Below are positions 1 to 64,000 of a stretch of DNA of 64,000 nucleotides, in pieces (positions within the stretch are counted from its first letter, which is position 1; each line of letters opens with the position of its first letter). The translations under genes were made by a program, and so were the position numbers. This stretch comes from Sipunculus nudus (taxonomy: Eukaryota > Annelida > Sipuncula > Golfingiida > Sipunculidae), in the NCBI GenBank assembly GCA_026874595.1, contig CM049310.1, positions 19,754,058-19,818,057 of the forward strand, in the 5' to 3' direction. Under the pieces are notes generated by a model, which was not told where the DNA came from, made no database searches, and saw only the letters and a program-made list of their open reading frames with translations.

Positions 1-36
1 AGGTATTAAATTTTAATTTATGCTAACAACTGAAAC

Positions 37-2841
37 AAGGGACCCATGGGTCGCGTCGCTCAGCTGAATTTTGGAAAATATTAGGAACTGCAAAATATTT
101 TTATTTCTTTTAGTTTTTCATGTAACTTACCATTTGAAAAGCTAAGATAAAATGGCCCTGCTGAAATGGACCTCTGTAAATCATAAAATAATGGACATTA
201 GCTGAAGCATATGCACTGTGTAATAAATGAAATTTTTGCCCTGAAACCATGTAGTGATGCACCTAGGGAAAAAATGGTCCTACGGTAAGTGTTATATAAA
301 AGTAACATTTCAAAAACAAATGTGTGAAGGTAATTAAGTTTTCAAAAGTTAAATATGTGGCCATAATAGTTAAAAATTAATTATTACAAAGTTTGACCAA
401 TATTCCTGATTTTAATTTAGGTTTAACAGTGTTATTCACACCTAGGCTTGGCCAACTTTAAGAGATATGAATGAAATGCTACAAAGTATTTTTATCTTAT
501 TAAATCTTGTTAAATCTATCTTAAATCTATCTCATTTGAATATAAGGATTAAATTTCTGAAAATTTTTTTTCTTAAAAAAAAATCAAAATGTCCAAGTCT
601 CAACAAAAAGAATTTATTTAACATTAAAATTATAAGATTCCTCTTGTTTATTAGTCCTGTGTATTGAAGGGATGGGTGGGGTCTCTGTTGTAACTGCTCG
701 TTGCTGAATAAATGTGAAATTTTAAGATTATTCTTGTTTATAGTACAGGTCTGTCAACAGAATGGGTTGGGGGGGGGGGGGGCGGGATGGAGAGAGAAAG
801 GCTCCCTGTGGTATTAACTGCAGACAGCCTGATCAAGCTCAACAAGAGAGAGGGCTTGCCTGAGTGATGGGATTACATAACAGCCTGGGGAGCATTGAGA
901 GTTGCACTGAATGACCTACAGTGACCTCAGTGGACTGCTTGACAATGTAAGGGAATACAACAAGAGCCTCCAAACAAATTAAATCACCAGCCTAATTTTG
1001 CAGCTTTTATTTTCAAATTTCAGATTTTAACAGATTAAATCCTTATGTGTACATGCTGTGAAAATAACATCCACAGTACTTACAGGAAAAAATCGTGCCG
1101 TGGCCAAAGTTGGGCAAAATTTAAGGTACTGATTTTATATTTATGCTAATAACTTAAAAAAAATGCATTTTTCAGATCTAATTTTCGGTATACAATTGAA
1201 TCTTGATTAAATGATGTTATATTCCTGAAAAAAAGTCTCAGCTATTCTTATTTTAAGTGAGTAAATATATATCCTGATTTTTTACAAGGTGCATTATGTT
1301 TGGGCCTGTAACTTCAACAAATTATGCAATACTGACCGAAATTTTGGGATGTACATAGGAAATGTATGGAAGAATATGAATATTTACAATAACATCTACC
1401 AGGTAAACAAAAGTAGGGTCATGATGCTTGAAAATACAAATACATTATTCTTCTAAAAAACTTCAATAGCTAGACTAATTTTTAAGCTTATACTTTCAAA
1501 TTCAAAATTCCTCAGATTAAATCCACTTGTAAACTGGCTGTGAAAATTAAATCAAATGTACTTATAAGAAAAAAACGAGACATTTAGGCAATTTTAAGTA
1601 CCTATTTTTTATTTTTGCTAATATTTTAAAAAATTTAACAGATTTTGATCTAATTTTGGGTATACAATTTAATTTTGATTAATTAAAGATATATTACTGG
1701 AAAAAAGTCCATAGCTTTAAAATGTTTTGTTTTAAGTGATCAAATATCTTTCCTGATTTTTTACAAAATGCATTATGTTTGAGCCCATAACTTTTTGTAA
1801 ATCATATAATACAGACCTAATTTCTGGCATGTACATAGGAACTATATAGAGGAATATTTATGGTAAATATGAGGAAAAACAGGTGAGTGGTTTCGTTGTT
1901 AGGCTGTCCTGAAATGTGAAAATAGGTTTTTAATAAAAAATTGAGGTTTTTCCTTAATTTCTCAAAGGAACAAAGTCGCAAAGACCCTGTTTTCAGCTTG
2001 GTAGGAGATCTTGGGGACATCTAACATTATGCCAACAACCTTGGGAGCATAGAGAGCTGCACTGAATGACCAACAGTGACCACAGTGGACTGCTTGACAA
2101 TGTAAGGGAATACAACAAGAGCCTCCAAACAAATTAAATCACCAGCCTTATTTTGCAGCTTTTATTTTCAAATTTCAGATTTTAACAGATTAAATCCTTA
2201 TTTGTACATGCTGTGAAAATTAGATCCACAGAACTTACAGGAAAAAAACGTGCCATGGTCAAAGTTGGGCAAAATTTAAGGTACCAATTTTTTATTTTTG
2301 TTAATATTTTAAAAAATTTAAAAGATTTTGATCTTATTTTGGGTATACAATTTAATTTTGATAAAATAAAGTTATATTACTGGAAAAAAAGTCCATAGCT
2401 TTAACATGTTTTGTGTTAAGTGATCAAATATCTTTCCTGATTTTTTCCAAAATGCATTATGTTTGGGTCCATAACTTTTTTAAATTATATAATACAGACC
2501 TAATTTCTGGCATGTACATAGGAACTATATAGAGAAATATTTATGGTAAATATGAGGAAAAACAGATGAGTGGTTTCAATATTAGGCAGCCCTGAAGTGT
2601 GAAAATAGGTTTTTAATAAAAAATTGAGGTTTTTCCTTAATTTCTCAAAGGAACCAAGTCGCAAAGACCCAGTTTTCGGCTTGGTAGGAGATCTTGGGGA
2701 CATCTAACATTATGCTGAATTTTGGATTCCTAGGTCTTACGATTTCAAAACGTGCCACATCTACGGACGGACGGACAGACGGACGGACGGACAATGGACC
2801 ACGACTATAGCTCAGATGACTTATAGTCAGCTGAGCTAAAA
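37..2841 (+). mobile_element. Family C element, copy 1 (HINE/pearl-like, about 2.8 kb)
   Basis: The left end reads AACAAGGGACCCATGGGTC, followed by the subterminal motif GCTCAGCTGA at 58-67. The right end has a (GACG)n-rich stretch at about 2764-2792 and then a hairpin at 2809-2837: arms AGCTCAGATGACT and AGTCAGCTGAGCT, loop TAT, one mismatch. The right arm contains TCAGCTGAGC, the exact reverse complement of the 5' motif. The interior is a decayed tandem repeat: the block beginning near 905 recurs near 2051. The reversed copy at 38723-41355 has the same two ends, which is how the boundaries were set. No transposase is encoded. Assignment to Helentron/Helitron-type non-autonomous elements is inferred from architecture. 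Confidence 0.6.
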
Positions 2842-3455
2842 ATTGAGGTTTTTCCTTAATTTCTCAAAGGAACGAAGTCCCAAAGACCCAGTTTTCCTCT
2901 TGGTAGGAGATCTTTGGGACATCTAACATTATGCCGAATTTTGGATTCCTAGGTCTTACGGTTTCAAAATGTGCCACATCTACAGACGGACGGACGGACA
3001 GACAGACGGACGGACGACAGACAATGGACCCGACTTTAACTCAGATGACTTATAGTCAGCTGAGCTAAAAATTGCATTATATTTGGACCCATACCTTCAA
3101 AACAATACTAAATACTGACCTAATTTTTGGTATGTTAATAGAAAATGTATGGAGGAATATGAATACTTAATATAATCAAAAACAGACCAGTGGTTTTGAT
3201 ATTAGGCAGCCTTGAAGAGTAACAATGGCTTTTTTTATGGAAAATGGAGGTTTTTCCTTAATATCTCGAAGGAATGAAGTCCTAGTGACCCAATTTGCGG
3301 TATGATAGGATATTTTGGGGACATCTAACTATATTAAAAAATTTTGGATTCAAAGGTTCAACCGTTTCAAAACATGCCGTTTATGGTCGGCCGGCCGGAC
3401 GAACAGACAAAGGACCATGATTAGCTAAGATGACTTAAAGTCAGCTGAGCTAAAA
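2838..3455 (+). repeat. Two further family C 3'-terminal segments in tandem
   Basis: Directly after the copy 1 hairpin, two more C-type 3' ends follow head to tail. One ends with a hairpin at 3038-3066 and the other at 3423-3451; each is followed by AAAA. The first segment (about 230 bp) repeats the sequence preceding the copy 1 hairpin, including the GACG tract. The second (about 385 bp) is more diverged. The result is three consecutive terminal hairpins in the same orientation. Confidence 0.7.
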
Positions 3456-3586
3456 CCATTGAGAAATAGGACCAAAATCCACTATGACATGTGGAGACAT
3501 CTATAGGAAACATCTGAAGTGAATTTTGCATTTGAATATACTTCAATAATAATAATAATATTAAATAAATAATAATAATTAGAATA

Positions 3587-4584
3587 CCACAAAATCCAGA
3601 AAGCTATCCAAGTTGTATACATAAGCAAATTTTAGGCTGACAGGTCAAACCACTACTCCTATATGAGTGATTTTATCCCACAGCAGACAAACAGAAGGAA
3701 GCTGTGCAAAAATGGTTGCAGGTGGCGCCACCAATTTTGTGTATGGTTAAGAGCTATGTGAGATCTATACACATGCCGAAATTTCAGGGGGAAAGGTCAA
3801 ACCAGTCCTGAGATATAAGCCTGAATGTCTGCAGCATAAAAAATAAATGTAGGTGGCGCCACCTGCCACAAAATCCAGAAAGCTATCCAAGTTGTATACA
3901 TAAGCAAATTTTAGGCAGACAGGTCAAACCACTACTCCTATATGAGTGATTTTATCCCACAGCAGACAAACAGAAGGAAGCTGTGCAAAAATGGATGCAG
4001 GTGGCACCACCAATTTTGTGTATGGTTAAGAGCTATGTGAGATCTATAAACATGCCAAAATTTCAAAAGGATATGTCAAACCATTCTTGAGATATAAGCC
4101 TGTATGTCTGCAGCCTAAACATGAATGTAGGTGGCGCCACGTCATAAAATCAAGAAAGCTATCCAGGATGTATACACATGCAGGTGGATAAGTCCAGCCA
4201 ATGCAGAGATATGAGTGATTTTATCCCCAGTCAGATGAACAGATGGATGCTGTGCAAAAATGGTTGCAGGTGGCGCCACCATTTTTAGTGTATGTTATAA
4301 AGCTATCCAAGGACTACATTGGTGCAAAATTTTTTAGCCTGATCGGTCAAACGGTTCACGAGATATGTGAGTTTGTGTGTGGCACAAATGGACACAGGGA
4401 GAGAAAAAAGGTGGGCGGTCAACCGAAAATGAGGGCACAGCAGTTCACATTTGACCTGATCATAATTCTGAATTTTAAAAAATTCTGCCCAGTGGTTACA
4501 GAGGAGTTCTCAGGAAACCTAGGCAGCAGAAGCATGCAACTGAAAACATAGTATCCGCAAAACTCTGTTTTGGCAGATACAATT
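3587..4584 (+). mobile_element. Family A element, copy 1 (5'-truncated tandem array with 3' hairpin)
   Basis: Tandem units of about 277 bp start near 3587, 3866 and 4142. Each carries the palindrome GGTGGCGCCACC or a close variant twice, so the unit looks like an old dimer of about 140-bp monomers. The right end has AAAACATA followed by a hairpin at 4551-4580: left arm GTATCCGCAAAAC, right arm GTTTTGGCAGATAC. The right arm is nearly complementary to the 5' motif GTATCCGCC of the other family A copies. A trinucleotide AAT tract (about 3546-3580) sits at the left edge, where the family's usual 5' end is absent. Confidence 0.65.
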
Positions 4585-4674
4585 ACTATTTATATCAAAC
4601 ATTTATATTATAAAGTGACCAATGCAGCTATTGTATATGAGGGATCAGACCTCTTGTGTGCATTTTTAACTTAA

Positions 4675-6406
4675 ACTAGACATTTCTTGGCACCGCAGGT
4701 GCCAGAGTATCCCCAGACATAGCAGCCCCCCCCCCCCCCCCCTATAGAATAGACCCCCATTTTTAGCAGCATATACTGACACTCGGCATATTCATTGTTT
4801 CTTCCATCCAACAATCCACAATCTTGTTGAAGATGTTGGTTCTGTGACCTTGATCTTTTTAAAGATGTGTTCTGTGACCTTGACCTTTGACCTCATGACC
4901 CCAAAATCAATTTGGGTCTAGCTTTTCCAATGGGACATATGCAAGTCAAGTTGGAAATCTATACATCAATAAAGCAGGAATTATCATCCAGAAACTAATT
5001 TTTTTGGACAGATGGCTCCTGTGACCTTCACCTTTGACCTTGTGACCTCAAAATTGATAGTGTTCTTCCTCTCTTGGCAGGTGAACTATATGTGCAAGAT
5101 GAAAGATCTGAGATGAAATGTTTGGCTGAAAATGCATCAACATCTTTTTAAAGATGTGTCCTGTGACCTTGACCTTTGACCTCATGACCCCAAAATCAAT
5201 TTGGGTCTTGCTTTTCCAATGGGTCATATACAAGTCTGAAATCCATACATCAATAAAAGCAGGAATTATCATTCAGGAACTAATTTTTGGACAGATGGCT
5301 CCTGTGATCTTCACCTTTGACCTTGTGACCTCAAAACTGATAGGGGTCTTTCTCTATTGGCAGATGACTTATATGCGCAAGATGAAAGGTCTGAGATGAA
5401 ATGTTTGGCTGAAAATGCATCCACAATCTTTTTAAAGATGTGTCCTGTGACCTTGACCTTTGACCTCGTGACCCCAAAATCAATTGGAGTCTTGCTTTTT
5501 CAATGGGACATATACAAGTCAAATTTGAAATCAATACATCAATAAAAGCAGGAATTATCATCCAGAAACTAATTTTTGGACAGATAGCTCCTGTGGCCTT
5601 GACCTTTGACCCCAAAATTTATATGGATCATCCACCCATGGCAAGCGAGCTATATATTCAAGAAGGAAGACCTGGGATGAAAGTTTGGCTTAAAATGCAT
5701 CCACAGTATCTTTTAAAATGCCAGTCCAGTGACCTTGACCTTTGACCTCATGACCCTAGAACCTAAAGGGTTCTTACTTAAGTGGTGGGCCGTACATAAC
5801 TCATGTTTGAAATCCATATGGCTATCAACACTGAAGATATCATAAGAGGTGTGTGATTTTCACCATATATGGCAATATTCAAGGTCAAGGCCACTATCAT
5901 AGGAAAGGTCATGACCCCAATTTAAATAAACATCATCCCATAACCCATACCTATGTATATGCATAATATAAAAGAAATCTGTCCATTAGTTTTTGACTTA
6001 TAATGCTCACAGTACTGTAAGGTGGCAATTTTTGGGGTATTAAACGGCACAAAAACAAGTAAAGAATAATAGGTGGCGCCCCAGTTTCTGGAACATGACA
6101 ACCCTATCCATGATCTTCCATCAACTTGATTTTGGGATAAATCCATGCGAGATTTCTTGAGATATTAAAGAATTTGTGAGATTTTCCCGTAAAAATGGAC
6201 CGATTCAAGTTCAAGGACACTCTCCTAGTAAAGGTCATGACCTCATTTTAAATAGGCGTCGTCCTCTCACCCATATCTATACATATACCAAGTTTGGTAA
6301 AGTTCGGTGAAATATTCTTTGGGTTATCGCGCCAACAAGATTTATATGCGGCAGCGGGACCGGTATGAAAACATAGTATCCTCCGACTTAGTCTGGGGAT
6401 ACAATG
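4675..6406 (+). mobile_element. Family B element (pearl-like, about 1.7 kb, carries DR1 motifs)
   Basis: It begins ACTAGA like family A, then a perfect hairpin TGGCACC-GCA-GGTGCCA (4688-4704), then the subterminal motif GTATCCCCAGAC (4707-4718). It ends with AAAACATA and a 27-nt hairpin (6376-6402) whose right arm is GTCTGGGGATAC, the exact reverse complement of the 5' motif. The core holds about 285-bp tandem units (markers at 4874, 5163, 5447, 5729), each containing TGACCTTGACCTTTGACCT or a variant. A 17-C run lies at 4726-4742. There is no coding capacity. The short open frames in this array shift between units and are not genes. Confidence 0.65.
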
Positions 6407-7062
6407 ATTAAATGTAGAGAATTTTCAAACACTGACTTTTACATAAGTGGTGCTGGACTCACAAAGACAATAGGAATACAAAATCACATGAACCAACCTT
6501 CCCACCACAACCACATAGACTGAAGGACAGTATGTGACAGTAGTACAGGTTCCCATGGGGATTCATAGACTTGTGTATTACATTAATTTGTACCTATCCA
6601 TCCTTGCATCCTGACAGTATATGTTTTGTTAAATGGAGGGTTTGATACCAAAGTCTGGCATTTTGAACATAGTCTGAATTGTTATTTATATCACTTATGC
6701 AGAAAATGGATAACATTATCTCAATCTGTCAAAATGAGGACTACTCAGCAGAAAAGAACCCAGGAATATCTATGTAAATGCAGGAAGATCAAACAAATGC
6801 TGACAATTTTTTACCCAATACATATTAATGAACCAATCAGAACCATTGGACATGTTCCAGAAAATACTGTCTTCCTGTAGTTAAGCTGAATGTGGGAATG
6901 CTCAGATCCCTGTTTGTGGTTTAAAAGTAAATAAATATCAGCATGATGTATGTATGGATGAATAAGGTTCAGCTGACAGTAATAAGTACTGTGGACATGG
7001 TGAACTGACATAACCCTTTAGTTCTTGGGTCAGTTCTGACCTTCACTTCTTGTGATACCCAC
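6407..7062. other. No gene or repeat recognised
   Basis: This AT-rich stretch lies between the family B element and the XTBD exon. On the minus strand it is the beginning of the intron that follows that exon. Nothing coding was recognised on either strand. Confidence 0.5.
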
Positions 7063-7309
7063 CTGTGTTCTTTGAGATCATCTTTTAAATCTTCTGAAAG
7101 GAGTTTGAGCTGCTTCATCACTGGAGCTGGATAAACATTGCCATAACACTCCACATTCAGGAAACAACTGGCCAGGCACAGTAGACGATCCAGCGGGAAC
7201 TTGTCTTTGTGTGCTGCCATGAACTTGTAGCGGAGTGCCCACTCATTCTTGCTCTCATGGCTGATCCGGTAGTCATTAGGATCGAAGTTTTGGATATCCA
7301 TAGTTCCAC
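7063..7309 (-). CDS. XTBD (XRN2-binding) domain protein, single exon
   Basis: The minus-strand exon is bounded by an acceptor (TTGTTGATTCCAG, ending at 7310) and a donor (CACAG|GTGGGT at 7062). An in-frame ATG at 7301-7299 starts MDIQNFDPNDYRISHESKNEW, after which come a W/R/F-rich block, FPLDRLLCLASCFLNVE and YPAPVMKQLKLLSEDL. This order (EW..R..F, then LDRLL.L...F.NVE..G..Y) matches the XTBD domain of CDKN2AIP, CDKN2AIPNL and nematode PAXT-1, which bind the nuclear 5'-3' exonuclease XRN2. The exon ends in phase 2. The next exon should lie leftwards but was not found, so the protein is partial. The ATG may be the true start, with upstream exons non-coding, or the frame may enter through the acceptor. 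The family call is from recalled motifs; which paralogue it is remains open. Confidence 0.65.
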
Positions 7310-10300
7310 CTGGAATCAACAATAAACAAATTAAGGATTTTGTCCATGCCAATAATGACAATTAACAGAGCAAGAAGATGCTGAGCTATTTATTAAATAC
7401 TTGAATTAAACTAAAAAAAACTTGTCAAGAAATGCTCTTAATTTACATTTTTACTAACTGAAGTAAACCTGCATATTAAAACTATATTTTCCTCCACAAA
7501 GAATGCTAACCTTAACTTCAAGACATAATTTTATTAGACATGTACACAACAGTCAAATTCTTTACTGTCAGGAAAGTATTTTCAATCTTAATAAAAATCA
7601 TTAAATAATATAACACTGACTCCTCTGGAAAAAAGCTATTACCTGTGTCTGACATAACCTGTACTAAAGAGATATATGATTAACAAAAATTTGAACATGT
7701 ACTGTCCATAAAATGCAATAAAACTTGCAACGAAATCATAGGGAACACTTCAGTGTTTGTGACAAGAAGCAATTTGTGTCAAAAAATTCTTTTTGGTGAT
7801 TTTCAACACATGAAATCAAAAGATACACATCAGGGTTTGACATCAACTTTTGAAAGTACTTGCCCAGTCAGGCAAGAAATATCTAGCCTCTTCCTGAAGG
7901 TTATTTGCCCTACAAAAATAAATGCTGGTAGTCACAAACACAAATGTGTTCCATGTGATTATGCTGCAAGTTTTATTGCATTTTATAAACAATACACTTT
8001 CAAATGTTTATTGATCATATTTTTCTTTAGAACAATTAAATTCAGACACAGAGGTAGTATCATTATGATTTTGTTTCTATAAGACAGAAAATGGCTAAAT
8101 GAAAATTAGTAAAGACTCTGGGTAAAGAGCCTTTGGGTAAAGGTTTATCTTGGACCCACTTGTCTAGTCAGGCAAGAAGGTGACGTTTAGATGCCCTTCC
8201 ACCATTTTCTGCAACTTTTACTTTCTCTGGACAGGCAGTTAACTGTATATATATTTTCTGGATTTATGTTGAGTGGTCCCAATGGGAAAATATTACCATT
8301 ACATATTAAGAGCAATCACTAAAGAGAGGTTCCAAACAATTATAGTGGAGTAAAGATAACAGTAAATGTAATGCAACTAATTTTGTATTAATAATTGGAA
8401 TGAAACAGGAAAGTTTTCCAAGGTACATCTGTGAAAAATAAATTTGAGATTAAAACACAATAATGAGAATTGGTGTTAAAATACTACTGTGGTATTTTTG
8501 TTATTATTCCCAACAAAGAAGACAGCTTTCCCCACCAAGTTCATACTATTAATATCTCAGCAATCATTGTTAGTTTGGCCTCATTTTATTTATAATAAAT
8601 AAAATTATTGATAATGCAATTCATGCTTTGAACTTTTCAAGTCATTCCACTGAATTAAAATAATGTACAAGCAAAACTGTGACTGTGATCAAGATTGTAT
8701 TTTAAGGTAACCTCAACATCTAGATATTTTGAAATACTGCAATCTTGGCATTTCAAAGTAATCATGATAGTTATCCATTACTTTTACCATTTACTCATCC
8801 AATATCTGTTTCTGATCATGCAGAACCTGATAATCAACACAAGTTTGGAGTAATTTATGTAATACTGGTCCACCAGACTTGCAGTATATGGATAACCGTA
8901 CATGCATGGGCTTCAAGGTTCATGCAATTGCTGAGATACTTGAACTTCAATTTTTACTAAAAACATAACTTTCGTCAAGAAATATAGTCCAAAGTACTAT
9001 TAAACTTTTACTGAGCAGATTTAAGCAATGTACACATTTATCTGTTTATCCGACAATGCAAGGACAACAACGACAATGCATTTCCTGTAAACATCTAATC
9101 TGGCAAAAAATATAATCAGAAGCCAAATTACAAATTTTGTTCATCACGAGGACAAAAAATTTCTTTATTCAGGGCATCTAAGTGGTTTCTTTACTACAAT
9201 GCATGAAAAAGATGCAAGTGTTTGGTGGTAGAGACTTCAATTTTTTGGTTATGCAATTGGCACTCTATGGTTATGACTGGCAATGGCAAAAATTTCTCCA
9301 AAGACCGACTAGAAAATTTGCTGGAGACTGGCTCCTTTGACATTATTACCATGTACATTTTCAAACAACTGATTTTTTACCATTGCTGCATTATCATTGT
9401 GGGATTGTAATTGCTGGATAAATGGATGAATGTACAAATATCTTATCCTTTAACTCCAAGCAAATTTCACAGGCAATTTTGATATAAAGCAACAACTGGT
9501 CCCTTAGGTCACATGATGGATAAAAATTCCACCTTAGACATCTAACTGGCTGAACTGTATTTTTCAGCAGTCTTAAGTTCTCACAATCTCACATTCATCA
9601 CAGACATGCACCCCCCCCCCCCCCCCCCCCCCAACCAAAATTAGCAGCTCCTGCCCAGTATGAAGTAAATATTTGATTTCTCACTGGCAAAGAATATTAA
9701 GGCTTAATAAATAAGCTTACTCCTCCCCTCATTAGTGATTGATTATAATCAATGATCGATCGGTTGGTGGAAATGATCTGGTGATTGATTTTGCAGTGCC
9801 ATAATCGATAAAGTTTCAAATAAAAGGCTTTGTGCTGAGAAAATGTATGGTTTCTTTTAATTCATGTGAGCAAACTCTTGAAAAGTCTATGTTTACCAGT
9901 AACTTCATATCCAAGGTTACTACACACATATATGTTATATAATTATTACATCTAAAAGCAAACATGTAGGCCTTTATAATCAGCTAAGACAATGTACAGT
10001 TCTTTATATGGTAAATTTTTTTTTTTACCCCTATATAACTTATTTATCCTGAATTGTTTGGTAGAGGTCAACCAATTTTTACTGAATATCAATCATGAAA
10101 TTACAACCAATTCCCTGCACTACCCTTAATCACAGAAACTTATTTATTTTTTTCTATTTGAAAGGTTCATAGGAGCAACGTGAGGCCACCTGGGAAACAG
10201 CTCCAGTATAATTCATTTATATAAACCAAGTGCATAACTACATATATCTGGGGTGTAGAAAACAGCAAGTACCATATCAGATCAGGCCTGTAAGATAGTG

Positions 10301-11329
10301 AATAATCACCTAAAATATCACTTAAAGTCACTATTACAAAACTGTTAAAACCTATATCCCTCACTGTTTTGTGCAGTGTTGAATCATCACTATCTGAAAG
10401 TATATAAAATATGATCATTCCTGTCAAATAGATGCTATGCCACTGAAAGCATAACTCGTGTTATTAAAGGGTGTTTCAAACCAAGTTCATATGAGTTGGA
10501 AGGTCTGTCTGATACACTTTGGACATACCACCCAGCATTCTCACCAAAATCAGTCACCTGATGCACCCAAAACACCACCAAACACCTACTGAAATTTGAT
10601 ATTTAACAAAAATGACAGCGCATGCAAGTAGAATAACTTACTGATGTCAAGTCAGCGCAAATGTTGGACAATAAAGTAGGTTTCTAATGTTTAGTTTTTA
10701 TATTCATCTGAAGGACCTGACTTAAATTATGTTACACTTATCAATTACTACCAACTCCCCACATCAATCAAGTGCCAGCAATTCCTGGTTTGCATGTAAA
10801 ACCACCCGATTCCAATTCTAACTACCATGTAATCATAGTAGGCCATAATTGAATATCCCTACTTATGATGAATAGTAATTTCAACCAAAAAGTCAATCGA
10901 AATAAGAATTCACTGACATGAGCCACTGCTGTCTCAATACTGAAATTTATTATTATAATTTCTCTGTACAGTATGTCAGGAGAAACCTGCAAGAAAATGG
11001 GTCAGTGCAAAATTAATGGCCTGTCTAGGAATAATGAATGCATCACCTGGAGCTGAGTCTTGCCACACTGAAGAATTATTTACCTTTGAGAGGAAAAGCC
11101 AGCTGTTATCTGCAACATATCAGGAAAGGATTCCCAAAGTTTGTCCAGTATAATCACTGGAAGACCTGGCCACTCCTGTTTGAACATGTCTACAAACACA
11201 GTTCAACAGACTATAGTCATACCAAATTGTGGACGACCAATAACAGCAAGTCCATGAACCACCAGTGGACTGGAAGACACAAGATGTGACTCCTTGTTGT
11301 GGTCACAACACTCAGCTGACTAGCATGAC
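7310..11329. other. Probable intron of the XTBD gene; no coding sequence seen
   Basis: AT-rich DNA without a convincing exon or full-length element. Visible items are a 22-C tract (9611-9632) and a palindromic GATCGAT-containing patch (about 9730-9830). If the XTBD gene starts near 21 kb, this is intronic. Confidence 0.4.
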
Positions 11330-11337
11330 ATTATAGG

Positions 11338-11856
11338 TAGAGGTGTGGACCAGACCACTTAAACTGGTCTGGTCCAACCCTTAATTGTGCAAAAAAACCA
11401 CTGCACTGACTACCCCCAGACTGAACCAGTCCAGACTGCCCCTTGTGAAATTCAAAGGTATGTGCTACTGAACAATGTGCTTATGTTTGTAGGTATATTA
11501 TAAGTAAAGATTTCTTAACCAGAACAAGGTACTGGAACCACTGGCAGAAAGTTTGTTTCAAGCCAGGTGAGCAAGCTAGTTTAGACAGAATTTCTGGGAT
11601 TATAAAGGGGGTTGGTGGGGTCAGCTGGTTAAAGTATTTATCAATATCATTATTATTATTTGCGTCAGTTTGTATAATTTTATTTTTATCTTGTAAAATT
11701 TTATTATTATTTATAATTTTAAATAATCAATTTTTTAGTTATTATTAAACAAATGGATTGGACCACTTGGACTTGTCCACCCTTAGTCCTGGACACCCTA
11801 TAGCTGGACTGGACCAGGACCGGAATGCTGTGGTGGTGGACTGGGCCAGACCTCTA
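11338..11856. mobile_element. hAT-type MITE (519 bp) with 8-bp target duplication
   Basis: The left terminus reads TAGAGGTGTGGACCAGACC; the right terminus, read inward, is TAGAGGTCTGGCCCAGTCC. Flanks are ATTATAGG (11330-11337) and ATTAAAGG (11857-11864), an 8-bp duplication with one mismatch. TAGAGGTGTG-like ends and 8-bp duplications are typical of the hAT superfamily. There is no transposase inside. Confidence 0.75.
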
Positions 11857-12514
11857 ATTAAAGGCTTATATTGACAACTATTTTTCATATTTGTGAAGAC
11901 AAAAATTGCCAATGTTGTTCAAACTTTCCAGGAGGACATGAATATTTGCCTTTTTAAAGCATATTACTTGACAGTCCAGTGTAAAATAAGACAATATTGT
12001 GATATGACTGATATCTATCAGTTTCAAACAAGGAATAAAACTAACCAAAAGTGAACATGGGTCTAAGGACACAATGTTAACCTCATAGAGTTCTGCACTG
12101 ACAAAACCAGATAACATCATAAAATTTTTGTCTGAAGTTTACACAACAGAATTTGTAATGATCAAAAGACACTGTTTTCTTAAAAAAAAATCCATGAAAC
12201 CATTTATTTGTATGAATTATACTTGGAATGGAACCGGAATTGGCCAAGGACACTCACATCTAGGTTAAGAGAACATATTCAACTGGCTATGACACCCACC
12301 TCTGTACATAAGGGCAAATATTTCAATGTTCTGAAATGCAGTTACAAGCAACCTCTCAGACACTGATCTGGCAGCTACTGTCATGTAACTGAGGTAATGA
12401 ATGTTAAAGGATATCCAAGATGGCTGGTATGTAGCCTTAATGGATTTCTCATTAGTCTGAAATGTGACTACACACATCCTCTCATAATCATGACCCAAAA
12501 CTAAAAAAAAAAAA

Positions 12515-13934
12515 ACCAAGTGGCCTATGGGCAATGGCGCTCAGCTGAATTTGACATATCGGTACAGGTGATGCACGTATTATTATTAATATTAATATTA
12601 ATTACTGATGTTATTATCAGTAGAAAAATATTTGTTAAGTAGCCTTGTAGAATGACTTCCACAGTTCTCAAAATCATGTTTTTCATCCAGTCTGTAGAGA
12701 ATAGGTTAACAGCGACCTCATTTAGGGTTTCCAAGAATATTTGACCAGGACCTAAATAGATGTCAAGTTAGTACTTCCTATGTCAAACTGCTACGATGTG
12801 TTTCCATCTGACTTAAAGGGTGATGAAATCATGTTGTCACATAGCTCACAGAATATAGGCCACAGTGACCTTATTTAGGGTTTCCACGATTATACAGAGA
12901 CCTCCCAGGATCTTCATTAAATCAGACATTTTTAGGTCCAACTGCAATAACTTGTGCAAATCTGACTTACAGGGTACTCAAATCACATTCTTTCACAAAT
13001 CTTGCAGTCACAGAATATGGGTCACAGTGACCTTTGGATGTCAAGAGAGACCTAACAGTGACCTCCCTTTACATTTAGTAAGACATTAATTACTAAATAT
13101 AACAGTTAAGATTTGTGCCCCGTCTGCCTTTCTGGGTGTTCAAAATTTGGTTTCCTGCTTGTAGCCTACAGAACACAGGTCACCATGACCTAATTACATG
13201 TTTCCAAGGAGATTTGCCCAAGACTTCCCTGGATTTACGTTAGAAGATTCTATGGCAAATGGATACAATTTGTATCCTGTTTATTTGGGTGCTAAATATC
13301 ATGTTTTTTGCCTGCAGCGCCAGCTTGTAGAATACACATCGCCATGACCAAACTTCAGGTTTTCACGGACATTTTCCATTTGAAGATTCTGGGGCTAACA
13401 GATGGAATTTGTACATTGTCTGACTGGAAAAAATTTGTTTTTGGCCAAAAACTCACAGAATATAGGTCACCATGACCTAATTCAGGTTTCAAACGAGATC
13501 TGCCATGGAACTCCCTGGATATTTTCATTATTATTATGTTAGAAGATTCTAGGTCTAACGAATACAGTTTGTGATAATCTGACATTCAGGGTGCTCAACA
13601 AATATTTTTTCAATAGATAGCAGAATATAGGCCACAGTGACCTTTTTCATGTTTCCAAGGACATTTACCCATGACCTCCCTGTATGTTACATTAAAAGAT
13701 TCTCAGACTAATAGATATAAATTGTGACCTGTCTGTCTGGGTGCTCAAACTGTTTTCGGCCTGTATCTTGCAATGTTAGGTCACCATGAACTTATTTAAG
13801 ATTTCCAACATTTGACTAGTACCTCCCTGGATATACAGTTTCTAGTTCTAACAGTTATGATTTGTCCATGACGGACGACGGACAAAGGGTGATCACTACA
13901 GCTGAGATGATTTACAGTCAGCTGGGCTAAAAAT
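12515..13934 (+). mobile_element. Family C-prime element with about 155-bp tandem core (ERE-like motifs)
   Basis: The left end has GGCCTATGGGCAATGGC followed by GCTCAGCTGA (12539-12548), the same subterminal motif as family C. The right end has GACGGACGACGGAC, GGTGATCACTACAGC and a degenerate hairpin at 13902-13930, followed by AAAA. The core is about eight diverged units of roughly 155 bp, each with a ..GGTCACCATGACC.. or ..CACAGTGACC.. block (12859, 13020, 13177, about 13338, 13464, 13628, 13778). It shares termini with family C but not the core. Confidence 0.6.
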
Positions 13935-15580
13935 CACAGCAATTACCAGAGGCCACAAAAAAACAGGGTTCTTCAACATTATGTTTGTGAAAGGAATTCT
14001 AAGATGAGACCTATGACCTGGCCATTTGTTGGGAATCACCTGGATTTTGAGAGCAATGGGTAACAATTCCCTGATCACTTCCAATTATCTGGGAATCAAT
14101 GTGTCCTCAAGCTGTGTCCTCAACCTTTGACCTTCTGACCCAATTAAAAATTAATATCAATAAATGTGAAGACTGAATCACATTAAATAGTCCTAACAGG
14201 ATTTAATCTGAACACAAAAATAAGGAAAACCCAAGCCTATGATCTGGGCCTATTTGACCCAAAAACTGATCAGGTGACTAGCGATCAGGCAAAGCTTAAA
14301 TACAATTGACCAATCAAAACAAAAATATATTATCTGAAAACCAAACTAAGAATAACTTTCACATTTGACTTCAACTTTGAAACCTGAGGATAACTTTCAC
14401 ATTTGACCTTGACCTATGAATTCTGACACAAAATTTGACCATGATCTTTCTTCAGTGATGGACTACATATATGAGATACGCGACTCAGGACTGTTCTATT
14501 ATCCACCACAAAGGCCGTCATTACTGGTACACATTCATGTTTTATAAGAGAAAACAACTGGAAAGGAACCCAAACCTTTTGTAATAATGCTGAACATGTG
14601 GATGGCACCATAACTTCACCATCTGGCTTAATATCACCCAGATTAATACATGTGTAATGTTTTAGATAAAAACCCAGCCGTTGCTGATAAAATTTAGTAG
14701 CTAGGTCCAAATTCATAGATAAAGAGCAACAAGTCAGTCGATTAACCAATGTGTCTGCATCAGACCTTAGAAACTGATTGGCCAATTTTCTTCAAATTCA
14801 GTGATCATGCAAATCCCTTCTTTTTTTATACAATGATGACATAATAGATCAAAAAGCTCAAAAGGGAGAGGTTGTCAAAAGGCCAAAAACACAAAAACTC
14901 GCTAAAAATCTTCAAAAGATCTAGTTTGTGGTACACTGAGCAAAACAAATGGTGTTCATCATTTTACTATAATCCATCCAGCCATTCCTGAGAAAAGCTG
15001 TTCACGTATGGATGGGTCTCAGATAAACACTGTGCCACTGTTATAGCTCTAACAGGAGCTATAAAAGGTGGCAGCACTGGTGTTATACAATGTATCAATC
15101 TAAACCAACCAACATTGCAAATTTCATGACAATTATGGAGCAATGGGTGCAATCCATGTGACAATTATTGAGCAATGGGTGCTTCTCAATCTATGAATTT
15201 TTACTCGATATGTAACTATCACCTGACTTAATTTCATTAGTGTTATTCATATGTGAGAAGGAACATGAATATATGTCAGATTAAAGTACACTGTATTAAG
15301 GGACTGTGCATCAGCTGAATCACAAGGGCATAAAACAGTGTGGGCATGGATTGTCTTCTGATATAAGAGCCGTAGAAAAATCTCTCAAAAGATTTTGGCA
15401 ATAACTGGTAACACCTTTCAAACAGGTCTTAAATAGATCCTTCAATAAGAGTTGTAACCTATCTACTAACAAGTCTGACATGCCGTAAATCATGTTCAGT
15501 GGATGCTGGTTACCAAGGCAAATGAAAATGAAATATCTGATTTTCACTCTGAACAGAAGCACAGATGGATGCCATGAAAA
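13935..15580. other. No gene recognised
   Basis: AT-rich, mostly unique-looking sequence. Scattered TGACC/GACCTT motifs (14119-14140, about 14340-14425) resemble decayed units of neighbouring arrays. No splice-bounded open frame was recognised. Confidence 0.4.
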
Positions 15581-16265
15581 ACTAGAATATGGGTAGTCGA
15601 CAAGCGACTACGTGTATCCGCCGAAATCAGAGTGGGACGGGTGAAGTGAGGCATGGATTGAGTGGCAAGGGGAGGTGTGTTGCATATTAGCATGGATATC
15701 TTCAGCTGAAATGTGTATGTAGGTTGCGCCACCTACCACAAAATCCAGAAAGCTGTCAAAGTTGTAGACATATGCAAAATTTTAGGCAGATAAGTCAAAC
15801 CACTAAGTCTATATGAGTGATTATTTCCAACAGCTGACAAACAGAAGGACGCTGTGCAAAAATGGTGGCAGGTGGCCCTACCAATCTTGTGTATGATTAA
15901 GAGCTATGTGAGATCTATACACATGCAAATTTTCAGGGGGATATGTCAAACCAGTCCTGAGATATAAGCCTGAATGTCTGCAGAGTCAACATTAATGTAG
16001 GTGGCGCCACCTGCCACAAAATCGAGAAAGCTATCCAAGATGTATAAACATGCAAAATTTTAGGCAGATCAGTCAAACCACTACTGAGATATGAGTGATT
16101 TTAGCCCAGGGCAGACAAACAGATGGACGCTGTGCAAAAATGGTTGCAGGAGGGGCCACCAGTATTGCATATGATAAAGAACTATGTGAGATCTATACAC
16201 ATGCAAATTTTGGCCCAATCGATCAAACGGTTCCCGAGAGATGAGCTTGGATGTCTGCAGCGTAA
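15581..16265 (+). mobile_element. Family A element, copy 2 (5' end intact, 3' truncated)
   Basis: It begins ACTAGAATATGGG, then a perfect short hairpin TAGTCG-ACAAG-CGACTA (15594-15610), then GTATCCGCC (15614-15622). About two tandem units with GGTGGC-type palindromes follow. Homology with the copy at 51415-52575 is evident through the whole 5' leader. It stops near 16265, before the 3' hairpin region. Confidence 0.65.
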
Positions 16266-17559
16266 ACGTGGAACCATCAAAATGTGAAATGTCACACTTG
16301 TCTGTCAGTTACACATACTTTATTAACTGATTCTCTGATTTTGATAAAATTTCTAATGGTGACCTGAGAACAAGTCAAACAATGAGTCTTTCTTTACCAT
16401 ATGATCTAAAGTGAAATATTTAATGAGTGGAGAGCTAAAAGAGTTGCATGATTCTCAGCTGTCAGTCCCAAAATCAGTCATGGATTTTGCATAATATAAA
16501 TAACAGAAGGCTCATGATGCTCAGCTGAACTTTATATCAGGAAAATGTGGTTTTGTACACAAGTGGCCAACAGGCCATGACTCTCAGCTGAATTTTACAC
16601 CCTGATTAAGGCCATAGCAGATACATATATATAGGTGACACAGTTAACTATATACAAATTAATGGAATAGTTGAAAACAATATAAAAGCTCAAGTGTTCA
16701 TTTTTTTTTGAATTGCTTAAGCAGAAGAGGAAACCATATCTTATAGAAAGTAGATACACAAAGTTGGCACCAATTTATATTCAATTTCCTTGCTCTAAAA
16801 AAAGTAACCATGTAAATATGAAAGCCAAATTGTTATATTTTTTACTCAACTTGGGAGAAGTGGAATATATCATTCAGGCTCATAGAGGATAGGCTTAATT
16901 AAGTCAAAAATGATGTCACATGTATCTTGCATGTGCAAACACATCACTTGATCAATATTCCTGTAATATTTGGTGGCTGAATGCTGCAACAATTCCTGGT
17001 ATATATAACTAGAAATGCTTTGCCCAGGTTTTTAAGATAATAGATGGCTGCCAAACTGGATTAAATCCAACTAGTTTGAAAATTGATGGCATTAATTGCT
17101 TTAGTGACCAACAGATAAAATCTGAATGCAGATGTATGAACAATTCTTAAAATAATATTTATAAAGAGAAATCTAAGTTCGCTCATCACTGCCTGTTAAC
17201 CATAAATATCGTTTGATGGTAATGAGATTTGATCACGCATCCACTTATACAAAACTACCATCATACATATCACTGCAATATTCTGAATGGTTCTTTATGA
17301 TACTGTGCCCTAAAAGAAATTAAAGATTGCTGAATGTCAGCCACACTGAATTTCTATCAGGTTTGAATTTGATAGCACATATCCTCGCCTGAGGACCAAT
17401 CATTGTACAATACAAAATTTGGCAATAATTGCTCAAAATGGTTCACAAGATATTGTGCAAAATAGAGTGACAGATAAACAGACAAATATTTGTTCAGCAC
17501 TCTTGGACACTCAGGAGAATTAATTTCAGGGCACTTAAAAATTAAAATTCTGCTCTAGC
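16266..17559. other. No gene; isolated family C 5'-type motifs
   Basis: GCTCAGCTGA occurs at 16519-16528, and a CTCAGCTGA match preceded by CAGGCCATGA lies at about 16573-16591. Both resemble the 5' end of family C and suggest truncated insertions. The remainder is AT-rich without recognisable content. Confidence 0.4.
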
Positions 17560-17785
17560 CCGATAGCTCACAGAATATACATCACAGAGACCTAGTGTCC
17601 GGTTTCAAGAACATTTGCTCAGGATCTCCCTGGATGTATGGTAAGAAGCTTCTAGGTTAACGTTTTTGACTTGTGTCCTGCCTGCTAACAGACAGCTAGA
17701 TGGACGACTGGACAGTCACCAAGAAGGCCAACAGACAAAGGGTTATCACTATAGCTCAAATGACTTTCAGTCAGCTGAGCTTTAT
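17560..17785 (+). repeat. Short C-prime copy: one core unit plus 3' hairpin
   Basis: It carries one core-like unit (CACAGAATATACATCACAGA..., ..CTCCCTGGATGTA..), a GACGACTGGAC tract, GGGTTATCACTAT and a C-type hairpin at 17753-17781 ending TCAGCTGAGC. It is a 5'-truncated copy. Confidence 0.55.
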
Positions 17786-18379
17786 AAATGTCTCACCTCC
17801 TGAAGGTATTGTGTAAATGTGCCAATCAAGGCACAGAATAATTCCTTTAATATTATTTGGTAAAGCATGAATGGGATTTTGCTGGAAACAGCATGTTGTA
17901 CATGCTGGCATGTGAGATAAAGCTTGTAATTTTGTTAGGCTAAGAGATGGGCAGGAAGAGAGACCAATAAAAGCAAATGGTCATGTCTAGGATTCTGATG
18001 GTGTTAACTGAACAAGCTTAGTGTAAAAATTAGAAGTTAAAAAAAAAAAAAAAATTTAAAATAGTTGGAGCTAACAGTTATATGTATATTTAAGGCTATT
18101 CTAAATCATTAAGTTAACCAAGTTTTAGGGTGATCTTTGCATTTCCAAGACATGAACTTAAGTCATGAAACCAATGTTCATAATGTAAAAATTTTGCAAC
18201 TGCATCTGATACATATTTTGAAGAACAAGTTGAGCTGATTCTTTTTAATATTTGACAGAATGTTAAGGAAATGTGTAGATGATGCATAACCTTTCATTTT
18301 TTGGAATGCATGTAAAATTCAAGTTCAGCAGCCCATAACACCAACATCTAGGCGTGCTAAATACTACAAAAACACTGCA

Positions 18380-19405
18380 ACTCTTTGAGAAATTAGGTAC
18401 ACAGACTTAATTTCTAGTTTTACAGGATATTTCACAGAGGCACAAAACTACCTGGAAAGGATGTTTCTTGGACAAGAGTTCAGATTTGTGCACTGTAGAT
18501 TGACAGACCGATGACAGACAAAGGGTGATTGCTACACCTAAGCCTAACATGACTTACAGTCAGATTGAGCCAAGGCCAAAGGGTCAGATAAAAAGATGGT
18601 TTTCCATGCTGAATAAGCACGGAAAATTTCAATAAATTTGATACAATTAAAGTTATTGAGAAAATGGGGGTTTGGTATGGATCTGTTAACCCCAAAACAG
18701 ATTAATTATTGTGAAATTTCACATATGTTAGTCACTGTTTCATGAGCTGCTTGGGCTCTTTCTGTGATGACCAGGAAAAAACTGACACGTGCACTGTCAA
18801 TTTTATCATTCAATGTCAGGCATATGAGGGAGAAGTCAAAACCGTCACATGAACATCAGTACTTAGCCAGTCTCAAAATCAACCTTGAAATTCTGTATAA
18901 AACTATCAAATTATGTAGGTTGCCCCACTGGACTCAACAAAGTTTTCCCCATGATAAAAGCACAATAAAAAGCTGTTAAGGACAAATTAGTTCGAATTTG
19001 ACAGGAACAATTATGTAAAATGAAAAGCCCTGGTAAGTTATGACGGTAGCACTAAAAGTTAACAGACAGACTGGGTTTTACCATAATGTGTCCCATCCTA
19101 GACCAGCATATAATAATTTACTTTATTTACACGAGGTCCAATTGTAAATTTTTGTTAAACAGCCTTTATTTCTAAGATGAGTCCAACTTTCAAAGAGCAT
19201 AAATTCAAGCTTTCACTCTAGAGTACCCAGATTATAAGTCACTGCCACCTTGGATGGAGATTTCACCAGGATTGGTCTAGATGTAATGCAAGAACTTTGT
19301 TGGTTTAATGGTTACAAATTGCACCTCACTAATGTCAGGCTGGTTGGAAAGATGACAAAGACCCCATCGCTATAGCTCAGCATGACCCAAAGTCAGCTGA
19401 TCTAA
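18380..19405 (+). repeat. Two eroded C-prime 3' ends
   Basis: At about 18380-18570 a unit ends in ACAGACAAAGGGTGATTGC followed by a heavily mutated hairpin. At about 19220-19402 another ends in ATCGCTATAGCTCAGCATG and AGTCAGCTGATCTAAAA. Both align with the 3' ends of better copies but have lost pairing. The DNA between them is unremarkable. Confidence 0.4.
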
Positions 19406-20638
19406 AATATGCCACACTCCATGCAGTCACTGCTTTCTGAGGACAAACTATGGATGCTGAACATAATGATAGCCCTGCACGTATATGAGGAACATGTGTT
19501 TGTGGAGAATTACAAGAAACATTTTGTGCATGAGAACATTTGTGGAGATCTGTCCCTGACAGAAAAGGATAAATGTTTGCAGAGATTTTGAAAATACTAG
19601 TGCTCTAATTCAACGGAGTTGTGGAATATGATGGAATCATTGCATGTCATGATCCTAAAGATTATACATCGTCTAAAGTGACCGATCTAGCCAAAATGTG
19701 TACATGTGCAGCCAGTGCACCAACATCTAACTGTATGCCAAAGATACTTTATTTACTGTAAAATAAATGGATTAATAATACTTGTGCATATATACACAGG
19801 ATGCTGCCGGATTTAAAACATGTTTACTTTTAACCATCTACAGTATCATGATGAAAAACAGTATTTGATAGCACTGCCAGTCTTTGATTGATATTACAAT
19901 ATTTTGACTGCATGGTCCATGCCATGGATGCTGTGAGATAATTAAAATAACTTGTTATGTACACAATGTTTTGTAACTCATAACAGGGACTACCCGTTTG
20001 TATGCATTCACCATTTTATTATTGAATGGTGTATATAACCTAGAATTCCTAAAATTTACATTACGCAACAGCACTAAACAGATACATTCAACATTCTGAT
20101 ATAAACTACGAGGACTAGGTATCTTTTTGTGATAATCCTTTCACAGTGATCGAATTTTTTTCCATGATACTGCATGACACTTCCAATGTTAAATGAAGGA
20201 GAAAAAATATGATACTGGTATCTTGTTACTATCTTTTTTCTTATTTCATTAAAAAATGATTCTTAACCCTATAATTTTTACCTATAAAATTTAGTGTTCT
20301 GGGCTTAAAATGCAACCCTCTTTGTTGACACTCTATCATACAGTGTATGAATATGGCGTCAGTTCTTTAAATGGGAAAGTTTACCAGAGCGACTATAGAA
20401 ACTGCCCTTATGGGCTACAGTTTGGATTGAAACATCTTTAAGAGGATGATATTTTTTATTTATAAGGAAACAGAAAAAAAACAGACAGTGGATAAGAAAT
20501 GAATGTTGGAAATCAAACTGGTCAGATGATATGCACAAGATCACTGTTGGACAGGTAGTATAGGACAGATTCTAGTTGGGCCATTACAGTTTAGTATCTT
20601 TTCTATTAGACTTTACAATGACATGAGCTGATAAACCG

Positions 20639-20671
<33 letters not shown>

Positions 20672-20830
20672 AGCCCACGAACATACAATGCAGCTTTTCG
20701 GTTTACACAAATACGCTCACTGAAATGTCTGACTGAAGGGAACACTGCTATCACGTCTGGGGTAACACCGGTGTTTTGGGTATTAAGAGGTTCCCTCTCC
20801 CAAATAGACACATTCATTGAAAGATTTGTT
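19406..20830. other. No gene recognised; long C tract
   Basis: AT-rich sequence with no supported exon. It contains a 32-base C run at 20640-20671, among the longest homopolymers in the window. Confidence 0.4.
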
Positions 20831-21100
20831 TCAGTTCACGACATTGCACTTCGGTCCCTCAATGCCCATGCTCCACTTCGAGAAATTTCTTCCGTCTTCA
20901 CTGACATCACCACGAGTATGAATCTTAAGAAAACGGAATAAAAATTATATCATAGAAACGTGGTTACAACGCTGGCAGCGGGTATACTACCTTTAACCTC
21001 AAAAGGCGGTCCTTTCTACAGCAAATTCGTTGAAACAATCGGCAGCCTCATGCGGCAGGAAAACAAAATGGCGTGAGGTTGTGGCGGAAGTGATAAAGAC
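20831..21100 (-). promoter_or_regulatory. Candidate CpG-containing promoter patch (possibly of the XTBD gene)
   Basis: This stretch has more CpG than its surroundings. It includes AAAATGGCG (21065-21073, YY1-like) and GCGGAAGTG (21084-21092, a strong ETS/GABP-type site), a pairing common at TATA-less housekeeping promoters. On the minus strand a leader could run left from here and splice from AAAG|GTAGTA (near 20986-20996) to the XTBD exon acceptor at 7310. No transcript evidence is available, so the link is inference; it could equally serve plus-strand transcription. Confidence 0.3.
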
Positions 21101-21167
21101 TGGTACCTTGCTCATCAAATGCTCACTGCGATAAGAAACGGTAAAAAATGACCTAGATTGGGTTGCT

Positions 21168-21205
<38 letters not shown>
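21168..21205. repeat. 38-base G homopolymer
   Basis: Uninterrupted run of 38 G, capable of quadruplex formation and a likely site of length error in the assembly. Confidence 0.9.
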
Positions 21206-21208
<3 letters not shown>

Positions 21209-21226
21209 GTGATACGCCACTGATAA

Positions 21227-21314
21227 TAAGTAACATTTGCTACGGCCATAGAATATTTCACACAGAAAAATAAGTAACATTTGCTACGACCATAGAATAT
21301 TTCACACAGAAAAC
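21227..21314. repeat. 44-bp tandem duplication
   Basis: TAAGTAACATTTGCTACG... is repeated once with a 44-bp period (copies start at 21227 and 21271), with only about one or two differences, so the duplication is recent. Confidence 0.85.
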
Positions 21315-22473
21315 TGTTTCATGTCCAGCTTTTTGTATCTTAATTTTGCAACTTATTTTTATACTGTTCCAATATTAATGATTTATACATTGAATTGTAT
21401 ATTTTTGTACTACATATTAGGAACCTACAACTTGTTAAAAATCCATCACCATTCAAATGGTAAGAGCTAAAAGAAAAAGAGGATTTTAGTAATATATTAA
21501 ATACAAACTGAAAATTGAAGATGTGACATTTTTTCAACTTTCCTTTTTTGTCTATGCCATGTTTTGATCTACCACATGCACCCGAAATGCGCCGAAGGAA
21601 CACTTTTATTTTACATCTTTCCTTACAGATTAATACCAGTTAAAATTATGTGTTTTTTTACTTGATTGAGGCTAAATTCGGGAACAGGACTCCTCGTGCA
21701 AGACCATGACTGCAATTAAATCATTGAACGTATCTCATCTTCGTATAAATAAAATCTATACTTGCCTAAATGATGAACTCTTATCTATAACTTGTGGGGA
21801 AATAGATCTATGAATGAGTTAGACACTTTACAGAGAACATCCCTACATGAATAACGTAAGCTCCATATGTTAAGAAAATTAATTTTTTCCCCCATAATAC
21901 GCAGTCTTAATATTTATTTTCTAAATACTTCCCGGATGCCTGTTTCGTCAAAAACATTTATATCCAAGAAAAAAAGATGTTCCAAAGCAGATCCAGATAA
22001 AGAATTAAGTAAATTGGTAAGGTTTGCATTTTGGAACCCACGGGGAGATTTTTTAAAAATAAATTCGCAAAAAACTTTAAGAAAAATAGGAAACTATTCA
22101 CTTACCGTATTATTTGCGTATTAATTATTAATGAGCTGGTTATTAAAATGCAAATTTATATTTATAATAATAGCAAAGTATACCAATGTTAGATCATATA
22201 TTTCGCTAGATCATATATATTAACTAAAAGTATATATTGATTGATAACAATATCAGTGACAGAACTGCGATCGTTTGTGCCCCTATGCGCCACCTTGTTC
22301 TAATCGTACGTGCATGCACCCGCCAGTAGCCCAGGTCTATATAAGACATTACAAATTTAAGTCATGTTTATGCACGGTTATATGAATTAAAGACAAAGTT
22401 GAACTTAGCACCTATACTAATAGTGACTTTGTACGGCAGAGACAAGACAGGATAAATGTGGCAATGGTGCATG

Positions 22474-22530
<57 letters not shown>

Positions 22531-22930
22531 CTGTAAGTCCAACAAGAGAGGGTTGTGGTATACCGTTCATACTGTTTATAACAGCAATATATTTGTTTTT
22601 TTTTCTGTGTAAACTAGCAAAAATAGCAGATAATCTCAAAGCTACTCTAAATGAGAAACTTTTAGATACCGAGAATACGGACGGTATACATACGCCCTTC
22701 ATTTAATAATATTTAATTATACCACTCAGATATATAGAATGAATCCTTTTTAGCTTAAGAAGTATATTATATGTATCTATAATTGATGTTGTTCAACTGC
22801 TATGATCTCTGTCACAATGTGTAATTAGTATTTATAGTGCTGAGTGAATGTTGGGAATTTGTCCACGGACATCAACAAACTAGGGTTTATGTTTGCGATT
22901 GAATGACCGTATCTAACGATTTGGTTTTGT
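21315..22930. other. No gene recognised; AT microsatellite
   Basis: AT-rich upstream region of TTC32. A 54-bp (AT)n tract lies at 22477-22530. The open frames across it are microsatellite artefacts. Confidence 0.5.
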
Positions 22931-22953
22931 GAGCGGGGTACAGGTCTAAAACA

Positions 22954-23055
22954 ATGGAATCACCGGTTTTGGTAGCACGGGTTCTCTGTGAGGGCGGCAA
23001 GGACAACCAGGGCGGTCCAAACATCGACTACCCGTGCAGGAACGGTCCATTATGA
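22954..23055 (+). CDS. Candidate upstream ORF (33 codons) in the TTC32 leader
   Basis: An ATG at 22954 opens 33 codons and stops at TGA 23053-23055, one base before the TTC32 ATG at 23057, in a different frame. If the transcript starts upstream of 22954 this would limit TTC32 translation. If the cap site is downstream it is irrelevant. No conservation evidence is available. Confidence 0.25.
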   Translation: MESPVLVARVLCEGGKDNQGGPNIDYPCRNGPL

Positions 23056-23056
23056 C

Positions 23057-23208
23057 ATGGCTCGGTCGCTACAACAATTATACGAGGAGGCAAAGGGATT
23101 AAATAATATTAGTGAGAACGCATCAGCTCAACAGCTATACACAAGAATCATTATAAAGTGCCGGGAGGGCCTGGCACCGGACAGTCCCCAAAAGGAAGAA
23201 ATCGGACG
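23057..23208 (+). CDS. TTC32: TTC32 exon 1
   Basis: Starts at ATG 23057 and ends ...GAAATCGGACG followed by donor GTACCA. It is 152 nt and ends in phase 2. The split codon CG|T gives Arg. Confidence 0.85.
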
Positions 23209-26200
23209 GTACCACTATTACCACTGATGATCATTATGCATGGCGCTGATCAGCGCTTCCTATAATATCACTGGCACCCTATGCGCACACGACACATGAT
23301 GTTTAAGTAATCATAATTAGGTATAAGATAAGATAAGATAACATTTATTAGCCTTCAGTTCCAGGAATTTGTTGTTGACTTGCAATTCATTACATAAAAA
23401 ATAAATAAGTAAATAGATAGATAAATACATAAAAATAATACAATAAATACATAAAAATCACACATAACATATTGACTATGCATGTAAAATTAAGCATGTA
23501 AAAATGATAAAACAGATAATTCTGCAGGTAAAACACATAATTCAAAACATTAAATTTCTAAGAGGGTTGTGAGTTAAAAAGTTTAATACTGTGCGGTACG
23601 AGAGATTTTTTAAAACGAGTTGTTCTGCAGAATATTGTATCTAGGCGTTTACCTGAAGGTAAAAAACGGAACTCTGAATATAGTGGATGTGTTTTGTCAT
23701 TCATGACCTTAGATATGAAGGCCATTGTTTTGGTTTCACAGATTTCCTGGTGTGTGGCAAGAGAAGTACCAGTCATTCTACTACTTCTCTTCCTGGTATT
23801 ATTCAACTGTTTCTTTAACTTATCAGATATATTTGTAAACCAGCACTCCAGTGAATAAGTAAGGACACTGGAAATTACTGAATTATAAAACATGGTAATT
23901 ATGGTTTTGTCGATATTAAGCTTTCTTAGATAATAAAGGTAATATAATCTTTTGTTTGCTTTCTTGGATTGATTCAACACATGTTCTTTCCAATTCAGAT
24001 TTCTGTCAATTATACATCCTAAGTATTTATAATTTTCTACAATATCAACATCTTCATTTTTGATAGCAACTGGGGTAATTACAGATTTTGATCTCCTAAA
24101 ATCAAAGACTACTTCTTTAGTCTTCTTTACATTTAATTGAAGGTAGTGTTCCTCACACCAACCAGTCACATATTGAATGGTTTTCCTGTAGAGCGATTCA
24201 TCATTCTTGTGTATCAGGCCTAGAATAACAGTGTCGTCTGCATATTTGATAATTTTACAATCTGAAAGGCTCACAGACAAATTATTTGTATATAGAATAA
24301 AAAGGACTGCTGACAGAACACAGCCTTGTGGAGCACCAGTATTTATGATTATATCTGAAGAAGTTTCTTTGCTTGTTCTAACATGTTGTCTTCTATCCGA
24401 GAGAAAATCTAGAATCCATAGACAGTAGGAAAGAGGAATGTTATATCTACAGAGCTGATTGATCATAATGTGTGGCTGTATTGTATTGAAGGCTGAAGAA
24501 TAATCAATGAAAAGTGATCTGGCATAATTTCTGGGGTCCCTGTCTAAGTGTTGATAAATATAATGAGTTAATGTGGCAATTGCGTCGCTTGTGCATCTGT
24601 TGGATGAATATGCAAACTGATGTTGATCTAGCATTGGTTTAACAATTGGAAGTAATTTATTTAGAACTATTCGCTCCAAAGATTTTGCGAGAATAGATGT
24701 TAGTGCCACAGGCCTAAGATCATTCATCACTTTAGGAGAGTTATTTTTGGCGACTGGAATTATTTCTGCGGTCTTCCATAATTTTGGTAGTTTACATAAG
24801 GAGAGAGACAATTGAAAAATGTGATGTATGATGAAGGACAAACTATTTCTACAGGTTTTAATTAATCTGCCACTGATTTTGTCGGGTCCACAGGCTTTCT
24901 TTACATTAATCTTACTTAACACTTTGTTTACATCAGTTACATCAGTAAGGATGCCATCATCACATGATTCTAAATTTGCTCTCAGACTGCTCCGAATGTC
25001 ATCTTTTTCTTTTGAGAAGTCACTTTCATCAAAACGTGCATAGAATGTATTTAATTTGTCAGCATAGCCATTTTCAGCAAGCAGTGAGCATTCTTTCTTG
25101 CTTTTAGTTATACCAGTTAATTCCTGAAGACCCTTCCAAGCATCTTTTGATTGATTGCTATGGAACAGTTTTTCTACTTTCTTTTTATATTGTTGTTTGG
25201 CTTTCTCAATGGCAGAATCAGTTTCTTTTTGTAAGTCATATCTGTTATCTGAATTGCTTGTGAAGGCTTGGTGCTTACAGGTGATCTGTAATGGATGAGC
25301 TGAAGAAAAAGCCTAGATATAGTAACCCTATAGCAGGCCAAGGAAATGTTCATGAGCTGTACCATTGTAAAGCAGTTACCCATATGAACTATCACTGCAT
25401 GATAGTTTTACATGTTATTAAAGTGACATGAAAACATCCGTTTTTAAATTAGAAATAAGCATCCTTGCATCTTGCAGATGAATTTATATGATAAAAAATA
25501 TAAGACAATATTTCTAGTGCCGTGTTTTGGCAAGTCATATGTCACCATCATTTTTTATTTTAGTAACACTAGCTGTTAGTGTGAGGAATATTCCCTAGAA
25601 TATGTGCATTAATTAAAGTATTAATAAACCATCAATTTAATTTTACCAGGAGAATAATCTGTCAATAAAGCTACTTTGATAATATTTATCAGGGACATAT
25701 GTGAAAGTTGTATACTTGCGAAAGGCTAGATATGGGAAATAACCAAAACAGAACACTTCCATTTTTATAATTATTATTGGATGAATTAAAATATCAAAAC
25801 CTTTTTTTCTGGTTTATAATAAGGTGCAGACAGGCAGAAGTATAGAGATTTATAATTACATTAATACTGCATGTATAAATTCTGTTACAGTTTGCTGGGT
25901 CTGTCATACAACAACAGAGGGCACCTCAAGTACCTGAAGGTGGACTTTGACGATGCAGTGTCTGACTACACAGAAGCATTAAAGTACGCCCCTGACCTTG
26001 CTGTGGCCTTCTATAACAGAGGACTCATACACTTTAGGCTTGGTAAGTTATAAGAACATGGTCTTGAATCTGATTTTGTATTCTGGTTTGCCTGACCTTG
26101 CCATGGCCAACTATAACAGAGGACTCGTACACTATCGGCTAGGTAAGCTATAAGAACATGGTCTTGAATCTAATTTTGTGTTCTGGTTTGCCTGACCTTG

Positions 26201-29200
26201 CCATGGCCTACTATAACAGAGGATTCCTACACTAAAGGCTTGGTAAGGTATAAGAACATGGCCTGGAATCTGATTTTGTATTATGGTAGGCCTTTCATTC
26301 ACATATTTTGTTATATATGGTTGGGGTTTGCTTGTAACATGTAGGATAGGATGGCTCTTTATAATGTGGGGATTGTCAATATTTAAGTACTGGTTTAATT
26401 TTTCACTGTAAAATCACATTTAATTCCAAATGCAGTCAGATGGGAACCTTTAATGTTGAGAATTAATGCAACCCTTGTAACTATTACATTGTTTATTTTG
26501 CTTAAATAGCGCAGGTATGGACACACAACATAAAATCATGTAAAAAGGGAAAGTGTGAACTAACGTTACTGTGCTTTTTTGACTCACGATGGGTAGTGGC
26601 TCTTGGAGATGACCTGTGATTAATATTCTGCTCCCTGCTTAGCTCCATTATGCTATGTCAGTACATTATACCTCCATGTTTCTACCCTCTTGGTCTGGTT
26701 CTACACCTGCCATTTTAACCATATATAAAGAGTACAGAGAGTCTTGAAAAATTTACTGTACACCCAGTCTATCTGATACCATGTTTTACAGCAGGGCAGA
26801 AGGGTAATGGACTAAGGCAACCTAAAAGTTGCTTGTGGTGTGCTTTCCTTGCCCTTACAGTATTGACTATCTGAAATGTGTTCTGATTCTTTGAACAACC
26901 TGTGAGCTTATGTGGCTCAGCGTCATCTGTCTGCCATTGTCTGTACATTAACCCATGCTATCTTAAAACCAGTTGGGGCTAGAATCACCATATTTTATGA
27001 AAAAAATCAGTCATCTAAACAGCTCTATCAGATTTTGCTTATTTTATTGCTATCTGCATTTACTTAGATTTTATCAGGAAAAAGCTAAAAAAAACTTTAA
27101 AATCTTCTTCTCCGAAACTGTCCAGCCCAATTGTTCAATATTTCACAGAAATAATCTCTGAAACCCTCTCTCTGAAGTTTTTCGACCGATTCCAGTTTGG
27201 TGAATTTTGGCCAAGTTACAGGAAGCTGAACTTAGTCATTAGGCCAAAAAAGGATACTGAAATTACAATATCAGATGGCGTGAGCAATCATCACCAAATT
27301 TTATGCTGATGTTGTTCACATGACTCATATTTGAAATTGAGGTATTGGTGGTGCCACCTGCATCAACCTTTTTGTACAATGGTCTTCAGTCATCAATATA
27401 TTAATCCATAATTTTTAGGACTGGCCGAAACCAGCATCCCAAATTTTAGCAAATTATGTCACATATCAAATGGTGTGGGATTGAGCTTTTTGTGGTGCCA
27501 CCTGCATTAATTTACATTTTACAGGGAAAAAGTTAAAAAAAAAACTTTGAAATTCTTCTTCTCTGAAATCATTCAGCCAAATTATTTAATGTTAACAGAA
27601 ATGATCCCAGAGACAAACTCTCTTAAGTTTGTCATAGACAGCTGAAGTTGGTTTTGTGGCTATTATTAGGCCTATTTCAAGCAGAGGACTGCAATAGTCT
27701 ACTTCTGCAAAAATGTTGTTTCTGATGAAAACTCAGCTGAAGGGAAGGAAGTGACAGTCATACAGGATGGATGGAGTGATATTCACAATACACCAGTTAT
27801 TGCCAACACTGTTCACACAGACGACACATCTTTCTTCCTTTCTGCAACTGTCACAGGGACCAATAAGAAAACAGCTGCCTACTGCACATCACTGGCCCAG
27901 GAATCAATTAAAGAGGGTTCGGATTACAGATGCACTGTTACAGCCATTGTCACTGATAACCCTGAGGTGATCCCTGAACTGAATTTCAAGTGGAAGGAGG
28001 ACTTCTCCCAAGTACCCTGACTCTCTCAAGTACAATTACAGGAATGAAACCAGCTACTTGGTGGAAATGTGTTGAGACATCCAAGTGCATCAGTGTGGCA
28101 AAGTGTAGAATTGCCTCCAAACTCTCAACCCTGCCTGCCAGCTCAGCATCAGTTGAACGCATCTTCTCAAACTTCGGAGTTGTACAGACGAAACTGAGAA
28201 ACTGGCTGGGCATAGACAAAGCCACTAAACTTATGACATGTTATAGGCATTTGAGAGGAACAGAAGAAGTAGACTGGGAGATATAAAGTTTTAATTTAGT
28301 AAACACAGGACTAAAAAGAAGGCAACATGTTTAAAAATTACCTGTTGAGTAGTTGTACATATATTCTGGATTAATAATATATGCTGTGAGGTGATGTGAT
28401 GTGGCAAATACTAATGGATGCTTTAAAGTTAGATCTTATTTTTATAACTTGAAAACACTTTTTACATGAATACAAAAAAGACTCTGAATATATTTAAAAA
28501 TACATGTATCAAGCTGTCTTCACTGTAAACAATTGAACAGTTTTCTTTTTGTGAAAAGGAATGTTTTATGACGTTAAAATTATAAAAATGAGCGGACTAT
28601 GACTAATATTCCTGAATAAACACTGGTTTACCTTTGTTAGTTCAGTTAGTTGAATAAAAAACATATTGAGAGAGGGTATTTCCTTATTTCTCACTCACAT
28701 TATTATTATCCAGGGGGTATTTCCTAGTAATTCACAGATGGTAGTATTTCAGCTGTATTTCCCAGGGCGGGAATTACCCTGGGAATTCCTGAACAACCCT
28801 GATCTTGGATGGTTTTCTCATTCACTAGATTGGTGTCTCCACCTACAATAACTTTTGCACAGGGTATGTGCCTGCTTATTTCTCAGGAGAGATTTGATAT
28901 ATCAGCCTGAAATTGTGCATATTTTTATATATCTGATAGCTTTGTCATTTACAGGACTAATGGTACAACCTACAATAATTTTTGCACAATGTATGTCCCT
29001 GCTTATTTCTCGGGAGGAGTTTGATATATCAGCCTGAAATTGGGCATATTTATACCTTTTTAAGTAGCTTTGTCGTATACAAGAATGGTAGCGCCACCTA
29101 CAATTTTTGTGTTGTGCGCAGCCATGCCAGGATTTCAACAGTGATGTTTGAATAATTGGTTCTTGTTTAGAATGTTTTGTATTTGCATTGTTGATGTACT

Positions 29201-29509
29201 TATAACACGTCTTTGAAAAGTAATGGCATAGCATTGAAGCATACACCAGGTGTACATGCCACTGCACAAGTTTGCATCAGGCCAATAGGCCTTGTTATTT
29301 TTTTTCAGGTTTTTCTGTATTTTTTTATTTTGTCTTGGTTAAAAGAGTCATGACAAGTAAACAGAAAACTTTCTTGTCTGGTTGCAGGTCGCTTTGTTGA
29401 AGGAGAGCAGGATATGAGAAAAACACTTGAACTGGAACCAGACTTTGAATCAGCAAAACAGTGCCTTCAACAATGTTTACATGAAATTAATGTCACACAC
29501 GGAAGGTGA
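23057..29509 (+). CDS. TTC32: Tetratricopeptide repeat protein 32 (TTC32), three exons, complete
   Basis: Exons 23057-23208, 25891-26042 and 29388-29509 join in phases 2 and 1 to give 141 residues; recalled vertebrate TTC32 is about 150. Residues 1-50 (MARSLQQLYEEAKGL...) form the first helical repeat. Exon 2 gives LSYNNRGHLKYLKVDFDDAV and a second repeat with YAPDLAVAFYNRGLIHFRLG, which aligns closely with the central TPRs of vertebrate TTC32. Exon 3 gives the last repeat (TLELEPDFESAKQCLQQCL) and the stop. TPR pairs form a helical scaffold for protein binding; no catalytic role is expected and the cellular function is poorly known. The first in-frame ATG is at 23057. Introns hold a LINE (intron 1) and a hAT remnant (intron 2). 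Confidence 0.88.
23323..25315 (-). mobile_element. Rex1/CR1-like non-LTR retrotransposon, 5'-truncated
   Basis: Element in intron 1 of TTC32, antisense to it. Its 3' end (low coordinates) reads CTAATAAATG followed by (TTATC)n on the minus strand, a microsatellite tail seen in CR1/Rex1-type LINEs. The reverse-transcriptase ORF occupies most of it. No apurinic endonuclease domain is present, so the copy is 5'-truncated, the usual result of incomplete reverse transcription. The 5' limit is approximate; it is set by the end of LINE-like coding near 25315. Confidence 0.75.
23558..25312 (-). CDS. LINE reverse transcriptase ORF (partial N-terminus, open 584 codons)
   Basis: The frame is open from 25312 to the stop at 23558-23560. 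From the N-terminal side: a linker (WKGLQELTG, LNTFYARFD) typical of CR1/Rex1/L2 ORF2; fingers (KKACGPDKISG, RPVALTSILAKSLER); the catalytic Asp in LFIDYSSAFNTI; GAPQGCVLSAVLFILYTNNL; the YADDT box; the thumb region with KTKEVVFDFRR and YKYLGCIID. It ends with the usual VPHSIKLFN C-terminus. All three catalytic Asp residues are visible and no stop or frameshift was found, so the insertion is young. The endonuclease domain is missing, so it is unlikely to be autonomous. There is no genuine start codon within the remnant. Rex1/Babar versus other CR1-group membership is tentative. Confidence 0.85.
   Translation of the reverse strand, partial: AFSSAHPLQITCKHQAFTSNSDNRYDLQKETDSAIEKAKQQYKKKVEKLFHSNQSKDAWKGLQELTGITKSKKECSLLAENGYADKLNTFYARFDESDFSKEKDDIRSSLRANLESCDDGILTDVTDVNKVLSKINVKKACGPDKISGRLIKTCRNSLSFIIHHIFQLSLSLCKLPKLWKTAEIIPVAKNNSPKVMNDLRPVALTSILAKSLERIVLNKLLPIVKPMLDQHQFAYSSNRCTSDAIATLTHYIYQHLDRDPRNYARSLFIDYSSAFNTIQPHIMINQLCRYNIPLSYCLWILDFLSDRRQHVRTSKETSSDIIINTGAPQGCVLSAVLFILYTNNLSVSLSDCKIIKYADDTVILGLIHKNDESLYRKTIQYVTGWCEEHYLQLNVKKTKEVVFDFRRSKSVITPVAIKNEDVDIVENYKYLGCIIDRNLNWKEHVLNQSKKANKRLYYLYYLRKLNIDKTIITMFYNSVISSVLTYSLECWFTNISDKLKKQLNNTRKRSSRMTGTSLATHQEICETKTMAFISKVMNDKTHPLYSEFRFLPSGKRLDTIFCRTTRFKKSLVPHSIKLFNSQPS
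25891..26042 (+). CDS. TTC32: TTC32 exon 2
   Basis: Acceptor ATTCTGTTACAG ends at 25890 and donor GTAAGT starts at 26043. It is 152 nt and carries the NNRG and FYNRG TPR signatures. Its last 52 bases are copied twice more downstream. Confidence 0.9.
25991..26290 (+). repeat. 100-bp triplication of the TTC32 exon 2 end plus splice donor
   Basis: Three head-to-tail copies start at 25991, 26091 and 26191, each beginning CCTGACCTTGC. Each unit comprises the last 52 bases of exon 2 and the first 48 bases of intron 2, including a GTAAG donor. Copy 2 keeps an open frame; copy 3 has a TAA stop. Neither extra copy has an acceptor before it. Confidence 0.9.
26291..27179. other. TTC32 intron 2, unremarkable
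   Basis: Intronic AT-rich sequence with no recognised element or alternative exon. Confidence 0.4.
27180..27660. repeat. Decayed tandem repeat with GGTGGTGCCACC palindromes
   Basis: Two diverged units: the segment near 27040-27180 (CAGGAAAAAGCTAAAAAAAAC.., ..CTCTCTGAAGTTT) is repeated near 27520-27640. GGTGGTGCCACCTGCAT (27351-27367) and TGGTGCCACCTGCATTAA (27492-27509) lie between. The palindrome recalls family A, but the units do not otherwise match. Confidence 0.5.
27721..28286 (+). pseudogene. hAT-type (DUF659/BED group) transposase, internally deleted remnant
   Basis: Two blocks in different frames. Block 1 (about 27751-28017) reads VIQDGWSDIHNTPVIANTV, a hydrophobic strand, KKTAAYCTSLAQESIKE and AIVTDNPEV, the DUF659-type part of a hAT RNase-H fold. 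Block 2 (about 28047-28286) reads WWKC, LSTLPASSASVERIFSNFG, TKLRNWLG and KATKLMTCYRHL, the C-terminal hAT dimerisation region. The middle of the protein is missing and the frame changes at the junction near 28017, so it is an inactive deletion derivative. It lies in intron 2 of TTC32, sense orientation. No terminal repeats were identified. Confidence 0.8.
28690..29115. repeat. Tandem repeat of about 130 bp
   Basis: CCTGCTTATTTCTC(A/G)GGAG occurs near 28867 and 28997, with TTTGATATATCAGCCTGAAA in each unit. An older unit precedes them near 28690-28850. The last unit ends GGTAGCGCCACCTACAA, echoing the GGTGGCGCCACC palindrome of family A. Confidence 0.65.
29388..29509 (+). CDS. TTC32: TTC32 exon 3 (terminal)
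   Basis: Acceptor CTGGTTGCAG ends at 29387. The split Gly codon G|GT restores the frame, and TGA is at 29507-29509. The encoded peptide GRFVEGEQDMRKTLELEPDF completes the last TPR. Confidence 0.9.
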
Positions 29510-29674
29510 CATAACGTTATTCATAAAACAAAATTAATATCGTCTACCATACTTGGTTCCTGGACATGTTTGGATATCTCAAATGTCCCTACAGGAAATC
29601 TGGAATGTTTTACTGTTGATGAAGCAATAACAATTTTAATCTTTACACTTGCTCTGACAATAATAATGTTTTAA

Positions 29675-29680
29675 AATAAA
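29675..29680 (+). terminator. TTC32 polyadenylation signal
   Basis: AATAAA 166 bases downstream of the TTC32 stop, in an AT-rich 3' UTR. It is the nearest canonical signal. Confidence 0.6.
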
Positions 29681-29770
29681 TGCATGTTCATCATAAAAAG
29701 TTTGTTCTGTAGTTTATAACTTGTATGAATTCAGTACTCTGAACTGGGACCATGCTTCATTTTCAAAAAG

Positions 29771-29893
29771 TACCGCTTTGTTATAGAAGACACCGGCAAA
29801 TGTCGCTTGATGGTATCTGTTTGTTTGTGGTGCAAAGTTGCCCATTAGTAGCTAGTGACACCTGGCGGGTTTTTCTATAACGAAAAGCGCAAG
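29771..29893. mobile_element. Small inverted-repeat element (candidate MITE, about 120 bp)
   Basis: Ends GCTTTGTTATAGAAGACACC and, read inward from the right, GCGCTTTTCGTTATAGAAAA. These are imperfect inverted repeats around a short centre. Target duplication was not resolved. Confidence 0.4.
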
Positions 29894-30036
29894 CCAGCCG
29901 ATCGAGGGAATAAAACAAGAAGTTGCGCTGTGACTGTACGTCCACATTTTGTCGTGCAGCAACATTACCATGCCAGAGTTAGCTGCATAATTTCTTTACA
30001 GACGAAATCATCTTTTGTCCTGAACAGTTACTGATC

Positions 30037-30625
30037 GAGCAATTTACCAGTCATGGTTTAAAAGTTGTCTAAAAAATAACGGTATTTGAGAGGGGGGGAT
30101 AAGGCAAAGGTTTAATTGAATTATATATAGAGGACGGGGTGCAGCTAATTTACATTTGCCAGTGTTTCGAAAGAGTAAGAAACAGGGTCCTGGCCGGGTC
30201 CAGCTATCAAAGTGTGTATATTATAAGCAAAAAACTATATAACAATTGGGTTATTATTGCGAGCAATTTACCAGTCATGGTTTGAAAGTTGTCTAAAAAA
30301 TAATGGTTTTTGAGAAAGGTGACATAAGGCAAAAGTTTAATAAAATTATATACAGTGGACGGGGTCCAGCTAATTTACAAGCACAAAACTAAATAACAAT
30401 TTGGTTATTATTGCGAGCAATTTACCAGTCATGGTTTAAAAGTTGTCTAAAAAATAATGGCGTTTGAGAGAGGAAGCATAAGGCAAAGGTTTAATTGAAT
30501 TATATACAGTGGACGGGGTCCAGCTGATTTACATTTGCCAGGTTTCAAAAGAGTAAGAAACAGGGTCCTGGCCGGGTCCAGCTATCAAAGTGTGTATAAG
30601 CACAAAACTATATAACAATTCAGGT
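30037..30625. repeat. Three-copy tandem repeat (about 224 bp, middle copy deleted)
   Basis: Copies begin GAGCAATTTACCAGTCATGG at 30037, 30261 and 30415. The middle copy lacks about 70 bp (the CATTTGCCAG...GTCCAGCTATC part), giving spacings of 224 and 154. No coding content. Confidence 0.8.
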
Positions 30626-30735
30626 AAGGCATTCGATCATGTATAGAGTATACGAAAAGAAACGTACCACCACGACAACAGCTTGCAAGGAATTTTTATT
30701 AATTAATTGGTTGAACATAAACCAAGTAAATATGT

Positions 30736-30950
30736 TGCAGAAGCGGATCCAAGGGGAGCGTCCAGGGGGTTCGGACGCCCGGCGCGCGCCTCCCCCTTTT
30801 TTCACCAAAGCAACCTTTTTTAAGGGGTTCAGAATAATTTTTTTCGGCCTGGACCCCAATTTCCGAGCCTTGGGACCTTTTTTAAAGGTTTTCATGAGTC
30901 CTCCTGCGTTGGACCCCCCCCCCCTTACCTCAATCCTTGATCCGCCTTTG
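30736..30950. mobile_element. Candidate MITE with GGATCC-type ends
   Basis: Left AGCGGATCCAAGG and right CCTTGATCCGCCT are inverted repeats about 215 bp apart enclosing a GC-rich centre unlike its surroundings. A convincing target duplication was not found. Confidence 0.45.
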
Positions 30951-33197
30951 TGTTGTTACTTAACACAACAAGTTAACCTCGTTTAATTAAGCAGGTACAT
31001 GCATGTTAAATTCACTACGAGGTAGAGAATGCACTCATAAAATCTAGATTCTAAAGTCTCTTGATGGGCTCTTAAAATAAGTCTGATTAACTACCATGCC
31101 AAGATTAATGAGTGTTAATATGACTGGTGTGATATAATAGGCCTACGGGCATGTATGAAAAATCCGGCAGTTATGTTATTATATAGAAATAAAGGCAGGG
31201 ATATAAGTGTTATAAGCTACAGCTACATGTGTTATATACACGTACATATTGTTCATTATTATTTTTCACTGCAAATTGTCAATTTTCAGTATTATACCAG
31301 TAAGTTCACAGATAACATACGAAGTACGTGGTCATTGGCTATAATAGTAAAGGACTGCAGAATGCTCAGGCATAAACTGGGCCGGCCGTGGTCAGAAAGG
31401 TAGAGAACTTCAGTTTAGGCACTCATGTATGACAGAAGCGACCCACTTATAACATATACATATAGGCAACACGAACGATGAATAATATTGTCACGGATGG
31501 TTAAAGTGACCGCACCACAGCCGTATAGGATCTTGTAGGAAATTGAGGACTTAACATGAGGACTGATCAGTATTAGTGACGCATGCGCATTTATCACAAT
31601 TATCCTTGGTCTAATGATTGCCAGGACCCAGTGATGACATTGGAAACCCCGAGAGCAGACACTGGGTCTGTTCAATGAACCTGACAGACCCCACTGGTCC
31701 GATTTTGCAGCGTAGGGGAGACACTAAACTGACGGAATAATGACACATAAAACGGTAGAGAAGAAACGCTTTCATAGCTATACGTGATAAAAACAAATCG
31801 TGACGGCTACGCGTTCTGTAGGTGCTTCTCTCAAACTCATCATGACTGATCCCAGGGCAGGCTGGTAAGTTCACACGTGCAGGTTTGGTTTACATAGCTA
31901 TGTAGTTTAGGGTGCGAGATTTGCATACATACATAAAGAATTCACGGGAAAATGGGCCAAATGTAGTGAATATACCAACGACACGTAGGGGCGCCCAGGC
32001 TGCCGAGATATACAGTAATATACATATGTACATGTTCTTTCATAAATATATCGCTCGAAGCTGGAATAAGAAACAGAAAAACTTTAGAAAGGGACTTTAT
32101 TTTTATATGTGTGATTAAAAGACAATAACAAATTTCATTTTGACTCGCGTATCACAGTAGAGGCCTACCTGGGCGCTCGTGGGGCCATGGGGTGTGCAGT
32201 GTTTGGGACGTGGAGTAAGCCCCTATTTTTTCTTTAAAACAAAAATGCCATTGTGACCAACTTCTTAACTGGAAAATATTAGCATTGTGTTTTAAATGAC
32301 AGTTTTTGAAATCTGCGCCACCTATCCGCTGATTTTGGTTTAATATTAATTTAAGATAACATGGGAACATGTATATGTACAGCGGATCTACTACTGAGCT
32401 TGTAGATATCCCAGAATTGTCAAAGTTACTGAAATCAAAAGGTATAACGTACGCATATGTTTTCCTACCACCGGACATGAGCACCAAGAAACGTAAGGAT
32501 ACAAGCTCCATGGCAACAAAATAAACGTATTTACAAGTGGTAGCTTGTTCATATGTAATTTGGGTGTGACATTTCTCGGTATGTAGGCCTAATATGATAC
32601 ATATACTCAGCAGATTAAGCTGTCCGCCAGGTACATTGTTATTTCATTAGCGATGCAATCATATAAATCAAGCCATGGTCCCAAACACTCGATTTGTGGT
32701 CACTCAGCTAGCTGGCCACTTATACTGAAGCTCGGTGACCGGTATATGTAAATACAAAGGCCTGCAGGTCAAAAGGGCACGGCCCAACAGGGTAGGCAGT
32801 GACATAATACCCGTCAGTCAGATAGCCAGCTGTCTAGAGGCGTTGTTCCGATCAAACCTATAATTGCGTACGTGTGCCAACATAGTTAAGTGGTATAAAT
32901 AGGTTCCATTGTACTTTTGGAAATTATTGGAAATAATTTTGTTGACATCTTATGACTATATTCCCGCCTAGTCGAGCCTTACGGATATCCTCAGGAAAAT
33001 GAATAATTAAAAAGGAAGTATCTATAGGCAGCCGACAATGTCGGCTGAGTGTCAGACCCCTGGACAAGGCTATAGAAGACCTTGTAGTAACGGTTTTAGA
33101 TACATTAAATCATACATTAAATCATAGTGGACAATAATAATTTTCATAACTATATTTTATTCAACTTATAATATATATTGTACAAAATATACAGACA

Positions 33198-33247
<50 letters not shown>

Positions 33248-34029
33248 TTTTAAATTCAGGAACATTTTACTTACTATTACTACTAAGTCTAGAATGTCAC
33301 AATCTAGGCAGCTGACACTTAGTGATATCAGTTAAAGCATTAATTGTCGGCTGCCTTGACACTTCCAATTACTTATAAAATAGAAAAATACACCTATTCA
33401 ATTATATACTTAGTATATAAATATACGCTGTTTGGTACGACAAATATTGTTGACCGGCGCACTCGCTATCAATACAACAATTTTGCTTTTCATTCCCTGT
33501 GAAAGTTAAGTCCGACATAAGTATCTAAGCATTGCATGTGCATTATCAGTCAATCATCAAATAGTGTTAAAAAAAACGTGAAATGAGTGAACACATATCC
33601 TCTCTGTGGAGTCTTGTATCTGAGGCAGTTCTGTACGAACTGTTGTGTCATTGGGTATTAGAGCGCATACTACACAAAGATTATACGTGTGACATTCATA
33701 TCGGACGTTAATATATTCAGTCAAATTGACAAACATGTTTATTCCCGTGCATAGCTCCTCTGTTTTAATGATACTCTCTTGAAAACCATTAAAAATATAA
33801 CTTTTTACGCATTTGTTATCATAAGCATTTTCTACATTTATAATTAAGTGATTTATATCGATAATGACATGAACATAGAAGTATTCTTTTATGAGAGACT
33901 GATATATACACGTAGAACGCGTATATAGATATTACACGAATCTGCACGCAGTTCTTGTAATAAATATTAAAGAATGTCCCTTTACCAATGACGTTCAACG
34001 GAACCTGTCCCACTACTAACGGCCACAAC

Positions 34030-34086
<57 letters not shown>

Positions 34087-34410
34087 ATTAGTGAAACCAA
34101 TGTAGACCGAATAAAAAAGGATGGTTAACCGTGATATAAAATAAAAAGTGTTATTTCTTTCTGAAAATATAGTTTAACATAGCATAGGTACCGTCACCTG
34201 CAGTACACAGCTATATAAAAGTGTTAGGAATCGCTTTTAAAATGGATGATTGAACGATGAAAAATCTACATATGGTCGATTATTAATCAATTATTTTACG
34301 TACCATTTTTATTACTGTGACATATGCTGTATAGAATTTTAACTAAAATATTGACCGTGGAAATTCAGTCCAACTTGTACATCATGCACGCTGAAGGATT
34401 AAGGTAATGG
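30951..34410. other. Intergenic region, no gene recognised
   Basis: AT-rich DNA between TTC32 and the Dispatched-like gene. It contains (AT)n tracts at about 33200-33243 and 34032-34081. Short open frames here lack splice context and known motifs. 5' exons of the Dispatched-like gene could lie here but none was recognised. Confidence 0.4.
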
Positions 34411-35515
34411 CCGGTGTAACAGCCCAGATTATTCCCCCTGCCCAGTTTATACCCGGGTATAAAACAGCCTAGGCTAGAATATACCCCGGGCTATATTCCG
34501 GCCTAGGCTATTTTATACCCCCCTAGGCCAGATTATACCCCCACATGCAATCAGGTTTCACTGTTATTTAATGTATCAAAGTTGATTTTAATAACAAATT
34601 TTAATGTTATCCATAAAATGATATAACCAATCTGGTTAAACACCTGTAGGCCTACTCTCATGCATTTTCAATCACAAACACACACCCAAGGGTCACACAC
34701 ATATATATGTAATTGAATAGAAGCCTCGTTATTTTAAATATTTTTTTGTATTTATTGATACTATAAACTGATACTATTGATACTATAAATGTTTCCTTGT
34801 ACACGGAATAATGACAGCAGACTGAGAGGATAATTCTCTATAATTATAATCTTCTTAAATTTATATGTATATGTATGTAGATATATGTTTTGATGCACTC
34901 TATACATTTAGTATGTTTAATACCATAATGTATTATTCAGATTACCAATCTCAGGAAGCCCCCCCCCCCCACCCCACGATCCACCTCAGGGACACCCCCC
35001 CCCGCCCTCCACCCCAAGGAAACCACCTCACAGAAACCACGATCTCCTAGAGAAACTTAAGCCTCAGAGAAGCCCCAAACAATCATTATAATTATTACTT
35101 GCATGCATGAGATCATGCAGGCATAATGAAGTAATTTAGGTTCATATACAAGACAAAACTTACAAGTATACATACTAACATAAATGCCGCAAATAGAATT
35201 AATCGCTCATAACACGAAAACTGAGTTTTAGCTATATCGTTAAAAATAGTTCTTATTTTATCAGACACAATGACTAAGTCCATTTAAATTAACTATTGTG
35301 TTAAGCACAGCTGTTTTTTATTGATATATATAAAAGATATGAGAAGCAACAAGGGGGTATAATTCAGCCCAGAGGGGTATAAAATAGACTGGGCTAGATT
35401 ATACCCCGGGGTATAAAATAGCCTAGCCCGTTTTATACCCGGGGTATATTCTGGCCTAGGCCAGTTTATACCCGGGTATAGAATAAGGGGGGTTTATTCT
35501 GGCCTATTACACCGG
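34411..35515. mobile_element. Foldback-type element with long palindromic inverted ends (1.1 kb)
   Basis: The left end is CCGGTGTAACAG...TATACCCGGGTATA (34411-34461). The right end, read inward, is CCGGTGTAATAG...TATACCCGGGTATA (35515 back to about 35467). Both ends contain alternating CCTAGGC and GGGTATAAA blocks, for about 110-160 bp of imperfect inverted repeat made of smaller palindromes. The centre is AT-rich with C-rich patches near 34962-35000. It encodes nothing recognisable and its superfamily is unknown. Confidence 0.65.
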
Positions 35516-35846
35516 GTTGTTGAAACTTATTCCTTGCAAAAGGTTAAATTATAATGCTGCATGTTGGCTGTTTTGAGGCCCGTCTTTTATATATCTCTGA
35601 CAGAATAAGAATATTTTATCGGGATAATATATAACTCCCATGGACGTGCATACATTTTCGTTTGCAATCGATCATGCAAAATGTGATCGATTTAATCAAT
35701 AATGAAAGAATTCGACCAATCATCGATATAATCGAATAAATGGCATACCACAAGTAGCTAACATGCAATATAATCAATATGAGCAATATTCCTGTGAACA
35801 TTCTACACACATGAAGCTGCAACTATCCTGGTATAAAACTAGAACA

Positions 35847-36588
35847 AGATTGGGGAAACTTTTCTTCAAGGGGGCCACATAAAAAATCAGTAAGGCTTCT
35901 TGCGGGCCGCATCAACAAAAGGCTTAATCTACTTAACAAAATATATATTATTTTTACATAGAAAGACAAGTATTTAATAAAAATTAACAGCCATATTTTT
36001 AAATAAAATCTATGTTATTTCTGAATTTAGGTAAACTAAACACGATAGATATGAATGAAGTATAATGGTGTGTTGCTTCATAAATTATACTAAATAGTTT
36101 CTCAAGCTTTTAATAGAATATACATATATATGCAATGACACACATCCTGCGCATGTACAAGTTTATTAGATTCAGTATTCGTGAAGTTATACTCAAGTCA
36201 GAGTGCAATTGTGAGTTTGCTAAAAACGACCTGTTCTTGATAATATTCACACTTGAGAAAGTCTGTAAAAATACAAGTTGAATGAAACAATGAACACACA
36301 TTAGATTGGCGAACTTTTACATATTGCCTTATTCCTCTGTACTGAGAGATTCATATAACTCCGCCTCAGAATATTGACTGCTAGTTATAGTTAACAAATT
36401 CCAGCCGGAGATCAGTTGAGGATGCTTCAGTATTAAAGTATAATGGATTCCTTTTTACACTGAAATTTTAAAACAGATACCCCTTTAAAGGTATTAAATT
36501 CGATGCGAGAATGTATTGGACCCCACAAATTGACAACGCCGTGCAAGAACGTTTACGGCCCGCGGGCCGTAGTTTGCCCACCCCATAA
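35847..36588. mobile_element. hAT-type MITE (742 bp) with perfect target duplication
   Basis: Flanked by CTAGAACA at 35839-35846 and 36589-36596, a perfect 8-bp duplication (9 bp if the preceding A is counted). The left end has GGGGAAACTTTT and GGGCCGC; the right end, read inward, has GGGGTGGGCAAACTACGG and GGCCCGCGGGCCG. CAAACT..GGCCCGC ends are characteristic of a widespread hAT group. No transposase. Confidence 0.75.
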
Positions 36589-36639
36589 CTAGAACATACT
36601 AGTATGTGACGGAACTAAAGATCCTAGCTCTGTCCAGGT

Positions 36640-36712
36640 TACCAAGGTGGCTGACTACCATATATGCATATATATGCATCATTGTAGCAGATGACTTTCA
36701 GTCAGCTTAGCT
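36640..36712 (+). repeat. Family C 3'-hairpin fragment
   Basis: A degenerate C-type terminus, TGACTTTCAGTCAGCTTAGC followed by TAAAA, lies just upstream of the Dispatched-like exons. Confidence 0.4.
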
Positions 36713-36930
36713 AAAATAGCTTCTATAAGTTTCCCAGGTGGTAATGCTCACTGTTAAACAATAACAAAACTCTTAAACTGATTTAATTTAGAAACTTACT
36801 CAAACACACGGGTACTCAAACACACGCTATATAAAAACACCATGTCCTTTTTTTCTATGCGAAATAAATACTATATTAAAACATAGTCATGTATTTAAGT
36901 TGAACAAATTGTGCATTATTTTATTCACAG

Positions 36931-36947
36931 ATCCCCAGTCCAGAGAG
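36931..36947 (+). CDS. Possible 17-nt microexon of the Dispatched-like gene
   Basis: ATCCCCAGTCCAGAGAG is preceded by a strong acceptor (TTTTATTCACAG) and followed by GTCAGT, a usable donor. Starting in phase 0 it ends in phase 2, exactly what the next exon (37077) needs: the AG|G junction gives Arg and the run IPSPERYCRQVARRPY. Phase agreement occurs by chance one time in three, so transcript support is required. Confidence 0.3.
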
Positions 36948-37076
36948 GTCAGTCATTTCTTTGAATAAAATAATTTCAATGGAAACCGGATTGAAACAAA
37001 CTTTGAAGGGAAATCCTCATATTAGTGTCGGTCTTAATTAAAAAGTGTTAGTAGCAATCCTTGTTTGTTGTTTCAG

Positions 37077-37200
37077 GTACTGCCGACAGGTGGCGCGTCG
37101 TCCTTACATTTTGCCTTTGATCATTATCGTCCTCGGTGTTGGTGCTGGAGTCGGCTCCGTGTACTTGTACCCTTTTCCTGATTTCAGCGAGCCGATCAAG
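37077..37200 (+). CDS. Dispatched-like gene, exon encoding TM1
   Basis: Acceptor TTGTTGTTTCAG ends at 37076 and donor GTAACG starts at 37201. The 124-nt exon encodes YCRQVARRPY followed by a hydrophobic segment (ILPLIIIVLGVGAGVGSVYL) and FPDFSEPIK. A basic residue cluster and 'RRPY' just before TM1, and 'F.DFSEP.K' after it, match the start of RND-type Patched/Dispatched proteins. It leads in phase 0 into the exon at 44028, where GFETRGT continues the motif. Confidence 0.75.
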
Positions 37201-37601
37201 GTAACGATGAAAAAGCTTATTAATAAAACACTGATACATTACAAAATTTGTATGGGAGAGAAATTTAGGTTTAATGACCGTATTTCCATCATATGTCACA
37301 CATACCGGCTTTGAACCTAGGGCCTATCACAAACCTAATATTTTCAACGCGAATTCTCGGCGGAATAATGTTTGTTTGTCTGTGGAATAAGTATCAAGGA
37401 TATGCTGGATAAGATTTGAATAATTTTATTTAAGAACATCTGTGTTTTGTATGTTTAAGAAAAATAAGCGTTCATTACGGATTATATTATATTTTAGAGT
37501 GTAACTCGAACCATAGGCAGGTTATTTTTGAAAAATTAAAAAAAAATGGAGCTATTTTTTTAAATTGAAATCTATATAATACTGACTTTAGGTGTACGTT
37601 T

Positions 37602-37810
37602 CATGCAGCTCGGTTGACTATACGTCATCTGCGCATAAGTTATGGTCCATCGCTCGTCGTCCGTCCGTCCGATAGACTGGCACGTTTTGAAACCGTTAGA
37701 CCTACGAATCAAAATTAGGCATACTCTTAGATGTCCCAAAGATCTCCTGCCAATCAGAAAACTGTGTCACTGCGACTTCGTTCCTTTGAAATTGAAAATT
37801 AAAGCTTAAA
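37602..37810 (-). repeat. Diverged family C 3' end, reversed
   Basis: CAGCTCGGTTGACTATACGTC is a mutated C hairpin. It is followed by GTCGTCCGTCCGTCC, GGCACGTTTTGAAACCGTTA and a region matching family C copies at 38720-38900. It lies in the intron of the Dispatched-like gene. Confidence 0.55.
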
Positions 37811-38207
37811 AATTAGGCTAGTTATTGAAGTTTATAAACAGAGGATCTATTGTATTCCTTGGTATTGTCAAGCTCCAGGCCACCTACTTCTATTCACTAC
37901 AGCCCTGACTGGGTAACCTTATTAATGATGCAACACCGGTCAAGCACCCCTACTATCACCGGTGTACAGTTATTCTCATGTCACCCCCCCCCCCCCACCA
38001 CGTATATTACAATAATTTTTATTGTTTGAAAGGTATTTCTTTATTTGGAAAGCTGTTTCCAGTTCAATGTACAAAACTTTTCTTGAAACAGTAATTCAAG
38101 GAGTAATCCAGAAGATGCTATGTCGTGATAATAAAGCATTTATAAAGAAATTAATTTCCTTTCAAATAATTGAAGACAATAAAAATATAATCAAATCCAT
38201 CAGTAGG

Positions 38208-41200
38208 CATTTTTATGCCCCCGCCACAAAGTGGCCGGGGCATATAGTTTCACCCATGTCCGTCATTCCGTCATTCCGAAATCAAACAGTTGTACGGACT
38301 CTTTTTTCGCAATGCCTGCAGATATTGGCCTGATTTTTGGTGTGTGAGCAGATAATGACCAGTTACAGATCGAGTTTGCGTTTCGTCCCGGTTGACCTAC
38401 TTTTGACCGTTTTACGGCTCCTAAACTTAGAAAATTTCATGAAAAATAGAAATTTTCATGACAAACAAACATGTACGAACTTTTTTTTCACAATGCCAGC
38501 AGATATTTGCCTGATTTTTGGTGTGTAGGCAGATAATGACCAGTTACAGATCGAGTTCGCGTTTCATCCCAGTTGACCTATTTTTGACCATATGACAGAG
38601 ATCCTGAACATAGAAAATTTCGTCCCGATTGACCTACTTTTGACTGTTTTACGGCTCCTTAACTTAGAAAATTTCATGAAAAATAGAAATTTTCATGACA
38701 AATACACATGTACAGACTTTTTAGCTCAGCTGACTATAAGTCATCTGAGCTATAGTCGTGGTACATTGTCCGTCGTCCGTCCGTCTGTCCGTCCGTCCGT
38801 AGATGTGGCACGTTTTGAAACCGTAAGACATAGGAACCTAAAATTCGGCATAGTGTTAGATGTCCCCAAGATCTCCTACCAAGCCGAAAACTGGGTCTTT
38901 GCGACTTTGTTCCTTTGAGAAATTAAGGAAAAACCTCAATTTTTTATTAAAAACCTATTTTCACACTTCAGGGCTGCCTAATATCAAAACCACTCATCTG
39001 TTTTTCCTCATATTTACCATAAATATTCCTCTATATAGTTCCTGTGTACATGCCTGAAATTATGTGTGTATTATATAATTTAAGAAAGTTATGGGCCAGA
39101 ACATAATGCATTTTGTAAAAAATCAGGAAAGATATTTGATCACTTAACACAAAACATGTGTAAGCTATGGATTTTTTTTTCAAGTAATATAACTTTAATT
39201 AATCAAAATTAAATTGTATACCCAAAATTAGATCAAAATCCTTTAAATTTTTTAAAATATTAACAAAAATAAAAAATTGGTACCTTAAATTTTGCCTTAC
39301 TTTGACCATGGCACGTTTTTTTTCCTGTAAGTACTGTGGATTGAATTTTCTCAGCATGTTTTTGTTAGCATTTTGTCTGTTAACATAAAAAATTTGAAAC
39401 CAGTTGATCAAAAACTGTAGATTTTATTCAAGTTTTCAAGCACCATGTAACATATTGTTTACATCAGGCTAGTGTTATACAGTTTGCAAGAGCTCAGCTC
39501 CCCAGCTTAAGCTCTCAGTTTGTAAAATTTGGCATACAATTAGATGTCTCCAAAATCCCCTATCATGCCAAGAATTTGGTCACTAGGACTTAATACCTTT
39601 GAGATATTAATGAAAAACTTCATTTTTCAATTAAAAACCCATTGTTACACTTCAATATTGCCTAATATCAAAATCACTGATCTGACTTTAATCATATATA
39701 ATATACATGTTTTTCTATACATTCTCTGTGCACATGCCAGAAATGATGTCAGTATTGCGTAATTATTTTAAGTTATGGGCCCAAACTTAATGCACTTTGT
39801 AAAAAATCAAGAAATATATTTACTCCCTTAACAAGGGGCTTGCTGAAGCTAGAGATTTTTTGTCAGGGATGTAACATTATTTAATCAAGATTCAATTGAA
39901 TACCCAAAATAAGTTCTGAATTTTTTAAATTTTTTAAGTTATTAGTATAAATTTAAATTAGTACCTTAAATTTTGCCCAACTTTTACCATTTCACTTTTG
40001 TTTCATGTGAGATCTGTTTATAATATAATTTTCATATCATGCACACATAAGGATTTCAGCTTTTTAGTTTAGAAAGCTGAAAGAAATTGGCCAAAAATTG
40101 TAGCTTTTATTAATGTTTTTATGAGACCATGTCAGGCCTTGGCTCTCTCCAGACACTCTTGAGTCACCTGTATGTTGACCTTGTTGAACATTCAGCAAAT
40201 TATGCACGCTTCAGGCGAGGCATATACTTGGGCAGCCAGGCAGCTTATGGCCAGCCACAGTTGATCCAGATGTCCCAGCCCAACTCATCTAGTAGTTTTA
40301 ACCAACAACATAACAATAAACAATAAATTAATCAATTTTTATTGGTTTTTAATAACAAATTAAAGAAAAATAGAAAAGGAATTTGTTAGTTTATAATAAT
40401 AGGGAATTAACTTGCAGTTACTGATGATATAAGAATCTTGTATCGATGGATAGAATGTCACGTATTCCAAATAACACCATGCAGTCACCTATGGCATTTT
40501 TCAGTTCAATTTTAATAATAAAAAAATAAATCATATTATTCATTACTAATCATTAGGGATCATATGAAGGAAATTAATGATAGACAAAGATGCAGTTGAT
40601 AATATTATTCTAGATTCCTACTGTGTCTAGTGTGTACATTGATGTGAAATTAGTCCAAAATGAATATATCACATTTATTTTTTTTAAATATAAATAAAAG
40701 CCATTAAACCAGGTACTTATGATCATTATTTAAATGTGTGAATTTTGTACATTCTGGATTCTCAACACCATTGTTTGGTGAAAACTGAATAAATACCAGA
40801 CATGGTGGGAATACTTTGCAATTGTATTTAAATACGAATATGAATATGAACTCCATTATAAAATTTCTTGCATAAAGAATGGGAATTCAGGTAAAAATGA
40901 AAGTATATGAATACCAGTGCAAATACTTTCCAAATGTATTCATGAATGCATTCATGAATATATTCTTTTATGTTATTTTAATAATCATTTCAGTTATATT
41001 TCATTTTAAAAATCATACGATTCTATTATTATTTTTAATAAAAATTATATCTGGTACAATATTTGTAATTTTTTTTAATAAATAGTTAAACTCTTATATT
41101 ATATGTTCTGCTTATAAGTTATATGGCCAAGTCAAAATCTGTGTGACAATAGTACTCCATTTGTTAATAAAATAAATGAAATCAATTCTCTTCTCTGTCT

Positions 41201-42100
41201 CCAAAGGTACTATCAAAATCATACATAAGCTAAACAACAACAACTCATAATACAGCTTATACTTATTACCACACAAAACCAGCATGTGCCTCATTTCTAA
41301 ATCATATTTTTTTATCATATATAACAGCTGAGCGCCGTGACCCATAGGTCCCTTGTTTTCGCAATGCCTCCAGATATGGGCCTGATTTTTGGTGTTTGGG
41401 CAGATATTGACCAGTTACAGATCGAGTTCGCGTTTCGTCCCGGTTGACCTACTTTTGACCGTTTTACGGCTCTTGAACATAGAAAATTTCATGAAAAATA
41501 TAAATTTTCATGACAAACACACATGTACGGACTTTTTTTCGCAGTGCCTACAGATATTGACCTGATTTTTGGTGTGTAGGCAGATAATGACCAGTTACAG
41601 ATCGAGTTCGCGTTTCGTCCCGGTTGACCTACTTTTGACCGTTTTACGGCTCTTGAACATAGAAAATTTTATGAAAAATATAAATGTTCATGACAATTAC
41701 ACATGTACGGACTTTTTTTCGCAATGCCTGCAGATATTGGCCTGATTTTTGGTGTGTGGGCAGAAAATGACTAGCTACAGATCGAGTTCGCGTTTCATCC
41801 CAGTTGACCTATTTTTGACCATATGACAGAGATCCTGAACATAGAAAATTTCATGAAAGACAGAAATTTTTATGAAAAATGCACATGTATGGACTTTTTT
41901 TCACAATGCCTGCAGATACTGGCCTGATTTTTGGTGTGTCGCTTGATAATGACCCGTTACAGATCAAGTTTGCATTTTGCCCTTGTTGACCTACTTTTGA
42001 CCATACGACACCTCCCGAACTTAAAAATTTTTTACAAAATTTAACAAATGTTTCTAATTTGCCCCAGGCGGGGGCATTCGTGTCGTTCCGACACATCTAG
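38208..42100 (+). mobile_element. Family D element (HINE/Helitron-like), split by a nested insertion
   Basis: The 5' end has hairpin ATGCCCCCGCCAC-AAA-GTGGCCGGGGCAT (38215-38243). The core has 180-181-bp tandem units (markers at 38321, 38502, 41373, 41553, 41733, 41914) containing CAGATATTGGCCTGATTTTT. The 3' end has GGCGGGGGCAT (42067-42077), the reverse complement of the 5' ATGCCCCCGCC, then a perfect hairpin GTGTCG-TTC-CGACAC (42080-42094), then AT-CTAG and a T. Hairpin followed by CTRR|T is the classical Helitron 3' terminus. Without the insert the element is about 1.26 kb. No Rep/helicase is encoded. Confidence 0.7.
38723..41355 (-). mobile_element. Family C element, copy 2 (2.63 kb), nested in family D
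   Basis: Reversed relative to copy 1. It starts with the hairpin AGCTCAGCTGACT-ATA-AGTCATCTGAGCT (38723-38751) and GTCC repeats, and ends ACAGCTGAGC (41324-41333), GCCGTGACCCATAGGTC and CCTTG. The family D unit ...GTACAGAC-TTTTT is interrupted and resumes TTTTCGCAATGCC at about 41356; intact D units have 7-8 T there. So the element sits inside a T run with no long target duplication. Interior blocks at 38860 and 39544 are diverged copies of one repeat. Confidence 0.7.
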
Positions 42101-43175
42101 TTTGTTAATAAATAAGCCAAATCATGGATAAATAAAGGTGCAATTTAGCATTGTGAATTCTGAATCAATTGTTATTTTGATATATTAATAGTTTTGCAAA
42201 GTTGAAAAATATCATTTATAAAAAATAAATAAATCTGTGTGCATAATGTGATGTTACCTGTCCGGATAAGCTATAAATATTGATGCAATATAGAATTGTG
42301 AATCAACTTAGATATTCAGTATATATATGTTTTACTGTAAATATATAAGTAATATTTATAAACTTAAAAAAAATGATGTAATAAAAAAAATTAAGATCTG
42401 ATGCAAACATTTGTTTATTCAGTAGAATGGAAAATTATGTGATTTGTTTTGTCTTTCCATCTGTCTGTCTGTTTTTAAATATTTGATAATTATGAATAAA
42501 CTTTTGTTTCCGTAAGCACTATTGCATTAAATTTCATACCCTGTATGTAAATGCAAGGGTTTTGTTACCCCCACTATTCCCCGTCCCCCGCCCCCGCCCC
42601 CGCCATTGAGTCCTTGCTTTTGAGCACTAGGGAAAATAGTTTATTGCAACTGCATAAAATTGATTAAATAAAGAAAATATATACAGAGGTGTTTTAACTC
42701 CAACCATACCCCCCCAGACACACACATCCACACCCACCAGCAAGTTCTGCCACCTGTGGAATGGGAAGGTTGTGGCTACTGTATACATTTTATAAAATGA
42801 AAAAAAAATGGTTTAATAAAAATAGGATCTAACAGAACAAATGTGTAAACTGCTGAACTGTAAACAGCTTATCAAAAACCCAACCACTGATCATGGTAAT
42901 GGTAAAGATCTTATATTCACAAACTACTAACATGCTTCAGTTTCAACATTAGGAAACACATGGTCAGATCACAAAATATTATTTGCAACAATTCAGACAT
43001 ATCATATCATCCAACCATGGCCTATATTACCTCTTCCTCTCAGACTTTACTTTAGATTTTTACCTCCAAGGTCAACTTCAGTTGAACACAGTGACCAATG
43101 CACCATGGGTCCCTTGTTGATAAAAGTAAAGATGAACCTTTAGATAATGGTGTCACCACATCATACATATGCTGG
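42101..43175. other. Intron of the Dispatched-like gene, no gene seen
   Basis: AT-rich with C-rich patches (about 42575-42602, 42704-42715). CACCATGGGTCCCTTGTTGA at 43102-43121 resembles a reversed family C 5' extremity without the rest of the element. Confidence 0.4.
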
Positions 43176-43888
43176 TGTTACAGGTGCCCTTTTATTTTGT
43201 GACACGGGCGTAACTCGTGTTGTTGTTGCACTTTATGTTTAATCTGTACTGGTTGAACTCTCGTTGTCATGCTGGCTGGGGGTTTTGCACGCCTGGCCAA
43301 GGTCACGTGATGACCCTGGTGTGTGGGGATACACACGACTATGTTCTTCTCGATAATTCTTGAAACGCGTGTTTACTGTGTTGTGTGGGACCCTTAAGAC
43401 TGTTCGAGAAGTGGAACATTCTCGGCTTGAGGTGTGAAGATATATAAAGGGGCTGTGTTTTAGAACGGGCAGAGAGAGCAGAGCAGATTCCAGTGGACGC
43501 AGAAGCGTGTGTCAGTTTCTGGGACCTTATCTGACAAATGCGGCAATTATAGATTTTCTAAGACTTTCTCCTGGATTTTATGCATGTGGACTTCGATTTA
43601 CTTTCTGGGTTGCTGCAAGAGCTTTACACTTGACTGCCATTCTCCGAGAGTATACATTTAGGGAACTTATCGTTGTGACGGTGTTGGTATCCAGGTACTG
43701 TGCATATTGTTCTTACTGTTTGATTGTATTGACTTGTTATTATACCGCTATTTTACTATATTATTGTATTGATTTAGTGTATTGTATTGTTAGGGTTGCT
43801 TTAAGAATACATTATAGTTATTTGTTAACAAAAAAACACTGACTTCTTTATTCATTCCCCTAGACATTTCACGCTGCCTAGTGTTACA
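43176..43888 (+). mobile_element. Candidate solo LTR / promoter block with TATA box and heat-shock-type motifs
   Basis: A 713-bp block begins TGTTACAGGTGCCC and ends CTAGTGTTACA, so it has TG...CA ends. It has LTR-like internal order: upstream motifs, TATATAAA (43441-43448), a purine-rich leader (GCAGAGAGAGCAGAGCAG), and a 3' part ending in T/C-rich CTTCTTTATTCATTCCCC. Upstream of the TATA are TTCTTGAA (43357-43364), TTCGAGAA (43403-43410) and GAACATTC (43414-43421). No matching target duplication was seen (GCTGG versus GAATC). Alternatives are a host promoter 0.5 kb before a Dispatched-like exon, or a block flanked by 8-bp repeats of TGTTACAG. Confidence 0.4.
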
Positions 43889-44027
43889 GAATCTGATTTT
43901 TTTTATCTCCATTACAAAATTTGTGTTCATCACGCATACTGATCTGTTTATATTAGGTTCCGTAACAGCTGGTTTCCGGTTTTTATGTACCACGTCGCTG
44001 TAACTGTTGCGATGGTGTATTCATCAG

Positions 44028-44217
44028 GGCTTTGAAACACGAGGGACTCCGATACAGCGATGTGCCGTCAGTCACGAGAACCTGATAAGCGCCATCCGGA
44101 CAGGAGATCTGATCTACTCCCCCATCGGCAAGCACAGCAACACCACGTCCAGAACAAGGAGAGAGACACGGAGAACAAAGAGAGCGCCCAACCACTGCCG
44201 CCTGCTGTACCCCACTG
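44028..44217 (+). CDS. Dispatched-like gene, first extracellular loop exon with furin-type site
   Basis: Acceptor GTGTATTCATCAG ends at 44027 and donor GTAATG starts at 44218. It is 190 nt, phase 0 in and phase 1 out. It begins GFETRGTPIQR, the family signature after TM1 in Dispatched proteins (GFE.RGT), then SHENLIS, LIYSPIG and a basic run RTRRETRRTKR followed by AP (44151-44186). Vertebrate DISP1 is reported to be cleaved by furin in this loop, and RTKR fits R-X-K/R-R. An acceptor at 44058 (ATACAG) is an in-phase alternative but would remove the GFETRGT motif. Confidence 0.8.
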
Positions 44218-45007
44218 GTAATGTTGGTAGGTGTCCAAAGAGCTTTATAATCCGAGAATCTTACACAATGGAGACCCACTCTTGCACTGGTACATTAAAC
44301 TAACATATCGGTACCGACTTACATATCGGTGAAAATGTGAGGTCTACTTTAGCGTTTTTAGTTGAGAACTTGGTCACACCCGCTTTTCTCCGACTCGGGC
44401 TGTCATCGCCATCTTCTGGACAATACATAAACTAGATTTTTCTAATACTCGGCGATCATTTGGGAAGCCTCTACCTGTCAAGGCAAAACTTGACCTGTGA
44501 CCATTAATTCAACTGCAGGACAGTTTTGGAAAATCAGCCGTAATGGGGAAAGTTATTCCAAATATCGGTATAGAAACAAATAAACTCATGAATCCTAAAG
44601 CCTCGATCCGTTCCCTATAGGGAGAGGGGAATTGGTTACTAAGGAATCATTTAATACTTGTTCCAAATTAAATGTTTGGGCTAGGTGCGTTTGTGAATAT
44701 TTCTCACGCCATAAAACGCGTGTGTATTGTTGTATATATTGAGATGATTGTGGGCGATCATTTAATATCGGAATTGTTACTACAAAGTTAATGTAAATGT
44801 ACCTGCAGAATATATATAGCTGTTTATATATATGGTTGGTGTGCATGCCTTAGTTTTCATTTCTTACAGAATAAAGGAGTGGTTTAGAGCCAAGTTGAAA
44901 AAATAAATTGCAAAAGATTTATGAACACAAGTATCCTATATAGATGATTCGCAAGAGCGAAATTTTAATTGGCAAGAAGATATACATTTCTTTGTTATTT
45001 TACACAG

Positions 45008-47505
45008 GTCGTGGGCAACACAGGCTTGTGTTCAGCGCTCAATTCGGCAGGAATTTGTACAGTGTGGATGCGTTGCGGGATATCTGTCGACTAGAAGACG
45101 CATTCGTCAGTCCTTACTTGAAAAACAATTGTCGCCGACCGAGCATGGGACACTATTTAGCATCAATACACAGGAAGGCGTGCGAAAACATAACGGAAGC
45201 CGACCTAGAGAAGACGGGCATCAGGCTGCGGTCATGCGTTGCTGCTTATAAGCGATACGACGCAAACTGCCCTAATGACAAGCGGTATTGCTACCTGCCG
45301 TCAGTTTGCAGACACGGGGACTTTCTTAATCAGATAATTTACAACCTGGCGGACTCACAATTTTCAGAGAATGTCTTCGAAGGAAATTACTACATGAAGC
45401 ACATGAACCTGTTTTTACCAACAAATATGGCGATTCCAAATGAAGAATATTTTAAAATATTGTACCAAAACGGCTTCCCAGAGACGGAAAACGTGAAGCT
45501 AACCGCCGTGTATCTTGGACGCAGGTCCCATGAGAAATTGTTCAGTCATTATCTGATCAGTGATCTTCGTTATTTCTGCTTGTCCCTTGGACTAGTGCTT
45601 TTTGTTATGTTGCTGTACCTCAGATCCTTCGCCTTAACCGTCGCGACAGTGCTGAATGTTGTATTATCATTGGTATTTTCATATTTTGTATATTTTTCCG
45701 TTTTTAGGCAGACATTTTTCCCGTTTTTAAATCTCCTGGCTGGCTTATTACTCTCGGCGGTTGGCACAGATGATATGTTTATATTTTACGGCTGTTGGCT
45801 AGACGCCAAGACTGCAAATCCAAACAAGTCACTCGATCAGTGGCTGGCTAGTTCCTTTCGGAAAGCTGCTACATCAGTTCTTGTTACGAGCTTGACAACC
45901 AGTGCTGCCTTGTTTGCCAATATGATATCCCATATAACAACAATTAAATGTTTTGGTTTATTTTCCGGTCTTTCGATTCTGATTAACCTAATTCTAATGG
46001 TCACTTGGACACCTTCTGTGATAGTATTAACTGACAAACTATCTAAATGCTGCGAAGGATGCATCAAGCCAGCCGATTCTTTGGCATACAGAATCAACAA
46101 CAAAGTATTCGGGGAATTCATCCCTTATTTGGTAACAAAATTAGCATATCTGTGGGTAGCGCTTTTTCTTTTGTTAGGTGCCGGTAGTATTTTTGTTATA
46201 TTCGGTAAACCGGGGTTTACGGTACCAGATAAGCCTCAGCTCGAGCTGTTTTCTTATGATCATCCTTTAGCGATATGGGACAAATCATTCCGGTACCAGT
46301 TTCATTCAACTGCTAGAGACATTTCCCACCACTTCTCAATATTAGTCACGTGGGGCCTCACTCCGGAGGACACTGGAAATTCTTTCGATCCTTACAATAA
46401 AGGAAACCTGATCTTTGATCCACAGTTTGATCCTTTGAGTAACCTTACACAAATAGGGATTGAGGATTTCTGTTCATCGGTTAAAAATGAATCTTTTATA
46501 CATGAGAAACACCAAAATAATGCGTGTTTGTTTCGGTATCTACTTTCACTGATAAAACAAGCGTGCGACTACAGTCCGTTTAAAGCAATCGCCACTTCGT
46601 GTTGCAATATTACATCATTTCCTCTGCAACTGCAGTTCTTGCAAGACTGCATTGGTGCATTAACGAGCCATGGACTGCATGATATGGTCTTACAGATGAA
46701 CAGCATGGTCTGGCCGATTTACAACAAATATAACAGTATCAAGCTCTTTGCTTCTTCTTTACATACAAAGTACAAATCAACTTCGTCTTATAAAGAACTT
46801 ACATACATTTATGGGAACATATCAGAATATTTTCACGAACAAAGCTCCCAGCTTCCAAGCAGTCTGGGTAGTGTATGTTTCTCAGGGAACGACGGCTCCT
46901 TCAGATTTCTTGATCTTCAGAATGCTTTGATTAGAGACACGTTAATCACGATGGGATTGTCGTTAGGACTTGCTACAGCAGTCGTCTTAATCTCCATCCG
47001 GAGCGTCCCCATCACTCTGTACGCTACTATCACCATCAGCTTATCCATCGCATCCACAATTGCCACTGTCGTACTACTTGGTTGGAATCTAAATATCTTT
47101 GAATCCATCGCGATAACCTTAGCAGTGGGATTATCTTTTGATTTTGCCATACATTACGCAGTGGCCTACTGTACGATCAGTGGCAAAGACCGAGTTAGTC
47201 GCGTTCGGGAGGGGTCCAGGAGAGTCGGGTTTGCCGTGACCATGTCGGCACTGACGACATTTTTAACTGGAGCCGCTGTAATGCCGTGTATTATCTTGCC
47301 GTATGTGAAGGCAGGGATCTTCCTTATGCTTGTGATGGGTTACAGCTGGGCGTATACTACGTTCTTTTTTCAATCTACGTGTGTGTTAATTGGACCGGAG
47401 AGAGCCTGTTGTGTGGGATCTTGTAAGGGCCCCGAAAATTACGCCACGTCGAAGAACGATGGAACATCGCCGCCGGAGAGTGAAAAAGAGTGTCAGTCCA
47501 GATAG
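45008..47505 (+). CDS. Dispatched-like RND transporter, giant last exon (TM2-TM12)
   Basis: Acceptor TTATTTTACACAG ends at 45007; stop TAG at 47503-47505; 831 residues. Dispatched uses the RND fold to release cholesterol-modified Hedgehog from producing cells. Order: loop 1 remainder (VFSAQFGRNLYSVDALRDIC, MGHYLASIHRKACENI); sterol-sensing-type block TM2-TM6 (about 45544-46040) with SAVGTDDMFIFYG, Asp pair at 45769-45774; TM7 (46125-46205); large loop 2; TM8-TM12 (about 46935-47390) with LLGWNLNIFESIAITLAVGL, DFAIHYAVAY (Asp 47140-47142) and SALTTFLTGAAVMP. The charged residues needed for RND proton/cation coupling are kept. Only about 35 residues follow TM12, far shorter than the vertebrate DISP1 tail. 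A single huge last exon also matches recalled vertebrate DISP1 structure. PTCHD or NPC1 relatives are less likely given LLGW.LN..ES and GFETRGT. Confidence 0.87.
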
Positions 47506-47863
47506 AACACGGTATACCTGATCTTTAGGACGACTTTGATTGAAAAATACAAGTATTAATAACATATCACCGTAACCATAAGATTCAGGGGAAAAAAGCG
47601 TAACATATATTTGTTTTCGTCCAGAGTGGCAATAGACAGAGTGCACACAGTATATTTTTGTGATGTCGAGATTATTCCTACAGAATTAATACTGTCCGGT
47701 CCAGCATCCTCGCTGTGATATCGTACGTTTGCAGTACACGTGAGCCGTAATTTAAGAATTTTTCAGTGCATGCAAACTAAGCAAATTTTAAAGAACGTGC
47801 TCATCAGTGAAACTGGTGAAGAGGGCAGTCTCTGTTATGCATGAACAGTAAACATGAACCATG

Positions 47864-47869
47864 AATAAA
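47864..47869 (+). terminator. Candidate polyadenylation signal of the Dispatched-like gene
   Basis: AATAAA about 360 bases downstream of the stop codon, the first canonical signal found by eye. Confidence 0.45.
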
Positions 47870-47899
47870 AAATAGTCAGGTGAAGATAAATCAATACGT

Positions 47900-48996
47900 G
47901 CATGCAAGATGTAAATAATTTTAAAAGAGAATCTGTGTATTCGCTCTTGTGAAACAGCGATTATAGCAGCAGTCTCTGCTATACATGAACAGTGGTATAT
48001 TATAATCATTCAGTGACAATGGACACATTCAGCCAAGAAACTTATAACTGATAAATATGTTTGTCATACACTATTTAGGGTAAATCATATAAACATCGAA
48101 TAAGACATGTAGCGGGTCGAGGTGGCAGACTAATCATGGATAGACAATACCCAGGTATAGATTAATTGAGATGTCATGTGAGTGATGATACTTTTTAGTG
48201 ACCTTTCATCTATGCTTTTGCAGTATTTCGATTTTATTTTATAGGATGTGTTATCCAAGTACAGGGTGCTATTTTATATTTGTCTTGTGCGGTATGTTTA
48301 TTCTCAAAATAAAAAATTGACAATACTATGTATTGCTGGTGAATCGAGATGTGTATTTCAACGGTTTAGTAAGCTCAAGAAGATTGACTGCAAAATTACA
48401 TCCTCAGCTTTTAAAGCCCTCTGGTGGTGTCTTTGAAAACATAGGATAATATGACATTGGCAAATGTCAAGCTGGTACAGTTTAAGCTTATAGATTTAAA
48501 ATTAGGTCTAACTCCGATACACTTATTACAATTTCCAAAAGGTGCCATTCCTAATTATTAACATTAGTCGTACAGACTTCGGACTCGGAAATGTATTTTT
48601 GTCTTGAATGGACCTGACGGTCTTATGTATGCCGTTTCAGTATGTACCTGTGTTCGTGGCTATTTAGCGCCCCATGATGAAAGTGCGTCTCCTAGCTGCT
48701 TTATCTATTGATAAACGTATTAACAAAATAATGGTGTCATCGGCCGTGGCCTCGAGTGGGGGGGGGGGGGGGGGGGCAGACGTGAAATGGCAATGAAACA
48801 TAGGGATTATTTTTTTTTATAAATCTATGAATGTTTATATACATATAAGTGCAACTCCGAGTCAAGGCCATTCGATTCCAAGTCAAAATCCGAGTTCTTA
48901 AGTTTCGATTCGATTCCAAGTCCATCTATCTGGAACCCGAGTCAAAGTCCAAGCCGAGTCCATACAAATCTCATTATTAAAAGAAATTTAACAGAG

Positions 48997-49048
<52 letters not shown>

Positions 49049-49137
49049 CGTATAGATTTTATCTTACTACAGAATGTGTACATTCTATGGTCAAACCATG
49101 TATATGTCATGTATATTTTCAAACCATGGAAAAGCAT
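47900..49137. other. No gene recognised; simple and low-complexity repeats
   Basis: Contains a partial duplication (GCAGTCTCTG.TAT.CATGAACAGT at about 47826 and 47972), a 19-G run (48758-48776), a CGAGTC/CAAGTC-rich patch (48850-48963) and an (AT)n tract (48999-49040). Confidence 0.45.
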
Positions 49138-49220
49138 GGATCGCAATATGGGCTGGTCAAGTTTAGGATTGTAATCTAGGCTGGACAGATCTAAGATCTG
49201 TCCAGCCCATATTGCGATCC
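49138..49220. repeat. Nested perfect palindromes
   Basis: GGATCGCAATATGGGCTGG (49138-49156) is perfectly inverted at 49202-49220. Between them GGCTGGACAGATCT (49179-49192) is perfectly inverted at 49194-49207 around a single A. Related GCGATCGCAATTTGGGCTGG and GGACAGATCTAAGATC pieces recur to about 49375. Confidence 0.85.
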
Positions 49221-50084
49221 TGAAGCAAGAAAGGCAGGATCAAAATCTGGCTGGACTAAACTGCGATCGCAATCTGGGCTGGACAGATCTAAGGTCTGGC
49301 CAGCTTGAATTGCGATCGCAGTTTGGGCCGGCCTGAACTACGATCGCAATTTGGGCTGGACAGATCTAAGATCCTGGGCCTTGACATATGCATTCCATTG
49401 CCAAACCACAGAATGTGTACATTCTATGGGCGCGGTTATAGAATGTGCACATGTGGGTTAAGCCATAGTGTGAGCAAATTCAATCACTCAAGCCTTAGAA
49501 TATAGAAAGGGCACCCCTAAATATACGATCCTGTTCCACCAGACATACTGTAATATAAAGACTAGCTAGAAATGCACTCAAAGCTGAAATATTGTTTTAC
49601 TCTACTCACAGGCTGTAAACACGCGTTTTATCTAAAGCAAAAATGATATTTATTACTACTTACAAGATTTTGACACATGTTGTTAATTGATCTCCAATCG
49701 TCAAACTAAAAATAATTTAACTGAGTACCAGTTAATATATTTTATCAAACAAGTTTATCTCAATTTTTTTTCAACATTGCATAAAAGAATATACAATATG
49801 GTATGTGAGTAAATATATTTTATTTAACATGTCTTAATATTTTTTTCTTAACAAGAGTATTGATATCAGAGAATATTTCTACATGCATTGTATCAACAAA
49901 ATGAATTGATGGAATGCGAATAAATATGTTTGTTAAACAAGTCTGTTTCAAAATATTTTCTCAACAAGGGTATATTGATATCAGGGTAAGTTCAGTGGAA
50001 TTATACATACTCCATGAACCTGGCCATGGAATGTACACATCCCATGATTTAGACCATAGAATGTTTACGTTCTATAGATAATCC

Positions 50085-50151
<67 letters not shown>

Positions 50152-51414
50152 TTTATATTCTTACGAACACACATTGCTTAGGCGAAAATATTGGGCCTGT
50201 CTCAACCCCTGTCAATGGCGCATGTATGTAACTCCAACCACTTCACTATAGAAAAGCAAGCTTCTTTAATGAGACAGTTTGGTCCGCTTTCATATGCCTC
50301 CCCCCGTAACAATACACACACACACACACATTTATTTTCAGTATAGGTTAATTCAAAACAGGGTCGGATATATAATATTTTATAGTAAATTTACTCAGAA
50401 ATATTGTTAAGAACAGACATGGGGTCTATTACAGTTGATCTATCATATTATTACTATTACTATTACTATTACTTTTAATTTCTGATATTACCATTACTAC
50501 ATTTTACCTTCTCTTACTAATTACTATTACTTTTACTATTACTGGGGTATCTATCACTATTACTATTACTAATACTTAAACTGATTGGAGGATTCTAGAT
50601 CTTGCGAAGCCAAGAGTGCTATAAACTAGCACTACAATCACATGTATAAATAATATAACAAGCATCTATATATCACCCAGTTACATACACAATTTTTCTT
50701 AAACGGTGTCTGTCATTTACAGAAAGCCTAATGATACTGGAGATCTTAATTATTTCAGCTTCTTTATTTCTGTTCTCTTATATTTTTGAAACCTCAATGA
50801 TCGTTATTTGGGCGTTTCAAATAGAAATTATAAGATAATTGTATGCACTCTTGAAAACCTGTAATTTGAAAGCAACCCAGTGTAAATACCCTGCATTTGT
50901 AAAATATTGATTTATAATTATACTTATACATGTACATTTTTCTTCATATATATTTCACATAAATTTATTTTTTTGTACATACTTCAGTTTAAATTTCATA
51001 TTCTTTCTCGTAGCCAATACATAAAGACTTTCAGTGTAACTTAAAATTGTCACTAGAGGTATTATTCATGATTATTGCATATTATTTTTGTATCAAAGCT
51101 GACAATTCAGTACTTTAGGTATGTATCAGGAGAGGAATTTATGTAGGGCCTTGCCCCGTTTCCCAATCCTTATTTATATATTCAGTAAAAATACTGTTTA
51201 TACATCAAGATTCTGGAAAGAACCAAACTGGAGACAAAAGTACCCTATCTTCTTGGGTGTATATGTTCATTCGGATGTGGTGCCATGTTCCATTTCGTTG
51301 CACAGTACATCTTGAGAGTGGACAGAGAGGTGGCAAACTTTACAATATTAGTAGCTTGCTTGGACTTTATTCCTCAGGCATACCTTTCCATTTAAGAAGA
51401 AAAAGCATAGGATA
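49221..51414. other. No gene; palindromic and simple repeats
   Basis: AGAATGTGTACATTCT-type palindromes recur (about 49071, 49411, 50055). There is an (AT)n tract (50087-50149) and an interrupted (ATTACT)n tract (50449-50575). The rest is AT-rich without recognised content. Confidence 0.45.
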
Positions 51415-52575
51415 ACTAGAATACGGGTAGTCGACAAGCGACTACGTGTATCCGCCTAAATCAGAGTGGAACGGGTGAAGTGAGGCAATGATTAAGTGGC
51501 AAGGGGAAATAGAGTGAAGTGTTGCATATTAGCATGGATGTCTGCAGCCAAATGGTGTATGTAGGTTGCGCCACCTACCACAAAATCCAGAAAACCGTCC
51601 AAGTTGTATACATATGCAAAATTTGAGGCAGATAAGTCAAACCACTACATGTTTATGAGTGATTTTAGCCCGTGGCAGACAAACAGATAGACGCTGTGCA
51701 AAAATGGTTGAAGGTGGCGCCACCAGTTTTGCGTATGATAAAGAGCTATGTGAGAACTATACACATGCAAAACTTTGGCCCAGTCGGTCAAACGGTTCCC
51801 AAGATATGAGCTTGGATGTCTGCTGCATAAACTAGAATGCAGGTGGTGCCACCTGTCATAAAATCAAGAGAGCTGTCGGGGATGTATAAACCTGCAAAAT
51901 TTTAGGCAGATATGTCAAACCACTGCCGAGATATGAGTGATTTTATCCCATGGCAGACAAACAGACGGGAGCTGTGCAAAAATGGCTGCAGGTGGCGCCA
52001 CCAGTTTTGCGTATGATAAAGAGCTATATGAGATCTATACACATGCAAAATTTTGGCCCAATCGGTCAAACGGTTCCCGAGATATGAGCTTGGATGTCTG
52101 CAGCGTAAACGTGAATGTAGGTGGCGCCAGCTGTCATAAAATCAGAAAAGCTATCCAGGATGTATACGCATACCGAATTTCAGGTGAATTAGTCAAATCA
52201 CTGCAGAGATATGAGTGATTTTAACCCAAGGCAGACGAACAGATGGACACTGTACAAACATGGTTGCAGGTGGCGCCACTATTTTTTGTGTATGTTATAA
52301 AGCTCTCCAAGGGCTACATTTGTGCAAAAAAATTTTCCTGATCCGTCAAATGGTTCCAGAGATTTTGGGTTTATGTGTGGAAACAGACGCACAAACGGAC
52401 GCAGAGCGCAGAGGAAAGGTCAGAGGTCAAAACAAAATCGGGGCGCAGCAGTTCACATGTGACCCGAACATAATCCCGGGTTTCGTAAAATTCTGCCCAG
52501 CGGTTACGGAGGAGTTCTCCGGACACCTACGCGGCGGCGGCGGCGGCGGTGGGCTGAAAACATAGTACCCGCAAA
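51415..52575 (+). mobile_element. Family A element, copy 3 (near full length, about 1.16 kb)
   Basis: It begins ACTAGAATACGGG, hairpin TAGTCG-ACAAG-CGACTA (51428-51444) and GTATCCGCC (51448-51456). The core has tandem units of about 275-280 bp (markers near 51577, 51857, 52131), with GGTGGCGCCACC at about 51715-51726, 51992-52003 and 52272-52281. It ends GAGGAGTTCTCCGGACACC, a (GGC)n tract, GCTGAAAACATAGTACCCGC. The second arm of the 3' hairpin seen in copy 1 is missing, so the last few bases are lost or mutated. Confidence 0.7.
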
Positions 52576-52660
52576 ACCATTTAAAAATAATGAAGAAAGA
52601 CTCCCCTGCCTTTCAATATATTTTTTTCTCAGCGTAAAATCTAGTGGCAACTTGATACAT

Positions 52661-54623
52661 TTAAAAATCCTCAAAGTTGAAATGGCCACGGTTATTGACA
52701 GTGAATGGTGGTCTCAAAGGCTTTATAAGTTTCTGTTTTGAATAAAAGATGTCATCTGGATTTGTTGGCCACTTCCAGCTTTTGCCAGCTGGCACCATCA
52801 CTGACACTTGGTAATCCTCAGCCTCAATACGTTTAACCTCTCCAGGATAAACAGATCCATCATGTTCCACACAGTACAAGTCCCCTACCGAGATACTCCG
52901 TGGGCCATTATCAAACACGCAAGACGCATCTGCAGACAAGGTGAACTGCACAGGTTTGCCTTGTACGATCTTAAAACAATGTATCAATGAAGTACCTGGA
53001 ATAGGCTTTGCTGCCATAAATGTATGGTGTAAGGCTAACTTCTTGTTTCTGTTAGCAATGTCATTTCCAGTCATTTCCACAACTTAAACATTCATGTGTG
53101 AAGCAGCAGTCACAAATTGTGAAGCATTATGTACCAGCGATTTTCTGGATTTTACTGAGTTCCAAACAAATCATTTGACAGCTCCCCCAATGCCATCCAC
53201 CGGACCTTTTCCATGTGATGTGGCAAAAAAATTCCAGGTAATTTGTTGCCATATCTGTCTTGGAGTGGTTTAGGGGCTGCCACAATGAATCTGTTTTTGA
53301 ACTTGGAGGCAGGACTATCTGACCAGATTGATACATGCTTCACAGGATCTGGCACTTCCTCCAGCGCACGAGTTATGCTATGACTGTGTCCTTAGAGTGG
53401 TCAAGACAATCTGAGACCATGACAATTGGATGAAGAGAACCTTCAAACCATAGGGCAGCTGTAAACAAACTTACTTGAGATAGCTGCCAATGTGCACGTT
53501 GGATTTCGTCTTGGTGAGCACACGTATATATAATTTTCTGAGAAGTCACCCTGCAGGAGGGCCTTTGTGTTTTCAGTGGACTTCTCTGCCTCCTCTCGCT
53601 CTTTATTGTAAGAGTCAGCCTGAATCCTCTTTGTATAACAGTGTTCTAGGAATCTGGGAATTATTGTGCAAATGTAATCAACTAGTTCTTCAGATGTCCC
53701 CTCTTGTAAAACTTTGCCTAATCGACCATCACTGTCAAGTTTCGTCACAGTCCAGGTCTGGCAGGTTTGGCCCTCGTTATACCAACACTCACTCCGATAA
53801 TGGTAGCATATGAATGTTTCAGGTAGGGACTGTGTGTACAATGGTACAGATAGCTCCACTTTATGAAATGCATTAATGGCAGCAATGAAGTTCTCATGTT
53901 ATCTACACATACACACATTGTGAGGAAGCGTGTTGCTCAGAGAGACATGCTGAGGTCTTAGCTGGGCAAATTGCTCTTACCGATTTTGATGTGTGGAAAT
54001 TCCTCGCGAAAAAGAGCAATGTTTCTGCCAAAGAAGATGTGAGGTGTCTTATCTGGTGTTTTGATTTTATACCTTCTGCATCAGACACAGAGACAACATC
54101 TTTCCGTCCTGGGGCTATTCGACAGATATCATCCCTTTCATAAAACTGTTTTACCACTTTAGCATGCTCATCTGGGAGAGCATGTGAGCGTATAGAGGAT
54201 TGTGGGCTCTGTTGTTCGACTGGAGAATCCCCACTTGCAGTCTGGTATAGTTGATGAAAAACAGCTTTCCTTCTTCTTGGAGTGGATGGCAGTGCCTTCC
54301 AGATGGCCCGTTTTGCTCTGGCTGCTGCTTTTGCTAGTGCACTTCTTCAATTATACACTGGTGTAGATTTCAAAGGACTTGAATTCTGTGCCTGTTTCTT
54401 CTTTGCTCTGTATTTGGCAACTCGTATCCTAACAGCCTCTCTTCTCTCTATTTGCAGCTTCCTTTGGACAATTTGGGAAAAGTCTTGTTCCTTGTATTTC
54501 TTTCTATCACGACTTCTCCTGCTGTATTCATTCTGCCTTTTTTGATGACACTTATATTTCTTTATCTTTGAGACGCTGCCGCCGCCTAGCCTGCCTCTGA
54601 GTTGCTGTCAGAGCTAGAGACAT
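52661..54623 (-). pseudogene. Decayed transposon-type ORF (bivalve-common uncharacterised family)
   Basis: Reading the minus strand from an ATG at 54623: a basic N-terminus (TATQRQARRRQRLKDKE), KRAIWKALPSTPRRRKAV, VVKQFYERDDICRIAPGRKD, HLTSSLAETLLFF, a Cys-rich CWYNEGQTCQTWTV stretch, LLQGDFSENYIYV, then in another frame AHQDEIQRAHW, TAALWFEGSLHPIVMVSDCL and DHSKDTV, and finally ISVGDLYCVEHDGSVYPGEV near the C-terminus. The series resembles a large family of uncharacterised mobile-element proteins in marine invertebrates, with acidic positions (GDFSENY, VSDCL.H) that could belong to a DDE-type nuclease. At least five lesions (stops near 54563, 54345 and 53380; shifts near 53520 and elsewhere) make it a pseudogene. 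The family name was not recalled with certainty. Confidence 0.65.
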
Positions 54624-55411
54624 CATTGGATTCTGAAAGATACTTTAATTATTACAAAATGTTTAACTTATAATTTAATTTTACACAGACTCAAATAAAC
54701 CTCATCACTGAAAAAAAAATTGTTCCTCAGCATGCTGTACAGTATATTTTACATCTGTTAACCATTTATTAACAGGAATTATTGATATGCAGAGCATTAA
54801 ATATAGTGTTTGCCTTGTTGGGAGGAAATAACCAGTCATGCTCATTTATATCAGAATCCATATACAACAGTTAAATAGAAATTAACAACAACTTTATAAA
54901 ATACACCTGTGTTTACGGTAAAAAAATAACATTTTAAAAATTTTACTACATTTCTGACAAAGATTTTTTTTTCAAATCATTAGTTACACATAGCTTTTTG
55001 GACCATTGATCAGTTAGAATTTAAATTCAAATGAAATTGGTGTATTAGATGTGCTGTCCTGTCCCATGTGTTGTGCTGTCCGGGACCCGGCTTTGTTCTC
55101 GAAACCCCTGGGTCGGGCCATTTTCCAGTTAATTGTTTGCTTGTCTAAGAAATAATAGTGAAAATACTGCATAAATATAACTAAAAATCTACTTTAAGAT
55201 TAGATTTATTTTCAACAGCAGCACATCTTATTTCTAAGAAAAAATAGGTGCAGTATTAGTATATGAAAAGTTAAATGGCTGTACATGCATGGCGTCTCGA
55301 ATTCTTTTTCACTACTCAGTTAAAGCGAGTTCTATTTTCGTTTCGATATTTGTTGCAGAGCCTATGACTTAAGAATCTGATATAATATTCTTCAGCAAGT
55401 CTTTTTTTTAC
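54624..55411. other. No gene recognised
   Basis: AT-rich stretch on the 5' side of the transposon-type pseudogene. No terminal inverted repeats could be paired with its other side. Confidence 0.4.
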
Positions 55412-55561
55412 CCAGCCCATCGGCCCACAGGGAATTTTCCGAATGCTCGTATTACCAGTCTTCTTCTTTCTGTTAAAGCCTGATGGTGATAACTGTGTCA
55501 CATCAAAATGCACCAGATCAGTCCACGTGACCCAACGAGATCCGATGGGAATCACGTGGTC
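55412..55561 (-). CDS. Candidate 150-nt coding exon, function unknown
   Basis: A minus-strand open segment is bounded by CTCTGTTTCAG (acceptor, ending at 55562) and GGCTGG|GTAAAA (donor at 55411). It is exactly 50 codons, phase 0/0, beginning DHVIPIGSRWVTWTDLVHFD and ending with IRKIPCGPMGW. Composition is more protein-like than neighbouring frames. I do not recognise a family. It could be a gene exon, a piece of a transposon ORF, or chance. Upstream CACGTG occurs within it. Confidence 0.3.
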
Positions 55562-55861
55562 CTGAAACAGAGCCACATTTGTCCGGTGTACATTTCGGGG
55601 AAAATATATAAATGTAAATACGAACGTTTCATCCGTCGCCTACGTCATCTGGTAAATACGACGACCTGTGTGAAGTGGCATGTAATTTTAGACAGATAAC
55701 CGTCCATTTTTCGCACCTGTTTCCCGCCGTAGCAAGACCGTGTCACGTTATCCAAAGACTGATGTCGGTAAACTCAGCCTCCTGGTGTCAACAAATCAAA
55801 TTTCACAGATCGTGTTTCACGTTTCAAGGAAAGAAACTGTGTAAGGTAAAATTTAGGCATT

Positions 55862-56881
55862 AAAATTCCCGCAAGTGGATAGAAATAAATGTTTACATAT
55901 TTGCTTTAACATAATAAGGCTATTTATATATATGTGTGTATGCGTTTCAACTTGATTTTGTTACATTTTATTGGTATTTTAATCAAGCTGGAACTGAGAA
56001 TACTTCAAGCTGTTGTGCTGTGATCTGACAATTTTGTTTGGGTGGTTGAAGAAATTTTCAAGTTTTATAGTTATAACGGTTATGGGGAAGGTCCAAAATT
56101 TAAAATGAATTGGGAAAATTTAAAAATTTTCAATCGTAATATCGAGGAGGTAATAAATTATTACCTAATATATTATTACCTCCAGGGTTAGATCGATCGT
56201 TCCATGCTGTATAGAAACAAATTATTTTCATATAGATTATAAAGAAAATTATAATCATTATAAATACATTAAAATATAAATTATAAATCAATAATCACGT
56301 TAATGGGACACATTGATGATTGAAACGTTAAAGTACATAAATATTTTTGAATAATGATGATTACAAACTTATTAAGGATTAATCTTCATGACAGATAGTT
56401 CATTTTAACAGGTGAGTAGTATGACTGATCCGACAGTGTGAGTGAGTGACGTGTATTGATGAGGGGCATTTGCTGACATGTGATGTTAACAACGTTTTGA
56501 AGTTTGGAAGCTGATGAAGAACATTTAAGATTAGCCACACACCAATCTGAATGTTAATGCCACGGTGGTCAAGGTTAGAGCATACACAATAACCTCATCA
56601 GTAAACTAAATTTGATCGCCCGCTCTTAATCAAATAAAGTTGTTCTACACTTCTATACACTATTATGCATTTGGCTCCTTACTTGGGTAAGTGAGTATTC
56701 TGGGACAGTATTATAATTAAGAACAAGTTAATTTTGAGAGCAAGAAGATAATACAAAATGTGCCGAGCTGTAATTTTAGGGAAGGCAAATGAAGCTTAAG
56801 ACAACAAAATATTAATAAGATACATTAGTGTTAATATACTTATATGTAGTGCTATCTACCGGGGAAAGGGGTGTTTTATGG
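55862..56881. other. No gene recognised
   Basis: AT-rich. A short inverted stretch GAGGTAATAAATTATTACC/TATTATTACCTCC lies near 56150-56183. Confidence 0.4.
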
Positions 56882-57173
56882 TTTGTAGGCTCCAAGACAA
56901 TTGCCCACCCCCGGACAATTACCCCCCCCCCCCCCGGAAAATTACCTTTCAGAAAACTATCCCCATATAATAAGCCCCGAGGGAAGTACCCCCCGACAAC
57001 TGAATCCTCGGTCAGACCCCCCCCCCCCACCTACGAATATTAACCCAATTTAAATCATTTTTTTCTTTTTAACACCATTTTTTATTTTACGCCACTCACA
57101 AGCACTACAAAATAGGTGCATTTTAGAACACTTCATTCTGTATATTCTATATAATGTATATATATATATAATG

Positions 57174-57235
<62 letters not shown>

Positions 57236-57311
57236 TTCCAAGGGGGTAGCTGTCTGGGGATAATTGTTCGGAGAGTAATTGTCCTGGTGTAATTGTCCTG
57301 TCAACCTACAG
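56882..57311. mobile_element. Foldback-like MITE with AT microsatellite core
   Basis: The left half contains TGTAGGCTCC, GACAATTGCCC, GGACAATTACCC and GAAAATTACC. The right half, read inward, contains TGTAGGTTGACA, GGACAATTACACC, GGACAATTACTC and GAACAATTATCCCC. The order is conserved, giving imperfect inverted repeats around an (AT)n core (57156-57232) and C runs (56922-56935, 57017-57028). Target duplication is unresolved. Confidence 0.5.
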
Positions 57312-57621
57312 TCCTGAACTGTTGGCCCCAAGAACGATATTATGGCATATGATGGACCCCGGGGCTTTCAATTGACATTGCCGGTGACCCATTGTCAGCC
57401 AACCACTCTATCTTTAACATTTGATAATCCTTTTTATGCCAATTCTGCATAAGGAACTGCACATTATCATCATATTGTTACGTCACAACAGCTCCAGAAT
57501 CATCTACGGTACTTTAGATACCGGTAGCCAGCCAAACGATTTGCAGCTTCATCCACAACCTTTTTACTAAAGCCGGCTAACATTCGCTGGTGACATTTAA
57601 AAAAAATTGTTTGCTTATGCA

Positions 57622-58182
57622 TAGTGGTGGGCCGATCATCGAGTTTTATCGAAAGTCAGTCGGTTTGCTGCCACTTTCAAGCGCTCGATTATGAAAGGCA
57701 ACTATCGATTACATCATAATCATGATAATGAGTCCTTGTTCCAAAATGACTTCCGTATGTAACTGAGTTTAACTTGGTAGATGTGAGAACGGAGGACGTA
57801 ATAAACCTCCAGAACTGACAGGGAGCTGCAGAATAAGCGGGGAGTTTTGTAACGAGATGTACATTGCACAATATGGGCGGTATGGCGTTAAAATGCTCCA
57901 TAAATTCTCCGGGTCTATGCAGCAAGCAGATGTCCGGGACTGTGGTTTAATTCTTGATTATTATAAATAATTAAAATAAAACTTTTAAAAGCATATATCA
58001 CCAAAAATAGGATAACATAAAAAAGGCAGTAACTTCTTTTCTTGCGTTTGGTTAAGAAAGTACAGTTTCACAGATAACTGCAGGTTTCTTTATATTTGCC
58101 TGAACCGATTATAAATCGATCATTGATCGGTTTGCTCAAACCGATGATCAATTACGAAAAAAGGAACCGACTCCCACCACTA
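57622..58182. mobile_element. hAT-type MITE (561 bp) with perfect 8-bp target duplication
   Basis: TAGTGGTGGG at the left and CCCACCACTA at the right are perfect 10-bp terminal inverted repeats. They are flanked by CTTATGCA at 57614-57621 and 58183-58190. Subterminal CGAT-rich palindromes are present at both ends. No coding content. Confidence 0.9.
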
Positions 58183-58190
58183 CTTATGCA

Positions 58191-61100
58191 TATTCAGTAT
58201 CTCTGAAAAAATCTATTTTTATTCCTACAATCCCAAAATATCTTTAAGCCGGTTCTCCTACTGCATCTTATATTTACAACATCGTGTCACATATATTACA
58301 CTGAAATGTAGATTCAGATTTTTGAAAATTCTGTTATTGAAGATTGTCAGTCTGAAACTGTAATGCCCTGTCCAGTTTTCCCGATACCAAGAAGGTTTAA
58401 GGTTATAAAACCTGTTTCTTGCAGGGACGTTCTTTCTTGCGTATACACACAAGAATAAAATAACAAAACATCTCGTCTCATATTTTATTACCTTCCAATA
58501 GGCATTTAAAATGTTGTGTGACGTAAAAGTTAACAAAATATCATAAAAAAGGCAATCAGAGATTGAAAAGTTTGTGTTTCACCATCTGGGACTACTGTCT
58601 TCAGGATTTTATTTCCTTCAATTCAAATTACGTTAAAAAATGAGCTTTTATTTAAATGTTTGTGGGAAACTAAACATATATTTCGTGCCATACTGTTTCA
58701 AAATATAGTGTTTGGCAAGGAAACAAGGTAGGGGGAAAAGATGCCCTGGTTTTTGAGTATTTATTCGTTAAAATTAAAGGTCGTTATTGGCAGAAATGTC
58801 AGTATTGATTAATTGCTGGGATCAAGCGAACGTTTTTGAACTAAAAAAAAACATTTATATTTCGGTCCATGCTGTGTCATAATATTGTGTCTGGTAAGGA
58901 AACAAGGTCGGGGAAAATTATGCCCTGTTTTGACATATCTAATCGTTACAATTAAAGGTCGTTATCGACAGAAATGTCAGTATTGATTGATTGCTGGGAT
59001 TCGCCGGACGGGTTACGGATAAAATGTAGATTTTATAAATGATAATCCAGTGTGTAGAATTGATAAAGAATCTTTAGCCGTAGTTGAAGAAGGATCACCT
59101 TGTTTTTGTGAACCCAGCAAAAATATTAGATGTTTCGCCCGCACTTAAAACAGTTACAATAGTCCCTAACAATAGTAACTGAATTATTTTATGCATGATT
59201 AAGATTACAAAATATTCTTAAACGTATTTGTTATATTTTCGTATTTTTGCCAGAGCCACGGATAACCGTACACATTCTAGCCAGGCCCATCGTTAGTCGT
59301 ATCAATCTTTGATGTTGAATCTTGCCGATTCTTGTCAGAGGCATTGATTATTATATCGATTCTCATATCGATCCATAGATATTCTTATCATTTCTTGGCC
59401 AAGCCTAATTATTGTATCATATCTTGTTATAGTCATCCACAATCATATCAGACCTCTTTTATCAAGCGATATATCGACAATTTAAAACATGTATTACACA
59501 TACGACGGGTACATAACTATTTTTTAAATATTAAAATAATTACAATAAACTTTAATGAATATGCTACGTAATAATTATTAAAATTCTTTCATACATTATT
59601 CCTAGACATTATTCCGTTCCTAAAGCACAAAACGAAGCTTCATTGTATATCAGATATCCTAAATATCAGAGTGTAACAACATTACATGGTTTTTAAAAGC
59701 ATAAATTTACATAGATTAACTAAAAATGTTAATGGATAGCACATGATGGACTGATATTTATGCTGCCTTCAATTCACGTTGTGCAAATCGTGAGCACGGA
59801 TCTGGGAAGTGTTCCAATCACAAACTGAAATCAGTTATAATAAGTAATCTCTTTATGCCCACAAAAAAAATAAAAGAATTAACAGTATTTCGGGTCGATT
59901 ATTATTGTACCTTCACATTCAGTTTCAGTGAAGAAAGAAATTCATAGGTTGGAATATCTCACGCTCCGCCATCATTGCACATGTGCAAATGGAACCTTGA
60001 AAAATAGCATTTGTATGACCTGATTTGAATGCAGCATTAATTAACATGAATGGAGTGTTATCTGACTGAATCGAACATATAGTTAGTAGTATATGACATG
60101 CAAGTAATATATGATAAAATAGGCAAAATATTTAAAACTTCCAAAAATTAAAGTTGACTTCCGAATCTGATATCCAATAAAAATTAAGGTTTCAGTATTA
60201 TTTAATTAATTTGAAACCATGAATCTGTTTTAACAATAAAAATTCGTTGGTTGCTGTATAGTATCTTTGAGTTACATGTTAATTTTATGCAATTAACTGA
60301 AAGTTAGTGGTATTAAATCGGATTATGGAGCGAATTCTGAAAGGAATAAATAGAATCTGCAGAATACAAAATAAATATTGTTTTACAGGTTGACTATTAA
60401 ATAATCATTCACGTCACGGCTCTACAGTGAGAATAGCCTCACGGCCACTACGTGGGGGGTCCTGGGTTATGCTCCGGACGTACACCGCATCACGCACTAC
60501 GCGGCAAAGAAGTGCTCAAGCATTACGAAGATTATGAAAAATTCATGCACAGTTTAGGTACTGTTAATTTGTAAATGTAAAAATAATTAAATGTATAAAT
60601 AAGTAAAATCGTGTGATGAACCTTTTATGTGGTACGCGACATGTCTTGATTTACAAAATATAAATGAACAAAAACACCTGTGAAAAATGAGCGATAGTCG
60701 GATATGCTGTCGATTTCATAGTTCATAATACATGTAATTTTCTGATGAACTGCTGCGGGGTCAAGTGAAAATGGATTCAATCATTCATGCATAAAAATAT
60801 CAAATACGACCTTTGTGTGCTATTATTCGTACAGCCGCTCAAGCTGACTCTCCGCTCAACAATGTTGTTTACGATAGGCGAGACTCATTTTCAGATAACC
60901 GAGACCGATAAAGTAGTCCGACGATCCCCTGCATGGTGTCAGAGAGGTCTTTACCATAAGGTCAAAGGTCGAATGTAGAGAGTGTTAAATGATGTCATAA
61001 ACATAAAAAGTGGCACGAATTACGTCACAGAGCACTCACTGAAATGAGCAAGTTGTGCGAGATATCTCGGTCATGTTAAGTCCGTTGCACCACACGTGGT

Positions 61101-61434
61101 GCAGTGGTTCAGTTCTTAAATTATTATTCTATTATTAACTAAATTACACTGGCAGCACTTCCTAAAAAATAAGAAATAAAAAATATATATCACCAGAGTC
61201 TGAATTTTGTTTTTAACTTCCTTTAGATTCATTCCTGTCTTTTGGTGGGTTACATGTCGGTATCCATTATTTGCTAAAAGAATACTTCTATTCTGCCCGA
61301 TACATACCATATTCTTTCTAATTCATATAATATTCTTTTGTTTTGTTAACGCTCAGTATTCATATTTAAGTTTTATGATTAGTCAACCTATCTGTTTCTT
61401 GTTCCGCTGTGTCAAACATGCAGTTTTAGATAAT
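58191..61434. other. No gene recognised; one local tandem duplication
   Basis: A unit of about 178 bp is duplicated (58671 and 58849; GGAAACAAGGT..GGGG and TTAAAGGTCGTTAT in each). A short palindrome GCACCAC-AC-GTGGTGC lies at 61087-61102. The rest is AT-rich without recognisable exons. Confidence 0.45.
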
Positions 61435-62035
61435 GAAACCTCGTACGTCGTCCGTCTATCGGTCTGTCTGTCTGTCCGTTAACCAGGCACAATTCGTAAC
61501 CCCTAGACCTAGTTTCCTCATGCAGGGAGGTCCCTGAAAAAAAATCTCCTTGGAAACCTGAAAGTATGTCTCTGTTACCCATATCCTCCAAGCTATTGGG
61601 CTCAGGAGTACCCCCAGAATAATTAAAAATTTGATACAAAAGTTCCACTATCTGAACAATTAATGCATTGATCCCCATGATTCTTTGCATGCATATTGCT
61701 TATGGAGCGTTTCATCATTTCCTGTAGACCGGTGGCGCCACCTCCGTTTTTTTTTCAAATTGTTACACATTTTTTCTCAATGTTTGAGACCTTAAACGAT
61801 GTGGTTGTCTGTTAACAGGGCACAAATCGTTACCATTGCACTTAGAATCTTCTACTTGACATCCTGGGAGGTCCATGAAAAATCTCTTTGGAAACCTTAA
61901 ATGAGGTCTCTGTTACCCATATCATCCGAGCTAAGCTGCAGTTGAATGGGGATACTACCTACAAAATCTGGCATTCAGATGATAAAATTCATTTTGTGAA
62001 TGTCTTCTAAATCAGCTGAGCGTCATGACCCATGG
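61435..62035 (-). mobile_element. Family C-prime element, reversed copy
   Basis: In reverse it starts AGTGACCCATGGGTCATGAC then GCTCAGCTGA (62021-62012). It has two core units with GGTCTCTGTTACCCATAT (as read on +), and ends with GTCCGTCTATCGGTCTGTC tracts near 61449-61480. The 3' hairpin is not recognisable. A GGTGGCGCCACC palindrome (61731-61742) lies inside. Confidence 0.5.
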
Positions 62036-62670
62036 GTCACTTTAAAAATCGAATGCATTCTGATTCCCCTGTTTCCCTTTTTTTTTTATAGAAAACCGTG
62101 CATAAAACCAAATCCGAGGCACATAATTATTAATCTGTATTTAGCCTCATCGGGGGTGGGCACTTGAAAGGGGTTGATGATTATGTTCTTATATTGAATT
62201 TGGGTACAGTTTATTATTATTATTATTTTTTTGGGGGTGGGGGGGGGGGGTCATTTTGCTTACCTTTTTTTTGCTTGCATTTGCGCTTTATCTCCAGTGC
62301 ACCATCGACTCTTATCTCCCATTATCGTTATAACACCCGTGCAAAGAAAAAACTATTTTGGAACAGAGGGCCTTTCGCAGACCCTTTCATTTCAGAGGGG
62401 AAAAAGTCCGCTATTTTTCCCTACGATTAAATCGTCCGTAACCCGTGAATATTTCCCAAGATATAGAAACACAACTACTTGGAATTTAAATTACCCTCTG
62501 TGTCCATACAACTATTTCTTTAAAAGGGAGTACAAATGTAAGACCTTATAATGGATTATGTGTGTTGTGAACCTGGCATGTCATGGACGGAAAGTCTATA
62601 TGGCGTTTATTGATGTCAATTATTAATGTTACCTTATTCATAAGGGGAAATGCAGAACAACTTGAATACA

Positions 62671-63078
62671 TACTGTGGTTGGCTTTATATTCGCGATTTC
62701 TTCATTTTGAGCGTTTTGCGAGGGTTTCATTTTCGCGTTTCTACCAGAACATTAACCATCTAAGTACAGCAGTATACATATACATTGTATTTGTATTGAT
62801 TTTAAATTTAGAACGAATCCTACAATAGCTCACTCATTTCTGGTTCAGTCATTCACTTATGACCGGTGAAACAGTTGATATATTTCATGTGTTAATCGCG
62901 TGTTTCAAACCGATTAGTTTTCTGATTATGTTGTTTCATGAGGTGGGATAATTAATCCCCTCTTGTTCATTTTAGTTGATGAGGCATTTTATTCCCGAGG
63001 GTCTAATATTCGCGATTATTTCATATTCGCGAATATCTCGAAATTAAAACCCTCGCAATTAAAAAGGCAACCACTGTA
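62671..63078. mobile_element. MITE with TTCGCG-rich inverted ends, copy 1 (408 bp)
   Basis: Left TACTGTGGTTGGCTTTATAT then TCGCG; right, read inward, TACAGTGGTTGCCTTTTTAA then TGCGAGGG. The TA at both edges could be a TA target duplication (mariner-like), leaving CTGTGGTTG-type termini. Confidence 0.6.
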
Positions 63079-63196
63079 TATTGGTAATAAAAATTATCTC
63101 AAATTAGGCCAATAATGGTGACATCTTACAAATAGATTTTGGTTTAGTGGCCAGATTTTGCTTTTTTTTGCAGATATTGTGCATGAAATAATCATC

Positions 63197-63543
63197 TACA
63201 GTGGTTGTCTTTCTGTTCGCGAGGGTTTCAAATTCGCAATAGCCGTGAAAGGGGATTTGTATATAGGTTGGCATTATGAATAAAAATAAAAATCGTTTAT
63301 ATGTTGAAAGAATGATATGTTAAATAATTTCAGATTTTCCCAATTGTTTGCCATCAACGAACAATATTTGTTAATCAGAATTTGTGCACAATGTTTTATA
63401 TTACTAATTCACATTATTATGGTTATACTCTGTATATAGGTCTATTGTATTGTGAGAACAGGAAAATGGATCCCTCGCGAAAAAAAAATGAAATAGTAAA
63501 AATCGCGAAATTTTAAACCGCGAATATGAAGTCAAGAACAGTA
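63197..63543. mobile_element. MITE with TTCGCG-rich inverted ends, copy 2 (347 bp)
   Basis: Left TACAGTGGTTGTCTTTCTGT then TCGCGAGGG; right, read inward, TACTGTTCTTGACTTCATAT then TCGCGG. It is related to the element 120 bp upstream. Interior AT-rich. Confidence 0.6.
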
Positions 63544-64000
63544 TATGCTTGGATTGAGCCCGATTGCTAGTAGATCTTGCCCTAGCCACCTTTTTGGCCG
63601 AATTGGACTTTAATACTGTTCATGCTCTGTCTGCTTAAGGCCTGCGAGACAAGAGGCATCAAATACCTTACACTTTGAGGATAAGATATATTACTAACAC
63701 CTTTGAGTGTGTCCATAACCCAAAAATGTATTATGTAATCTATATGCTGTACCGCATAAAAATAAAATTAAAAAAAAAAAAAAAAACAAGTTACATGCAA
63801 GTCCCCTTGAATATAGTAAACTAAGGTATATCTTTGTTTGTATACTTGCATTGTCCTGAGAAGATTTACCATTTCTCGATGTACACTGTAATCACCGCAG
63901 TCCTTTCAAATAGGTTTTTGTATCAAACGTATCTGTGACATCTTCTGTAATAAACGCTGATTCTGTTTAATGAATCTGTTTCTGACTGCGTTACATCACA
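63544..64000. other. No gene recognised
   Basis: AT-rich with an A-rich run (about 63768-63786). No exon recognised before the window edge. Confidence 0.4.

Follow-up and report, generated by a model that had tools for sequence, protein, structure and literature searches.

Several probable lineages of non-autonomous Helentrons with partly shared ends and different cores within 64 kb of Sipunculus nudus DNA

Introduction

The non-autonomous Helentrons (HINEs), including the DINE-1 elements, have been described in PMC4067079, PMC7492417 and PMC2374699, and the Helitron2 group in PMC3627910. Their anatomy comprises, from 5' to 3', a T-rich 5' edge, a 5' inverted repeat (subTIR or ATIR) that forms a 5' hairpin with a complementary inverted repeat (IR), a repeat core, a 3' subTIR, a separate palindrome, and a T-rich 3' edge. 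Drosophila willistoni is reported to have three types that differ in their subTIRs and central repeats (PMC2374699, PMC4067079). Among 751 intact oyster Helitrons, 257 carry subTIRs, 33% of these also having a 5' IR (PMC7992393). Both related ends with unrelated cores and Helitrons with subTIRs are already published for the oyster. Here, we analyze a stretch of 64,000 nucleotides of the annelid Sipunculus nudus (contig CM049310.1; "the window"), in which an earlier note had pointed to four repeat families, A to D, of rolling-circle-like architecture.

Results

Anatomy of the four families

The motif pairs quoted in the earlier note for B, C and D were located in the window (C, GCTCAGCTGA/TCAGCTGAGC; B, GTATCCCCAGAC at 4707 and GTCTGGGGATAC at 6391; D, ATGCCCCCGCC at 38215 and GGCGGGGGCAT at 42067), and once A, B and C are turned round, the published anatomy is present in all four families (Table 1). 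Our analysis corrects the orientation of the original finding, in which the 5' and 3' labels of A, B and C were reversed relative to the published convention and those of D were the right way round; D had moreover been presented as an odd variant, and its "separate hairpin" proves to be the 3' palindrome common to all four families. The two motifs given for A both exist, GTATCCGCC (15614 and 51448) and GGCAGATAC (4572), and are complementary at eight of nine bases rather than exactly; they stem from separate copies, and not one of the window's three A copies has both ends. A 5' subTIR pairing with a complementary IR was found in A, B, C and D (degenerate in the C2 and C4 copies), as was a 3' subTIR complementary to it and followed by a separate palindrome near the 3' end, the two ends of A again belonging to different copies. 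The Helentron-type architecture proposed earlier is borne out by these hairpins, 3' subTIRs and palindromes, and A, B, C and D are very probably four families of HINEs with Helitron2-type ends.

Table 1. Copies of families A to D in the window
Element	Description	Limits	Strand	5' hairpin	3' subTIR	3' palindrome	3' tip
C1	C-family HINE, both ends	36..2838	-	2808-2838	58-66	GACCCATGGGTC, 41-52	CCCTTG followed by TTT, at 36
C1b	Extra C-family 5' end, without its own 3' end	2839..3067	-	3037-3067			
C1c	Third, more diverged C-family 5' end, without its own 3' end	3068..3452 (approximate)	-	3422-3452			
A1	A-family, 3' part missing, ends inside array	3585..4580	-	4551-4580			
B	HINE, both ends; 289-bp repeat array 4853-5756	4676..6402	-	6376-6402	4707-4718	4688-4704	putative, TGTCTAG followed by TTT, at 4676
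C2	C-family ends, different core	12517..13929 (3' limit approximate)	-	13899-13929 (degenerate)	12539-12547		
A2	A-family, 3' end only	15582..16270	-		15614-15622	15593-15611	putative, TATTCTAG followed by TT
C3	C-family	16560..17782	-	17752-17782		TGGCCTGTTGGCCA, 16564-16577	
C4	C-family 5' end fragment	37606..37900 (right edge approximate)	+	37606-37636 (degenerate)			
D	HINE, both ends, split by C5; 180-bp repeat array	38211..42100	+	38214-38244	42067-42077	42080-42094	putative, CATCTAG followed by TTT, at 42100
C5	C-family HINE, both ends, in T-run of D array	38721..41355	+	38722-38752	41325-41333	41339-41350 (one mismatch)	CCCTTG followed by TTTT
A3	A-family	51416..52577	-		51448-51456	51427-51445	putative, TATTCTAG followed by TT
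C6	C-family 3' part	61425..62043 (approximate)	+		62013-62021	62027-62038	

Since B and D are each a single copy, their outer limits rest on analogy, the tip of B being inferred by analogy with A; D without C5 measures 1,255 bp by the given limits. The C1 locus combines several 5' ends with one 3' end: C1b shares 90% identity with the initial ~230 bp of C1, and C1c has 72.65% identity to the neighboring copy over 234 columns. Bases 1 to 35, beyond the 3' tip of C1, are themselves C-like (local score of 38, a value attained by none of 500 shuffles and by none of 500 random 35-mers taken from 18 to 37 kb), so that C1 appears to be nested in older C sequence. At an E value of ≤1e-6, C2 matches C1 in its 5' end only (13870-13934 versus 2778-2843), and C ends surround two different cores. 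C3 has a second 3' subTIR remnant at 16519-16527, A3 starts at the IR (52565-52577), its 5' subTIR and hairpin loop being missing, and no 5' hairpin was recognized by eye in C6.

Tandem-repeat cores, a frequent though not constant feature of HINEs, had been ascribed to every family; they were detected by TRF in A (units of 279/278 bp), B (289 bp) and D (180 bp), and the core of C is repetitive only loosely, with diverged long repeats of 73 to 88% identity. In the left modules, a microsatellite (GTCC/ACGG) was reported by TRF in C only (2763-2793, 2982-3022 and 38768-38800); A, B and D gave no TRF microsatellite row there, and degenerate GTCC/CCG runs are visible by eye in D and A3. The confinement of the TRF microsatellite to C counts against the HINE explanation.

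Coding content and outside searches

In agreement with the claim that the elements hold no protein, scanned open reading frames (ORFs) lying in them gave no Pfam match at an E value of ≤0.01. Across 114 of the 124 window ORFs of 70 aa or more, we found no Rep/helicase and, at the same threshold, no match to Helitron, helicase or DDE models except for hAT-type matches at 27.7 to 28.3 kb, outside the elements. The window has no Rfam match at gathering scores and no tRNA. Exact patterns returned no outside copies from collections of virus and prokaryote contigs, whose composition means that this absence says little; the C pattern used for the prokaryote set matches no window copy. A literature search for the motif letters gave no paper on these elements among the matches listed (title and start of abstract).

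Insertion site and element edges

C5 lies in a T-run of the D array, and D continues in register beyond it. This is the one site at which insertion into T-rich sequence without target duplication was found, the insertion sites of A, B and D showing T-rich edges only. When D is joined without C5, the site has nine T, compared with seven, seven, seven and eight in four uninterrupted D junctions; there are at most two extra T, possibly part of the element, and no long duplication, the feature that the earlier note had named as evidence against its reading. The site fits equally an element that begins with TT and causes no duplication and a 2-bp TT duplication.

This site bears on whether a DDE transposase, such as that of the hAT type that left remnants in the window, could instead move the families as MITEs or other cut-and-paste elements. 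Small, non-coding elements with inverted repeats near both ends would suit such an origin, and DINE-1 and Pearl were formerly called MITEs; however, the inverted repeats here are subterminal and unequally distant from the two element ends, the target duplication at the C5 site (the one testable) is at most two T, and the C1 locus has only one 3' end for its several 5' ends, which together make this origin extremely improbable.

The 5' hairpins are preceded by T-runs (C1a-c, C2, C5 and D), ATT (A and B), TATAA (C3) or CATG (C4). Canonical Helitrons (Helitron1) would offer another reading, in which the TCTAG tip followed by T would represent the CTRR end, the inverted repeats being coincidental: A, B and D indeed have putative tips ending in CTAG before a T, and the tip ends 6 to 12 nt past a palindrome. 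Yet the 5' TC of Helitron1 was found before none of the 5' hairpins of A, B, C and D, C1 and C5 end in CTTG before a T, C5 is inserted in a T-run, and 5' hairpins of subTIR and IR with matching 3' subTIRs occur in four of four families, so that we regard a Helitron1 origin as quite unlikely and retain the assignment to HINEs.

Pairing and folding of the ends

The complementarity of 5' and 3' ends is specific to each family. Of 20,000 random window segments, 2 for A, 1 for B, 21 for C and 7 for D equaled or exceeded the score with which the 5' arm of the family pairs with its own 3' subTIR, and the true assignment of 3' subTIRs to 5' arms was the best of 24 permutations (43.5; next, 33.5). The 5' arm of B pairs slightly better with the IR of A than with its own (8.5 versus 8). 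Taken alone, inverted matches of about 10 bases are not unusual. Scanning the whole window loosely yielded 21 hits, many of which fall within AT-rich or palindromic repeats; 40 first-order Markov shuffles gave 2.0 on average and 5 at most. One of these hits, a repeat at 34.4 to 35.5 kb, was rejected as a HINE, being built of palindromic GGGTATA/CTAGGCC units.

The fold of the 5' hairpin was equaled by 0 (A), 3 (B), 0 (C) and 0 (D) of 200 shuffles. At the other end, the 3' hairpin of A is modest (14 of 200 shuffles as good), and for the loop-less 3' palindrome of C, folded with its surroundings, 152 of 200 shuffles were as good. These 3' folds, like the pairing of the B arm with the IR of A, count against the HINE explanation.

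Relatedness between the families

Shared structure with unrelated sequence had been taken as a sign of one machinery acting on independent passengers, and for the cores the lack of relationship holds, with no cross-family match at an E value of ≤1e-6. The ends behave differently. A and B, and likewise C and D, share sequence after the 5' hairpin, and of 4,000 random windows 4 and 22, respectively, score as high or higher; A, B and D share the TCTAG tip followed by TT, with scores (reached by 12 to 26 of 4,000 random windows) that are somewhat raised because the compared 3' segments include target Ts. Past their common post-hairpin stretch, the left modules of A and B have no further homology (score of 22, equaled or exceeded in 1,282 of 2,000 random windows). 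Judged by these alignments, the families appear not to be fully unrelated.

Four truly independent passengers that converged on the end grammar of one enzyme, instead of descending from common ends, would explain the unmatched cores, the differing subTIR sequences and the four of six post-hairpin pairs (A-C, A-D, B-C and B-D) that score no better than many random windows. The sharing beyond chance in A-B, C-D and the A-B-D tips speaks against it, and we hold such full independence to be possible, with the odds clearly on the side of some common descent.

Position 9 of the 5' stem

Position 9 of the stem lacks a partner in all ten 5' hairpins, of which seven belong to C and one each to D, B and A. 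In intact examples, eight outer pairs lie before it, with three to five inner pairs and a 3-nt loop after it. In the duplex of 5' and 3' subTIRs, this base does pair in all four families. Position 9 of A is a bulge, not a mismatch, and further mismatches occur in C2 (three), C4 (four), C1c (one), C3 (one) and B (one, position 7). The pattern was noticed only after the folds had been seen, and independent cases are few, since the seven C copies are related to one another and ends are shared by A with B and by C with D; by our own arithmetic, its nominal coincidence is about 0.001, which is weak. Among six 31-nt hairpins of the window with exactly one mismatch, three have it at position 9 (C1, C5 and D), and the other three have it at positions 13, 1 and 11, respectively. 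One literature search for bulges or mismatches in Helitron hairpins brought up no description of a position-9 defect among the papers listed.

Discussion

The elements very probably belong to a known kind: within 64 kb lie several HINE lineages whose ends are shared in part and whose cores differ, and in C unrelated cores even occur inside related ends. We infer rolling-circle movement, its enzyme and a pairing switch. Such movement could proceed in several steps: (i) the Rep/helicase of an absent autonomous Helentron would nick the T-rich 5' edge and peel off one strand; (ii) peeling would halt at the 3' palindrome; (iii) the 5' subTIR, first folded with the neighboring IR, would later pair with the 3' subTIR, bringing the ends together, a hairpin-to-end switch of the type proposed in PMC3627910; (iv) the single strand would insert at a TT site and leave no long duplication.

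A more speculative and, in our judgment, rather unlikely extension is that the built-in defect of the 5' hairpin serves as a one-way switch toward end-to-end pairing. With this defect, the hairpin in its closed form would be weaker than the end-to-end duplex, and an incoming 3' subTIR could therefore open the hairpin and mark the element end; if the enzyme reads the shape of the hairpin and not its sequence, one machinery could move families with differing subTIRs. Should the fixed defect hold genome-wide, it would provide a testable rule for how Helentron-type elements recognize and join their ends, a step merely modeled so far in the literature consulted.

Several described systems resemble the locus in part. 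The Helitron2/ATIR elements of PMC3627910 differ in having a Rep/helicase, which was not found among the scanned window ORFs, and Fusarium Helitron2-type elements have several 5' ends with one 3' end, like the C1 locus. Proto-Helentron-Pi of Phytophthora infestans (PMC4067079) is like A, B and D at its edges (5' TT, 3' CTAG and no target duplication) but is autonomous, about 14 kb long and inserted between A and T, and the section covered mentions no subTIR. The subTIR-bearing oyster Helitrons of PMC7992393 combine features of both groups, as do A, B and D; only one of them is described with a microsatellite, and C has one by TRF. Drosophila DINE-1 (PMC2374699) and the mite HINEs (PMC4067079) share subTIRs, a 3' stem-loop and TT or T-rich insertion with our families, and DINE-1 also has a "partial and/or interrupted" IR, a GTCY microsatellite and variable central repeats (PMC2374699, PMC4067079); it is described as lacking the Helitron 5' TC and 3' CTRR (PMC2374699), unlike the TCTAG tip of A, B and D.

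A close likeness, drawn from the published description, is to Cg_HINE of Crassostrea gigas (PMC7492417), which has a 5' subTIR, complementary IR, microsatellite, central repeats, 3' subTIR and palindrome, inserts at TT without duplication, and includes unrelated families side by side as well as related ends with unrelated cores (the oyster "group 2" HINEs, comparable to C). With several HINE lineages in 64 kb, this locus offers a compact example of a situation known in oysters and flies.

Anatomy and orientation of the elements

In the published accounts of HINEs (non-autonomous Helentron-associated elements with Helitron2-type ends), the element runs from a T-rich 5' edge through a subterminal inverted repeat (subTIR) and its complement (IR), the two forming the 5' hairpin, to an often present microsatellite, central repeats and the 3' subTIR, after which come a separate palindrome and the 3' edge (PMC4067079, PMC7492417, PMC2374699, PMC3627910). 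When both strands were read against these descriptions, family D matched the layout on the plus strand and, insofar as each copy is preserved, so did C4, C5 and C6, while A1 to A3, B, C1, C2 and C3 matched on the minus strand. The motifs listed in the earlier note were found where it placed them, and its claim of a common architecture was right in kind, but its orientation, as well as its description of the families as unrelated, needs correcting: in A, B and C, what it took for a 3'-terminal hairpin forms the 5' end, and what it took for a 5' subterminal motif belongs to the 3' end as the subTIR, with the palindrome next to it. The single transposition machinery that it suggested for all the families is a hypothesis.

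Each family's own 5'/3' subTIR pairing ranked first among 24 permutations across families, and of 20,000 random segments between 1 and 21 reached the score of a given family. Equally good folds of the 5' hairpins arose in 0, 3, 0 and 0 of 200 shuffles for A, B, C and D, respectively, and the 3' palindromes were weaker (14, 1, 152 and 6 of 200). A loose scan for the architecture gave 21 matches in the window, many within simple or palindromic repeats, over a background of 2.0 on average and at most 5 (40 Markov shuffles); since the scan has this background, inverted matches on their own are insufficient.

A single copy, A3, starts at the IR (52565-52577), beyond the hairpin loop and without the 5' subTIR, and looks as though cut at the loop. 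An A-like fragment at 28808-29109 aligns with the A array at 68% identity (241 columns) and has its own partial duplication.

No Helitron Rep or helicase was found among the 114 scanned of 124 stop-to-stop ORFs of at least 70 aa in the window. Searches for outside copies gave 0 matches in virus and prokaryote contig collections; some of the patterns match no window copy either.

Coding regions found by ORF scan and 3' palindromes of the four families
Feature	Position	Strand	Basis or sequence
XTBD domain	6972-7361	-	ORF scan
Reverse transcriptase ORF	23561-25312	-	ORF scan
hAT-type transposase remnants	27670-28283	+	ORF scan
Patched/sterol-sensing-domain ORF, 853 aa	44944-47502	+	ORF scan
3' palindrome after 3' subTIR, A			GTAGTCGCTTGTCGACTAC
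3' palindrome after 3' subTIR, B			TGGCACCTGCGGTGCCA
3' palindrome after 3' subTIR, C			GACCCATGGGTC
3' palindrome after 3' subTIR, D			GTGTCGTTCCGACAC

Other motifs were seen besides these features. TGACCTNTGACC, laid out like a DR1 nuclear-receptor site, occurs five times in the B array (4853-5756), whose copies are not independent, once at 44491 and once, on the opposite strand, near 52417, whereas 40 shuffles gave a mean of 0. The C2 core (13020-13480) holds three GGTCANNNTGACC palindromes, patterned like an estrogen-response-type element (mean 0.1 in 40 shuffles). A repeat built from palindromic GGGGTATAAAATAGCCTAGGCC-type units lies at each edge of a 1.1-kb stretch (34411-35515), with about 82% identity in inverted orientation.

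A recurrent defect in the 5' hairpin

The C and D hairpins fold alike: a single unpaired position separates eight outer from five inner pairs, and the loop is 3 nt long. The geometry of A differs from this only in having a one-base bulge there, and B has a second mismatch at position 7 and three inner pairs. The ninth stem position was unpaired in all 10 hairpins, of which seven come from C copies and one each from D, B and A; those of C2 and C4 are degenerate, with additional mismatches. In all four families the 5'-arm base at this position is paired when the 5' and 3' subTIRs form a duplex, which in A was assessed between different copies. Three hairpins in the window (C1, C5 and D) show precisely the 8-1-5-3 geometry without further mismatch, versus 0 of 30 shuffles; this geometry was picked after C and D had been seen. 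In the remaining three hairpins of this size that have one mismatch, it lies at positions 13, 1 and 11. With DNA parameters, energies for A, B, C and D were -6.8, -5.3, -10.2 and -12.7 kcal/mol for the 5' hairpins and -8.8, -14.1, -14.2 and -18.3 kcal/mol for the 5'/3' duplexes, the former intramolecular and the latter two-stranded, so that a strict comparison is not valid. Pairing of the 5' and 3' subTIRs (ATIRs) that destroys the 5' hairpin has been proposed earlier (PMC3627910), and the DINE-1 IR has been termed "partial and/or interrupted" (PMC2374699); what we did not see in print, in a literature search that excluded figures, is only that the defect holds a fixed position.

Insertion sites and element edges

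The 180-bp array of D is interrupted by C5 (38721-41355), and joining the C5 flanks restores the D unit in register. The T-run at the joined site is 9 T long versus 7, 7, 7 and 8 in four uninterrupted D junctions; the insertion therefore added at most two T, which are either part of the element or a 2-bp duplication, an ambiguity also discussed for DINE-1 (PMC2374699). This empty-site evidence comes from one site, A, B and D having none in the window. A2 and A3 have sequence in common as far as CTAG|TT and diverge beyond it, which fixes the 3' edge of A independently of the motif.

The C1 locus combines one 3' end, at 36, with three 5' ends of C type, whose hairpins end at 2838, 3067 and 3452; window bases 1-35, beyond the 3' end, are also C-like. 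For Fusarium elements, self-insertion has been proposed as the source of several 5' termini with one 3' terminus.

Relations among the families

The description of the families as unrelated holds for their cores, which gave no match between families at E<=1e-6 among the window copies, and fails for some of their ends. The 30 nt following the IR are common to A and B (TATGTTTTCA; score equalled by 4 of 4,000 random windows) and to C and D (22 of 4,000), the pairs A-C, A-D, B-C and B-D being not significant (3,997, 2,260, 3,678 and 949 of 4,000). On the 3' side of the palindrome, A, B and D have the next 16 nt in common, with TCTAG|TT (12 to 26 of 4,000); for C a link to the others is not clear (347 to 1,007 of 4,000). 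At least two different cores lie within C ends (C1/C5 versus C2).

A proto-Helentron described from Phytophthora has 5' TT and 3' CTAG (PMC4067079), and oyster Helitrons with subTIRs, which combine features of both groups, have been termed possible intermediates (PMC7992393). Related flanks with unrelated repeats are a published oyster pattern (PMC7492417); families A to D resemble the oyster HINEs in this respect, and their architecture is ordinary for oyster-like genomes.
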